Shown here piece by piece: positions 1 to 64,000 of a DNA stretch of 64,000 nt. Within the stretch, counting starts at the first letter, position 1; the number at the start of each line of letters is the position of its first letter. The notes under the pieces were generated by a model that was given only the letters and a program-made list of their open reading frames with translations, was not told where the DNA came from and ran no database searches. Where the stretch lies: contig OZ024879.1 in NCBI GenBank assembly GCA_964017185.1, positions 29,670,956 through 29,734,955 on the forward strand. The letters are read 5' to 3'. A program made the position numbers and the translations under genes. The DNA comes from Rugalucina vietnamica (taxonomy: Eukaryota; Mollusca; Bivalvia; Lucinida; Lucinidae).

Positions 1-166
1 CCCCAACCCAATTATGGTTCACATTAAATTTGATCAAGATTGGCCTACTAGCTTCAGAAATATTCTTCTTTGAAATTGTGGACGGACGACGACGACGGAC
101 GACGACGGACCACGGACGACGACGACGGACGACGGATGCCTGCCTTCGGCTCAGGTGAGCTAAAAA
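1..166 (+). mobile_element. Right end of a Helentron-like element
   Basis: A GACGACGACGGAC run is followed by CTTCGGCTCAGGTGAGCTAA, the same right end as the element at 26451-27974. The left part lies outside the window. GGACGACG simple repeats are normal in these elements. Confidence 0.6.
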
Positions 167-563
167 ATGTCAACAAGGTGTCCAGCTTTGTTATTAAACC
201 AGAATTTGGCAGGCATAGATTTACTTGCTTGAAAGGCATAGATTTACTTGCTTGAACAACGAAATTTAAGATACGGATGCTAGAGACCTTTGATTGATTG
301 ATTTTAGTATCAAACCTATACAATGAAATAATTATAACATTGTTATCTACACACCGCAGGTGCCTAAAAATCATCAATACAAGCAAATGTATTGCTCAGA
401 TTCTGTGAACACATGGGCTAATATGCACCTTCAAAGTTCACATACGATTCAAGATATCTAGAAAATTTTGATGTAAATATCATAAAATAAATTAACTATG
501 GAATTAAAAAGTCCTTGGAAAAAACAGACAGAATGAACTATGAGATAGATATCTCAAACTTAC

Positions 564-798
564 CCACTGTCCCGAACCTTGCCCTTCTTCTGGTATCCAC
601 AACTTGCAGAATTCTTGGCTCCTCCCGATTTAGTCTCTCCCGACTTGATCGGGAGTTGTTCACATGAAGAGGGTGTGTCGGGCTGTTTGTGTCGGTGGTG
701 TTACTAAGAGCAGAACCAAATCGCAACTGAGCCTCTGTGGAATCCATGATGGTGATTAACCAGTCCCAAGTAGGTTTGAGGTTATACTCAAGGTACAG
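564..798 (-). CDS. UBR5: UBR5 exon 32 (last coding exon in the window)
   Basis: Begins [17 protein letters not shown] and continues into [14 protein letters not shown] and [19 protein letters not shown], a hallmark of UBR5. Acceptor TTTTAG, donor GTGG|GTAAGT, phase 1. The next exons, including MLLE and HECT, lie left of the window. Confidence 0.94.
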
Positions 799-3700
799 CT
801 AAAAGAGTATATAAGAATCTTACAAGAGTGTCAGGTATGGATAGACAAATCTGTCCCGAGGGTCACATTTTGGCATCACGAGGCTCGCCGAGTGATGCCA
901 AATTGTGACCCGAGGGACAGATTTGTCTATCCATACCTGACACGAATGATGGATTCTTTTTCTTGCACGCTTTAAAGTGGTGAAGCTTGATTTTCATACT
1001 ATTTACCTTGAAAAACGCAACAATCGCGGCGTCCGCCATTTTGATTTAAAACGTTTTGATGTCCTTGTGACGTGTGCGCTGAACGACAAAATTACGTGAC
1101 GTCCTATACAACCAGTGTTAAAAAAGAACACTTGAACGCAGGGTGCGACCGGGGTGAGATAAGAATTTCTCACATGGGGTAAAACGTAGGATTTCTCTAT
1201 CTGGTGTGCAAGAAATTTATTTATGTATAAAATTTCCCAGTTTTCTGATATATACTGTACTGAGAGGAATTAGAAACTAAGTTTTTAATTTCCCATATCA
1301 TGTGTTGAGGCCCCGTAAAACTGATTAAAGGTCTCCAGTAATTTCTTAACAGAGTGTTCAAAAGGCATTACTGATTTATCTTTATATTGCAGTGAATATA
1401 TCTCTGGAGGGCTTAAATCCGTTTTACAAGGCCCAACATAAAATATGGGAAGTAACATTCCAGCCTGCCAGTAATTTTATATTACTGATCGTTCCAAGGC
1501 GATACTTCTGTTGTAGTTCTTTTTGTTTTATGTCTTTGCATTGAATTTTTGTGCTGTTTGCACCTTATGTGCGTTTTCATATTTTAGTTAGGTTTAGGTA
1601 ACTGAGTGGCCACCTATTGGGAAATAGCTGCTCACTCAGCTTGTTTTCTTAGTACAGGTGTCTAATTGTCAATTCATTTTCCCACTTCGGTTTTTGGAGT
1701 GGGAATTTCTTTCTGATTGTGCCTTTTCCTGATCATTGCCTACTTGTATCTTTTTCTAAATTCCTCTCAGTATATGTCCAAAATTCTAACATGACGTTAA
1801 CGTCACCATTGGCAAATTAACAATAATTCACCGTAAACAAAATAATGCACGTAAGGTGGCGTTTTTGTGACGTCGCTCATACATTCATGTCCCCCGAGAA
1901 TGTGTCCAGTGGAAAACATTTTGAAATCGAAATAATTTTACTTTACGTAGAATTATCTTTGATTAACGCATGATTTTGTCGGGCATATGCGATATTTAAT
2001 TCACTCCGGCTGCATTGTCGTGAATTAATACATCACAATCTGCCCTCCAACATCCCACATTAATCACAATAATTCACCGTAAAGAAAAATTATTTCTTAA
2101 ATATCCAAACATAATCAATATCATCCAACTCTCAGAGGAATAGACAACAAAGGCCTGAAAACTTGGTTAAATATCTCTGGAGAGATTGTGCAGTAAGCAA
2201 AAGTGTATTATGATGGGGTTACTTACAAAAGACCTATAGCAAAATAATCATCTTAGAAGCCATAACACTGGCATGTAATATCAAAACCCATGTTATAAAC
2301 AGGTTTGATATGACGAGGTTAGACTGTACCTGTAAATCTGACGCCTCTTGGTCAGATATATCCAGAGTTCTTGGCAGTGTCGGAGCTAACGCATGATAAT
2401 CCTGCAGCATTGTCAACAAGTCTGCTATCTGCCGTACAACAACACCAAAAGCTCGTCCCAGCTGACTGACCGTCGTCGCCATATTGACAGGTGCCTCCTG
2501 GGTAACAGTTGTTGCCGTGGTAACCGTTGTGGAGCGACGGAGGTTGGAGGGGTCAATGTAGATCAGACTTCCCCCTCCCCCTGTGGCTGTGGTGTTACCT
2601 GTGGCGGAGCTGGCTGCTGGACGTGAGCTACTGGTGGGCTCGCGCTGGCGGATGGCCCACTGCATGGTCTCGGGGGCCTGGACAGTTCTCTGCCCATGCG
2701 TACCTACAACATACACATTAGGCATGAAATAAAAGAAGGCAATTACAAAATATAATATTGTGCAGAAAACTATAAAAGCTCCTGCACTCGTACTTTCTTC
2801 CATACATCCTGTGTATTAGAGATTGCATGCTTTCTTGTCGCATTGTTCTTATAGAACATTCCAGACCTAAATCATGATTTGTTTCTTTCACTTTGTGATA
2901 TGACCTAAAACATTATTCTTGCATGGCTGTTTGTCAAGTTTTCTGATCATCAATAACTGGCATAACTTACTTTATATTTTCATCACTCTTAGATTCTTTT
3001 TGATTCTACTGTGGGTCCTAAAGTAAGTCTTGTGCGTGAGGGGGTCTGGAAGAACTTACCTGAAGTGCTCCGTCGCTCTAACTGTTCATCAAGAACGTTT
3101 AAATCTTCAGCCTCCTGATCGTCACTGTCCGGCCCATCACTCTCGTAATCATCTTCCTGGTTTGATGAGTCACCGGAGTCGGAGAAGTGAGCCAAACTAC
3201 CAAGACCTTAAAGAGGAAGCACTCGGTAAAAGAGATTGTTTAGAAATTTAACATCCCAGTCAACAATTTATAACAATTAATCAGTCATGTAAGGATGGAG
3301 CTACTACTATTACTATGGGTATCTATATACTCATTTTGTGTCTTGTCCAAGGACACAACTCAGCCCCTGTGGGGTTCACACCTAAAACTGGTTGAATCAG
3401 TCTGGCTCTGTTTGCTGAACACTTTTACGAAAGACAAATTATTTTGAGATAACGGGCAGATGAACAAGATAGCTTTTGATTTGAGCCGCCTCGTGGGAAA
3501 ACCAACAATGTGGTTTCCGACCAGGTCCGACACAACCCGGCCTGTACAGCTACAGAAGCAGGCTAGAAGCTTGAAATTTCGGATTTAAGTAGAAGAGGAA
3601 TTGTACTATCCGAGTAGCGAAAACAAAGGCGCTGATCAGCTTCGCGGTTACCGCGAAGCTGATCTGCGTCTTTGTTTTCGCCTATGCATATTGTTGGTTT

Positions 3701-6700
3701 TCCCATGAGGCGGCTCATTTGGTACTGGTATTATGACTTGTCTTCGTTTCAATCTTTTTCAAGATTTCTGAGGATTCGGTCCTTTTCTGTCTAAAACCTT
3801 CTCAATTCTTACCAGCGTCTGACCCAGCTGTTGCCATGGTAACTGCACTCCTCTGTACACTGACATTGTCCTGGTTGCTATGGATACTCTCGTCATCGCT
3901 CTCTGATTCAGCAAGAAGGTCAAGGTCCATGTCACTCTCAGCAACTGGAATACAAGTTCACGTTTGTTTGATTTTTGACCGAGCCATCATTTCCTCTACG
4001 TATTTAAAGTAAATGTCTCTTGTGTATATCAGTGTATAGTTCAGACTAGAACCTACAGTTTACCACCAGGTCAACCATCTTCCCTTATCATATACAGTGA
4101 GCATTTATTTGTTTGTTTTTATTGAGGTTGAATGTCCCAGTCAACAATTTTTCAGTCATGTCAGGAGGGACCTACCATTTCCTGGGTATTAACCAGTACT
4201 CTTGGGAGTTAATGTGTCTTGCTCATGGACAAAACATGGCACCACATGTGGGAATCAAACCCAGGATCTCTCCATCTGGGGTTGATGCTCTACCACCAGG
4301 CCACCAAACACCTTGTTTGTGGGGGGGCAAAAAACTTAAGCAGACTCTACTTTGTTCCAAATGAGATGGACTTACAGCATGTATCAGTATTGAATGATCA
4401 AGGACACCAAGATAATCAGCACTCTTATCCACGTGGCCAAAGAGGTTGCCAAAATTTAAAGTGACCGAGATAGATTCAAACTCAAAGGGAGATAATTACC
4501 ATCATCCTGTTCTGGAGGTTGTTGTTCATGATCTGACCTCTCCGACTGCCTATCTTCATGGTCTGACTGCTGCTCCGATGAACGCTGGAACTCTAAGATG
4601 CCACCTCCTTCTACCTCAATCTAGGAAAAAGTCAGGACAGTTAAACATTAGATACAGAAACAATGAGAATAACTTTTTATATCTCTTTATGCACTAGTCT
4701 TCTGGATCAGACTTTAATGGACATTGACATTGTGGGTCCTTTTTTCTAGATGCATTAGAATAACCATATGCATTAGCCACATTATACACATATTGTATTG
4801 GCATAAGCACCAAAAATGGTTTTAAAATCAAGCAAAACCATCAAAAAATGATGTCCATTTTGCAAAAACAAATAATTATTTTCTAAAACAAACAAACAAA
4901 AAACATACCTCCTCCATGTCAACCGGAAGCATTTCCTCTTCATCTCTATCAGCAGGAGCTTCACTGTCTGGCTCATTGATCTCGACTCTCGATATGTCAG
5001 GGCGGTACGGGGACGATTGGGTAACCTGGTCTGGCGACTGCGTTCTAGGTGGAAGGGGGTCCACACTGAATACTTCCTCGCTACCCTGAAGTAAAAAAAT
5101 ATTTATCATCTTAATATGTAAAACTGTTGGAGAGGTTTTAGATTTGGACAAAAATGTGTTGATATGTCGGGGACGGTACAGGGATGATTGGGTCACCTAG
5201 TCCAGAGACTAAGTCCTGAGGTAATGAATACTTCAGCAATTCCCTGAAGCCAAAATTAAATTATCATTTCCATATCCAAAACTATTAGAGGCATTTGTGA
5301 GGTGGACAAAAAATGCTTGAATCTTGATATGTGAAAGCTTTGGAACACTCACTTACACTTAAGGACACCCTTTTGAACTATCTCTTGGAAACACTCTCTA
5401 AACATTTTGGAATAAAAAAAAACCTAACACTTGGAGACTCTCATACACTTCTGAACTTTCTCTTACACTTTGAACTATCTCTTACACTTTGGGTCACTAT
5501 CTTCCACTTTGGAACTCTCTCTTACACTCTGGAACTTTTTCTTACACTTTGGGTCACTATCTTCCACTTTGGAACTCTCTCTTACACTTTGTGTCACTAT
5601 CATCCACTTTGGAACTCTCTCTTACACTTTGGAACTCTCTCTTACACTTTGTGTCACTATCTTACACTTTGGAACTCTGTCTTACACTATGAATCTTTCT
5701 CTTACACTTTGTGTCACTATCTTCCACTTTGGAACACTCTCTTACACTTTGTGTTATTATCTTACACTTTGGAACTCTCTCTTACACTTTGGAACTCTCC
5801 TTAAGTTTAGGTAACTGAGTGGCCACCTATTGGGAAAATAGCTGCTCATTTGGCTTACGATATGTTTTCATTGTTTAAGTACCTGGTTGTTAGTTTGGAT
5901 TTTTCCCACCTCGGTTTTTGGAGTGGGAATCTTTTTCTGATTGCGCCTTTTCCTGATCTTTGCCTACTTGTATCTCTTACACTTAAGAACTCTCTCTTAC
6001 ACTTTGGAACTCTCTCTTACACTTTGTGTCACTATCTTACACTTTGGAACTCTCTCTTACACCCTGGAACTTTCTCTTACACTTTGGGTCACTATCTTCC
6101 ACTTTGGAACTCTCTCTTACACTTTGTGTCACTATCTTACACTTTGGAACTCTCTCTTACACTTTGGAGCTCTTTCTTACACTTTGTGTCACTTTGAAAC
6201 TCTCTCTTACACTATGGATCTTTCTCTTACACTTTGGGTCACTATCTTACACTTTGGAACTCTCTCTCTTACACTATGGATCTTTCTCTTACACTTTGGA
6301 ACTCTCTCTTACACTTTAAAATGCTCTCTTACACTTGACTAATGATTAAGTTAATCTACACAAACCTGTACGGCATCAATATTAGCTGACTCAAGTGAAA
6401 AAGTAGCAGTTGGCCGTACAGCTCCAAGTCTGACAGGGGCAATCAGAGAATTAGCGACCTCACAAAGTTCTTCTACTGCTACGTTAATTAGGGCTTGGAA
6501 CACTCTCTTATAGTAAATCTTTCAATATATACTAACCTGTACAGCATCAACATTAGCCGACACCAGTGGGAAGGTAGCAGTTGGTCGAGCTGCTCCCAGT
6601 CTTACTGGCGCTATGAGAGAGTTAGCAACTTCACAAAGTTCTTCCACTGCTATGTTGATTAGGGCTTGGAATGCTCTCTTACACTTGACTAGTGGCTGAC

Positions 6701-9700
6701 AGGAGGGTATACCAGTGCTGAAATACATTTGAGCCGTTGTGTGACAAAACCAACAATTTGGGTTTCCGACCAGGTCCGACATAAAACGACCTGTACAGTC
6801 ACAGAAGCAGGCTAGAAACCTGAAATTTCAGATTTAAGAAGAAGATGGATTGTACTATCTGTGTAGTGAAAACAAAAGCACTGATCAGCTTCGCGGTTAC
6901 CGTGAAGCTGGTCTGCGCCTTTGTTTTCGCATATGCAAGTTGTTGGTTTTCTTGTGCTGAAATACATTCAAAATTTGATTCAAATTAAGATTTTAATACT
7001 GTATAAGGAGTCCTAGTGCAACACTTTTTAGTAGCAACATTAAGTATTTCATGGAGAACGAACAAAAAATAAAATTTAATAACCTCTGATCAAATATTAA
7101 TTCCATCCTTACAAAGTCTTTTAGAGATAGTAGTCAGGTGTATTTGAAGTTTATGACTGGGTCCAAAACAACACAAGAATATGGTTTAAGGCTTGCAATT
7201 TCAAAATGAGATTTAAAAAGTAGGATAATTCACACATCTATTCAAGTAAATCTATTTACCTTTTCTTTTTCCCAGAGTTAGGAGTCATCTCAATGTTGAG
7301 TATAACAAATATTCTGGCCACAGATCGTATAAATCTTCTGGCTACCATTTTGGCTTCAGCTTTACGCCCCTCGATATTTTCATTCTTCATTTCTCGTATC
7401 AGAGTTGTTAGTAAAGTGTCAAGCATCTGTGAGAAAAAGATGATTTTGGTTAAATTAACAAAGATCCTCGCCATAGTATATAAAAGCTCCAGGCCACCAT
7501 CTTGGCTACAGCTTTACGACCCCATGTATCCTCAGTTTTTATTATTTGTATTATGTTGTTAGCAGGATATCTAAAATCTATTAAAGAAGAATGCTTCTGG
7601 TTTAGTATCACAAAGGATAAATCTCCCTCAATATTCCTTTTCTTAAAGGACAATGATTGAACTGTCAAGTCTAAAACAGCCTGCTCTGACTTCAGATGTG
7701 ACTGTTCTTCTTCAGCTTAGATAAGTAGCTTTTAACGACCGGTGGACCAGGGACTTTAATTTAAAATTCTCTGACTTATGGCTAAATCACCACTAACCTC
7801 AACACTACACTTGACAAGCAGACAGTGGGTAAATTTGTCTAATCTTGCAGTCCCACTTTGACTCTCAAGATACAACTGTTCTTCGTAAATCACGTCCGGG
7901 CTACTGCTGCGTCTTGGTCGCCGGCCGCTCAGTAACATGGCCCTTACAGCAGTCCAGTCGTTGAGGATCCTTTCCAGGGCTTGTCTACTGAATCTTGGCG
8001 GCTGTAGGTCATGCTCAGGCATCTCAACATCTGGATATAGAAAAAAAATTGTAACTATTTCTTCTCATTATTTTATCTTTTACAGTATTAGTAGTATTAT
8101 CATCTAAAACAGCCCCTTTTGAATTTTTTAATTCAGTTTTACAGCCCTTTCAAGATTATTTCAGCTCATCAAGATTATTTCAGCTTATAATGGGTCAATC
8201 AGTAGGTGGTCTGAAAAGGGGAGAATCCCGAGAAAAACCACCTGGCACACCTGCAAGCAGAACTTGGCTCGTCTCACATGGCCAGTGCGGGTCTCAAACC
8301 CACACCAGACTTTTTGATAAGCACTACTTTAGCTTACACATTATTTTTCCAATTAGTCTACTACTACTAATGAGACAAAAACCTGGCTCGGCATACAAGC
8401 TTGGCAGCTCGGGCTCGGCATGGACTTTCATACCACACCATGCCCTGAGGTTATAAAACTTTTTTTCAAGCTCAACTCAGCTGAGCATGAAATTTAAACT
8501 GCTCATAAATGCTGAAAAAAACCAAATAAGTTGAAATTTCAGGTTTATATCACCATATCCTGTAATTTATATCGCTCATAAATGTTAAAATGCCAACAAT
8601 TGTTGGCATTTTAACATTTATGAGCACGATAAATTTTAGTCTCAGCTGAGCTGAGCATGAAAAAAAAGTTTCATACCACACCATACCTAATTCTGAGGCT
8701 GGTGTCTTCCTAGGAACGGCCGATGTAACCCTGTTCCTATTCCCTGGTGCTGGTCGGTACTGTCTCTGTTCAACCAGCTGTCGACCCACAGTCTGAACCA
8801 GGAACAATAGGATGTTCTCTCCCCTAAAACAACATAAAAGATACATTATTCTTGCACACCTGACATAAAAATGTCAGTATATCCAAGGTTTTGTGCAAGG
8901 GTAAAAATTCTATCTACCACAGGTTGTTTGCCCCCGTGTTCAAGTGTTCTTTCTTAAAACTGGCTGTATAGGATGTCATGTAACTTCATCGTTCCGCGCA
9001 CACGTCACAATGACGTCAAAATTTTCTATTTCAAACTGGCAGACAACATGATTTTAGCATTTTTCAATTTTAAAGTTGTGAAAATCAACCCTTACCACAT
9101 GAAGGTGTGCAGGAATTGTACTATCCATGTAGCAAAAACAAAGGCACTGATCAGCTTCGCAGTTCGAAGCTGACCTGTGCCTTTGGATTCGCATATGCAG
9201 ATTGTTGGTTTCCTCATGATGTGGCTCAAATAATTCCTGAGCAAGCCTGACTGGCGGGTTAGTTTACTAGAATTTAGTGCCTAATTTTCATCAGTAATTG
9301 CCGATTTCCTATCTCCAAGCAAGAATGTTCCAGATATCTAGTAGGTCTATCTCTGAAGTCAGCATGCATACAAAGTCGATAGCTATTGCCTAAGCCTCAT
9401 TGTCTCAGGGTTGACTACAGGCAAGGTAAATTCAGAAATCTGGGAGTCGCATAAATCTTAGACCAAGATCAACTTCAACATTTGAGCCAACAATGTGGTT
9501 TTTGAACAGGTCTGACACAAACCGGACTGTACAGCTACAGAAGCAGGCTAGAAGCTTGAAATTTCAGATTTAAGAAGAAGAGGAAGTGTACTATCCGTGT
9601 AGCGAAAACAAAGGCGCTGATCAGCTTCGCGGTTACCGCGAAGCTGATCTGCGTCTTTGTTTTCGCATATGCAGATTGTTGGTTTTCCCATGGGGCGGCT

Positions 9701-10228
9701 CATTTATGTCTTAGCTGTCTATATCAAGAAAGCTTATAAGAATCTTACACGAGTGTCAGCGATGGATAGACAAATTTGTCCTAAGGATCACTTTGGCATT
9801 ACGAGGCTCGCCGAGACAAGTAACACATACCTGCTATTATTAAGAGTGACTAGGTCTGTCTCAGCCAGAAGCTTGATAACCACATACCTGCTATTATTAA
9901 GAGTGACTAGGTCTGTCTCAGCCAGAAGCTTGTTCAGTAGGTCAATTCTGACGCCCTGCTGCCCAGCAATTATGACCTTACATTCTTAATTTCTCGCAGT
10001 AAGCGTTTATCTATTTCTTTAAATGATTAAAGCAGTGAGTAACAACAACATACCTGCTATTATTAAGTGTGACTAGGTCCGTCTCAGCCAGAAGCTTGTT
10101 CAGTAGATCAATCCTGACTCCCTGTTGCCCGGCAATCAATGCCTTACATTTACATTTCTCCCAGCAGTCACAATACGCAGTTGGAGATGTTCTCTTTAGT
10201 CTGAAATTGCCAATGTTTACATCAAAAG

Positions 10229-10259
<31 letters not shown>

Positions 10260-13200
10260 CAGTTAGCTGAGGGCAACTCATTTATTCTCCCCGTCATTTG
10301 GCACACAGGGTCGGGGAGGATCATCCCCCTGAGTGCCTTACAAACTACATGGGTGGATTTGCGTATAAGAAAGTGTGTTCATTCTCCACTCTCCATTCAC
10401 AATTCATTCAATTAATATGTTATGATGGTCTACAATACAAACAGTTGTTTTAACAATAAAAAATATCATATCTACATCAATGAATGGTTACCACCTATAA
10501 AATTTTGATATTTTGTTAAAAATTATGATTTCAAATATTGTCATGTGTTAATTGAACCTGATTTACTGGTAGCCTTTCATTGATGCTAAGTATATCTAAA
10601 TTTATGTATATCCTACTTTGTTGTGTAAATTCCAGCTTCACTAAATGGGTTAAAGCTAAACTTGAATGACAATGTGTTCACCTCAGATAAGTGAAAAAGA
10701 AAACAACAGCAACAACATATGTATATAAGGAATAAGGTATCAAAAGCAATTTTAACGATTACATTTAACATCATGACTTTGCAATAAATAGGCTTTAAAA
10801 CCTGACTTCTACATGGTAAAATGGAAATACGGTAAAAATTCTATTAAACACCCACACTCTAATAAACGCTCTGACATACCCCTATTTGCATGCCCAAAAT
10901 GGCCATTTTATGTGAGTTTTGGAATTCAAAGAACCTCTAATAAACACCCACTTTAAAAAAAGTTGGGAAATATCCAATATTTTTAAGCAGTTAATCAATA
11001 ATTTTGCTATTTTGTTACAAAATCTATTTTTCTCTTGTAGTCCAAATAAGCGGTAGTGCATAGGATACCCGAACATCTATTTGGAATAAAAGTCCTGTCT
11101 AGGGCAGATTGAGAGCCATCAATAATTTCAGTTCTTATGTATATGGATTCTTGAATGTTGCCCTCCAATGTAGGCTCCAATAAACACTCATCCCCTTCTA
11201 TTGTAAAGGTACTGTTTTCAATAGAATTTTTACAGTAAATGTGTATCCAGTATTTTTTTTCTACTCTAAAGCATAAATTGTTCCTACATACTGAAAACTT
11301 TCTTTGAATTCATGAGGCAATGAATTTGCAAAAAAATTACTGTCAGAAATTTTCATGTGACTTTCATTTCGCAAATTTTCTATTTCCGAATTATTGGTGA
11401 GGTTTTGAATTTGAAAGCGAGTTTTCGTATGTCTATGTGATTTATAGAGATTCTTTATTAGCGAGAATTTTATATTGGTGAGACATTCAATTCGCGAAAA
11501 TTTCTTGCAAACATTTCCAAACTAAGAGTATGTTCTCGCTTTAAATAGATTTCTGAATTTCCAGTATGTGACAAATACATAAATAGATCCTTTTTGATGA
11601 CTGGTTGCATTGTGTTATGGCTTGTCATTCCAGCCAACAATATTTAGGTACTGTAAATCCGGAAATTTTCGCGAGAACTTAATTTTCGCTAATATTCTCG
11701 AAGTCGTTGCTTCGCGAAAATAAATTTCTCACTAATAAAGAATTACTATAAGCTTTATAGACTGCTCGAGTACTCGCTCGCGAATTCAAGAACTTGCTAA
11801 TAATTCTGAAATTGAAAATTCGCGAAATAAAAGTCTCGCGAAAATTTCCGAATTTACAGTATGGTAGAATAGAGACTGTGCTAGCTTTCAAATCACATGC
11901 TTTTCCCTTCGAAGATCTAAGCTCTACCACAAGGCCACTAAGCGCTCACCGATAAACCTCTTATATTATTTTCATACACACACTACAGCTTTGAAACTCC
12001 ACACAGAAAACAGCAGAAACCCAAACAGACTTCATTCATGTAGCAGATAATTAATGAAATGCTACATTTACTCCTCACAAATTATTACATAAGAATACTT
12101 TGTTACTCACTTGCAATCATGTCCCTTGTGACAGACTCGGGCACATTCAGTACAGCAACATAGAGAGCCCAGCAATCCGCAGGTCTTACACTCAAAGATG
12201 TCCTGAAAGTATTCATGTAAGACTAGATCAATTTTCATGTAAAGCAATGTAACCAAAGTTAAAGTTTTCTAAGCTTTACTTTAGAGGATTTTATTACCAA
12301 TAAATATATGCAATCAAAGCTGCAAAATCTTGAACACTAGGCTATAGTCACAACTGATTGGAAACGGGCTCTGTTCCGCTCAAATCTTATTCTAACTAAG
12401 TGATCAAACTTAAGATATTACGTAAAAGCTAAGAATTTCCTCCTACCTGGTTTATATGCTCGGCTCCAGTCCAGGTAAAACTACAGGTATCATTACAACA
12501 CAACACCAGTAGAGGTGAATTATCCAGACTTAAACCACATAGATAGCATGATAGATAAAGCCTACCTGGTTAATGTGTTCAGCCCCAGTCCAGGTAAAAC
12601 TACAGGTTTCATAACAACACAACACCAGTAGAGGTGAATTATCCAGACTTAAACCACATAGATAGCATGATACATAAAAAGGTACAAGTAGGCAAAGATC
12701 AGGAAAAGGCGCAATCAGAAAAAGATTCCCACTCCAAAAACCGAGGTGGGAAAAAACCAAACTAACAATCAGGTACTTATATCATGAAACATATCGTAAT
12801 CCGAATGAGCAGCTATTTTCCCAATAGGTGGCCACTCAGTTACCTTTACTTAACTAAAAATATGAAAACATACATAAGGCGCCAACAGCACAAAAAAAAG
12901 TTTTTACACACCAAGACATAAAACAAAAAGAACCACTACAGAAGTATCGACTTGGAACGATCAGTAACACAAAGTTACTGGCGGGCTTAAACCGGTTTTA
13001 CATGGCCATAACCTCACCCTCAGCTTCTGCAGTGGTTCATAACATTTAGTTAGTTATTCGGTCCTCGTGGTGAATCTCTAACTAGTCAATGAATCATCAA
13101 GAACAAACAAATAAATCATGATAAACATCCTGATGAATCAAAAACCAGGACTCACAGACTGAGTAAGCTGCCCGACGATGGAGATCCCTGGGCGCCGAAT

Positions 13201-16200
13201 AACCTACTAACTCCGGAGCAAAAGAAAACCACCAGTTGGACCCCGGTGGGCCAAGCAACAGACAAGAAGCTCCGGCCCCAACCAACTAAAATGAATAGCT
13301 TTATGTCGGGGCCATCATAGAGTCTGACGCCCGACCCACCGGCGTGCAATTAAAGAAGGCAGCATAGTTATCAACCATAATTGGGTTAAAAACTAAGCAT
13401 GCAGACTGTCGCATAACATTCAAGTTATAACCTATACGTCTGTAACGTGTTATGATTTTTCTGAACTGAAAAGAAAAATCATTAATTCCTTTAAGTTTCT
13501 TAAATTTGTAAACCAAGTCACCATAAAATTCAGGTTCCGAAAGGCCCTCACTTAAAAGCGTCTTTAACCCAACATTATATTTGGAAATCAATTCATAGTG
13601 TCTACGATAAAATTTAGAAAATGTTTTTCGAAGTTTATGATACCGATAGCCCTGTTGGAGAAGTTTTGCCGTTAAACATTTATTACGAGCGTTGAAGTCT
13701 GTAACATGATTGCAGACTCTAGCAAACCTAATAAGTTGCGAAATGTATACACCATAAGAAGCACGACGAGGAACGTCACCATCCAAAAAAGGAAAATTTA
13801 CTATATCAAAATCAAAGTCATCGCGCTTATAAAGCCTACCTGGTTTATATGTTCAGCTCCAGTCCAGGTAAAACTACAGGTATCATTACAACACAACACC
13901 AGTAGAGGTGAATTATCCAGACTTAAACCACATGGATAGCATGATACATAAAGCCTACCTGGTTTATATGTTCAGCCCCAGTCCAGGTAAAACTACAGGT
14001 ATCATTACAACACAACACCAGTAGAGGTGAATTATCCAGACTTAAACCACATAGATAGCATGATACATAAAGCCTACCTGGTTTATATGTTCAGCTCCAG
14101 TCCAGGTAAATCTACAGGTATCATTACAACACAACACCTGTAGTGGTGAATTATCCAGACTTAAACCACATAGATAGCATGATACATAAAGCCTACCTGG
14201 TTTATATGTTCAGCTCCAGTCCAGGTAAAACTACAGGTATCGTTACAACACAACACCTGTAGAGGTGAATTATCTAGACTTAAACCACATAGATAGCATG
14301 ATACATAAAGCCTACCTGGTTTATATGTTCAGCTCCAGTCCAGGTAAAACTACAGGTATCGTTACAACACAACACCTGTAGTGGTGAATTATCTAGACTC
14401 GAACCAGGGGGATACAACATGCTCATCATGATGGCGCGGTCAACTTCTTGCGTGTCCTTGACCATCGAGACTTTCTTGATGGCGTCCATTAATGCCATGG
14501 CTGCTGGATAGGCTCGACCTCGGACAGCCTGCATGAACGGTGTACAGCCTTCGGCATTCCTGTGTGAATACAGCAAGACATATTCTCAATTTACAGATAT
14601 TTTACAGCATTATTTTTCCAAAACATTTTTGGTCTTTCGTAGCTTCTCACTTCTTCTCCAATGAAAAATGAGCCGCCTCGTGGGAAAACCAACAATCTGC
14701 ATAGGCGAAAACAAAGGCGCAGATCAGCTTCGCAGTAACCGCGAAGCTGATCAGCGCCTTTGTTTTCGCTACTCGGATAGTACAATTCCTCTTCTTCTTA
14801 AATCCGAAATTTCAAGCTTCTAGCTCTTTTCTGTGCTTGTACAGGCCGGTTTGTGTAGGACCTGTTCGAAAACCACATTGTTGGTTTTCCCACGAGGCGG
14901 CTCAAATGTATGATTTCAGTGGCTCTGTATCTTGTTTGTTTGTTTTTCTTCAATCTTCTATTGCTGTAGAGCAAGGTTTTGTGTGGTTCATTACATAAAA
15001 GCCTGAAGACAGGTTGACAGGCTGAAGATAACAAATATTTTAAGTAACTTAAAACTTTTTTTTTCTTTTTATTCTCTAAGAAAATGACATATCTACCTTG
15101 ATGATAATAAGTCCCTCAGGTGAGGTTTCAGCGCAGGGGAGTCACAGATCAGCTTGAGTATAAGTAGAGCTTGATTTGGCCTCTCTTTCTCTTCTATCTT
15201 GACTGGGGGCACAGTCAGCGTACTAAACTCGCCTAGGAGAGGGATTGAGGACTGGCCACTGGATGATTGTCTACTCAGACTTGGACGCTCTGAATCAGCT
15301 GCTGCAAGAAACATTAAATACATGAAAATGAAACCTACAATAAATGAGCCGCCTCATGGGAAAACCAACAATCTGCATAGGCGAAAACAAAGACGCAGAT
15401 CAGCTTCGCGGTAACCGCGAAGCTGATCAGCGCCTTTGTTTTCGCTACTCGGATAGTACAATTCCTCTTCTACTTAAATCCAAAATTTCAAGCTTCTAGC
15501 TCTTTTCTGTGCTTGTACAGGTCGGTTTGTGTCGGACCTGTTCGGAAACCACATTGTTGGTTTTCCCACGAGGTGGCTCAAATTTTATCAATCTGACTGT
15601 TGCAAAACCATTTTCCCTTCAATAATTATCACTTTTGCATATTACCTGGCTTAGGACATTGACCAAGGAGATTCAGTATCTAAGTCAACACTTCCCTAGA
15701 ACACTTCTAAATGTTGATGAATTATCGTTGGCTTGATTTGATAGGTGGATATGTTCATGGTAAACAATTAAGATCAGGCAGGGACAATCTGGTATCATAA
15801 CCAAATCGTCAAGAGGCATACTACCATTACATAGTAAAAAAGTTCTATCCCTTCATGATCATCATTTACTCCCATCGCATGCCCTTATGCTAGCTAACTT
15901 CTTACCCTGTCGTGTGACAGACTCATAACTAGGTGGGTCGGGTGGCCAAGTCAGTGTTGGTATAGCTATCCCAGGATCATCACGGTCTGGGTCTCTAACG
16001 TCAAGCCCACTCACAGCCCGGGCTGCTGAGGTCGCCCGCCTCATCATCTCACGCAGGTTTACACTGAAAATAACATAGAGTTAAGAAGAATAAAGATAAT
16101 CTTTATATCTGCATGTAAGAGAAAGTATTTTCCTGATAAGGTTTGCTTTTGAGTTCGATCCACACAATGTAAACACATTTCTAAAATCAATGTCATTAAT

Positions 16201-19200
16201 GTAATTTCGCTCTATGACGGATTTATAACTTCTTATGTGTTTTTTACAACATGTAATCATTGTGATATATATAAAGAAAATAATTTCATAAAATTTTCAA
16301 AGAAATTCCAAAAAACAATGGTCAAACTCATGGTTTCTCTATTTTATATTTGAGTTTGTACGTTCTATGTGACATACTATGAACTGCTTTCTTTCGAACA
16401 CTTTAATGCCATATTTTCAAGCCATCAAGTGCTAAAAGCATTTCAAGAGGCGTTTAATATACATGAATGAATGGTTTACCCCCTGCTAGTAGTATCTGAT
16501 GGAGAACTGACACTTCTAGACTGTATGGCTGTCAATGCATCGACTGCACTGCTGACGGCATTGATCGCCTCTAGCGTCGACGTAAAATTTGGACCCGTCC
16601 CCGGGGCGTTGGTCTCTGACTTCTCGCTGTCCTTGTTTGAGGTCGGAACACACATGGCAACCACAGTATGGAGGATGTTCCTGTTGCCATCACAATGCTC
16701 CTGCAGTAAATCTTGTACTGCCTTCTGATTGGCTGAAAATGTTTAATGTCAGGATGATAATGATTATCTACTATCTGATTGGCTGAAAAATTGTTGCTGC
16801 AGTAAATCCTGTACTACCTTCTGATTGGCACTAAACATGAAATGTCAGGCAGATGAATGAGTAAATGGTTCTGAGCACACATGACAATATATGCTGTTAA
16901 AACGATATGCTCTTTAAAACATGGACAACATATAAAATGTGTATAAAAATAAAAAAGCATACAAAAGCTAGAAAAAAAAAAATGCATGAATTCAGTTGTA
17001 GAAAAACTTGCCTTGACTATTTTGTTGTACCCAACAGTGAAATGAATTAAATGAAATTAACCAGTTGTCAAACACAGCACTTATGGCTTCAATGCAGGAG
17101 TGATTGAACACTATAAACACTTAGGAAGTATAAATTAAACTAAATATCTGAAACTCTAAACAGAAAAAAAAATATTTGAGCCACCACATGGGAAAACCAA
17201 CAATCTGCATAGGCGAAAACAAAGATGCAGATCAGCTTCACGGTAACCGCAAAGCTGATCAGCGCCTTTGTTTTCGCTACACGGATAACTTACAATCCCT
17301 CTTCTTCCTTCATCCAAATTTTAACACTTCTCGCTATTCTGTAACTGTACAGACTGGTTTGTGTTGGACCAGGTGAGAAACCCAGTGTTGCTCTTCTCAC
17401 GCACAGGCTCATAATTTTATACCTCCTTCCTGTTCATAAGAAGCCAGTATTGATTTCACCTTCTCCACGTCACATCTCAGTAGGTGGGGTATTAACATCT
17501 GATGCTCTACCGCCAACACAATAACCATAGCCTTGTTCTTTAGCGATGTAATGACGTTGTTTAAGTACTGGCATTTCATCCCGAGGCATCTGACAGGGGG
17601 TAGGTCCAGCCACATAGGGTCCCGGATACCCTCGGTGCAGTCTTTTGCAAGGGGATAAATCGCTCCGTTGCCATCTCGAAGCTGAACCAGGGATTCCTGC
17701 AAATATCAACATAATATTGTTTAGTGGTTTAACTTCCCCAGGCACCAGACTTGGGGGGGGAGTAGTCTAGTCACATTGGATCAGTCTTTGGCCAGTGGGT
17801 AAATACATGTAGCTCCGTTGCCATCACGTAGCTGAACCAGGAATTCCTCAAAATATTGATATGATATTGTTTGTCTTGTGGTTTAACATCCAAGTCAACA
17901 ACTTCAAAGTCATGTCTGGATGGAACCACTGCTTCCTGAGTATCATCATCAAGTACTATGGGCAGTTAATGTGTCTTGCTCAAAGTAAGAGACAAACCAG
18001 GGATGTCATTAAGAGCCGGCAGTCGGCAAAAATAGCTATGTACTTTTCATTTTTTCAAGATTTTAGCCGGCTACTTTTAACTGTTTAAACAATAATGAAT
18101 GGCAATTTTGCCTGTTTATCTGTAATTTCTGCCAGCTACTCAAAACCGTAGTGAAAACCCTGCAAACCAGCACCAGTGGGGTTTGAATAAGGTCACTACA
18201 ACAGTGTTCTCCAAAGTTTGTGAAACCTTGCAGGACACTCGTTCAGACTGAGTAAGATTTTCTGTCTGACCGAACCAGTTTCTGTCTGACCGGAAAAATA
18301 GGTGATTTCCCTAATATGCGTTCTCAACCCTCAAGGGGGATTGAGCTCTGAAAGGCAATGAAAAGATTATCAAATTTAAGAGCCCTTCAGCAAAATTATC
18401 TTCATTAAACAAGAACGCCGCGGAGGTCGATATCGCACCTGCATTGGGCAAAATAACCAAAAACGTGAAATATAGGTCAAGGGCACCAGTTCAAGGTGTG
18501 CTCTGAAAGGGTCAAGGACAATTACTATGCTAGGTTTCACACTTGCAGCTATCACAGGTGCAGAGAAAACCAAACTTTGACATAAAGATTAATAAAGTCA
18601 ATGGACCATGAAATATAGGTCAAGGTGTCAGCGGGTCAAGGTGTGTGCTTGAACGGTATGTCAAGGACAATTACTATGCAAGGTTTGAGACTCGCAGCTA
18701 TCACTGATGTCCAGAAAACTAAACTTCAACGTAAAATTTGCCAAATTCAGTGGACCGTGAAATATAGGTCAAGGTCAGCGAGTCAAGGTGTATGCTTGAA
18801 GGGTATGTCAAGGACAATAACTATGCAAGGTTTGAGACTCGCAGCTATCACTGATGTCCAGAAAACTAAACTTTGACGTTAAATCTGTCAAAGTCAGTGG
18901 ACCGTGAAATATAGGTCAAGGTCAGCAGGTCAAGGTGCGTGCTTGAAGGGTATGTCAAGTACAATTACTATGCAAGGTTTGAGACTCGCAGCTATCAATG
19001 ATTTCGAGAAAACCAAACTTTGACGTAAAATTTGTCAAAGTCAGTGGACCGTGAAATATGGGTCAAGGTCAGTGGGTCAAGAAGCGTGCTTCAAGGGTAT
19101 GTCAAGGACAATTACTATGCAAGGTTTGAGACTCACAGCTATCATTGATGTCGAGAAAACTAAACTTCGAAGTAAATGTTGACGGACGAACGGACGCACG

Positions 19201-22200
19201 AACGAACGGACGGATGGGCAAAAATTTGGACTCCTATATCGCACCCTGCTATAAGCAGGTGCGATAAAAAGGTGCATAAAGGTGCATGGTATGGGTACAA
19301 GTTGAATGGTTTATAATTATGGCGTCGTTTGTTTGTTTTTCTCTCTCATTTCTCCTATCCCGAGTCACCAAGAGAGTCTCAGTTCATCTGGAAGGCAACA
19401 CTGGCTCAGGCCTAAGAAACTGTTTGTTTGGTATTGCCCCAACCAAGGGTATCGCGTAATGGGTTATTCGGTCGCCATTTTCATTGTATTTTACAATGTT
19501 TTTTTTTTGTCAGAAGCTTAAACTTGTCAGACGTAAGCTTAAAATCAAGAAAGACGTGAGGTTGTCATGCCCAATATCAATATAGGGATCAACCATGGTT
19601 TTCAGTGTTCAAACATTCGATGGATCACGAGGAAGGTGTTTGAACACAAGGCCGCAGGCCGTGTGTTCAAACACCTTCCGAGTGATCCAGCGAATGTTTG
19701 AACACTGAAACAAACCATGGTTGATCGCTATTCTTGTATTTTCACTCTAATCCACTTAAAATCTCTTGAAAATGACATAAACAACGTAAAAACTCATCGA
19801 AAACCGCGGAGCTTCTTCGACGTCGGCCATTTTGTTTCTACGAAACACATGACGTCACGTCGCATTGACCAATGACGTCGGCCAAAACCCATGTTCAAAC
19901 GGCACATGAATTTCATGATTTGAACATGGGTTTTGCTGTTTGAACACAGCTTTCGACCAATCGAAAACGACTTCAAACAGCTATGCGCATAGATATCTAT
20001 GCAAGAATCCTCTTTCAAACATGAAAAACGAAAATCTTTGCCTACAAGCTGTCAACCCAATGCATTGATAAAGCGCATGCAGATGGTCGCTTGCTTTTGA
20101 TTGGTTGTCTTAATATATTCGGCCCAAAATCTAGTCTGGTTCACAATATTTTACATCGACAGATCGCATGTATTTTGCGATATAGTTGAAAACCAGTCAA
20201 AATAAAACCGGATAAAAAAAATGAACCAAAATGGTCAGTTTTGGGACGTTACGCTCTGAACAAATTTCGGGCCATTTCGACCAAAACATGGCGTCGGACA
20301 CAGTGTCTTACGTTCAGAAATTATTCATCTGCCCAGGGCGTTTTTTATCCGGCGGTCTGACGAGATACAATAGCTTTTTACACTGATGCAGTCAAGCCGA
20401 AAATAACTCACTAACAAATACATTTTGGATATTAATAACATTCCACTAGGACTATTTACATGCTTCAGAAGTGTAACATAGACTGACAAACTTCAAACTA
20501 TGGCTGCATTGGTCATCACCAATAAGAAGAATATAGTTACCTCTCCCGTGTTATGAAGACTGATATCACTGCGATGACAACCCATGAAGGCCTGTGCGTC
20601 TGTCGGGAAATGGGAGTCACGCTTTACCTTGCCAGTTCTCGTTAAAATTCTAATCATTAAGCTAAAGAAACATTACCAGGTGTGAGCAAAAGATGACATT
20701 ATTATCCAAAGTATTTCAACAGAAACATAAATTTACCTCTCCAGTATTATGTAGACTTATATCACTGCGATGACAACCCATGAAAGCCTGTGCGTCTGTC
20801 GGGAAATGGGAGTCGTGTTCTACCTTGGCGGTACTCAGGTTGTATATCATGTACCTTAACTTGACACCCGATCTGGCAATCACATGGATACCTGAAATTC
20901 AACAAAGAAACATATCTAAATGGTCTTAGGTTTTCATACATACAGATCATTACTAACCTTGGATTGCAATTATTTTCCATGAATACATATCTTGTCAAAT
21001 AAATTTCATGATTAAAATGATTAAATGAGCTGCATCATGAGAAAAACAAGTTTTTTCTATGTGAAAACGAAAGCGCAAAGTAATTTCACAGCTAATAAGG
21101 ACCAATGTGTTTGCTTCACTGATAATACAATCCCTCTCCTTTCAAAATTTCAAGCTTCTAGTCTTTATTTAAGACTGTACAAGCCAATTAGTGTCGGTCG
21201 TGGTCAGAAATCATGAAGACCAGTTTTCTCACATCGCAGCTCAAATGTTACTAATCAAATCTACTTTTGATGATTACACTCCCAAACACTCAGGGACTTT
21301 GGAAATATCTGATTATCAACTGACAAGTTTAACCAGAGGACCTATGGTCCTGTAAACGCTCACCTGAGATCTGCTGTATATACCAATAAAATATGTTTTA
21401 ATATTATAGAAAATAGTCCCAGTGTAGGGGCAGGGCCATTTTTTTTTTCTTCAGAATAATAAATTTCCTACAACTTTTTCACTTCAAATGACATTTTTAC
21501 AGTTTACCCTTTCAAATACATAGGCAACCCATGTTGACCTTGCCTTAAAATAGGTCAAGGTCTTCATAGGTTGGTTAATTGGGGTTTAACGTCCCACCAA
21601 CAGCTAAGGTCATACGGAGACGGGACCTCAGTTTATAGTCCCATCCGATGGACTGGAGAAGCCCGGGATCGAACCTGCGACCCCTGGTTTACAAGGTGAG
21701 TGACATAACCACTGCACCACGTAGGCTTCTAAGGTCATCATAGGGTCATGATTTATATATACACTGTAGTACTCGAGTCATTGATGCTTCATGCCAAGTT
21801 TCTTTGAAATCAGTAAACCAGTTCCAGTGAAGATTTTTGAAGGGTTTTACCATATATAGGCATGGCAGCCATCTTGGTCACGTGAGCTGGACTATTTATA
21901 TATGCATTGGTTCCCCTTTCCTATAGATGCTTCATATAAAATTTGTCTTTGATTGGCCAAACGGTTTCAGAGAAGAAGATCTTTAAATATTATTGTAATA
22001 TACATGTATATGTGAGGGCAGACCAACCCCTGGGGTCCAAATTTTTTTCAGAATCACATATCTTCAGTCCATTTGCCCATTTCCTGCAAGTTTTTCCTTT
22101 CAAATGACATTTTAACAATTTTCCCCATACAAATGCATGGGCAACCTATGTTGATTTTGCCACAAAATAGGTCAAGGTACTCCAGTCCCCGATGCTTCAT

Positions 22201-25200
22201 GCCAAGTTTCATTGAAATCGGTCCAGTGGTTCCGGAGAAGAAGAATTTTAAAGGTTTTTTATCATATATGGGCATGGCGGCCATCTTGATAATGTGACCT
22301 GAATTATTTATAAACACATTGATTCCCCCTTCCCATAGATGCTTCCTATAAAATTTGGCTTTGATTGGCCAAGTGGTTTCAGAGAAGATCTTTCAATATC
22401 ATTGTAATATACGTATATTGCCCTGGGGTGGGGGCAGACCAACCCCTGGGGTCCAAATTTTTTTCAGAATCACATATCTTCAGTCCATTTGCCCATTTCC
22501 TGCAAGTTTTCCCTTTCAAACGACATTTTAACAATTTTCCCCATTCAATTGCATAGGCAACCTATGTTGACCTTGCCGTAAAATAGGTCAAGGTCATCCA
22601 AAGGTCATAATTTAATAAAACATTGTAGTACTTCTGTCCCCAATGCTTCATGCCAAGTTTCATTGAAATCTGTCCAGTGGTTCCAGAGAAGAAGATTTTT
22701 GAAGGGTTTTTACCATATATGGGCATGGCCGCCATCTTGGTCATGTGACCTGGATTATTTATAAACACATTGGTTCCCCCTTCCCATAGAATATGCTTCA
22801 TATAAAATTTGGCTTTGATTGGCCAAGCGGTTTCAGAGAAGAAGATTGAAAAGTGTGGACGACGGACGGACGCCGGATCATGGCCATCCTGAGCTATAAA
22901 TGTTCAAAACTGAAAACAGACCAAACCAGATAGGAGATGACCTTCAAAGCCACAGAATTAGTTGAGTAAATGATTTTTGTGTCTGTTACACTCAAGTTTA
23001 CAACTCACCCTCACAGTCCACAGCCACTGCCAGAATCTGACCATTCTCAACAATCGTCACCTTCTTGGGCACTTTCTGGAAGCAGTCTGGGAGACGTGGG
23101 GCACTCATACTCTTGACCACCTGTAACTCATCTTTCCTTAGCAGACGACAGTCTTGAAGCAAAGCAGACGGGTCTTCCTTGGCGCCGTGGTCGGCACTGG
23201 CATCTTTTGCTTGAAATTTCACAGCTGCATATGCTCCATCCACCTGTGTGAAATATTGTTACAGTTTAAGAATTTGATATTTATAATTTTCTTTGCAGAC
23301 GGCAAACTTGTAGCAAAGCAGACGGACCTTCTTTAGATCTGCCATGCTCGGCATTGGCGTCTTTCACTTAAAACTTGATAGCTGTATATGCATCATCCAC
23401 CTATGATTACGAAAAATCTGTTAACTTTTAGAATAAGATATAATATATATCATTTCAGCAGGCCGCAGACTTGGAGCAAAGCAGATGGACAAACTATACA
23501 TCATGTGTGAAAAAATTACTGACCTTGACAACTTTTCTAACAGTTACAGTTTTGATATTTTCCACAAAGATGACATTCTTCAATTCTTTATAAGTTTTCT
23601 CAATTTCCTGTTATACTGAATATAATCAGGGATTGTTTCAATAACATTTGGCGTTTTCTCAAAATATTTGTATTGGATAACATCATAACAAACAAAATAC
23701 TAACTTTTAGAACTTTTCCAACTGGTACAGTTTTGATATCTTCCACAAAGATGACATTCTTCAGTGGCCAACTTTCTTCATCCTTAGGGGTCTTTTCAAA
23801 CTCCTTACTGGGCGTTGGTGCCTTTTTACGCTCTGGAGAAGAAGAGAAATAACATTGGTAAATAGAAAAGAACTTGAGATTTACCCTATAAAGACTTGTT
23901 TAATACATACACTAAGTGATACTGCAAAAGCTCTGCCAGAAATGGGTATTCTAAAAGAACATTAAATATATTTCCGAAATCAGAATAGCAGTTGATTTCA
24001 CAGTCATGGTAAAATATAACAAGAGGGCATTGATACTTTTTCCTAACACACCTTTTTTTATTCAGTTTAACATCCCTTTCAAGATTATTTCAACTCATAT
24101 GAGACGGGCCTATCAGTAGGTTAGCGCTCTTAACCACTCAGCCACTGGGGCCGCCCACATAATAATGCTTCATCTGGTGGTTAAAGTGTGGTGATAATTT
24201 GATGAAATTTTGACAAATGGCTAATAAAATACTCAAACTATACATAGGAAAGACAGACAAAAGTTTTGAAATTAACTTAGTTTTCTTACTTCTACTAGAC
24301 ATGGCAGGTCCACTGTGGTCACTACACGTTGATGAAGCCGGTGAAGGTGGAGGAGGCATGTCAGGTTTAGAGTCCAATGATGAATCTCTCTCTGGCTTAA
24401 CCTCAGGTCTACAACAGAAAATAATTGTACATAAGACCAATGCCAATAAACTAGCTTTGTTATTTCTGACTAAACCCCAGCCTGTGCATGAGAAAACCAA
24501 CAAGTTAGAGGCTGGAAATTTTGGATTTAGAAAGTAGAGGAATTGTACTATCCGTGTAGCAAAAACAAAGGCGCTGATCAGCTTTGCAGTTACTGGGAAG
24601 CTGATCTGCGTCTTTGTTTACACCAATGAAGATTGTTAGTTTTCCCATGCGGCGACTCACTCTATAACCATCCCCATTTGTAACAGAAACTAGATCAGAT
24701 AAAGGCTAAAAACTATATATAGATTTAGAACAACAAAACTTAATTTTGTTATATCAGTAAACAGTTAAAGTGGTTGGTCTGTACAGATGTGCCACTGATC
24801 TTCACCTTTATTTGAGCCGCATCGTGAGAAAACCGGATTTTTGCCTATGCGAAAACAAAGGCGCAGTAACTGCGAAGCTGATCAGCGCCTTTGTTTTCGC
24901 TACACGGACAGTACAATTTCTCTTCTTAAATCCGAAATTTCAAGCTTCTAGCCCGCTTCTATGACTGTACAGGTCGGTTTGTGTCAGACCTGGTCGGAAA
25001 ACCGAAGACCGGTTTTCTCGCGTCACGACTCATTTTAGACAGTTGTCACGACTCATAATCTAAGGTAAATCAAGTAAAATTGTTTTGTCACCAAAACAAA
25101 TCTATGAACTAAGCCTTTCACGAAGACACACATTTGCCTACTCATTCTCGAGAATTAACCTCCAGAAATATTTGAGTCTGTGTGCTTAAACTTAAAATCA

Positions 25201-28200
25201 ACTTACACAGGAGGTTTTATCTTGAAGCGGCACGTGTCATTGAGTGACCAGGCTGACTCGAGTAACTGTCCCACTTTAGGTATACCATCAACCGTGGTAA
25301 ATGCTACAGCTCCAGAGTGGAACATTGGGGAACTTCTTAGACAAACCTAGAAAAGGAGAAGGTCTCTTTTGAATAGAAATCTGCCTATAGAAATTTAAAA
25401 ATAAAAAATATAGCGGAAATGGAAAAAAATCTCTCCTAAACAATAGCTGGTCTGGTTCTTGAATTATCCCAAAATTTGTTTTCTTGGTTGATGATGTTCC
25501 TTTTTGAAAATTTTGGTTAAAAATATAATTCCCCCTATTAAACATACAGGAAACAGAAATATTTTTATGAAGATGTGTTCCCCCCCCCCCCCCACCCGAG
25601 ATCAACAAAATCCTTTTGCATGCACTTGTAAATCCTTTTGCATGCACTTGTATTTTACAAAAATGCATATCATATACAAATGACGCTCTTGATCTCTGTG
25701 GGGGAAGGCTGTCAAAATGCCAAAAAACTAAATTATGATACTAGCTCATCAAATACCTGATTTCAATAATTTTGTGCAAGCCTGTAGCTTGTTTATATAC
25801 ACATTCTTCCTTGCTGAAATTGGTTTAGTCATGTCAGGAAAAAGTCTATCTTCAGATTTTCAACCAAATAATCCATTATACATGTAATACAGGATTTCTT
25901 CGTTTTAGAAATTTAAGTATCTGTACTGATGTGTTTTAATTAAGCTTAAAGGTTTCTTTGCACCCAATTTGTGCTTTTATCTGTGAAGACTATTAAGAGG
26001 TATATCATAACGAAGCGTATTTGAGACAAGTCAAACTCTGCTTGGACAGGAGATTTTATTCTTTGCTAAACATAAAAATGTTCTCTGGGTCAGTTTTGTT
26101 GCCATAAAGCACAAACAATTAAGTTTTGATGTAGCATCCATGTATAAGGTGCATTTATCAGACACACAACTAAAAATCTTAGTACATGTATTGTATGTAT
26201 AATGTGTGTATTTATGATATACCTCAGTGAATAGGGTAGGTAATACAGGTTATGCTCAAAAGTTATGGACAATATAATTATTTACCAAAGGAATGCAATA
26301 TTTTTTTATTTACTTTTTATGAAAATGGGGCCACCTGCAACATCTTTTTATGTCCCAAATGTTATATTGGCATGTATTTGATGGATATGGTCGGAAATTT
26401 TGATATTCTGAATGAAAATTTTTTGTCAAAAAATTTACCCCTACCCTCAAACCAGAGGACCAATGGTCCTATAAACGCTCACCTGAAACCCGAGATATAT
26501 ACCAATACACTTGTTTGACTAGAATGGTACTATACATGTATATAACCCCAGGGCAACCCCTGGAGTCATTTTCTTTTTGAAAACATAAAACTTCAGTCCA
26601 TTTGCCAATTTACTGCAAGTTTTGCCCTTCAAATGACATTTAAACAATTTTCCCCATTCAAATGCATGGGCGACCTAAGTTGACCTTGCCATAAAATAGT
26701 TCAAGGTCATCCAAGGGTCACAATTTATATAAACTTTGTAGAGCTCCATTGCCTGATGCTTCATGCCAAGTTTCAAAATCAAAGGTCTTCTGGTTCTGGA
26801 GAAAAAGATTTTTAAAGGTTTTTGCTATTTATAGCCATGGCAGCCATCTTGGTCATGTGACCTTGACCATTTATATATACTTTCATTCCCACTTCCTAAC
26901 AATGCTCCTCATAAAGTTTGGCTTTGGTTGGCCAAGCAGTTTCAGAGAAGAAGATCTTTGAATATCACTGTAATATACATGTATATTGCCCCGGGGTGGG
27001 GGCAGACAGACCCCCGGGGTCCAAATTTTTTCAGAATCATAAATATTAAGTTCATTTGCCCATTTCCTGCAAGTTTTTCCCTACAAATGACATTTTAACA
27101 CTTTTCCCCATTCAAATGCATTAGCGACCTATGTTGACCTTGCCATAAAATAGGTCAAGGTCATCCCAGGGTCATGATTTATATAGACTTTGTAGAGCTC
27201 CAGTCACTGATGCTTCACACCAAGTTTCAAAATCATTGGCCTTCTTGTTCTGGAGAAGAAGATTTTTAAAGGTTTTTTTTCTATTTATAGCCATGGCGGC
27301 CATCTTGGTCATGTGACCTTGACCATTTATATAAACTTTCTTTCCCCCTTCCCAAGGAAGCTCCATATGAAGTTTGGCCTTGATTGGCCAAGCGGTTTCC
27401 GGGGAGAAGATGTTTCATTATTATGGAAATATACATGTATATAGCCCCGGGGCAGGGGTAGATAACCCCCCCCAGGGGCGAAAATTTTCCATTTACATTA
27501 ATCTTCTGTCCATTTGCCTATTCCCAGTAAGTTTTACCCATTAAATAGCATTTTACAATTTTTTCCCATTCAAATGCATTGGCGACCTAAGTTGACCTTG
27601 CCGTAAAAAAGGTCAAGGTCATCCTAGGGTCATGATTTATATAAACTATGATGGGCCCGCTTCCCCAATGCTACATACCAAGTTTCGTGGAAATCGGCCC
27701 ACTGGTTCTGGAGAAGAAGATTTTTAAAGGTTTTTGCTATTTATAGCCATGGCGGCCATCTTGGTCATGTGACCTGGACCATTTATATAAACTTTCGTTC
27801 CCCCTTCCTAAGGATGCTCCACATGAAGTTGGGCTTTGATTGGCCAAGCGGTTTTAGAGGAGAAGATCTTTGAAATTGTGAACGACGACGACGGACGACG
27901 ACGGACGACGGACGCCGGAGCATGGGTATACTATAAGCTCACCTGTGAGCCTTCAGCTCAGGTGAGCTAAAAACTGAAGCCATGGCAAGTACATGTAAAA
28001 TGTTCAAACAGAGTTTATTTTGTTGAGTGCACAAGACATCAGGCTTTCTGAAAAACACATGCTTACAGTCATAACTTTCGTATTTTTCAAGCTACAGGCT
28101 TTCAAAATATAGGCAAACTGAATGCTATTTAACACATGATCCTTAAGGAAATTGAAGCGACATGTGTCATTGAGTGACCAAGCTGAAAAATGATGCTGAT

Positions 28201-31200
28201 TCAGGTTATTGTCCTACTTTAGGTATACCATCCACAGTTGTAAATGCTACAGCACCTGAGTGTAACATTGGGAAACTTCTTAAATAAACCTAGAAAAGAA
28301 ACATTGTTTGTTTTGTGGTTTACAATTATTGTCAAGAATTTCTTAGTTATGCCCGGACGGTGTCTATTAGCCAGAACTAAGGCTGGTTAATGTGTCTTAC
28401 TCAATCACACCATTGGGCCCCGTGGGATTCAAACCCATGACATCGCCACCCCCTTGGAGTCTAAAGCTCTATCATTAGGTCCCTCAAAAACTAATACCAG
28501 AATCAGCAAAATGAGAAAGTTCTTTTTCCTTATCTCAGAACTGAAATACTTTGCAGATAGTAGTTTGTTTGTTTGTATTGAGGCTTAACGTCCCAGTCCA
28601 CAATTTTTCAGTAATGTCAGGATGGAGCCAATGCTTCCTGGGTTTAACCAGTACTGTAGGGAGTTGATGTGTCTTGCTCAAGGACAGAACACGGTGCCAT
28701 CTGTGGGGATCGAACCCAGGACCTCTCAATTCAGAGTCTGATGCTCTACCACTACGGCACCATGCTCCCTGCAGATGGTAGTCTGTAAACATACCAGTGA
28801 GCCAGTAGTGACATCACTCTGTGAAGCTGTTTTACTCTTCTTCTTCTTAGACCGGCTTCTCTCTAACAGTTTCTTCCTCTGGGCAAATGGCATGGCACCC
28901 CTATACATAGAGAAAATCAGTTATTTTTATTCAAAATTGGTCTAACTGGAGCACCTTTTAATGTTCCTCCAGCTCTTAAAGGATCTATTTGAGCCGCCTC
29001 ATGGGAAAACCAACAATCTGCATATGCAAAACCAAAGGCGCAGATCAGCTTCGCAGTAACTGCGAAGCTGATCAGCGCCTTTGCTTTTGCTACACAGATA
29101 TTACACTTCCTCTTCTTTCTAAATCCAACATTTCAAGCTTCTAGCCTTCTTCTGTGCTTGTACAGGCCGGTTTGTGTCAAACCTGTTCGGAAACCACATT
29201 GTTAGTTTTCCCACGAGACGGCTCATTTGTTATCAATGCAGCTGACGTAGTGACAGGAAATATTCCTGTATCCCTGCACCTACAGGTCAGTTCAAATTGT
29301 ATTTCAGCCTTTTTTGCGTTGCAGTTAAATTTAAAGATTCAAGCACCAGTTAAGTCACATGGACTTGGGACTTTAGCTTTCATTTTTATGTTTGTTCCGG
29401 GCGGACTTCAGTTTCTTATTATTAGCATGTGCTTAGAGTGATGCCCCATAACCAACATAAGTAAAAGCCATGTATTAACAGCATGTGTGCATGTGAATTG
29501 CACTATTAATACATGGCTTTCTCCTCTTTAATCAATGGTTGTTAATATCATGTGACACAGGTATTTATGCAATAATAATGAAAGCATAAGCTATACATGA
29601 TAATCATTATCTGATCCACTATATTCTAAACCAGAAACACTACTTAAACATGCACAGCAACAATAAATTAAGATATTATCAACTTTAATTGAACCGTCTC
29701 GTGGGGAAAACCAACAATGTGGTTTTCGAACAGGTCTGACACAAACCGGCCTGCACAGTAACAGAAAAGAGCTAGAAGCTTGAAGTTTTGGATTTAAGTA
29801 GAAGAGGAATTGTACTATCCAAGTAGCGAAAACAAAGAAGCTGATCTGCGTCTTTGTTTTCGCCTATGCAGATTGTTGGTTTTCCCATGAGGCGGCTCAA
29901 TTGTTAAGCAATGAACGCTAGCTACAACACAAATCCAAGACTTACCACCAATATAAAGCGCCACTTTCCAACCTGGCACATGTAAACAATGAACACGTAT
30001 GAAGACTACATATCTTATCCGACTGGAACTCCGTGAACGTCTGGGCCGCATGTTCCAATTTCTGCGCCACCACGCCCAGCGTGTCGTCTATCCAGGTCGC
30101 GACTTTGTCGGACTCCGTGTAGACCGAGGCACGGACTGCGCAGGCAGAGATACCAAGGATTTTCTCTTGTTGAAGGCCAAGAGGGATTGTCTTGGGGTGA
30201 TGAATATTTGAATTCTGGAAAAGTAAAGCAAAATTAATTTTTGTTAATTCAGGACATGACTATTTGTAGTTTGAAGCACGCACAGCTTAAGCCAACATAC
30301 TCAGGATTTTCTCTGGTTGGAGGTCCAGAGTACAGCAAATACTTAACTTCTTTGATACTTCTGGATCTATCTGACAGTTGAGCCGCCTCATGGGAAAACC
30401 AACAATCTGCATAGGCGAAAACAAAGACGCAGATCAGCTTCGCTGTTACTACCGCGAAGCTGATCAGCGCCTTTGTTTTCGCTACTCGGATAGTACAATT
30501 CCTCTTCTACTTAAATCCGAAATTTCAAGCTTCTAGCTCTTTTCTGTGCTTGTACAGGTCGGTTTGTGTCGGACATGTTCGGAAACCACATTGTTGGTTT
30601 TCCCACGAGGCGGCTCAGTTTATAAGCACTTTCAGCAAACAGAAACAACTGAAGAACAACTTCACGCTTGCTTTTGAAGTATGAAAAGTGTTTTTATTTT
30701 TGTATATAATTAAGTTATCAAAGAAAAGAATTTGCTTTCAATACTTGGTCTTGATAATACAATGAAGATTGAACCCGACAGGTATAATTACATCCTCAAA
30801 TGAGCATATGCAGTCTATTAAATGAGCCGCCGCATGGGAAAACCCAGTCTGCATAGGCAAAAACAAAGGCACAGATCAGCTTCGCACTTGATCAGCGCCT
30901 TTGTTTTCGCCACACGGATAGTACAATTCCTCTACAATTCCTCGTACATCCAAAATTTCCAGCCGCTGGCCATCTTCTGTGACTGCACAGCCAGGTATGT
31001 GTCGGACCTGGCCGGAACCCAAATTGTTGGTTTTCTCACGCACAGGCTCAAATAGACTAGGTCCTGCGCAGAAGCTCCTCTGGTTCTTAGTATTTTACAA
31101 CCCACACATCAGCTGAAGTCGTATAATGATGGGACCTCCACTTAAAATCTCATTTAAATGAATGAAGTCTGGAGTGGTTTGCAAGGCATGTGACATTACC

Positions 31201-34200
31201 ACTACTCCATGCAGTTTTCTCTGGTACTTTAATTTTTTCATAGGTAAACATCTGTGTTTCTCATAAAACAGCATATAATATGAGCTGAGACACGAGAAAA
31301 CCGGTCTTCAGGGTTTCCCACAAGGTCTGACACAAACCGACCTGTACATTCACAGAAGCAGGCTAGAAGCTTGAAATTTCCGAATTAAGAAGAAGAATAA
31401 CTGTCCTATCTATGTAGCAAAAACAAAGGCACTGATCAGTTTCGCAGTTACTGCGAAGCTGATCTACGCCTTTGTTTTCACATAGGCGAAAATCTGCTTT
31501 TCTCACTATGTGGCTCATATATGAGCAGCGTCATGTGAAAACACTTTTATTTTCGCCAATGCAAAAGCCACATTTGTTTTCACTACAGATCACCTTTGCT
31601 TTCACTACTCAGATAGTAAAATTCCTCTTCTTAAATAGAACATTTCGAGCTTCTAGCCCTTTTCTGTGACTGACAAGGCCAGTTTATGTCAGACGTGATC
31701 AAAAAACCTGACAAACGTTTTTTCTTGCATCAGTGGCTCACATAATACCCAAATTAACCTACCTCTGGATGTTTATAAGGTTCATAGTCGTTCCATTTCC
31801 AGCTGTACAGCTGGCCATTGGTTCCTATAGCAACCAGGTCAGAGTGCATGGCAGCAATATGGCTGAACCGGGGAAAATTACCATCCTGAAAGAAAATTGG
31901 AGGATAAATTGACAGGGGGTTCATTAGTCACAATTCTGTTGCCTCCGACTTCAGCAAAGTTTAGTTAATTCTTAAGTATCCTGTGAGTTTAGCCATCACT
32001 ATTTTTCAATTTCCACTGCTTTTCTTTTTCAAAAAAAGTACACAAGTTCTTGACTTTGTGATCGAGTATTCAAGTAGCCTTACAATCTCTGATGGCAATA
32101 ATTTGGAAATTTACAAACAAACCTGTGTATGCATCAACAAAATTATTTTCTTGCAAACAATTCTAAATTTACAGCATCATCAATAATATGCTTCTATGGA
32201 CACATAACAAAAATTGAACCGCCTCATGGGAAAACCAACAATCTGCATATGCGAAAACAAAGGCGCAGATCAGCTTCGCAGTAACTGCGAAGCTGATCAG
32301 CGCCTTTGTTTTCGCTACACGAATAGCACAATTCCTCTACTTTCTAAATCCAAAATTTCCAGTCTCTAGCTATCTTCTGTGATAGTATAGCCCGTCTTGT
32401 ATCCGACCTGTTCGGAAACCACATTGTTGGTTTTCCCACCAGGTGGCTCAATTATCTTTCATTAATCTACTTTTTCCATCCAATACTGCATATCTTCCCC
32501 AAACAGTAGTGGATTGGACAGAGGACTCTGGCCCTTCTTCAGACTGTCAGTAGTAAACCCTTCCACTTTGTCTCGCTCCAGTGATTTCAATGCTTCATCT
32601 CGCAGGGTTGTGTCCAGACGACGTCTATCCCTGATTCTAAATATAGATTCCCGCTCTCTGTCTCTGTCAAGGTCACCGACTCTTTCTGATCTTTCACCTT
32701 AATTTAGGAGTACAAAATTATGAGTTTATTAAAGTAATGTGGTATTGAAGCAAGTTTTCTAAGCATTGTTTTGTTGGGGGTTTTTTCATCTTAATATACA
32801 AAATGTTCCTAGTATATTATACAATTGTTGCCCTTGAGTGAGGGTGACATGACGATTTGTTCACCCGAGACAGGTAATATTGCCGAGGGCGAAGCCCGAG
32901 GGCAATATAACCTGTTGAGGATGAACAAATCGTCATGTTACCCTCACTCATGGGCAACAATTGTTTTATTATACCGAATCACATTTGAAATAAATTAGTG
33001 ACATGCTACATGACAAACACATGTTTACACATTTACGATAATATACTCATCAAAAGAAGTTATGCACCAGTTAATATTTTTCTCATTTTAAAATCATGTC
33101 AAGTATAGATATTTTTCAAATAAACTTTTAAAACTTAATACCATCTTAAAGGGCTGGACTTCCTCAATAACAAATCAATATTTTTTCTTAAAAAGATTAA
33201 ATAAAAATGTGCAAAAATGCATGTTTTTGAAAACACCAAAATTTGGGATGCAGCAAAAAGCCCACATCTTTATTTCTGGGCTTTCAAACCCGAATTCGTT
33301 TCACATCCTCATTCGAGATACTGAAAGCAATCATTTAAAGCTAAAAACTAAAAATTGATTTTTTTTTTGACAAAAACACTATTTTTGACCAAAAATAAAG
33401 ATTTTTGAGATTTTGTTTAAATTCTAAGATAAAGCTTAGTAAATCATCTCTCCAATAAAATGGGTTGTTTTTCTTTCAAACACAGCATGCAGCACCCATA
33501 AATGTTTAACTGGAGAAACTGGTTTTCAACCCATCCAAATTCAGAATTTTTAAAAAGCTGCATATTAAAGAAGTACTCATGCAACATCTTCGACATGAGA
33601 TTGCCTTTAACAGAAAGAAAATAGGCGGCAGGTTTTGGTGTTAAAACATCTCATAGTGATCCAAAATTGAAATGAATTTCGAGTTTACTCATTCTTTCCA
33701 ATATTTATCATTTTTTCTCAATAATTGCAATTTTGTCAAAAAATGATTTTTTACTAAATTTTGAGATTTTTTAAATTGTTTTAAGGCTTAATCATTAGCT
33801 TTGGCGCTCTTGTGTGTAAATTTGGAAACAAAAATTTATTCTTAATGCTGTGGCATTTTTTGTGGAATTTTTTCGATTTTCCCATTTTCAGCATTTACAG
33901 AAAATGGGAATTTTAATTTTTTCTAAAATCGTTACCGCAATGATTTTTGGTCTTATCATACACATTATAAAACTCTTTCAGACTGTGCAAATTCAAAAAG
34001 CTAGGTTTAAAATTTATTAGTTAAAATGTCACTTAAAAATGTGAAAAAATCTAAATGGTGCAAAACTTCTTTTGATGAGTATATGACGTCAGAGGGTACT
34101 ATGATCATGCGACATGACAGATTAGCACCCTCCATGTGCACTGTAAACAAACGCAAGTGCAGCTGCACGTTTTAGGCAGATATGGCGTCAGAGGGTAATA

Positions 34201-37200
34201 TGATCATGCGACATGACAGAATAGCACCCTCCGCGTGACCTGCTCTGGACCAATCAAAATCCACACTCAGCCAATGAATATTAATGAAGTATAATAAAAA
34301 AGAAAGAAATCTTATTTTAAGTCATGTGGGAGAAGTTTTTTGCTAGTAATGATGCTTTACATCCACTGGCAACAGCTACGGTCATGTCATGACCGTCAGT
34401 TATCCTGGCAACACTGTCCCTGGGCAAGTCTCCCAGAGGCAGACGACAAATATGTTGTGCACATTTCTTTTACTACTGACTGACAAATGCTTTTCTTGAC
34501 TCCTAAACATACATTGTACAAATTCAACAAATTAGAAACTCATACCTAGCCTAGATCTTGTACCAGAGCCTCTACTCCTGATTGAAGAATAACCAAACAT
34601 GTCTTCACTGAACATGGCGTCAGAGTCAATGATAACACTAGGATGATCCGGGTGTATTCCACTGTCGAGAAGTGAAATTAGGTCGTCGGGAACGTACGAG
34701 TCCTGGCTGTCGTCGTCATCACCTTCCCCTTCATCGTCACGACTAAGTAAGTTGTTGACGGCAAGATTGACATCTAGGTTCTGAAATATGGTTTTATGAC
34801 ATAAATTGAGTTGTGTTACATGTCAAATGATTTGGCATCTGAATCCAACGATTTCAGATTCATCCATCCAGTCTGAAATGGAATTTGATTTAGTATAAGA
34901 GCTTAGATCCATTATTTTGTTTGATTTGCGGTTTAATGTCATTTGAGGCAAATGATTTCAACTTAGGAACTTGTGAAAATTGATCTATCCAATCTGATTA
35001 CTCTGAAATGGAACTTGATTATAAGGTTAAAGAGCTTGGAAACTTTTTTGTTTGATTTGTGGTTTAATGTCCCAGTCAATAGTTTTTCATTCATGTTAGA
35101 ACAGAGCCACTGCATACTGGAAATAAATCAGTACTATGGGGAGTAAATTTGCTTTTAGAGCACTTAGCTTTCTTCATGATGAAAGTGACAACACTGAACA
35201 GGCTAGCATCCTAGCAAAACAAAAATTTCATTATAATCTCTTATTTTAAATTTTTATATTACTTAGGAAATGACCAATCTAACCTGATATGATCCAATTT
35301 GCAGTAATATGCAGTTATACTTACAGTTCTTTGTAATTCCCTAATAATCAAATTCCTGGACTTCCCCTGAAGCACCACCTGACATTGACTGATCAACTCC
35401 TCCGGGACGACAGACGCAGGCACCAGGGGACGTGTCCCCACTATGACCCCTGACCTACGTCCTCTGTTGACGTGGACAGCCCTCTGCATGGTGCGGTAGG
35501 CCTGGGACGTGGTGTTTCTGGCACTGGCCGTGGAACCTGTCACGCTAACGCTGGTGCCCCAACGACTGAAATATATTAATCAGAGTTCAAAATATTAAAA
35601 AATCTTAACATCCTTCTTTCTTCACTTTATAATTTTATAGTTCAACTAGGGCTTTCTTGGCTTTTAAATTATAAAGTGAAGACATGGCCTTCATTTAAGT
35701 CTCATCTGAATGACTGGAGAAACCTAAGATTGAAACCACAACCCATGATTTATAAGGCTTTTAAAGGTTAAACCATGGAGGTTTACGAGTTTATATAGGG
35801 AAATGAGTTTAATGACTAGAATTGTCTTTCAATCATAGTCAAAGCCACACCTCAGGCTACATAGTAACATCACATAGTAACATCAGCTTGCATACAGTTC
35901 ACAAATTTGGCTCATCTAAAATACTGAGTAAAACTTACGCTGTAGGCTGATCAGTTCCTGTTGTACCAAGGACATCAGAAACTAGTACCAGAGGGCTCTC
36001 AACTACATGACTAGCACCACGTGATGTTGATGGTCTTTCACTTCGCTCAGTCTTACTGGCTTTAGTGCTATAACAGATAAAATTGTAAAGATAATAGATT
36101 TGGAAAACTTTATCAATTTATGACGTCGTTTATCAGTCCTTGTGGTTCCGAGGACATCAGACACTAGCACAAGAGGGCTCTCAACTACATGGGTTGCACC
36201 ACGAGATGTTGACGGTCGCTCACTGGCTTTAGTAAAGCAACACAAATTATTGTGACGGTATTAACAAAATTTTGAACATTAAAAATACTGATTTTACATC
36301 CTACAAATATATATCTAGACTTTGTTGTTGTTTATGTGGATTCAATGTCAAATTGTCAATGAGTTTGGACTTGAGATTTAAGAACTTTGATTGCCTGGCT
36401 TGAAGTAATTAGTAATATGAAATAAGGCACTACATTTGTCGCTCTACTCCCATTGCACAGACAATTTTAAAATCAGCTACATATATGACAGCTTCCTCAC
36501 CCTGGTGACCATAGCCGATCATAACCATTATGGAAAGTTAGTTTATCAGTAAGTACAATGCAGCGCGTGTTGAAACGTGACAGGAACACGTGTTGCAACA
36601 TCACGATGACGTCAAAAATAACAATTCCGGTTCCGGTTGACGAAAGATTTTTTTTCCTATCAATGTACAGAAGAGCAGAATAGAACAGAACATTTTACCA
36701 TGTTCTACCACAAGAGCGACGCGTCGCTATTAAAAGAGACAAAACATACAAAGTATTACTACTGGCACTAGTAACATTCAGGCTCTGTGTGTCTGCTAAA
36801 TCTATATCTAGGACTGAATGTAAGCTTAACCCATATTTGATGAATGGATTTTCCCATCATTATCATTTGGAAGAGTCCACTTTCATTTTTAGGGGCATAG
36901 GGAGCGATTTTTAATTTTTATCTAATTTTTCGATGTATTTTCGTTAAGCAAACAGAATAGCCCCAGATGGGACGCCGCGTTCTGGGGCTATACTGTTTGC
37001 CTATGTCCCATAAAAGGGATGCCAGGCTTAAATGTTAAGTGGTTTATCCTACCTCTTGCTGGTGGTGGTGGCTGTATCATGTTTACTAAGGTCAAGCCTG
37101 TCTGTCAGAAGATTGAACTGAACACGACACACTCTCCCGTCCTGAAATCAGTCAAAAATACATGTGCATGTATGACTATAGTGTTGCTGTGCTAAGATTC

Positions 37201-40200
37201 GGAGTGTTCTGTGACTGCTGCATAATATGATACTGCCACTGGCAAAAAATATTTATCATTTATTTCTATATGTTCAAATATACATGTGACCAAAACCAAA
37301 ATGTTTGAGCCATGCAATACCAGGGATTCTTTTTTGGAGTGATTCGCTTATTTTTCAGCCAAATATCTCAACAAAACTGGCTAAATGGGAGGAAAAATCT
37401 CATTCAAAACAGTTACTTTCGCTAAAGATTGGCAAATTTTTCTCCCATGATATTTTTAGCAAGAATTATCCCTGCAATCTTGTTTATGTGTAACTTCCAG
37501 ACCATCCACTAGTCCCAAGACCCAAGCAATTTGAACTAGTATCAGAGGGACAAGAGTACAATTGCTTTTCTTGCAAGTTGTGAAAATGTTTGAATACAAA
37601 CAGCCTAAACAGTAACTACCTCAAGTAAGAAAGCAACATGATTAGGTCCAACCACACACTGTGTCACTGTAAGATTTCTAAGAGAGTTCAGAGCAGGGGG
37701 AGCTATGAAACCATGGCGGCTGATCTTCTCTGCAACTTCTCTTAACCTGCAAGAAAATGAAAAAACATTATTTGAGCCATAAAATCAAATAAACTTGCTG
37801 CAGGCATGCATGATACCCAGCCACGCAAATTTAATTTAGTACAAAGAAACAGAATATCTTAGTCAATAAATTTTCCAGATATAGAGCATTTGTCATGTAA
37901 AACTCTGTATGTATTTGATAAAATTTACCCATCTTCAATCCCAAACCACTATTTCCTGATATGAACTTTTATACAAAGTTTGAAGAAAATTGGTCAATAA
38001 TTGCACAAAACAGAGACAGGAAACAAAATTTAACATAAATCAAGGGCCATAATTCTGTACTTATTTGATGAAATTTACCCATCTTCAATCCCAAACAACT
38101 CCATCACGATACAAACACCTATACAAAGTTTGAAGAAAATCAGTCAATAAATGCTCAAGCCCGGAAACAAAATTTTAACGTAAATCAAATTAAGGGCCAA
38201 AACTCTGTACTTATTTAACAAAATTTACCCATTTTCAATCCCAAACCACTCCTTCCTGATATTAACTCCTATACAAAGTTTAAAGGATATTGGTCAATAA
38301 ATGCTCAAGATAGAGCATAGAATCTGTTTTTTGTTTTTAGCTTAAGCTGAGTGATATAATTTACTGAATTTGGGTATGATGTGAAATCCTACAGGCCCAA
38401 TCCCAACTACTCAACAATTACTAAAGAATGTGTAAAACATAAAAGAAATTGTGCAAAGATACATTATGAAGTGACTTATTAAGTTTCACAAAAGATCAGC
38501 TCTTCAAAGTACTGATTACAAAAAAAATTACATGGGGGGAAAAACTGACTGGGTGGGGAAAAAACTGACTGGGGGGAAATTCCGGCCTGTTACACCGGAA
38601 ACGAAATTTAAAAGTAAATCAAGGGCCATAACTCTGTACTTATTTCACAAAATTTACCCATTTTCAAACCCAAACCAGTCCTTCCTAATATGAACTCCTA
38701 TACAAAGTTTGAAGAAAATCGGCCAATAAATGCTCAAGATAGAGCCTGGAAACGAAATTTTGTTAATGTTGTAAATCAAGGGTCGTAACTCTGTACTTAA
38801 CAAAATTTACCCGTCTTCAATCTCAAACCACTCCTTCCTGATACGAACTCCTAGATACAAAGTTTGAAGAAAATTGGTCCATAAATGCTCAAGATAGAGC
38901 CCAGAAACGAAGCACTGTGGGACGGACGGACACTCAAACGCAATTTTTTTTTGAGGGTATAACATAATACCCCACACTTTTTCAATTGGCGGGGTATAAA
39001 AACCAATATTTTGCATATGCGAAAACAAAGATGCTGCGCAGTAACTGCACATCTGATCAGCGCCTTTGTTTTGCTACTAAGCCTACACAGATAGTACATT
39101 TCCTCTTTTACCTAAATCCACAATTTCAAGCTTCCCTGATCTCCTCTGCTGAAATGTCAGATGATTGTGTGTCTAAATTTACTTCTCTTGTTCCTGATTC
39201 TGAACCAGGGAACGCTTGGCTCAGTCCTATGTGCTAATGACTGTGCCAGACAGCCCCAACATACTCAGGTCCTACGTTACCGCAGATGCTCCGTTAATAC
39301 CAAGGTATTTGAATAGCTTGTGATTTCTAGCTTGCTGCGACCCTTAGCCGTTGTTTACATTAGAGATAACCCCGGGGAGATCCCCCGAAGCGAACGTCAT
39401 CCCCAACAAGTTTGAGGCACATTTTGGTCGATATGTCTAGATAACTGGACTGCTCGGTGGCAATTAATGACAAAAACTTACAGCTACCGAAAATGTTTGC
39501 TTAAATACTTTGGGTGATGATGATGAGGTTGAATGTTGTTTGAAACTATCTGTTCAATAAACTTCCAAGATAGTTAAGACTTCTCAAACTGATCAGTTTT
39601 CCATTAAGATGAACTCTGCGATTATATACCTACCTTGAATAACATAACATCAATATGTTTGAATTTGCAAAACAGATAAAAAAAGATTTATTTTTTTTTT
39701 TCGATTTGGAAAATTATAGGAGCTAAATGATAAAAATGTAATAGATGTGAGCAAAAGATAGTTTATCTTGTTTATTTTTAGTGAGCAAATGAAACACTAG
39801 TACAGCGATAAGCGAGTAAACCAGTATACCCACGATGCCAAGCCGCTTCAAAATGATTTGATCAAGGCCCACAACTGGTGACGGTAGTTTGTGGCTTATA
39901 GTATCGTTGAATATCTTAAGTCCGTGAATATTCCAAGTTCGTGGGGTCAATGTTTGTGTGCCTCTCTGGCAGACGTCTGCTTGTGCAATGGTTGGAAAGG
40001 TGCCAAAATGTTTCAAAGGGTCAACTTCCTTCATTTATAAATAAATTGTTGTAATTCTGATCTAAATAAGACCAGTGTGTGCAGTTATTTTGCAAAGGTC
40101 ACAAAATATTGATTTTTTTCTTATTTCCAAATTTTGTACCTCTTAAAATGCTCTAAAATCTACAAAATAAGAACTGTCAAAAAACCAGCATGTGTCTGAA

Positions 40201-41332
40201 GTTTGTTTACAATATGGCAGTCAAGGTCATGTGATTTCCAGGAAGAGCAAGGCCAAAGACATTTTTATTATTTGGTTGTTGCAACCTAGGGGTGCTTACC
40301 CTTTACCTTAGAATGTGTAGGTTTTTAAAATAAAAACTAATGTATTTTAATTGCATAAAAAAATAAATGTGATGGATTGATTTTGCATTATCTGACTTGT
40401 CAAAGTCTAAATTTTCATTATTAGTCATATTTAGTTTGAAAATATTGCCATTTCTTGGTATTCTTGAAAAGAAATGCCCCTAAGGGTATAAGCTCATAAA
40501 TGACTGCAGAGGTACAGTTGGAGATGAAATCATCATCACATTTGCCAAATTTTGTTTGAATTTTAGGGCTTTTTCTCATTGGAATCATTTTAATGTGCCT
40601 TAAGAATTTTCAGCAACCCAATAATTGATTTTTGTGGCCTACTTTTATGGCGGGAATTTCCATATAAGTGACGTCACGGACTTAGGATATACAAAATGGC
40701 TGCCCAATGTAGCAGACAATGTTTGTAAAAAGAGTATTTTAATGAAAAGTTTAGTGTTTGAAACTTCAAATTTGATTTAGAAACAGAGGAAAGGAATAAA
40801 TTACTCTTGATAAGGTAGGAAATTAGACTGTTTTTTCTCTGAAGATTGTGCAAGCTGTCTTTGACTTCTTAGCCCCACGAACTTAGCATACTCAAGGATA
40901 CGTGGGTTTCAAAAACAGTAAGAACTAAGATTAACTTTTTATTTACTGTTTAAATAATTAATAGTCGATCAATTTCTGACCATTTCCTCAATAGCTGTGG
41001 AAATGTGACTTGTTTAAGGCCACAACGAAAGGCACCCTGGCTGAGGATTGAACCGAGACCTCTGGGACCAGAGTTTACCACTCTACCCCTGCGCCAGTCT
41101 GCTCCACTAATCTTAACCGGAATGGTCCATCTTGTCCGATGCAAAATAAATATCAACAAAACCCTCGGGACAAAACCCAACCAATCCCTAACTCACGTGT
41201 GTCACGTTATGAACATGATTGACTGAATGAACCCAGTCTCATCAAAGAAAAAAAATAAACAAGAAATAACCTCTCATTCAACTGCTCATCGGTTCCAGGA
41301 ATTGGATGTACCACAAAATGTATGGATGTCAT
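564..41332 (-). CDS. UBR5: UBR5 (EDD/HYD) E3 ubiquitin ligase, 5' two thirds, 32 coding exons
   Basis: The translated exons align in order with animal UBR5 from the N-terminus ([10 protein letters not shown]) to the conserved stretch starting [12 protein letters not shown]5 is a large HECT-type ubiquitin ligase that reads N-degrons through its UBR box, assembles ubiquitin chains and acts mainly in the nucleus. Visible here: UBA domain (about residues 190-230), RCC1-like propeller segments (about 340-890), UBR zinc finger (about 1155-1225) and long acidic linkers (about 1495-1690). The MLLE and HECT domains are not in the window, so the gene continues to the left. I chose exon borders from GT/AG sites and checked phase at every junction: the exon lengths sum to 5,662 and no junction breaks frame. 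There is no internal stop in the chosen exons. Introns are large and repeat-filled. At least eleven exons have local partial duplicates, listed separately. The exon coordinates are read by eye, not from transcripts. Confidence 0.95.
819..945. mobile_element. Long palindromic foldback element
   Basis: Arms of about 55 bases (TGTCAGGTATGGATAGACAA and its complement) are almost perfect around CGAGGCTCGCCGAG. Related truncated sequences appear at 9745-9815 and 50480-50560. It lies 20 bases upstream of the UBR5 exon 32 acceptor. Confidence 0.85.
1405..1757 (+). mobile_element. 3' UTR fragment of the reverse-transcriptase retroelement
   Basis: It matches 43990-44312: ATTACTGATCGTTCCAA.GCG, AACTGAGTGGCCACCTATTG and TTTTGGAGTGGGAAT, ending TGCCTACTTGTA. 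It is 5'-truncated with the same 3' end as the other copies. Confidence 0.8.
2330..2703 (-). CDS. UBR5: UBR5 exon 31
   Basis: Begins [19 protein letters not shown] and includes [16 protein letters not shown] and [18 protein letters not shown]. The [10 protein letters not shown] motif is diagnostic of UBR5. Acceptor TTGTAG, donor CAG|GTACAG. The hydrophobic stretch just upstream in an open frame is intron, not a signal peptide. Confidence 0.95.
3060..3206 (-). CDS. UBR5: UBR5 exon 30 (acidic linker)
   Basis: Encodes [20 protein letters not shown] and ends [12 protein letters not shown], matching the FxLDEPLER motif of vertebrate UBR5. Acceptor TTTAAG, donor TCAG|GTAAGT, phase 1. Confidence 0.92.
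3483..3716. mobile_element. MITE-G copy 1 (GAGCCGCCTC termini)
   Basis: It starts GAGCCGCCTCGTGGG, ends GAGGCGGCTC and is flanked by the 4-bp duplication ATTT. The interior holds a palindrome (AAAGGCGCTGATCAGCTTCG and its complement). This is one of 18 family members in the UBR5 introns; it is non-coding, and translations such as ADQLRG are shadows. Confidence 0.92.
3813..3944 (-). CDS. UBR5: UBR5 exon 29
   Basis: Encodes [20 protein letters not shown] then [20 protein letters not shown], an almost exact match to a conserved UBR5 motif. Acceptor TTCCAG, donor GCTG|GTAAGA, phase 1. Confidence 0.94.
4114..4310 (-). mobile_element. SINE-B copy, older
   Basis: Complement of tail (GAATGTCCCAGTCAACAATT), body and tRNA head (GATGCTCTACCACCAGGCC). 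Further eroded tails or bodies are at 3245-3410, 17875-18190, 28314-28490, 35055-35150 and 52425-52510. Confidence 0.8.
4500..4620 (-). CDS. UBR5: UBR5 exon 28 (acidic/His-Gln linker)
   Basis: Encodes [20 protein letters not shown] then [19 protein letters not shown], equivalent to the low-complexity acidic linker of vertebrate UBR5. Acceptor CCTAG, donor GATG|GTAATT, phase 1. The sequence is weakly conserved but the phase fits both neighbours. Confidence 0.82.
4909..5085 (-). CDS. UBR5: UBR5 exon 27
   Basis: Encodes [20 protein letters not shown], matching vertebrate GSEELFSVEPLPPR, then an acidic stretch ending [11 protein letters not shown]. Acceptor CTTCAG, donor GAG|GTATGT, phase 0. A decayed copy of the first half lies upstream at 5161-5256. 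Confidence 0.93.
5161..5256 (-). pseudogene. Decayed copy of UBR5 exon 27 (5' half)
   Basis: It keeps the acceptor-like CTTCAG and the codons for VTQSS.YR (with one replacement), but has a frameshift and TGA relative to exon 27. It lies upstream of the real exon. Confidence 0.7.
5336..6341. repeat. Minisatellite of about 20 bp derived from exon 26, interrupted by a retroelement 3' end
   Basis: Dozens of imperfect units resembling CTTTGGAACTCTCTCTTACA fill 5336-5800 and 5972-6341, with occasional variants (TGTGTCACTATCTTACA). The last unit before the copy of exon 26 contains ATGCTCTCTTACACTTGACT, the same 20 bases found at the start of exon 26 (6669-6688). The long open frames here ([10 protein letters not shown] type) are repeat artefacts. 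Confidence 0.93.
5803..5973 (+). mobile_element. 3' UTR fragment of the same retroelement inside the minisatellite
   Basis: 171 bases from GTTTAGGTAACTGAGTGGCC to TTGCCTACTTGTA split the exon-26-derived minisatellite. The shared 3' end and variable 5' ends fit target-primed insertion. Confidence 0.82.
6366..6504 (-). CDS. Candidate alternative exon 26b of UBR5 (tandem copy of exon 26)
   Basis: A 46-codon stretch with no stop repeats exon 26 from [20 protein letters not shown] to ANIDAVQ and has its own donor (CAG|GTTTGT). Comparing 44 codons by eye I count about 18 synonymous and 5 amino-acid-changing differences from exon 26, which implies the copy diverged under coding constraint. Its length (139) and exon 26 (181) are both 1 mod 3, so either could join exon 25 to exon 27 in frame. 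The putative acceptor (TATAAGAG at 6505-6506) is weak, and the gap to the exon 26 donor is only about 30 bases, so the two could only be used alternatively. It may instead be a recently dead exon. Confidence 0.4.
6537..6717 (-). CDS. UBR5: UBR5 exon 26
   Basis: Encodes [20 protein letters not shown] then [20 protein letters not shown]. The acceptor ATTTCAG at 6718-6719 restores phase from exon 25. Donor ACAG|GTTAGT, phase 0. A MITE starts just upstream at 6731. A close copy (exon 26b) follows at 6366-6504 and an exon-derived minisatellite beyond it. Confidence 0.94.
6731..6957. mobile_element. MITE-G copy 2, diverged, next to UBR5 exon 26
   Basis: Same internal palindrome and CTGTACAGTCACAGAAGCAGG segment as the family; the right terminus is degraded. 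It begins 14 bases upstream of the exon 26 acceptor, so it probably supplies or borders the branch-point region. Confidence 0.85.
7260..7426 (-). CDS. UBR5: UBR5 exon 25
   Basis: Encodes [20 protein letters not shown], then [19 protein letters not shown], and ends with a Lys-rich tail GKKK, matching vertebrate SSKKKN. Acceptor CTCACAG, donor AAAAG|GTAAAT, phase 2. Confidence 0.94.
7798..8030 (-). CDS. UBR5: UBR5 exon 24
   Basis: Encodes [20 protein letters not shown], then [20 protein letters not shown] and LLVKCSVE, all conserved. Acceptor ATCCAG, donor GAG|GTTAGT, phase 0. Confidence 0.94.
8128..8309 (-). mobile_element. SINE-A copy, minus orientation
   Basis: Complement of the same family: AATTCAGTTTTACAGCCCTT, GAATCCCGAGAAAAACCACC, and the B-box complement GGGTCTCAAACCC. 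The tRNA 5' end is diverged. A SINE-A tail fragment also lies at 47926-47962 and diverged copies at 24058-24157 and 53205-53290. Confidence 0.8.
8574..8625. repeat. 52-bp perfect palindrome
   Basis: GCTCATAAATGTTAAAATGC to its complement, centred on CAATTG, in the intron downstream of exon 23 (which ends at 8687). Beyond it, a less perfect inverted repeat continues (CAGCTGAGCATGAAA on both sides). Confidence 0.9.
8687..8823 (-). CDS. UBR5: UBR5 exon 23
   Basis: Encodes [20 protein letters not shown] then [11 protein letters not shown], matching the conserved [13 protein letters not shown] segment. Acceptor TTTTAG, donor TTAG|GTATGG, phase 1. Confidence 0.94.
9110..9227. mobile_element. MITE-G copy 3, right half only
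   Basis: Only the internal palindrome and right end (ATGTGGCTC) are present; the left half is missing. Confidence 0.8.
9484..9701. mobile_element. MITE-G copy 4
   Basis: The family palindrome and right end are complete; the left end is shortened to GAGCC. It is flanked by ATTT on both sides. Confidence 0.88.
9829..9990 (-). pseudogene. Two partial copies of UBR5 exon 22
   Basis: Two copies of the exon 22 3' end follow the real exon: a longer one (9886-9990, from [18 protein letters not shown] to NNS) and a shorter one (9829-9876), each with the GCAG|GTATGT donor. In 30 codons the longer copy differs from exon 22 by about 7 synonymous and 2 non-synonymous changes. Neither has a phase-compatible acceptor, so they are probably not spliced. 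The two copies are almost identical to each other. Confidence 0.8.
10054..10200 (-). CDS. UBR5: UBR5 exon 22 (end of UBR box)
   Basis: Encodes [20 protein letters not shown], closing the UBR box, then [19 protein letters not shown]. Acceptor ATTTCAG, donor GCAG|GTATGT, phase 2. Two copies of its 3' part follow at 9829-9876 and 9886-9990. Confidence 0.95.
10231..10259. repeat. Poly-T run
   Basis: 29 T residues, 31 bases upstream of the exon 22 acceptor. A similar run of about 33 T is at 48941-48973. Confidence 0.97.
10829..11236. mobile_element. Foldback MITE with TAAAAATTCTATT ends
   Basis: The left end GGTAAAAATTCTATT and right end AATAGAATTTTTACAGTA form an inverted pair about 400 bases apart. 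The interior is AT-rich with repeated AATAAACACCCAC/AATAAACACTCATCC. Confidence 0.7.
11649..11861. mobile_element. Foldback MITE with TACTGTAAATCCGGAAATTT ends
   Basis: TACTGTAAATCCGGAAATTTTC at the left and its imperfect complement at the right, rich in TTCGCGAA-type motifs. It is flanked by GG/GG only, so the target duplication is probably TA or already inside the ends. Confidence 0.78.
12111..12202 (-). CDS. UBR5: UBR5 exon 21 (core of UBR zinc finger)
   Basis: Encodes [20 protein letters not shown] then [10 protein letters not shown]. The Cys/His spacing is that of the UBR box, which coordinates three zinc ions. Acceptor TTTCAG, donor CAA|GTGAGT, phase 2. Confidence 0.95.
12443..14309 (-). 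repeat. Tandem copies of the UBR-box exon end (six extra copies, 118-bp units, interrupted)
   Basis: The 3' part of exon 20 (from SLDNSPL through [11 protein letters not shown]), its donor CCAG|GTAGG and about 35 bases of intron are repeated at 12443, 12562, 13837, 13955, 14073 and 14191, in addition to the true exon at 14316. The spacing is 118 bases except where a 1.16-kb retroelement fragment is inserted. No unit has a convincing acceptor, and 118 is not a multiple of three, so inclusion of one unit would break frame; read-through from exon 20 stops after about 11 residues. The units differ by only a few bases, which suggests recent spread or homogenisation. Confidence 0.92.
12667..13833 (-). 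mobile_element. 5'-truncated retroelement with reverse-transcriptase C-terminus, inserted in the UBR-box repeats
   Basis: The open frame 13301-13786 encodes [20 protein letters not shown] then [36 protein letters not shown] and a tail with VGRASD. This is the C-terminal part of a reverse-transcriptase protein very common in molluscs, possibly Penelope-like. The 3' UTR follows to 12667. The element interrupts the 118-bp repeat array between units two and three, so it is younger than the array. Confidence 0.75.
14316..14559 (-). CDS. UBR5: UBR5 exon 20 (first part of UBR box)
   Basis: Encodes [20 protein letters not shown], an ankyrin-like turn, and ends [19 protein letters not shown], the first zinc-binding Cys residues of the UBR box that recognises N-degrons. 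Donor CCAG|GTAGG, phase 0. The last about 80 bases plus the start of the intron recur six more times downstream (12443-14309). Confidence 0.95.
14670..14903. mobile_element. MITE-G copy 5
   Basis: Full-length copy with GAGCCGCCTC/GAGGCGGCTC termini, in opposite orientation to copy 1 and flanked by AAAT duplications, in intron 19. Confidence 0.92.
15097..15301 (-). CDS. UBR5: UBR5 exon 19
   Basis: Encodes [18 protein letters not shown] and [20 protein letters not shown] followed by RDLLSS, matching the helical segment just before the UBR box in vertebrate UBR5. Acceptor CTTGCAG, donor CAAG|GTAGAT, phase 2. Confidence 0.93.
15346..15579. mobile_element. MITE-G copy 6
   Basis: Full-length, flanked by AAAT on both sides, very close to copy 5 in sequence. 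It lies 45 bases upstream of exon 19. Confidence 0.92.
15906..16063 (-). CDS. UBR5: UBR5 exon 18
   Basis: Encodes [19 protein letters not shown] then a Pro-rich stretch ending [18 protein letters not shown]. The REMMRR and WxPDPP motifs match vertebrate UBR5. Donor CAGG|GTAAGA, phase 1. Confidence 0.92.
16480..16732 (-). CDS. UBR5: UBR5 exon 17
   Basis: Encodes [20 protein letters not shown] then [17 protein letters not shown] and an Ala/Ser-rich helix region. I used the acceptor ATTTTCAG at 16733-16734 because only it restores phase 1. Donor GG|GTAAAC. The 5' end is copied at 16765-16850. Confidence 0.92.
16765..16850 (-). pseudogene. Partial copy of UBR5 exon 17 (5' end)
   Basis: The sequence reproduces the acceptor side of exon 17 (CCAATCAGAAGG then the codons for QDLLQ), about 80 bases upstream of the real acceptor. 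Only the start of the exon is present and no donor is visible. Confidence 0.7.
17178..17410. mobile_element. MITE-G copy 7
   Basis: Full-length but diverged. The ends are GAGCCACCAC and ACAGGCTC, and the flanks (ATTT/ATAA) no longer match. It ends 13 bases past the exon 16 donor. Confidence 0.85.
17423..17696 (-). CDS. UBR5: UBR5 exon 16
   Basis: Encodes [20 protein letters not shown], then [15 protein letters not shown] and [19 protein letters not shown], highly conserved. Acceptor TTTGCAG, donor GGAG|GTATAA, phase 1. The 5' part is duplicated upstream at 17737-17890. Confidence 0.94.
17737..17890 (-). pseudogene. Partial copy of UBR5 exon 16 (5' end with intron flank)
   Basis: The copy contains the VQLRDGNGA and IYPLAKD codons with a small insertion between them, plus the adjacent intron 15 sequence. 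It carries the start of exon 16 and its upstream flank but no donor. Confidence 0.72.
18411..19270 (+). mobile_element. Helentron-like element with about six 138-bp tandem repeats
   Basis: Near its ends it has a perfect 12-base inverted pair, TATCGCACCTGC (18431-18442) and GCAGGTGCGATA (19255-19266). Between them lie about six repeats of a unit of roughly 138 bases (GTGAAATATAGGTCAAGG through GCAAGGTTTGAGACTCGCAG), followed by a GACGGACGAACGGACG run. This layout resembles non-autonomous Helentron/HINE elements. There is no coding capacity. Confidence 0.65.
19587..19726. mobile_element. Palindromic foldback element (GATCAACCATGGTT ends)
   Basis: 140 bases of near-perfect inverted repeat with GTGTTCAAACA arms around GGCCGCAGGCC. 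A second related inverted pair follows at 19885-19950. Confidence 0.82.
20541..20640 (-). pseudogene. Partial copy of UBR5 exon 15 (3' end)
   Basis: It encodes [13 protein letters not shown], then [12 protein letters not shown] with donor GAGAG|GTAACT, just downstream of the real exon 15. Over 29 codons I count about 5 synonymous and 2 non-synonymous differences. I see no acceptor in the bases before it, so it looks like a truncated duplicate rather than an active exon. Confidence 0.75.
20737..20891 (-). CDS. UBR5: UBR5 exon 15
   Basis: Encodes [20 protein letters not shown] then [19 protein letters not shown] and [12 protein letters not shown]. The frame comes from joining exon 14 in phase 1; the longer open frame at this site is a shadow. 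Donor GAGAG|GTAAAT. A partial copy with its own donor lies at 20541-20640. Confidence 0.93.
21027..21242. mobile_element. MITE-G copy 8, old
   Basis: Strongly diverged copy (GAGCTGCATC...GCAGCTC) that still keeps AAAT duplications. The palindrome is eroded. Confidence 0.75.
21333..22904 (+). mobile_element. Helentron-like element with long repeats, SINE inserted
   Basis: The left end is AGAGGACCTATGGTCCTGTA (a short hairpin) followed by AACGCTCACCTGAG. The body repeats a unit with TTCATGCCAAGTTTCATTGA and GACCTTGCC.TAAAATAGGTC two to three times, and the right end is GACGGACGGACGCCGG. A tRNA-headed SINE (21573-21730) interrupts it. The terminal GGTGAGCTAA hairpin is degraded (CCTGAGCTATAAA). 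Confidence 0.6.
21573..21730 (-). mobile_element. SINE-C copy inside a Helentron-like element
   Basis: On the minus strand: a tRNA-like head with GGTTCGATCCCGGG, body, and tail complement GGGGTTTAACGTCCCACCAA. Diverged copies at 31088-31216 and 35640-35790. Confidence 0.75.
23009..23243 (-). CDS. UBR5: UBR5 exon 14
   Basis: Begins [11 protein letters not shown] and contains [20 protein letters not shown] and [14 protein letters not shown], close to vertebrate UBR5. Acceptor CACACAG, donor GAGG|GTGAGT, phase 1. Fragments of it recur upstream at 23296-23410 and 23457-23500. Confidence 0.94.
23296..23610 (-). pseudogene. Decayed copies of parts of UBR5 exons 13 and 14
   Basis: Bases 23521-23610 resemble exon 13 ([11 protein letters not shown]), and 23296-23410 and 23457-23500 resemble the 5' part of exon 14 (around the DPS and LLQ codons). 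They lie between the two real exons. Changes alter amino acids and break frames, so these copies look dead. Confidence 0.65.
23705..23832 (-). CDS. UBR5: UBR5 exon 13
   Basis: Encodes [20 protein letters not shown] then [20 protein letters not shown] ending VLK. The [18 protein letters not shown] core is conserved. Acceptor TCTCCAG, donor AAAA|GTTAGT, phase 0. A partial copy lies at 23521-23610. Confidence 0.93.
24058..24157 (-). mobile_element. SINE-A copy, internally deleted
   Basis: The tail complement (ATTCAGTTTAACATCCCTTT) is joined directly to the tRNA head complement (CGCTCTTAACCACTCAGCCA), with the body missing. Confidence 0.78.
24290..24408 (-). CDS. UBR5: UBR5 exon 12 (Pro/Ser linker)
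   Basis: Encodes [16 protein letters not shown] then [20 protein letters not shown], matching the vertebrate MGPPPSPASTCSD motif. Donor AGAA|GTAAGA, phase 1. Confidence 0.92.
24480..24659. mobile_element. MITE-G copy 9, left-truncated
   Basis: Internal palindrome and right end (GGCGACTC) present; the left end is shortened. Confidence 0.8.
24814..25031. mobile_element. MITE-G copy 10
   Basis: GAGCCGCATC...GTCACGACTC termini with ATTT on both sides. Its end is followed by a short direct repeat of ACGACTCAT. Confidence 0.85.
25207..25346 (-). CDS. UBR5: UBR5 exon 11
   Basis: Encodes [20 protein letters not shown] then [20 protein letters not shown], a conserved propeller blade. Acceptor TTTCTAG, donor GT|GTAAGT, phase 2. 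A decayed copy sits 2.8 kb upstream in intron 10 (28143-28290). Confidence 0.94.
26451..27974 (+). mobile_element. Helentron-like element with 458-bp repeats, complete
   Basis: It starts with the same AGAGGACC hairpin as the previous element, has about three repeats spaced 458 bases (26680, 27138, 27595), a GACGACGACGGACG run, and ends in a strong hairpin AGCTCACCTG...CAGGTGAGCT. The two ends together look like a non-autonomous rolling-circle element. Confidence 0.65.
28143..28290 (-). pseudogene. Decayed copy of UBR5 exon 11 in intron 10
   Basis: The copy keeps the acceptor (TTTCTAG|GTTTAT) and most of [17 protein letters not shown], then has an in-frame TAA, a short insertion and no donor. 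Differences include about 11 synonymous changes next to about 6 disruptive ones, as if it coded for some time before decay. A Helentron-like element lies between it and the real exon 11. Confidence 0.78.
28570..28766 (-). mobile_element. SINE-B copy (tRNA head, GGGACGTTAAGCC tail)
   Basis: On the minus strand: a tRNA-like head GCCGTAGTGGTAGAGCATCA with B box GGTTCGATCCC, then TGTCCTTGAGCAAGACACAT, and tail GGACTGGGACGTTAAGCCTC. It sits beside UBR5 exon 10. Confidence 0.88.
28795..28900 (-). CDS. UBR5: UBR5 exon 10 (basic segment)
   Basis: Encodes [20 protein letters not shown] and ends SDVTTGSL. The basic run matches the conserved FSQRKKMLEKARAKNKK region of vertebrate UBR5. Donor ACTG|GTATGT, phase 0. 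Confidence 0.93.
28991..29224. mobile_element. MITE-G copy 11
   Basis: Full-length copy with ATTT duplications in intron 9. Confidence 0.92.
29691..29898. mobile_element. MITE-G copy 12
   Basis: GAACCGTCTC...GAGGCGGCTC with AATT duplications. About 25 bases of the internal palindrome are deleted. It ends 47 bases beyond the exon 9 donor. Confidence 0.9.
29946..30214 (-). CDS. UBR5: UBR5 exon 9 (RCC1-like)
   Basis: Encodes [20 protein letters not shown], then [20 protein letters not shown], and ends at LYWW, all conserved UBR5 propeller sequence. Acceptor TTCCAG, donor TGGTG|GTAAGT, phase 2. Confidence 0.94.
30380..30616. mobile_element. MITE-G copy 13
   Basis: Full-length copy with AGTT duplications in intron 8; it lies upstream of exon 9. 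Confidence 0.92.
30824..31049. mobile_element. MITE-G copy 14
   Basis: Diverged, palindrome partly deleted, AAAT duplications retained. Confidence 0.85.
31282..31516. mobile_element. MITE-G copy 15
   Basis: Diverged copy with ATAT duplications, directly abutting the next copy. Confidence 0.82.
31523..31739. mobile_element. MITE-G copy 16, very old
   Basis: It starts GAGCAGCGTC and ends AGTGGCTC, sharing the ATAT junction with copy 15. It ends 23 bases past the exon 8 donor. Confidence 0.7.
31763..31885 (-). CDS. UBR5: UBR5 exon 8 (RCC1-like repeat)
   Basis: Encodes [20 protein letters not shown] then [21 protein letters not shown]. The GxLYxWKW signature is typical of RCC1-like propeller blades in UBR5. 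Clean TTTCAG acceptor and GAG|GTAGG donor, phase 0 both ends. Confidence 0.94.
32216..32449. mobile_element. MITE-G copy 17
   Basis: GAACCGCCTC...AGGTGGCTC with AATT duplications, 21 bases from the exon 7 donor. Confidence 0.9.
32471..32697 (-). CDS. UBR5: UBR5 exon 7 (charged linker into propeller)
   Basis: Arg/Asp/Glu-rich segment ([20 protein letters not shown]) ending [10 protein letters not shown], equivalent to the vertebrate GEDLQWW motif. The acceptor is weak (AATTAAG) but is the only one giving the right phase. A MITE ends 22 bases beyond the donor. Confidence 0.88.
32822..32963. mobile_element. Palindromic foldback element (CAATTGTTGCCC ends)
   Basis: 142-base inverted repeat centred on GAGGGCGAAGCCCGAGGG with arms GTGACATGACGATTTGTTCA. 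It is near a 1.04-kb terminal-inverted-repeat element. Confidence 0.85.
33041..34084. mobile_element. Non-autonomous DNA transposon with 29-bp terminal inverted repeats
   Basis: ATATACTCATCAAAAGAAGTT at the left is repeated in perfect inverted form at the right (34064-34084), and the match extends over about 29 bases with one mismatch (TTATGCACC/TTTTGCACC). The 1,044-base interior is AT-rich and has no reading frame. A TA-containing junction would fit a Tc1/mariner-like origin. Confidence 0.75.
34082..34236 (+). repeat. Direct repeat of about 50 bp, two units
   Basis: GCGTCAGAGGGTAATATGAT, ATGCGACATGACAGA and TAGCACCCTCC occur twice, about 102 bases apart. They follow the previous element and may be part of an older host element. 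Confidence 0.75.
34546..34780 (-). CDS. UBR5: UBR5 exon 6 (second half of UBA domain)
   Basis: [20 protein letters not shown] completes the UBA domain. It is followed by an acidic stretch and [19 protein letters not shown], which is strongly conserved among animals. Donor CTAG|GTATGA, phase 1. Confidence 0.94.
35325..35565 (-). CDS. UBR5: UBR5 exon 5 (linker and first half of UBA domain)
   Basis: Starts [11 protein letters not shown] and ends in the UBA start [19 protein letters not shown] followed by [13 protein letters not shown]. The UBA domain binds ubiquitin. Acceptor TTTCAG, donor ACT|GTAAGT, phase 0. Confidence 0.94.
35939..36067 (-). CDS. UBR5: UBR5 exon 4 (linker)
   Basis: Encodes a Ser/Thr-rich linker ([19 protein letters not shown] then [15 protein letters not shown]) before the UBA domain. 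It is less conserved than its neighbours, but phases 2/2 fit exons 3 and 5. Acceptor TTATAG, donor GC|GTAAGT. A partial copy lies upstream at 36127-36240. Confidence 0.85.
36127..36240 (-). pseudogene. Partial copy of UBR5 exon 4
   Basis: It encodes [20 protein letters not shown] then [12 protein letters not shown]. Over about 33 codons I count roughly 11 synonymous and 3 replacement differences from exon 4, and a five-codon deletion. It lacks the AG acceptor at the equivalent place and the GT donor. Confidence 0.75.
36827..37020. mobile_element. Foldback element with GCAAACAGAATAGCCCCAGA hairpin, copy 1
   Basis: About 120 bases (AACCCATATTTGATGAATGG) lead into a hairpin GCAAACAGAATAGCCCC/GGGGCTATACTGTTTGC. 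A second copy is at 52930-53125. Confidence 0.8.
37053..37141 (-). CDS. UBR5: UBR5 exon 3
   Basis: Begins [20 protein letters not shown], matching the segment that follows exon 2 in other UBR5 proteins. A short Thr-rich end replaces part of the vertebrate linker. Acceptor TTTCAG, donor AAGAG|GTAGG, phase 2. Confidence 0.92.
37620..37746 (-). CDS. UBR5: UBR5 exon 2
   Basis: Encodes [12 protein letters not shown] and [15 protein letters not shown], the conserved start of the RCC1-like region. Acceptor TTGCAG, donor GAG|GTAGTT, ends in phase 0. Confidence 0.93.
37880..39001 (+). mobile_element. Tandem-repeat element with GGACGGACGG end (about six 140-bp units)
   Basis: Units contain AAATTTACCCATCTTCAATC, CCTATACAAAGTTTGAAGAA and AATAAATGCTCAAGATAGAG. 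The right side is GGGACGGACGGAC, then a stem TATAACATAATACCCC/GGGGTATAA. It has the same architecture as the Helentron-like elements but unrelated sequence. Confidence 0.55.
39002..39137. mobile_element. MITE-G copy 18, internal fragment
   Basis: Only the palindrome and the CAAGCTTC segment remain, next to the end of a tandem-repeat element in intron 1. Confidence 0.7.
39240..40990. other. UBR5 intron 1, proximal part: no gene seen
   Basis: AT-rich intron sequence without clear repeats or a supported frame. One minus-strand frame (39723-40034, with a hydrophobic segment [17 protein letters not shown]) looks protein-like but has no neighbour, start context or family match, so it is not called. 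Confidence 0.6.
41010..41105 (-). mobile_element. tRNA-like SINE head fragment near UBR5 exon 1
   Basis: On the minus strand: GACTGGCGCAGGGGTAGAGT and CGGTTCAATCC form A- and B-box-like motifs. The body is short and diverged. Confidence 0.5.
41271..41332 (-). CDS. UBR5: UBR5 exon 1 (start codon)
   Basis: It encodes [20 protein letters not shown] and the first two bases of an Arg codon, nearly the same as vertebrate UBR5, which fixes the start at 41332. The donor is GAG|GTTATT. Just upstream, a T-rich run ending in TAG near 41352 could be a 5' UTR intron acceptor. Confidence 0.93.
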
Positions 41333-41439
41333 CTTCTTTATTCTTTAAAGCCTATAAAAAAAACAACAATATTTTTAGAATAAATTGCATAAAATGAGAC
41401 GATGTGTAAATTTTTAATCAGGTCGGTGCCATATTGAAT

Positions 41440-41580
41440 TTCCAAAGGGTCTTTGTAAGCCGCTCTCTGATTGGCTACACTGTTATTACAAAACCCGCCT
41501 GCAAAGGGTCGCCGCTTATGTGGGAAATGTCTCAAGCGAGCACCGAAAATACATGCTTCCTACCGAAAATCCAAATTAAC
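41440..41580 (-). promoter_or_regulatory. Possible UBR5 promoter / 5' UTR region
   Basis: About 110-240 bases upstream of the UBR5 start codon, on the minus strand, there is a CCAAT box (GTAGCCAATCAGA, around 41470), a locally GC-richer stretch and a YY1-like AATATGGC. Such an arrangement is common in TATA-less housekeeping promoters. A T-rich run ending TAG near 41352 suggests the leader may be spliced. No transcript start can be fixed from sequence alone. Confidence 0.3.
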
Positions 41581-41620
41581 ATGTAACATATACTTTTTTT
41601 TTCTTTTTTTTTTCATTCGT

Positions 41621-41693
41621 AGGTAGGTAGGTAGGTAGGTAGGTAGGTAGGTAGGTAGGTAAGCGGGCAGGCAGGCAGGCAGGTAGGTAGGTA
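41621..41693. repeat. (AGGT)n / (AGGC)n microsatellite
   Basis: AGGT repeats with a short block of GGCA units, in the region upstream of UBR5. Confidence 0.97.
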
Positions 41694-41810
41694 GTATTAA
41701 TTACGATAATGAGTATGCATGTACTTGTCCAGGCATCCACTCTGGAGAACGCAGAGTAAATGGTTAATTTCCAGATTCTTCGACATTGACTTCATTACGA
41801 ATACTTGCAC

Positions 41811-42654
41811 CCCAGGGGGGTACTCTCATTTTTTGTTTTTTTTTTAAGGCCCCAGCTTCTACCCCCAAACCCAAAAAATTACTGAGATTTACTGACCACC
41901 CCCAAAAAAATACCAGTCCTATCAGGCATACCCCAAAAAAATACTTGAACTTTTAGCTTACCCCGAAAAATTATTCATCTTTTTTATGCCTATTGATGAA
42001 ATTTTATCACATCCATATGATCTAAGCTGTTGGTGGGACATTAAATCCCAAATCAACCAACCAACAGAACACGCCACAATACAGTTAGTGTATGTAGGAA
42101 CTAGGAAGTAAATACCAAGTTGGATAAAATTTAAAGATTTTATTTATTCTCAAAGTGTAAGTCTTATGATGGTTTTGTTGCAATCCAAACAACATCATCA
42201 TGATCAAGCTTCCAAAATTTCACCGAGACCAGCAATAAGACATGGTCGCAAACAAAATTGAATCTTAAAGCATTGTAAGACATAAGTGTAAGCCACTCGG
42301 CGTACTCTGACGTTGAATTGCAAAACTGAATTATTTTTGTTTTATTTATTGCTTCACATCCATGTCAACAGCTAATACATGACATGTTTATATATAAAGA
42401 GATTTCCCAAGAAATGTGCAAAACCCAAAAAATTACTTAGGAATTATAGATGACCCCCCCAAAAAAAAAAAATAATTCAGAAAAGGCATGACCCCAAATA
42501 AATATCCATAAAAAGCTCACTACCCTAAAAAAAATAACTAGTTTTTCTGAAAACCCCAAAAAATATGGAAATTCAAAATTTTGACCCCCAAAAAGTCAGC
42601 CTCGCCTATGTATACAGAAAATTTCAGAGTACCCCCCCCCCCCCCCCCCCTGGG
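41811..42654. mobile_element. hAT-like non-autonomous element with 8-bp target duplication
   Basis: The left end CCCAGGGGGGTACTCT is inverted at the right (AGAGTACCCC...CTGGG), and the octamer ACTTGCAC flanks both sides (41803-41810 and 42655-42662). An 8-bp duplication with CAGGGG-type ends is typical of hAT transposons. The interior is full of CCCCAAAAAA-like runs and contains a SINE tail fragment. No transposase is present. Confidence 0.82.
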
Positions 42655-42752
42655 ACTTGCACATGCAATATACATGATAAACAGATTATTTTTTTCAATT
42701 GTAGAACTAAATTTCACCAGAAAAAAAAAAAGATTTTTTTTAAATATTTTTG

Positions 42753-42842
42753 CTCAAAACATAGATTGTGGGTACACATTAGAACCACCTCCGCTAACGA
42801 GTACCCACAATCTATGTTTTGGATCAAAAATAAGAAAAAATA
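42753..42842. repeat. Hairpin element (CATAGATTGTGGGTAC arms), copy 1
   Basis: TTGCTCAAAACATAGATTGTG and its complement flank GAACCACCTCC. A second, better preserved copy is at 45627-45730. Confidence 0.8.
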
Positions 42843-44312
42843 GATATACCTCTAATATTTATATTAGATTTGGAACCAAGTTATACAGACAAATGGTTGG
42901 AATCCCGATGGATACAAATCGTTCCCCTCTCCTAGCTGATCTATTTTTATACTGGTACGAAAGAGATTTCATGGATTCTCTTAACCATGACAATCAAGCT
43001 GATGTTATCGAGGCTTTTGATCCAACTTTTAGGTTCCTCGATGACCTTTTGAACATTGACAATCCTTATTTTGAAGGCATGGTCAAACAAATTTATCCCC
43101 CTGAACAAAGTTGAATAAAGCAAACAACACAGATACATGTACCGAAGCTCCCTTTTTACACTTACATGTACATCTTTCTATTGCAAATGGACTCGTTTCT
43201 TCTAAAATTTATGATAATTACTTTGATTTTGATATAGAAAACTTTCCGTTTTTGGAGGGTGGCGTTCCTCGCCATGCTTCTTATGGCGTATACATTTCGC
43301 AACTCATTAGGTTTGCTAGAGTCTGCAATCATGTTGCGGACTTCAATGCGCGAAATAAATGTTTAACAGCCAAACTTCTCCAGCAGGGCTAAGGTATCAT
43401 AAACTTCGAAATACATTTTCTAAATTTTGAATTGATTTCCAAATTTAATCTTGGGCTAAAGGCCTTTCGGAACCAGAATTTTATGGTGACTTGGTTTACA
43501 AATTTAAGATACTTATACAGGAAGGGATGATTTTTCTTTTCAATTCAGAAAAATCATTACACGTTACAGACGTATAGGATATAACTTGAATGTTATGCGA
43601 CAGTCTGCATGCTTAGTTTTTAACCCAATCATGGTTGATAACTATGCTACCTTCTTTAATTGCACGCCGGTGGGTCGGGCGTCAGACTTTATGATGGCCC
43701 CGACATAAAGCTATTTATTTTAGTTGGTTGGGGCCGGAGCTTCTTGCCCCACCGGGGTTCAACTGGTGTTTTTCTTTTGCTCCGGAGTTAGTAGGTTATT
43801 GGGTGGCCAGTGATCTCTATCGTCGGGCAGCTTACTCTATCTGTGAGTCCTCGTTTTTGATTCATTATGGAGTTTATCTTGATTCATTTGTTTGTCCATG
43901 ATGATTCATTGACTAGTTAGAGATTCACCACGAGGACCGAACAACAAACTAAATGTTGTGAACCACTGCAGAAGCTGAGGGTGAGGTTAGGTACCTGTAA
44001 AACCGGTTTAAGCCCTCCAGTAATTTTACATTACTGATCGTTCCAAAGCGATATATCTGTAGTGGTTCTTATTGTTTCATGTCTTGGTGTTTAAATTTGT
44101 GCTGTTGGCGCCTTATGTATGTTTTCATATTTTTATTTAAGTGTAGGTAACTGAGTGGCCACTTTTTGGAAAAATAGCTGCTCATTCGGCTTACGATATG
44201 TTTTCATGGTATAAGTACCTGATTGTTAATTTAGTTTTTTCCCACCTCGGTTTTTTTGGTGGGAATCTTTTTTCTGATTACGCCGTTTCCTGATCGTTGC
44301 CTAGTTGTACCC
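42843..44312 (+). mobile_element. Second copy of the reverse-transcriptase retroelement, decayed
   Basis: It contains FGTKLYRQMVGIPMDTNRSP and the catalytic region FLDDLLNIDNPYFEGMV, then in another frame [20 protein letters not shown]. Several frameshifts and stops break it. The 3' UTR (43690-44312) matches the other copies. The FxDD palm motif supports a reverse transcriptase; order Penelope-like is a guess. Confidence 0.75.
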
Positions 44313-44322
44313 TTTTACTAGG

Positions 44323-44937
44323 CATGTGTTTGGGGTTGTTCTCCAAATGGCACCATGATTGGTTGGTAAAATTTGTAATTGGTACTTTACCAATGGTACC
44401 ATGGTAATTAAATTGGTACAAATGGTAATAATGTTACCAACCAACGGTACCATTAGAGAACCCCAAACACACGATAGGTGTATGTTCCGGGCTCTCAAAT
44501 CATTCTCCAATGATTGGTTGGTAACATTTTTACCATTGGTACCAATTTAATTACCAATGGTACCATTGTTAAAATGAAACTGGGCGGCCCCCGTGGCCGA
44601 GCGGTTAAAAGCGCTGTTTCTTAATCACTCGATCATCTCACCGCTGTGACTGGTGTGGGTTCGAGCCCCGCTCTGGCCACATGTGAGACAAGCCAAGTTC
44701 TGCTTGCGGGTGTGTCAGGTGGTTTTTCTCGGGGTTCTCCCGTTTTCGCCCCCCCCCCCCCCCCCCTTCTGATTGGCCCGTCTCATATGAGCTGAAATAA
44801 TCTTGAAAGGGACGTAAAACTGAATTTAAAAAAAAAATGAAATTGGTGCAAATGGTAAAAATGGTAATACCAATGGTACCATTGATACAAATGTTACCAA
44901 CCAATTATGTACCACTGGGGAACCACAAACACACGCA
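44323..44937. mobile_element. Two adjacent foldback elements, one split by a SINE
   Basis: The first (44323-44478) and second (44505-44582 plus 44830-44937) share GGTTGGTAACATT, ATTACCAATGGTACCAT motifs and end near CCACAAACACACG. The second is interrupted by a SINE with about 12-base flanking duplications (AAAATGAAACTG/AAAATGAAATTG). Confidence 0.8.
44583..44829 (+). mobile_element. SINE-A (tRNA-headed, GGGACGTAAAACTG tail)
   Basis: The head GGCCCCCGTGGCCGAGCGGT with B box GGTTCGAGCCCC resembles a tRNA with a long variable arm (Ser/Leu type). The body has GGTTTTTCTCGGGGTTCTCC, a C-run, and a tail AAGGGACGTAAAACTGAATT then poly-A. It splits a foldback element. Confidence 0.88.
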
Positions 44938-45626
44938 ATATAATTGATGACTCTACAGAGCTAAAGTTGGTTTTGTCATCCTTCCAAGAACTCACAAACA
45001 CACTTGAACAACTAATAATAAAAGTATTCAATAAATAAAGATTTTCATTCTGTTTCTGCTCACTGAGAGACAAACGGCCAAGGCGGACATTGCCAACATT
45101 CGTTCCTTGTTTTCTCATGCATTTGGCAGACTTGTCCTCAACAGATTCTCCACAATGTCTACATATTGTACAAGATCTGTCGATTTTAGTGTACCTGCCT
45201 TTTTTTATTTCAAATTCACGAATACTGCATAGAGACTGATTATCTCGTACCTTTGGACATAATGACATCTTTCAAACTACATGTACTCGATAATAAGTAA
45301 GAAATGTATGTACATTCTCAACACCTTGATAATTCTAGTTATTGTTATTGAATCACAACAAACTAAGGGCAAGAAAGTGGTAAACATCTATCAATAGCGA
45401 TCCAGTAATGTCTTTACTGGCCGTTCCAATACGGTTCCAATGCTGTGTTTTATTTTCATTTCGTCTGCTTCTCTTTTGTACTACTTGTAGCCATGTTTGA
45501 CTGACTGATGCTAGCCGGATGGCTACCCCGCTGGGAAAGAGCTTGCCATTACGAAAACACGCCCATGTAATATTCCTAAGTTGTAAAAATTGAAAATTTT
45601 AAGCAGAGACATTTTGATATTTTTCA

Positions 45627-45730
45627 TATTTCTTGCTCAAAACATAGATTGTGGGTACTAGTTAGAACCGCCTTGCCGAGGCGGTTCTAACAAGTACCAA
45701 CAATCTATGTTTGGAGCAAAAAATAAGAAA
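45627..45730. repeat. Hairpin element (CATAGATTGTGGGTAC arms), copy 2
   Basis: Same arms as copy 1, with an inner stem GAACCGCC/GGCGGTTC. It lies about 200 bases left of a large terminal-inverted-repeat element. Confidence 0.82.
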
Positions 45731-47305
45731 AATATGTATACCCCTTTATACCCCGATTTTGCTATACAAAAGTGGGGTTCAAGGGGGTATTCTTTTCATG
45801 GACATGTTTTCCTGATGCCAACCTGCTTGGTATTCGTCATGTTGTATTATTTTCCATTACGTCTTATAATATACAATGTCATTGCTTTCCCTATGGGTAA
45901 GAATGGGATTTAAATTTATTTTATCGTTTCCTAGTACACACCGTACATACGGCTCGTCAAATTCCAACTGGTACGCCAAATTCCAGATGTTTATGTCGGC
46001 GCGTGCGTTTTGGCGGGTAAGTTATTTTGCTGTATTTTACACAGAATACCTAAACTTTTCATGGTATAATCTTATTGAGGCTTATATTTTTTCAGTCTCC
46101 ATCTGAAGGATCATTGATAATCAACGTTTACAGTGTATTTATCGTTTTATTCTGTCGCTAGGCGACAAAAACAATACGCCAAAGTACAGACGGGCGAATG
46201 TCATATGATAAGCGAAATTACAGACGGTCGATACGGAAAATTCCAGACGGTTTATGATACGGGTCTACTAAAACACTTCTTTGTCAGTATATGGTTTAAT
46301 TTGCATCGCTACTAACCATAAATTGCATAAAGAAAACATTACTTGGAAAGGAAATAAAGTGAAACGACTGTCTTTAAACGATTTTATATGCCGTTTTTTT
46401 TACTCAAGATGGACAGGCTGATTGTACTTTTGACTACATGTAAATTTGGAAAAAAATGAAAGCAGATAGTGTGAACATTTGATAATATTCCACATAACTT
46501 AACTGATACATGTATGGCTACTGCAAAGCAATTTTAAATATTCAAATAGAACACTACGCGACTCAGTACACGTACATGTATAAGCGCCATGAGACGGGGA
46601 ATTATTTACGAATAGCGCATTGTTTCTAGCTTTAATTATATGCATACCCCTAATTTTGATTATAAATTCTGTATGGCATGGGCCGGAACTGAACTTTGCG
46701 GTCTGTGCCTGGTCTGTACCACTCGAGTTTGCCGTTTGAGCATTCGCTTTACACAAGAAGACTATGTATTCTGAAGATCTGAGTTTCTTATCATGTTGTC
46801 CACAAATACATCTGGGTTGATTGATCTGCGGATTTGAGTGACACTTTCAAACTTAATGTCCTTTAAAACGGCAAACTCAAGTGAAATTTTATCTCACTAT
46901 GTGGAATTTTGGCCATGAAGATACCGATAGGTAACTGATAAAATTGATAAAACTCTGTTTTTGTCCCTATCCTATTTCAATATGCATAGTATATGTTGTA
47001 CAAAGAATTTTGAAATAAAATTGTACTTTAACCAAACAATTAAAATGTTTTTATCACAAGAGGTGATATCATTACATAAAATTAATGCTAAATAGACTTT
47101 AAGAACACGTGCACTTTGGACACTGTTTCAGTTCTAAAATAGAATAAAATTTACATGATTTACACAAACACTTGAGTGACCTAAAACGATGAAACGGCAA
47201 ACTCGAGTGCAAGGGGGTGTAATATGAAACTAGCCGCGAACTGAGGTACATATTGTGCATCCTGCATACTGCCACAGAGTCAGGGGGCTCATAAGTCATC
47301 AACAT

Positions 47306-47400
47306 AACACGCGTATGTGTCGGCCGGGGTTCGAGCCCACAACCTCTGGAGGATGATGGGAACTAACTACCCACTAGATCACTCAACCTGACAACAGGCC
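47306..47400 (-). mobile_element. tRNA-like SINE head fragment
   Basis: On the minus strand: TGAGTGATCTAGTGGGTAGT and GGGCTCGAACCCCGG act as A- and B-box motifs. It lies inside the large inverted-repeat element. Confidence 0.5.
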
Positions 47401-47519
47401 GTGGTTAAGGTCGTTGACTATCAGCGCCTTTAAAATAAGATTAACCAAGGATCAAGAACTGAGACAATCAGGTTTCAAACCCCGACCACTATGTCACTCT
47501 CATAAAGTTATACTGTGTT

Positions 47520-47770
47520 TGAGTGGAAACAACACAGCAGACACACAAAGTTGAAACAATTTCGAATCAATGTTGATTCAATCAACTTTGAAACAATGTT
47601 GTAGAATCAATGTTGATTCAGTAAATCGTATTGATTCAACAATGTTTAAAGATTGACCGAATCAACATTATTTTAAGATTATTTCAACAATGTGTGTCCT
47701 AATGTTGATTCTACGGTTTCAACATTTTGTGCAAATGTTGATATAGTGAATCAACGTTGTGTGTCTTGAT
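47520..47770. repeat. Degenerate repeats of AATCAATGTTGATTC
   Basis: At least eight palindromic or near-palindromic occurrences of GTTGATTC/GAATCAAC and GTTGAAAC/GTTTCAAC in 250 bases. No reading frame. Confidence 0.75.
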
Positions 47771-47867
47771 GGTGGCCATTTTATCTTTGCCAATCTATAA
47801 ACTGTATGACAGCCGTAAAATTTCCAATTCAAGAATTTATTTTTTGAACGTGTTCTTAGGTATGAGC

Positions 47868-47872
<5 letters not shown>

Positions 47873-47920
<48 letters not shown>
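47873..47920. repeat. (GT)n microsatellite
   Basis: About 24 uninterrupted GT units. The reverse frame reads as poly-His/Thr and is not a gene. Confidence 0.97.
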
Positions 47921-47921
<1 letters not shown>

Positions 47922-48929
47922 GATGAATGAAATATTCTTATAAGGGACGCAAAACTGGATTTAAAAAGTATACTTCCAAGTTGACCGCTTAAGAAGGCCA
48001 AACACTGCCAGGTATTTGAAAAAAATCGCACTCAACACGTCTGATGCGACACGTATCCAAAGTCGTGTCTACGTCTGTTATTTCACGTATCAACAGCTAT
48101 TGTCCGTCTGGTCTTTCAAGTATAAAACGACTGTCGTGGTTCGTATCATGTAAAATCACACATGGTTCAAAAGAATGAGCTGCGCTATCAATAGTAGTAA
48201 TTAATTTGAATGGAAGCTTAAACCAGGCTTTTAAATAGATACTCAGCTATATATATTCGAGCATGCGAATTTCAATTATTTCTAGTTATGGAGATATTTG
48301 GCAAAAAGTATGGATGTTTTCTGAAAAATGGCCATTTTAAGACTTTCGTGCAATGGTTTCGCCAATCCACGGGTAAGATGACCATGACACCTGTATGTAC
48401 AGATGCGTGGATGTCCACACAAGACTGCCGATTATTATTTTCTTCTGAAACCGTTAGCTAAAGTATAATAAAACAAGAAAAAACAACAAAAATAACTTAC
48501 CCGCCAAAACGCACGCGCTGACATAAACATCTGGAATTTCACGTACCAGTTGGAATTTGACGAGCCGTATGTACGGTGTGTAGTAGAAACTTACTAGATC
48601 AGCAGGCGCTCTACTACAATATCTCGGTCCACTTTCGTGTGGAAGTATAACGAAACACAGATGGAAACATCCCGTCTCAGTCTGGAAACTTACATGGTTG
48701 TCAGCTATAGATAATACACAAGTTGGCTTCTTTTAAAAGAATCCAATAGAAAGGTCTGCTGCTAGTTGATAGAGGTGGTTCACTAGTAAAATATTTTAAA
48801 GATTCCAGAGGAAACAAGAAAATGGCTGCAGTATACCACCCGCAAGGTGATAACTTGTAAACCCTGTTTGCTAGTTACAAAGTATTTTAATGGCGTCAAA
48901 CTTCTTCATAGAGCTGCAGTTTATCCATA

Positions 48930-48940
48930 TTCTTAACAAT

Positions 48941-48974
<34 letters not shown>

Positions 48975-49560
48975 TCAAGAACAATCTTCATGCACATCAT
49001 CAGTATGTCTGAAAGATAACTTCAAAGCATTTTAAGGATATATTGAAAACTCTAGGAGGGGTTATTGTTTTCATCAAGAAAAATCTTCATGTGCATCTGC
49101 AATATGGCTGAAAGCTAATTGCAAAGTATTAAAAGGATACACTGTAAAGTCTAGATGGTGTTGATTTCACAAAGTAGGCACGATATGCCATAGCTCAATA
49201 TGTAAAGTGAACGAAAATTTGCCAAGTTCAAAACGCTGTAACATTGTTTAACATCTTCATGCACATCTTCAATATGTCTGAAAGATAACTGCAAAATATC
49301 TAAAGGATATACTGTAAATTCTTGGACGAGCTGATTTCACAAAGTATGCACTATACGCCATAGTTCAATATGTAAAGTGAATGAAAATTGGCTAAGTTCA
49401 AAATGCTGTAAAATTGTTAAAATTTATTTTTTTTTTCACCAAGAAAAATCTTCATGCACATCTTCAATATGTCTGAAAGATAACTACAAAGTATTAAAAT
49501 GATATACTGAAAACTCTAGGAATTTTCACACAGCATGCACTGTTTGTACAATAGCAAACA
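48930..49560 (+). repeat. Tandem repeat, about four units with CTTCATGCACATCTTCAATA
   Basis: Units of roughly 100-170 bases contain ATCTTCATGCACATC, AATATGTCTGAAAGATAACT and GATATACTG.AAACTCTAG. A poly-T run sits at 48941-48973. The GACGGAC signature is absent, so I do not assign a class. Confidence 0.7.
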
Positions 49561-50127
49561 TCTAACATTAAGAATTACAAAGTGGCATAACTCTTGCAAT
49601 ATTGATCCTTCAGTCCCTATTTCCTACCAAACATGCATTGTCTGATGGTTATGGTGTTGAACGAGAACATATTATGAACGAGTTATCCACGAGCAAGAGT
49701 ACTTGCCACGAGTCATTTGCAACCACGGCCCCCATTCCAAGGGAATAGCGGGGATTTGCTGGATCAAAAGTCAAAGTCCCCTGCGGGGACAACTTTTTTT
49801 AGTAAAACCACTGCTGTTTTCTCCCTCAGTCTGCTATGTTTTCATTTCACTGCCGTTTTAAATATATAAAGCAAACCGAGACTTTAACTGTTGTTGTTGT
49901 TTCAAACTCACTCCGAATCTATCGGAATGTATGCACCGGGTAGGTGGTGCGGCTTGTTGTCCATTGTTTACAGACTATGTATTGCTGCGTATTGGATTCT
50001 GTACAGTGAATTTGGGCGGGTTTCTTGTATCGATCTTTTTTGACGTCAGCGATGGCCAATTTAGATGTAAAATAAATAGAACCAGCTCAAAATTTACTGC
50101 ATTCAACCTCAACACAGTGGAAAGGTC

Positions 50128-50340
50128 TGAGGACGATAGCGTAATGGTAAGAGCGTCCGCTTCGGAAGCGGGAGGTCGCGGGTTCGATCCCGGGTCGCGT
50201 CATACCAAAGACGTTAAAAATGGTATCAGTGGCTACCTTGCTTGGCGCTCAGCATTCATAAGGCAAGCACTGGCTTCTCTTCTCCCCAAGGATAAAAAAG
50301 ATAACGTCAGTGACGGGAATACAGTAAATATGTTAAGGTG
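50128..50340 (+). mobile_element. SINE-D copy with tRNA-like head
   Basis: The head GGACGATAGCGTAATGGTAA then CTTCGGAAG, GGTTCGATCCCGGG is a good tRNA look-alike with a CGG-anticodon-like loop. The acceptor stem does not pair well and a non-tRNA body follows, so it is a SINE and not a tRNA gene. Confidence 0.72.
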
Positions 50341-50443
50341 ATGGTTGGTGGTGGGCAGTTTAGTTCTATCATTGTGGTTATCTTGACGTTATTTTGTGAT
50401 AACCGAGGTGCTCCCAGTGGTTGGAGCTAGGATAATACATTCA

Positions 50444-50445
<2 letters not shown>

Positions 50446-50475
<30 letters not shown>
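50446..50475. repeat. (AAT)n microsatellite
   Basis: About ten AAT units downstream of SINE-D. A longer pair of runs is at 63794-63890. Confidence 0.95.
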
Positions 50476-50478
<3 letters not shown>

Positions 50479-51601
50479 ATGCAATAGTGCGCCACTTTTG
50501 CATCACGAAGCAGAGATGCCAGACCGAGGTCCGAGGGACAGATTTGTCTAGCCGCACCTTTCACTTTATCTTGCACATCTCAAGAGATGTGAGGCATGAT
50601 TTTCATCAACATTACATTGGAAATTTTTGTTATATATGATGTACGTATTTCAGTGTGATGCATCATCAAAATATCACATAAATTAGGTACGGTATTTGTT
50701 TGAAAGTATCACAAACCTGACACAATTGGGAGAGACAACCAGACTGTTAGTATGTCATACCGGCAATGTCTCGTACCCGTATTGTAGGTACATCTGTCTT
50801 GAATGCACGATCTGTGCTCTATAGCTGGGACCTTTTCATACTTGGCGATGTTAAATAATTTTCTTAAATGTGTCTTAAACTTTTCTTAAAGCTGATCATG
50901 ACACATCACACCGCACATTGCTGATTTTTACAGCAAATGTTAGCCGCATCCCAAAGTTACTTGTTGACTTTGGTGTTAAGAAAAAATGCATGTCGATATG
51001 AAAACTAAACCTGTGGCATATCTTTACAAAAAATACCTCAAATATTTAGCTTAGAGATGACTAATGCAGACTAAGGCCTTTCATTGGTTTATGTGATTTT
51101 GATTGTAAATAAGATAATAACTTTAATAAGACATTTGAAACTTTGAATAACGTAAATGTTACACATTTTTGCATTATAATTGTCCAGCGACTATGGCTGT
51201 GCTAACTCGGATCCAAAATAACCCTTATTGCATCCGAGGTGCTAATAAGCCACCAAATGAAAGTACTACTCGTGTACATTACATCATGTATGCAATATCC
51301 ATGGATGTACAGCCCGTTTTGGCTTGGTTAAAAGACAGCCTTTCTTGACCTGGTGGTATTTTGATTTAGACATCCCTGATGTAATTTTTTTGAATTGCAG
51401 CACAAGTGTCTTGCCTCGTAATGGGTCACTGATGAGGGTTCGTTACCTACACCCTTTGAATGTTTAACTGCTTTCTAAGTATCTAATCATAATACTTTAA
51501 CAAACTCTGTCATCTTTTGCTAGTGCATTGATACAGTGTTATAAACACATTTTTGCATTGGTTATTCTATCATAAAACCTATAAACAATAGTCTATATTT
51601 T

Positions 51602-52896
51602 TCAGTCTTCACCCTTCGAAGGGAACAATTTGTGACAAAACTCTATCCCTGTGGCGCACCATTCCGGTAATGAATATGTTGACCCCGAACTTTTGCTTGA
51701 TTTGGTTGATTTCTCATCTTCTGCTTGTTCTGCCACTTTCTCTGCAGTATCCTTAGCAACGCTGGTAACAATGTCTGTTGTATCTGGTTCCTCTTTATCA
51801 ACAGCATCAGCAATCTCGTCCACAGCGTCCTCTCCGGAAGAGGGACCCATCCCCGCGCATGGATATTGATCGTTGATCTGCTTACGTCCTTTCCAACAGA
51901 TACAAGCAAATTTACAGAAACAACATAAAAATGGCCCACACGGAATGGCATTGATACATCCTTCGAGACATCCTAATTGTTCGACTATACCAGAATCAGC
52001 AACATGATCAGCCACCTTGAGTGCCGTTTTACCAACTTTAGCACCTACTGCAATAGCTTTCTTTTTCGATACTTTTCTCTTGATTTTACCATCTGTATTC
52101 CTGTCGTCCTGCTCTATTACCTGTTCACTTGGTTCTGCAAAGGCATTGAAAATATGGTTTAGCTCAAAATTCGGTTTTGTTATGGCAACGCCCAAATTAT
52201 CAATTTCAGGGAGTGCGGCGGCGTAGTGGTAGAGCGTCGGACTACGAATCGAGAGGTCCTGGGTTCGATCCCCACAGGCGTCACCGTGTTGTGTCCTTGA
52301 GCAAGACACATTAACTCCCTACACAGTACTGGTTAAACCCAGGAAGCGTTGGCTCCGTCCCGACTTGACTGAAAAATTGTTGACTGGGACGTTAAGCCTC
52401 AACACAAACAAACCAACCAAATCAACAATTTGTCAGTCATGTGGGAAAGGAGCTATCCCTTCATGTTTGTTATCCATTACTCTGCAGAGCTAAAAGTGGC
52501 TTGTTCAAGGACTACACAGAAGAAGTGGCATCTTACACCAGTACATCTGACCCAGTAGGCCTGTACCCTATTTCTAGGTCATCGCGCTCGGCTTGTTTCA
52601 AGGAACGCTGGCTATAAAATAGTTACAGCCCTATTATAGAGGTTAAGTAATTTCTTAGCCAAAAACAAAGTGTCCTGCGTTGTCGTTTATAATAATATAA
52701 TTTCCAAGTGTATAACGCTAACTTCAAAGATCTATTTTGAATTTGATTAATGCGAATGTTGATGAATGGAAAGAAAATGTTTGATCCCTGTAGAAAGCAG
52801 TCTGTACTTCTTTCCGTAGAATGACTTACCTTGGGCGATAATACCATTACCAGCAGGCACCACAGGATCAGCGTGGCCAACTTTAGAGGACATTGT
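51602..52896 (-). CDS. Unrecognised small Cys-rich protein, about 200 residues, two coding exons
   Basis: Exon A (52830-52896, start codon at 52893) encodes MSSKVGHADPVVPAGNGIIA; exon B (51602-52134) starts at a TTTGCAG acceptor and ends in TGA at 51602. The split Glu codon keeps frame (phase 1). The protein begins with a short disordered lead, then a Lys-rich patch (KRKVSKKKAIAVGAKVGK), a Cys-rich hydrophobic core (CINAIPCGPFLCCFCKFACI, about residues 82-101) and an acidic/Ser-rich tail ending PSKGED. The core could be lipidated or membrane-associated, or a disulfide/zinc site; I recognise no family. The first exon and the start context make it a real gene rather than chance. No canonical AATAAA is seen just after the stop. 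Confidence 0.75.
52206..52412 (+). mobile_element. SINE-B copy in intron 2 of the small Cys-rich gene
   Basis: Head GGCGTAGTGGTAGAGCGTCG with GGTTCGATCCCC, body and tail identical in layout to the copy at 28570. It creates a false 5' extension of the downstream coding frame. Confidence 0.88.
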
Positions 52897-53575
52897 CTGA
52901 GAAAACAGAAAAAAATCAATCAAACCGCATTAACCCATATTTGACGAATGGATTCTCCCACCATTATCAATTGGGTGAGTCCATTATCAATGATGTTTAA
53001 GGGCGTTAGGAGTGATTTTTTAATCTCATTTTTCGATGAATTTTCTCTGTGCAAACAGAATAGCCCCAGATTGGACGCCTCGTTCTGTGGCGTCACACCT
53101 GGGGCTATGCTGTTTGCCTGTCACATAAAAAGGACGCGAGTTACTAGTAATTGTTTCGAGTGGCTATGACAAAGGACATTATAACTTTTTTTTCTCTCAA
53201 GACGATCTCACCCCTGTTGAAATGAGCCAGTCAGCAGGTGGGCGGGAAAAACATGTGGTACATCTACAATCAGAACATTGCTTGTCCCACATGCGATCCA
53301 AGCGAAGATAGATTCCACAGCGATGAAATGGCCGACTTATAAATTAGCGATCTGTGCCCGATCTTTGCAGTGCAACCTCCTTCGACGTTGCTTACAGCGT
53401 AAATTCTTTAAAATATAAAATTTGCCGAAAATAGGAAAACGAATATTAATATAAATACATTTATATCATTTTGAAATAAATTGCATTGCTTCAATCTAAG
53501 GCTCACTCATCTACATATTATATGATTACTTCAAACATACATACCGTTCACCACTTCCAGTGTTGGTGTCCTTGT
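52891..53575 (-). promoter_or_regulatory. 5' UTR exon and first intron of the small Cys-rich gene
   Basis: A leader exon of about 30 bases ends at 53545 with a good donor (ACG|GTATGT). An intron then runs to the acceptor at 52897-52898 (TTTTCTCAG), three bases before the start codon. The intron carries one hairpin element (52930-53125) and a diverged SINE-A (53205-53290). Confidence 0.55.
52930..53125. mobile_element. Foldback element with GCAAACAGAATAGCCCCAGA hairpin, copy 2
   Basis: Same arrangement as the copy in UBR5 intron 3: AACCCATATTTGACGAATGG leader, then the hairpin. It lies in the first intron of the small Cys-rich gene. Confidence 0.8.
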
Positions 53576-53602
53576 TATGTGCAAAATGAGCAAAGGCTGT
53601 GG

Positions 53603-53612
53603 AATATATATG
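53603..53612 (-). promoter_or_regulatory. TATA box of the small Cys-rich gene
   Basis: On the minus strand CATATATATTCC lies about 30 bases upstream of the inferred start near 53575, followed by a short leader and a donor site. Position and sequence fit a regulated, TATA-dependent promoter. Confidence 0.55.
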
Positions 53613-53649
53613 CGCCAACCCCATTTTAAATTTAGATCAACATGAATAG

Positions 53650-55440
53650 AATAAGCCTATCCTTAATTGTTTTATTCCTCACAAATACAATGTAACTGCA
53701 TTGACAAAAAATCTACTGAGTATGCAATATATTGATATTATCTTATTTTGTCTATTATTATTGTTAAGTTTCGCAATAGCTCGTAGTGTTAGAACATGCC
53801 TTCAAGGTTTCGGGCTTGACGAGTATAATTAGTTCAATTCGGCCAAAATAAAAAAAAGGTTTGAACAAATATACATATATCTATATATAATATCATAAGT
53901 ATCTGATTGCGCGACGATATTTTTGCCGATTAACCCATATAGGCTTGGAGTTCCATTTTTTGTGGGCACGTATGTAATTATTAATTTATTTCACGTGAAA
54001 TCATGCACAATGTGTGTCTGATTATAATCTTCGATCATTTTATATGATATACAATTCTCTATAAAATGTTAAAATATATCACTACAGGAAACACCCGTTG
54101 AGTCAAAATCCAATAGACCTACTGGTACCGTAGGGATGGGAAACGTCTAGTCGGCAGAAATTGGTTAAGGTTAAGTTCGAGTCAAATGAAAATAGCCTTT
54201 TTAAAAAACACTCGCGCCCGTGTTTTCGATAGAGGCAATGCATAAATCATACTATGCCATAAGTTTAATGCTGAGCTGTTCGAGCTTTGATCACACGATC
54301 TGGAACGTAATGTGTGGAAACCGTCGAATGGCATTTTATTATTATTAATTTTTTTTATATATAATAATGCTGATCAATTCTGATAAGAATGAAAATGCTT
54401 TTCAAGGAGTGGATTAGAATTTTATACGTATACTCAAGGTTTTTGGCTGATTTTGCTATCGATAAATGGGAATGTGTTTAATTAACTTAGTTTGTACTCT
54501 TTTTAAAATTAGACAGATATAGTATAAAACAGCAAGAAACTATTGAAAATGGGGGAGCGTTTTACACACTTAAACGTCTATATACTCGTTCCTATATAGA
54601 AGCAAGATCCCTTAATTCAATTCCCAATACATTTTTATTTTGTGAAAGTGTAATTTGCAGAGATGTTCAACAGTGTATGTTTTCTTAACGTAACGACTTG
54701 AAACACTCGCATTTGCGACTAAGACTGTCGATCAGTATGTGTTTAATTTATGATTAAACGCAAAATATGGTCATAAGAGAAAGCTCATCATACCATAAAG
54801 CTGCCTCATCAATCAACAATAGTTTCTTGCTGACAGACCTCAATGTAGTTTCATTCTAGAGGCGTCGATCACATCACTCGTTAGTTCAATGCCTTACACT
54901 GTCTAGTCCAATCATTTTCCTGTTATGTCAATAAAGGGCGTTTCGCACGTAGTCTGGTTTGAATTATTCGACTGTTCACAAGCCGCCTAGACACTCTTAT
55001 ATGGTAGGTGGCACGTATTTCGCTACCAGTTTCACATGACGCAAAACGTTTACTACAGGGAATGTACAGTAAAACTGAATTCCTTTAAAAGCAATGAAAA
55101 CCCGTTTTGATTTGGTGTCGAAGCTTTTGATGGGTATCGCATATTTGGCTATCAGTTTCACATGACGCGAAACGACTACTATAGACCCCGGCGCCCAACT
55201 TATGAAGAACCAGCTAAGGTTCGTAGAGCACTATATGATAGCACAAAGACAAAATACTGATTTCAATGTTGCACCAAAAGATTTTTTTTTCCACAAGACT
55301 ATTCCATTGTGTACCCAAGAACACTGAATAAATTAAGGCTCACTGATACAGATGTGTTCGTTTAAGAATGCCTCCATTTAGATATTCTTGTAGATAATTT
55401 TAATGGTCCATCCCTAATTTGATAAATTCCAAATTTGGCC
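53650..55440. other. Intergenic, nothing recognised
   Basis: About 1.8 kb of AT-rich DNA with no supported frame or clear repeat; it lies upstream of the small Cys-rich gene promoter. A short direct repeat (TTTCACATGACGC.AAACG) occurs at 55029 and 55155. Confidence 0.6.
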
Positions 55441-55629
55441 ACCCAATCTACCTACCTACCTACCTATCTGAACCTCCTTAGAGAACTTCAGAAGGAATTC
55501 CGGTATACCAAGTGCTATTGGGGGATTAGCTGTAATAAAAAAAAAGTAAAGTGGGTTAAATGGATTTGTATAGTCAAAAAGAGTGTTAGTATAGTTTAAA
55601 AAGACTAAAACAGTATCTGGTGATTAGGA

Positions 55630-56035
55630 GACACATGCACCACCTGGCAGACAGCATGAATGAACTGTGCCACAGTGGAAAGCATGACATTGCTGGTGAT
55701 TAGAGCGTTTCAATGTATTACAGTGCTTGAGAAGAAGCTATATTTGTTGTAATTGGTTGAGGTGTGAATTTGTCTGTAAGCCAGAGGGTGGATGAATCTG
55801 GACTCCCTGCGGTTTGATATGAGGTAGTCTGTCAGAGGGATTGCCACAAGGTCATATGTGATCTTGTATAGCATGACCAGTCGAGTGTCTATGGGTCTTT
55901 GCTTTAATGGACGCCAGCAGAGTTTTTGGAGCATTTGGGTTACACTGCGCTGAGCAGAGCATTTCTAACTTGTATACGAGTATATCACAGTCGAAGTGGG
56001 GAGACCAGACAGAGGAGGCGTATTCTACCTGAGAT
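55630..56035 (-). pseudogene. C-terminal remnant of a non-LTR retrotransposon
   Basis: In two frames on the minus strand: YASSVWSPH, then MLQKLCWRPLKQRPIDTRLV and LYKITYDLVAIPLTDYL, ending YNKYSFFSSTVIH. This is the usual end of a LINE polymerase protein (YASSVWDP...RRAARFV...LYKI motifs). A CTAC microsatellite at 55446-55470 may be its tail. Confidence 0.8.
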
Positions 56036-56039
56036 CATA

Positions 56040-56442
56040 ATTAGAAAATGATTGATTCAGTATATGTAGGTAGGTAGATGGGACTTTTTTTAGATACATG
56101 GTACGTGGAAACACCCCAAACCACCCCGAAACACACCAAACCACCCCAAACCACTTCAAAACCACCAAAAACCCATCTTAAACACGTCAAGACTACATGA
56201 AATACACTTACTGTATCCCAAACCATGTCTTTAAGGGATTCAGAACCCTACCCCCCCCCCAAATTAGTCTCATATGGGGGCTAATATGGGTATACACAAT
56301 AGCATGTGGGTTTGCCTAGAAAAAGCCCATATAAAACCCATATAAATGTATGCATGCAACCTTTGTATGTTGAACGTATCTGGGATCTTCTTGAGTAAGT
56401 TTATATGGGTGCTGCAGTATGAAAGAGGATGCTGCAGTATGA

Positions 56443-56520
<78 letters not shown>

Positions 56521-56940
56521 GGGTGTTTAAGGTGGTATGGGTATGATTGAGTGAGGTTTAAAGTTTTGATGAGGAGGTTTGGTGTGTTTTGAACTGGTGT
56601 AATTTTTGGGCGTTTGGGGAGTTTCTTTGACGTGGTTTGGGGTGTTTTTGGAGTGGTTTGGAGTTATCTATCTATCTATCTTTTCATACTGCAGCACCCT
56701 CTTACGACTATTATGTGCAGTTACGCTGTCAGTGCTAGAATAAAAGCAAGATTATAGGAGATTTAAAAGTGCAATAGTGAGACTTGATTTAAAAAGACAT
56801 AGTGTTAGTGAAGTTATTTACGATAAGATTTGTGTTGTATCGTTTGAATGTGTTCTGGGTTGGTTTTAAAGTGGTTTGGGGTTGTTTGGTGTGTTTTTTG
56901 GGTGTTTCCACGGTCCCTGAAATTTGTAGTGATATAAATA
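56040..56940. repeat. Nested inverted repeat around a (GATA)n array and GT-rich minisatellite
   Basis: The outer arms GGAAACACCCCAAACCACC (56108) and its complement (GTGGTTTGGGG...GTGTTTCCA, 56860-56912), and the inner arms GATGCTGCAGTATGAAAAGA (56427) and complement (TCTTTTCATACTGCAGCA, 56678), flank (GATA)19 at 56446-56521 and a GTGGTTTGG minisatellite. No coding sequence. Confidence 0.8.
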
Positions 56941-59250
56941 GGAGCAATTAAGCCGTAATAGGTGTATAGGGGCGTACTTGATTTAGAAATTTTAAGAGTG
57001 ATCGGATTGCTCCGAGCAGCACGCTAAATCAAGGGAAAGTGGGCAAACGGAGTGAATTCCCATTACTAAGGACGACTTCGGTTGGAACTATTCTAACTAT
57101 GGTGTTACTATGGGAGATGTGGCCTGGTACCCGACTCTTCCATAACAAATGAGACTGACCAATCACGGCCATCGTTAGAAGCCTCCATCACAGAAGAGTT
57201 TTACCAAACTAACCAAGGTAGCTACCATTCCTATGGGCTGGGAGGAAAAGCAATAATGTTTGAAAGTCAAATTGTTGCTTTAAATGATTTTGATTTGGAA
57301 GTGTGTCTCTGCGTCCGGTACCGGACGAATTAGACTAGAGTCTCCGCGTCCGGCAATGCCGGACACCGAGCCTATCCTCACTGGAATAGCTCCGTGTCCG
57401 GCACTACATTTTTCCTACCAGTTTCTTGGTTAAAAAGTAGTAAAAAGTACAAATAATTTGACTACTATCAATACAGTTTGAAGAATAAATATTTTTTCAA
57501 TCGTGTTCCGCCATTTTGAAAAGGGGGTGTAACTCTTAATTTGTTTGTCTTGTGTTAGATGAAACTGTAGCGAATTCAATATCATGTTGCATTTTGGTTG
57601 TTGAATAAAAAAATATTATAATCTTGTTGTTGTTTTTTATCAAATATGATTATCTATCAAATAAGTTCTTTAAGCCCATGTATTTAACCTTGTGTTAAAT
57701 GATGCCAAATAGCCTCTTCTTAAGGTAGCTATAGCCAGCTAACCGCGAATTTCGCACCTCTCTTGTTCCTTTTGAAATGATCTCCGACCCCAAACGACCA
57801 TTCTTAAGTAAAACAAACAAACAATATAATTACGTAAATTAGAAAACAATCCATCCATTAAGATGTGCAATGCAAAAATAAATTATGTTGTCTCTGTTTT
57901 TGACCAGATTAGACACAAACCGGTGATCATGCAGATGCAACTTATATGAACGTACGGCCTATGATTAAAACATGTATATAATATTTAGTTAAGCTTGTCA
58001 TATAAAAATGTTTCATTTATATTTGTCAAGAGCAGACACAAACCGGTAATTATGCAGATGCAATTTATATGATATTCGTTATAAGAACTTATGGTCGTGT
58101 TTATCACCCTGCAATACGCATGGATGTCTCACAAACACCTCCATGCTGAAGAAATAAATTTTGCACTCCTCGCATTGAAACATTGTTGACGCCATGGTTG
58201 GTTGGTTGGTTGGTTGGTATATCTTCCGCCGTGTTCGACGCACCTCTTCTTGAGTAATCGTTATGTACACTTCACCGTCTTTATGTGTTGTGACTTAATG
58301 TTTATCATTCTTTACAACCAGAGTTAAAACGATTCACCATCACCGTATTTACAACTTAAAGTCTCTAAAAAGTCTGTATTAGCTTGGGTGCACCACGGCC
58401 TTCGTACTAGTGAAGTCTATACTGACTTCTTTTTGCGTTTTCTTCTGGGAATAATTGACAGTCTCTTATATCTCTCTATATGTAGTGCGTAACATAGTCT
58501 TCTGCCAAGGGCGATAACTTCACCAATAATCTTGGGATCAACTACCGTAGTACAGTCTGTTATGATTTGTATTAATGTATCTTTGTCACTGAGGTTTATG
58601 TTACTGTCTTTAAAGACAGGGTTTTCATGCCGGGGGGTCTGGTTCCCAGCATCAAAGAGAACAGGTAGCCAGACAGTAGCAGTGGGCGTGGCTTACACCA
58701 GGTAAGCTGGCTACCTATAGGGATCATAAAACTGATAAGGATCACAGGTCATAATTGATTGTAATAGCCACAATTCATTTACCAATAATACCATTATAGC
58801 TGCATTTATAAGACAGGATTAGAAACAAATTTAATAATAATCTAAAACATTTTTCTTTCTTTCTTTTTTTATTTATTTTATCTATTTATTATTTATTTTA
58901 TTTATTTTTTTTTTGAGTCAGTTATTTTTAAACATTTAATAGTATATATAGTAAAATCCAGTTTTGTGCATGTTAAACAGAATCCCATATTTGTATTTAT
59001 TTATCATTAAAATGTTAATTTATGATGATTTTTAATGCTTATGCATTTCAAGAATATAAGTTCCTATATTTTTTTTCTATTTTGCTTCTCATAACCTTTA
59101 TATACTACTAAGGTAAAATCTAGTTTTAAACATGGTAAACAGAATCACTATTTTGTATTTCAGTGTTTATTTATGATTTTTTAATATCCTTCCCTTTCAA
59201 GTATATAAGTTCATATTTCCACTTTAATTTTGATGTCTGACAGATAGAAA
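56941..59250. other. Intergenic, low content
   Basis: Contains a short GTCCGGCA.TGCCGGAC palindrome (57330-57365), a direct repeat of AGACACAAACCGGT (57910, 58033) and AT/T-rich stretches (58850-58920). Only the possible zinc-finger exon at 58084 is protein-like. Confidence 0.55.
58084..58196 (-). CDS. Possible first exon of a zinc-finger gene
   Basis: From ATG at 58196 it reads MASTMFQCEECKIYFFSMEV then FVRHPC, a C2H2-like start (CxxC...HxxxC) in a good translation context (ACCATGG). A donor is not obvious and the frame stops at 58084, so it is short. It may be a remnant. Upstream is a TTGG microsatellite (58196-58218). Confidence 0.3.
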
Positions 59251-59257
59251 TCACACT

Positions 59258-59542
59258 ATTTATTTATTTATTTATTGAAACAGTGTTAGTAATTATTTGA
59301 AGAAAACCAAGAAATAAATTCTTCATGACAAGACAGTTTTGATTGTCTATTGTAACCAATTATGAAGTGTGCCTTCTGCTACATAATAAGAGATAATAAG
59401 GCTAGTTGCAGACAGGTAAGACCTGTCAATCATTTTGTGATGTCACAGTGGCCCTCAGTTGAAAACCAATCAGAATCACAGAATTGATGTTAACCCTTCA
59501 ACAGTCAGGGAAAGAATGGCACAGGTATACCTGTGTGGCCTT
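59258..59542 (-). mobile_element. Non-LTR retrotransposon: 3' UTR and likely (AATA)n tail
   Basis: From the ORF2 stop at 59543 the minus strand runs about 265 bases to CAATAAATAAATAAATAG (59260-59277), a typical simple-repeat tail for CR1/L2-like elements. The target duplication was not found. Confidence 0.45.
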
Positions 59543-61393
59543 TTATACCCCAGCCCTGTCGTTAAGGAAATACTTCAAGTCTCTAAGTATTGGGTGTCTG
59601 ACCCAGTTTAAGCTTTCACACTCCAGCAGGAAATGTCTAAGAGTCTCTTCACCAGACTTACACAGCATACACGTTGGATCAATCTGGTTCTGATTAAAAG
59701 CTACCCGATTCGTTTGAAGAATGTATGTTCCGGTGACTATCTTCAGGTGAACAGCTATACGCGCGACATCCCGAAGACTGCCAGATGACACTATCAGTGG
59801 ATGGTTATTTGCACACTGTCTAGGAGAACACTCTAACCATTTGAGACTTGGGTATAATGGAACCACAGCTTGAATCCTATCAGGCCAGTATTTCCTTACT
59901 GCTTTGTGTACTGTAGATCTCCACTTGGCCTTAGTTGGGGTATTGTGTAGAATCTCTGTACATTCCGGAAGGTCATACAGTATACATAGTTTCTTTATGG
60001 CGATATACCAACTGGAGCTGCTCATGGGTTTCACTGAGAGCTGCCGCAATGCCATCTGTCTCTCCACAGATGTATCCGGTAGTCGAGCAATATTGCCAAA
60101 GAAAGTAAGAGCTCTTTGATGTATCATTGCTTCAGCCGGGAGTGTTCCTGAGAGTATGTATAATGTCGGGTCAGCTGCAGTTGTGGGAAGGGACAATAGT
60201 TGTTTGAGATTTTTCTTATTAAACTTGTCCAGCATGTCTGTATACTTTTGACGAGGCAGAATCACTTCCATGCCATATAGAAGGACAGGTAGAACATATA
60301 TCTGGTACAAATGTATAGAGGTTTCTGGATCTAAACCATTTTCTCCGTGTAGTCCTGCTGACATCAGACTATACATAGTTCGCCTTGCTTTCTTTATGTT
60401 CTCTACAACTGCGCTTTCGTCTGTATCTGATGAGCGACAAATCCCCACATGCATTGTTTTGTTGACCGTTGGCATTTTCACCCCGTCTAGATCCCAACCT
60501 TCAGAGTGGTGTGAAGCAGAGCGCTTAAGCTTATAAAGGATCTCGAGTATGACACTTTTGACAGGTTGTAAGATAAATCTTTCCATCTTGCTATTGTCAA
60601 CACCAATATCCAATAGAGACTGCATAATATCAGGACTGTCGGCTCCAATGGCTACATCGTCAGCACATGCTGGTGCAACGCATATTACTGGCCCAATTCT
60701 TGTGGCATCTTTATTGGTAGATAAGCGATCTAGTAGGCTATTGGAGTAGACTTTGTACAGGTCTGTACTGAGAATTCCTCCTTGACGGACACCCTGCTCC
60801 ACTTGAAACTTCTTTGAGATGTCTCCCTGCCACTTCACTGCTGATTTCGCATCCTGATGTAGGCCATTGACGAGCGTCCACAGGTTGCCCTCGACTCCAA
60901 TGTTGAAAAGCTTTCGCATTAGGCTCTGGTGAGAAACTACATCAAAGGCTGCCTTTGCATCTAAGAAGGCAATATAGGCTGGAGCTCCGATGTCTCGCCT
61001 GTCACGGATGTACTCTTCTAAAATCAACGCTGTGTTCATGGGTGAGGAATTCTCAGTAAAGCCGCGTTGTAGTCCGTTTTGGGATTCAAGTATTAGAGGC
61101 TTTATTCTTGACCTGATGACTGTTTCTATTAATTTGGTGAGGATTGGGATAACTGTTATTCCCCTGTAATTCTTAGAGTCTGTGTTACTGCCTTTCTTCT
61201 TAAAGACTGGCGTTATCAGTCCTAACTTCATTGATTCGGTCACTTGTCCGGACTCAAATATTTTGTTAACGAGGAGACATAGATCATCCAGGATATAGTC
61301 CTCAGCAAACAACAGATGTTCCGCAGTTATACCCATAACGTCTGCAGCTTTTCCCCTATTGAGATTTTTGACAGCTTTTTTTGAGTTCATCAA
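59543..61393 (-). mobile_element. Non-LTR retrotransposon: reverse transcriptase half of ORF2
   Basis: 616 residues with LNRGKAADVMGITAEHL, FLDAKAAFD (143-151), QGVRQGGILSTDLY (200-213) and the catalytic CADDVA (243-248). This is the A-B-C motif order of non-LTR reverse transcriptases, with Cys in place of the usual Tyr before ADD. The C-terminus has a Cys/His cluster CMLCKSGEETLRHFLLECE. The frame is intact over its full length, so the copy is young. It is the downstream part of the ORF that begins at 63041, separated by a one-base frameshift. Confidence 0.93.
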
Positions 61394-63041
61394 CTGTTAC
61401 CGGAGAAGTAAGCTGACCCTGTGCCAGGCATATATCTTCTATTTCTGGTAAATCCTGTAGTACAAGGTTATGGTAATCTTCATCAAAAGAAGGATCTGTT
61501 GAGGTTGCCGATAGTTTACTGAAGTGTTCGAACCAGCCAGACATAACACCCTCTCCCTTGTACACCTCACCGGACACATGTAGTTCATCTATGTAACTGG
61601 TTAGCCTTCCTCTTTGTTTTCGTATTAGTTTATGGAATAGCTGAACATCGTGTGGCTTGGCATCGAGTATTTCTTGCCTCTCTTCGTTGAGCTTGACCAT
61701 GGTCTGGTTTCTACATGCACGCCTTAGAGCTTGTCTGGTCTCACGTTTTGCAATTAGTAGCGGATGACTTGGGTTGTTTGGACAGCCCCCATATTTCCAA
61801 GCAGCAAATGCAGACTTCTTTTCTTTCAAAACTTTGTGTATTTGTGGGTTCCAGTCTACTAGATTTGGCTTTCTCATCCGTCTAACTTGTGGTGGCCCTG
61901 CTAGTCTGGCGGCTTTCTGTAATATGTTATTGAATTTGACTACACTGTTGTCCAGTCCACTAGCCGAGGCCGCTGTGACCTCAAACTCTGCCAGAAGCTC
62001 GACAAGGTTGCGACGATAACCATCGATGTCCGTCTTCTTCCAGTTTATCTTTGATGTTATTGTTCTGTCAGCTTTCTTCCTTGCCTTATCTAGGTGTAGG
62101 CTCAAGGTACAGGTGATTGGATAGTGATCAGAGTTGTTTTCTGGAATATCAAGCCTTTTAACCTGTATAACTTTGTTGGAGAATGACTTGGAGAAAAAGA
62201 AATGGTCGATTGTCGTTGAATCAACACCATTAGGATGTATAAATGTCTTGTCTGTAATAACTGTAGCTAGGCAATGATCAGACAGGAAATCCTTTAAACT
62301 TGAGGATCTTCTTGTAGATCCAGATTCATAATCTTCATTGAAATCCCCTCCAATCAAGATACTGTGTGAGCTGTTATATTTTGAGATAATTTCATGTATT
62401 TGGTCCAGACACTCTTGAAAGTTGTCGAAGTTGTCGGTGACTCCTTTACATGGCATGTATGCTGATATAAGTAAAACTGGCTGATCTGTTTTCAATGTCA
62501 CACACTGTAGCCTGTTACCCCCATCTGGCAGTACAGATATGAGATTATCTATTTCTTTTTTCCACAATATGCCAACCCCTCCATAGCCTCTCGGCATTTG
62601 CACTGGCAATATTGGGTCGTCGGAATCAACTGCCTTGCCCACTCCGGTGAACTTTCCGTGAATTTTTTTAAGCCTATTTAGTTGACAGTCAAAAAGCCAA
62701 TGTTCTTGGAGAAGAATTATATCATTACTCTTGGCAAGTTTGTCAATAGCATGCTTAGCCGTGTTGATATTTTTACAGTTGAAAGATACAATTCCGCAAC
62801 GATGCAAGGCATTTGATTCAGAAGTCGGCTTCGGTATAATATGTGTATTTTCTATGTCCAGTCCCGTGTTTTCCACCCTCCCCATAAAAAGACTGTGACT
62901 CGGGATTGTATCCATTTCCATTTGGGAAATTTTTGCGAAATAATGGTTGACCCTGGGTATACTTGGCCATCTCCTGGAACTGTCTTCTCTGTGGAGCTTG
63001 TGTCTTTGGGGGCTGATTATCCATATTTCTGTTTGTGGCAC
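61356..63041 (-). mobile_element. Non-LTR retrotransposon: endonuclease half of ORF2
   Basis: 561 residues. An apurinic-like (APE) endonuclease occupies about 80-315: GIVSFNCKNI (N88), LLQEHWL (E113), SAYMPC (Y195), GGDFNEDY (D233, N235), TIDHFF (D279, H280) and NNSDHYPIT (D305, H306). This nicks target DNA to prime reverse transcription. The remaining 245 residues lead toward the polymerase. The frame leaves the polymerase frame at a run of seven T (A on the coding strand) at 61376-61382 and stops at 61356. Confidence 0.93.
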
Positions 63042-63546
63042 AGACCATGTTTGGCACCATCACCTTTGACCCAACAATAGGATGTACAGCGTGGGGTTTA
63101 TTCTGTCGATGCTGGATTATCGTTTTCGTAGGCACGCTACTACTCGGCTGTTGGTAATATGGTATCGGGTGTGATGTAATGTTGCACTGTGCAACTCTAG
63201 GGTCTGACATGGTCCTCGCTTCGTACGAAGTATGGCTATCAGCAGGCCTGTGTGCTGGTTGACTCAAAGTCGGTCCAGGGTAGGGCCACTGTGACCCCGA
63301 GTCTCGAAAGTGTTGAACTTCAGTTTGTAGGGGTTGGGGTTTAACACTGGGGTACTCGCTTGTGCTTGGTACACGGTACTTCACTGAATTCGCAATTGGT
63401 TGTTCCACTATATCGTCTGAACTAACAGGGGCATTGTTATAGGTGTCTTGCTGTCTACTGTCTGCTTTTTCAAAATCTTGACTTCCACTCTTGAGTAAAA
63501 CGAAAAACTGTGAAGAAAAGGCGCGAAGGATTCCGAATATGCTCAA
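62818..63546 (-). mobile_element. Non-LTR retrotransposon: ORF1-like frame
   Basis: 242 residues rich in Pro, Gln and Ser, with no zinc knuckle or RRM that I can see, overlapping the start of ORF2 by 224 bases in another frame. By position it is ORF1 (RNA-binding in related elements), but no motif confirms it. Confidence 0.6.
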
Positions 63547-63791
63547 CTTTAACCAATGAAAACTCTTGTAAATAAATCAACCAATCGCAAAGCTTGTTAG
63601 AAAACTTGCGACAAATTTGTGTGCCAAGAAACCGAAGCCGAATCCTTTAGCGTAAAACTGTGTACTTTAAAAACGAAACCGAGTTCAGTCCCATAATTAA
63701 ATATTTTTATAATAAAAATAATCCCATTATGCTCAGGTCGATCGGATCAATCGGATTGGCTATATCAAGTGCGACCCAGTATAATTTGCAT

Positions 63792-63793
<2 letters not shown>

Positions 63794-63831
<38 letters not shown>

Positions 63832-63854
63832 TAATAATAATAATATTATTAATG

Positions 63855-63889
<35 letters not shown>

Positions 63890-63890
63890 C
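63794..63890. repeat. (AAT)n microsatellite with a central variant
   Basis: AAT units with a few ATG/ATT interruptions, between the retrotransposon and the right-edge gene. Confidence 0.95.
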
Positions 63891-63931
63891 GGTCCATAAG
63901 ATACATTCGTGTAAACTATTAGCATTTCAAA

Positions 63932-64000
63932 ATGGCCGCTCTTGCAAAGTTTTCCAAATCGAGCAAATTATTTCAGAAATATGGGGCTAGTAAACGAATT
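63932..64000 (+). CDS. Start of a probable gene, truncated by the window edge
   Basis: ATG at 63932 in a good context (TTTCAAAATGGCCGC, also YY1-like) opens a 23-codon frame with no stop to the end of the window. The start MAALAKFSKSSKLFQKYGAS is basic, Ser-rich and lacks acidic residues, as in mitochondrial presequences. I do not recognise the protein. It could be a chance frame, but the conserved-promoter look of AAAATGGCCGC argues for a real start. Confidence 0.4.
   Translation, partial: MAALAKFSKSSKLFQKYGASKRI

Follow-up and report, generated by a model that had tools for sequence, protein, structure and literature searches.

The window analysed here, a 64,000-nt stretch of Rugalucina vietnamica DNA (assembly GCA_964017185.1, contig OZ024879.1), carries the UBR5 gene on its minus strand, and the gene extends past the window, below position 1. 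UBR5 has 32 exons inside the window, of which 28 were modelled and four were located by tblastn. The 28-exon model has consistent phases, GT-AG at all borders and zero stops, and its top orthologues are bivalve (79%). The gene, the partial copies of its exons and associated repeats are as follows.

580..41332, minus strand: UBR5, 28 modelled exons (41332 to 4500) and four by tblastn
3939, 3195, 2704 and 797, minus strand: the four UBR5 tblastn exons, ends approximate
36132..36233, minus strand: copy of exon 4 (35939-36067), upstream, offset 167, acceptor AG lost, 11 silent and 2 replacement differences
30258..30330, minus strand: copy of exon 9 (29946-30214), upstream, offset 147, exon nt 32-104, 2 stops
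28152..28289, minus strand: copy of exon 11 (25207-25346), upstream, offset 2943, acceptor kept, 13-nt insertion
23525..23582, minus strand: copy of exon 13 (23705-23832), downstream, offset 181, donor GT kept
23287..23400, minus strand: copy of exon 14 (23009-23243), upstream, offset 157, acceptor AG kept, 1 stop
23449-23502, minus strand: remnant of a third exon 14 unit
20541..20666, minus strand: copy of exon 15 (20737-20891), downstream, offset 193, donor GT kept
17717..17846, minus strand: copy of exon 16 (17423-17696), upstream, offset 150, AG kept
16792..16828, minus strand: copy of exon 17 (16480-16732), upstream, offset 96, acceptor AG lost
12447..14287, minus strand: array of exon 20 (14316-14559), six 119-bp units of the 3' end with donor in two clusters (14197-14287, 14078-14168, 13959-14049, 13840-13938, 12566-12656, 12447-12537)
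9831..9999, minus strand: two copies of exon 22 (10054-10200), 3' end with donor
7456..7562, minus strand: copy of exon 25 (7260-7426), upstream, offset 151, acceptor AG kept
6366..6510, minus strand: copy of exon 26 (6537-6717), downstream, offset 171, donor GT kept, frame open, 20 silent and 6 replacement differences
6320-6344, minus strand: start of a third exon 26 unit
5438..6336, minus strand: minisatellite of a 20-bp unit, 44.7 copies, 66% matches
5161..5234, minus strand: copy of exon 27 (4909-5085), upstream, offset 158, acceptor AG kept, 2 stops

Every exon was compared by alignment with the introns on either side, with the remaining introns and, in reverse orientation, with the full set of introns; exon 32 has one adjacent intron only, and 3 kb of upstream sequence stood in as 'intron 0'. 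Copies with scores of 58-186 were found for 13 of the 32 exons (4, 9, 11, 13, 14, 15, 16, 17, 20, 22, 25, 26 and 27), each in one adjacent intron, and none of the 32 has a copy in a non-adjacent intron (best score 38) or on the reverse strand of any intron (best score 35). All eleven exons for which the preliminary description had reported copies were recovered, with exons 9 and 25 as additions. Its observation that each copy keeps one side of the exon holds for 12 of the 13, upstream copies carrying the 5' part of the exon and downstream copies the 3' part; the copy of exon 9 is an internal part of the exon, for which the rule is ambiguous. Twelve copies extend to a splice site, and 10 of them retain the splice dinucleotide, the exceptions being those of exons 4 and 17. 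The offset between exon and copy is 96-193 bp in 12 of the 13 exons, exon 11 being the outlier, and in eight of the 13 it is shorter than the exon, so that these eight copies were partial at birth. Of the earlier wording 'degraded or partial', the partial character therefore stands, and for these eight it is not the product of decay only. All 13 cases are partial tandem duplications across an exon border, on the same strand and in the adjacent intron, and at least three units are present at four of the 13 exons.

Over 52 nt the second copy of exon 22 (9824-9875) is 100% identical to the first, and in the copy of exon 15 the 5' part has decayed and the 3' part is almost identical to the exon. 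At exon 27 the adjoining intron is duplicated too (score 42; best other intron 28), and comparison of flank identity with shuffled letters was uninformative in the AT-rich introns. Possible extra units noticed by eye beside exons 16, 17 and 25 failed a comparison test and are not claimed. Read by eye, the unit of the minisatellite at 5438-6336 looks like AAGTGTAAGAGAGCATTCC of exon 26. This resemblance and the arrayed form of the exon 20 copies are additions to the preliminary description. With exons and copies masked, the introns themselves show local tandem similarity at scores of at least 30 (42 in near versus 19.5 in far windows, n=293) and no near excess at scores of at least 60 (13 near versus 14 far).

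The same arrangement occurs elsewhere in the genome. Beyond the window, 57 loci or blocks were sampled and copies were found at 8, namely at 5 of 30 kinesin exon loci (two of the five being one array), 2 of 20 myosin exon loci and 1 of 7 UBR5 blocks, in samples consisting mostly of best hits, which suggests that about one in seven conserved exons genome-wide is accompanied by such debris. The kinesin and myosin loci share the geometry of UBR5, and their copies have a different, mostly lower, silent divergence. A DEAD-helicase control gave 0 of 30, a weak control in that many of its hits look repeat-borne. Tandem duplications, mostly of 100-200 bp, that run from a point within an exon to a point within its adjacent intron are recurrent in this genome. 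They result in a full exon and a partial copy bearing the outer splice side, and some grow into tandem arrays with the exon as end unit.

The preliminary description had further held that the copies differ from their exons mainly at silent positions, beyond what neutral intron copies would show. When its check for dN/dS near 1 in all copies was run, the pooled UBR5 value was 0.175 (95% 0.12-0.25). None of 240 neutral simulations, made with the aligner used for the real copies, reached this value (minimum 0.27), and an earlier set of 240 had a minimum of 0.31; the silent excess is thereby upheld and simple neutral decay is ruled out for the pooled UBR5 data. The counts made by eye roughly hold under NG86, which gives (silent to replacement) 20:6 for exon 26, 11:2 for exon 4, 8.5:5.5 for exon 22 and 9:9 for exon 15; the last two are nearly purely silent in their 3' parts only. 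Of the 98 amino-acid differences, 82 are on the copy side, and the 23 indels in 18 copies give no signal of frame preservation, with 7 that keep the frame. In other genes, lone copies have a dN/dS of 0.294 (95% 0.15-0.46), a range that overlaps the neutral simulations. It is quite improbable that neutral tandem duplication is all there is and that the silent bias reflects chance, counting error or detection bias: the copies of exons 13 and 25 and those at L050 and L073 look neutral or nearly so and the masked introns have some local tandem excess at the lower threshold, but the pooled value lies below every run of both simulated sets, and in the kinesin array described below shared variants are silent-biased and private ones are not. 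For individual copies a purely neutral history is possible.

A silent bias is also what translation would leave. Exon ends may have been duplicated and then spliced and translated as alternatives, in the past or at present and perhaps via internal splice sites, in the manner of introns gained through tandem duplication, with decay only recently. The retained splice dinucleotides agree with this, as does exon 15, where by eye the well-kept part of the copy starts at an AAG/GT found in both units, and so does an array outside the window (L101) whose six units read through in the exon frame. Against it, each copy reaching a splice site reaches a single one, the eight cases above have an exon longer than the offset, and the indels do not preserve the frame. 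Although several copies have low dN/dS, stops occur in those of 6 of the 13 exons (9, 11, 14, 15, 16 and 27), and reading through past the donor of exons 13, 15, 20, 22 and 26 meets a stop within 4-34 codons. Among the matches listed (120 of 655 orthologue proteins), none carries a peptide of the 28 modelled exons twice over, and by inspection an internal-splice arrangement does not fit exon 22 and fits exon 26 only approximately. Classical tandem-duplicated exons are whole exons with both splice sites; the UBR5 copies are unlike these, none aligning to both splice sites as a mutually exclusive exon would. Such alternative use of exon ends is thus unlikely, and of the exon birth and loss proposed earlier, the recurrent partial duplication stands and the splicing of two whole exons, one then lost, is poorly supported.

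Silent divergence is homogeneous across 12 UBR5 copies with the exon 20 array left out (pooled pS 0.434, P 0.69; saturation value 0.90), and replacement divergence in the same set is heterogeneous (P 0.0005); with exon 20 included the two tests give P 0.18 and P 4e-5. Even silent and uneven replacement divergence would be expected if the copies, or the present exons, descended from another functional lineage of UBR5, be it a lost paralogue, an old haplotype or an introgressed allele, and had been placed next to the exon at different times by unequal or template-switch repair. However, no second UBR5 locus, such as the diverged paralogue suggested at first, was found in the assembly, all 25 matches of a UBR5 protein search falling inside the window. 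The copies of other genes have their own, mostly lower, silent divergence, exon 20 has little (2 of 19 sites), and there are arrays whose private variants are neutral (L077). The within-species silent divergence implied is, to our knowledge, greater than any known for an animal, and a diverged source is rather unlikely. Bivalves are often highly heterozygous, and pieces of two haplotypes could have been set in tandem by the assembly. This is a very improbable origin: graded series of 6-20 units adjoining an exon, stop-bearing copies and a silent divergence of about 0.6 by JC are unexpected for allelic false duplication. Judged from the sequence, a chimera is unlikely to account for the copies in general, given the graded arrays of several units and the shared geometry of loci on other contigs.

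The large arrays bear most directly on how the bias may arise. The kinesin array (L077) comprises 20 units adjoining the exon and has a stop nine codons beyond the donor. Variants shared between its units are 14 silent to 6 replacement and private variants are 9 to 35 (Fisher P 0.0002); the latter, at 25 silent to 74 replacement sites, means that silent sites are no hotter, and hot third positions were rejected as a cause. The exon is not set apart from the units as a whole at any site, the four-gamete test fails for 81 of 153 site pairs, and divergence is roughly flat with distance. L077 thus has at least three units with shared, recombining variants, as does a minisatellite under concerted evolution; at least three units are also found at exon 20 and L101. 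The exon 20 array, with a stop 11 codons beyond the donor, shows 8:4 change events (P 0.0011), and its private variants are silent-biased too (7:3), unlike those of L077. In L101 the exon and unit 1 differ at 10 of the first 66 nt and at 0 of the next 67, and such mosaics suggest exchange between exon and copies; by eye, exon 15 has a similar break. Since L101 is open in the exon frame across all six units, without a stop, it could be translated and its silent bias may be due to translation, and it was not counted as non-coding evidence.

The best reading, a tentative one at somewhat under even odds, is that these are exon-anchored tandem repeats in sequence exchange with the exon, and that selection on the exon determines which changes can spread. 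Exon and copies would keep trading tracts by gene conversion or unequal exchange with the exon as centre. Selection on the exon would let through silent and intronic changes only, so only these would pass via the exon to other units, and replacement changes would remain private to a single unit. Once exchange ends a copy would decay neutrally, and the copies would require no function of their own. Simulated exchange through an exon hub with 20 units gave an exon-to-unit pS of 0.18 and pN of 0.063; the values between pairs of L077 units are 0.22 and 0.073. With 2-7 units the bias was not produced at the observed divergence: raw N/S ranged from 0.32 to 3.8, values under 0.47 were confined to a pS of less than 0.04, and no more than 2.8% of samples combined pS above 0.3 with pN below 0.1. 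General unit-to-unit exchange with an exon filter did not produce it either (simulated N/S at least 0.67). Exon-centred exchange fits the large arrays and does not fully account for the lone UBR5 copies, and most UBR5 copies are single today. On its side are the adjacent-only placement at 13 of 32 exons, the uniform offsets, the likeness of kinesin and myosin, L077, exon 20 and the mosaics; against it are the small-array simulations, the lone UBR5 copies, the even silent divergence, the exon 20 private variants (7:3), the 82 copy-side amino-acid differences and the weaker bias in lone copies of other genes.

Several known systems share parts of this pattern. In minisatellites under concerted evolution tandem units share variants and recombine, and the present arrays likewise have tandem units of 100-170 bp with shared recombining variants; unlike these, they end in a coding exon, and the purifying selection on it apparently filters the variation of the other units. 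In the potato RdRp gene a tandem duplication across an intron-exon boundary gave rise, in one event, to a new intron (Ma et al. 2016, PMC4974935). There too the duplicated segment crosses the border and the upstream copy is partly exonic and partly intronic, whereas in UBR5 duplication recurs at 13 of 32 exons, the copies lie in introns, some have grown into arrays, and the old differences show a silent bias. In Drosophila, regional tandem duplications within the reading frame have led to intron gain at new positions (Lehmann et al. 2010, PMC2891723); exon sequence was again partly duplicated in tandem and one copy turned intronic, and the available portion of that paper, unlike UBR5, has no mention of arrays or silent-biased intronic copies. 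A survey of tandem exon duplication and mutually exclusive exons reports that about 2% of exonic nucleotides in human, 0.08% in fly and 0.06% in worm have homologues of at least 80% identity, and resembles the present work in a similar search and in finding exon homology to the rest of its own gene (PMC9013439).

A dN/dS below the neutral value is normally taken as a sign of translation, and a non-readable exon-end array with silent-biased shared variation would break this rule. Such an array would offer a clean system for measuring how much sequence a gene trades with the debris in its introns, and exon debris, if as common as the sample suggests, would mislead gene prediction. A wider proposal, possible but doubtful, is that intronic exon-edge repeats and their exon form one gene pool with two-way flow, genome-wide in this lineage, in which coding constraint extends to non-coding copies and the copies act as a source of silent variants. 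If true, these repeats would be a standing supply of silent variants, together with a risk of replacement changes, for a conserved gene.

The minus-strand gene in the window is UBR5, which was identified by tblastn with a human UBR5 query and agrees with PDB matches named UBR5. The gene model comprises 28 exons that are consistent in phase, bordered by GT-AG and free of stop codons, and tblastn places four additional exons, with approximate ends, at 3939, 3195, 2704 and 797. Among the matches listed the orthologue of highest identity is that of Mactra antiquata (79% across 99% of the region queried); Ruditapes philippinarum is also among the best (79% over 70%), which makes a heterodont clam the probable source.

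Each of the 32 exons was aligned against its adjacent introns, the other introns and all introns reverse-complemented. Thirteen of them score 58-186 in one adjacent intron, never in both, and the best scores in any other intron and on the reverse strand of all introns are 38 and 35, respectively. All eleven exons for which the preliminary description had claimed intronic copies are recovered, together with exons 9 and 25, and its division into 5'-type copies with acceptor and 3'-type copies with donor is borne out: upstream copies retain the 5' part of the exon and downstream copies the 3' part, the copy of exon 9 being internal to its exon. Twelve copies extend to a splice site, and 10 of these still have the GT or AG. 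Copy and exon are offset by 96-193 bp in 12 of 13 cases (median of those 12, 157.5), the exception being exon 11 at 2943. Such a geometry results when a segment with one breakpoint inside the exon is duplicated in tandem, and short tandem duplications across exon borders have thus occurred recurrently. In eight cases the offset is smaller than the exon, so that these copies must have been incomplete from the start unless deletions have since brought exon and copy closer together. At least three units are present at exons 14, 20, 22 and 26, and exon 20 is adjoined by six units of 119 bp. A duplication step of nucleosome or Okazaki size is conceivable. Other repeats and open frames of the window are as follows.

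18464-19176, 37899-38911 and 26581-27871: intronic tandem arrays with periods of 147, 150-155 and 456 bp; 456 is about three times 152, and the periods are close to the exon-copy offsets
5438-6336: 20-bp minisatellite which by eye resembles a repeated exon-26 motif
13301-13852, minus strand: open frame, reverse-transcriptase-like by eye, no Pfam match; lies between two exon-20 array clusters and overlaps their edge
42551-43114, plus strand: open frame, reverse-transcriptase-like by eye, no Pfam match
6730-6960, 9497-9708 and elsewhere: dispersed high-copy repeat, about 230 bp long and containing an internal palindrome; it occurs on many contigs
59543-63576, minus strand: LINE-type element whose endonuclease and reverse-transcriptase domains each have an open frame of their own, the two frames overlapping, with a third open frame alongside

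The claim that copies differ from their exons mainly at synonymous positions holds. Over 13 exon-copy pairs, with one unit per array, the NG86 method counts 118.5 silent differences over 287.7 sites and 90.5 replacement differences over 927.3, for a pooled dN/dS of 0.175 (bootstrap interval 0.120-0.248); the value for five control copies is 0.294 (0.151-0.458). The bias is strongest in copies of exons 4, 26 and 11 (0.05-0.10), and those of exons 13 (0.61) and 25 (0.43) are near neutral. For a neutral copy whose exon is fully conserved a value of about 0.5 would be expected, and neutral simulations with the same aligner, under plausible but unfitted indel rates and transition bias, averaged 0.41-0.49 with 0.27 as the lowest value, so that none of 240 runs reached the observed value (an earlier 240 with different scoring had a minimum of 0.31). 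Neutral decay is therefore rejected as the source of the pooled bias. When 16 copy rows were compared with 19 orthologues, the latter sided with the exon in 82 of 98 amino-acid differences, with the copy in 9 and with neither decidedly in 7, some differences being repeated because exon-20 units were counted separately. This implies that some duplications are older than the exon's own changes and that the copies decayed afterwards.

With exon 20 left out, silent divergence is homogeneous over 12 copies (P 0.69) and replacement divergence heterogeneous (P 0.0005); with exon 20 included the values are 0.18 and 4e-5. Such fairly even silent divergence suits the main rival explanation, in which the copies would derive from a diverged coding UBR5 lineage. 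None is seen in the assembly (1.09 Gb, 47 contigs), where an 856-residue query has all its 25 hits inside the window, and the second functional locus suggested earlier thus failed to appear. The same assembly holds a 30,680-bp contig (G000:C47) carrying COX1 with nine internal TGA codons, probably a large mitochondrial genome.

Exon birth and loss, also proposed in the preliminary description, is possible for single cases, as exon 15 carries the required AAG/GT in both units and an array outside the window is open in frame, but it fits the partial geometry of the copies poorly. In this array (L101, G000:C11:29661500-29670955, positions 599-1513) six units of about 135 bp, all carrying a donor GT, come after a UBR5 exon ending LYPRVRALQP. 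The exon frame is open through all six without a stop, and translation could therefore explain the silent bias of the array (6:2 within, 8:2 against the exon). It is conceivable, judged from this open frame, that some UBR5 isoforms carry additional repeats of 45 residues. Exon and first unit show ten differences in the first 66 nucleotides and none in the next 67, of which 31 are intronic, a mosaic expected from exchange.

At two kinesin loci picked from the hit table the 3' end of an exon, together with its donor, is repeated as an array, of 21 units of 107 bp at one and 5 units of 96 bp at the other, counting the exon. The larger (L077, G000:C10:15532600-15535400) presents about 20 spare 5' splice sites within one intron. 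Read-through from its exon meets a stop nine codons beyond the donor which, together with the 107-bp unit length, means that the units are not translated as a whole. Among variants common to at least two of its 20 units, 14 are silent and 6 replacement, whereas those confined to a single unit number 9 and 35, near the neutral site ratio (Fisher P 0.0002); silent sites thus do not mutate faster, and old variation has been filtered while young has not. The exon-20 array of UBR5 has the same direction (8 silent to 4 replacement events), with its private variants silent-biased too (7:3) and those of the kinesin array near neutral. No site sets the kinesin exon apart from all units, the four-gamete test is violated at 81 of 153 site pairs and divergence is roughly flat across distance, which together indicate that exon and units behave as a single exchanging pool. 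A simulation of exchange centred on the exon gave, with 20 units, exon-unit values of 0.18 and 0.063, near the 0.22 and 0.073 of observed unit pairs, but with 2-7 units it did not reproduce the bias at the observed divergence. General exchange between units, with a filter on the exon, likewise lacked the silent bias in simulation and is rejected as the cause. Lone UBR5 copies would consequently need formerly larger arrays, for which there is evidence at 4 of 13 exons, or another cause.

Exon-edge copies are not special to UBR5, which is an extreme case. Among the 30 best of 133 kinesin-motor hits, 5 loci have adjacent copies, two of the five sharing one array; among 20 myosin-head loci (from 91 hits) 2 have such copies, and one of these (L085) has a weaker match also on its other side; the flanks searched, 1.5 kb and 450 bp, are shorter than the introns searched in UBR5. 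Outside the window, in a stretch fetched before being examined, 1 of 7 exonic UBR5 blocks has a copy, two of the seven being halves of one tblastn match. DEAD-box helicase loci, a poor control, gave 0 of 30. The kinesin, myosin and outside UBR5 samples together have copies at 8 of 57, compared with 13 of 32 exons inside the window (Fisher P 0.008), a contrast biased by the window having been picked by a reader. The control samples are small and mostly best hits. The geometry is repeated at these loci, with offsets of 131, 154, 154, 172 and 350 bp. In introns masked for exons and copies, weak local tandem similarity is likewise somewhat in excess; the duplications may therefore be a general feature that exons make visible.

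Among the open-access papers listed, the nearest published cases are a duplication across an intron-exon boundary in potato (PMC4974935), introns gained through partial duplication in Drosophila (PMC2891723) and tandemly duplicated exons as surveyed in PMC9013439; no title or opening of an abstract among those listed describes arrays anchored on an exon whose variation has been filtered towards silent changes. The account with most support combines the tandem duplications across exon borders, which the data show, with an inferred exchange centred on the exon. Exon and copies would exchange sequence, and purifying selection on the exon may determine which variants can spread to the other units.
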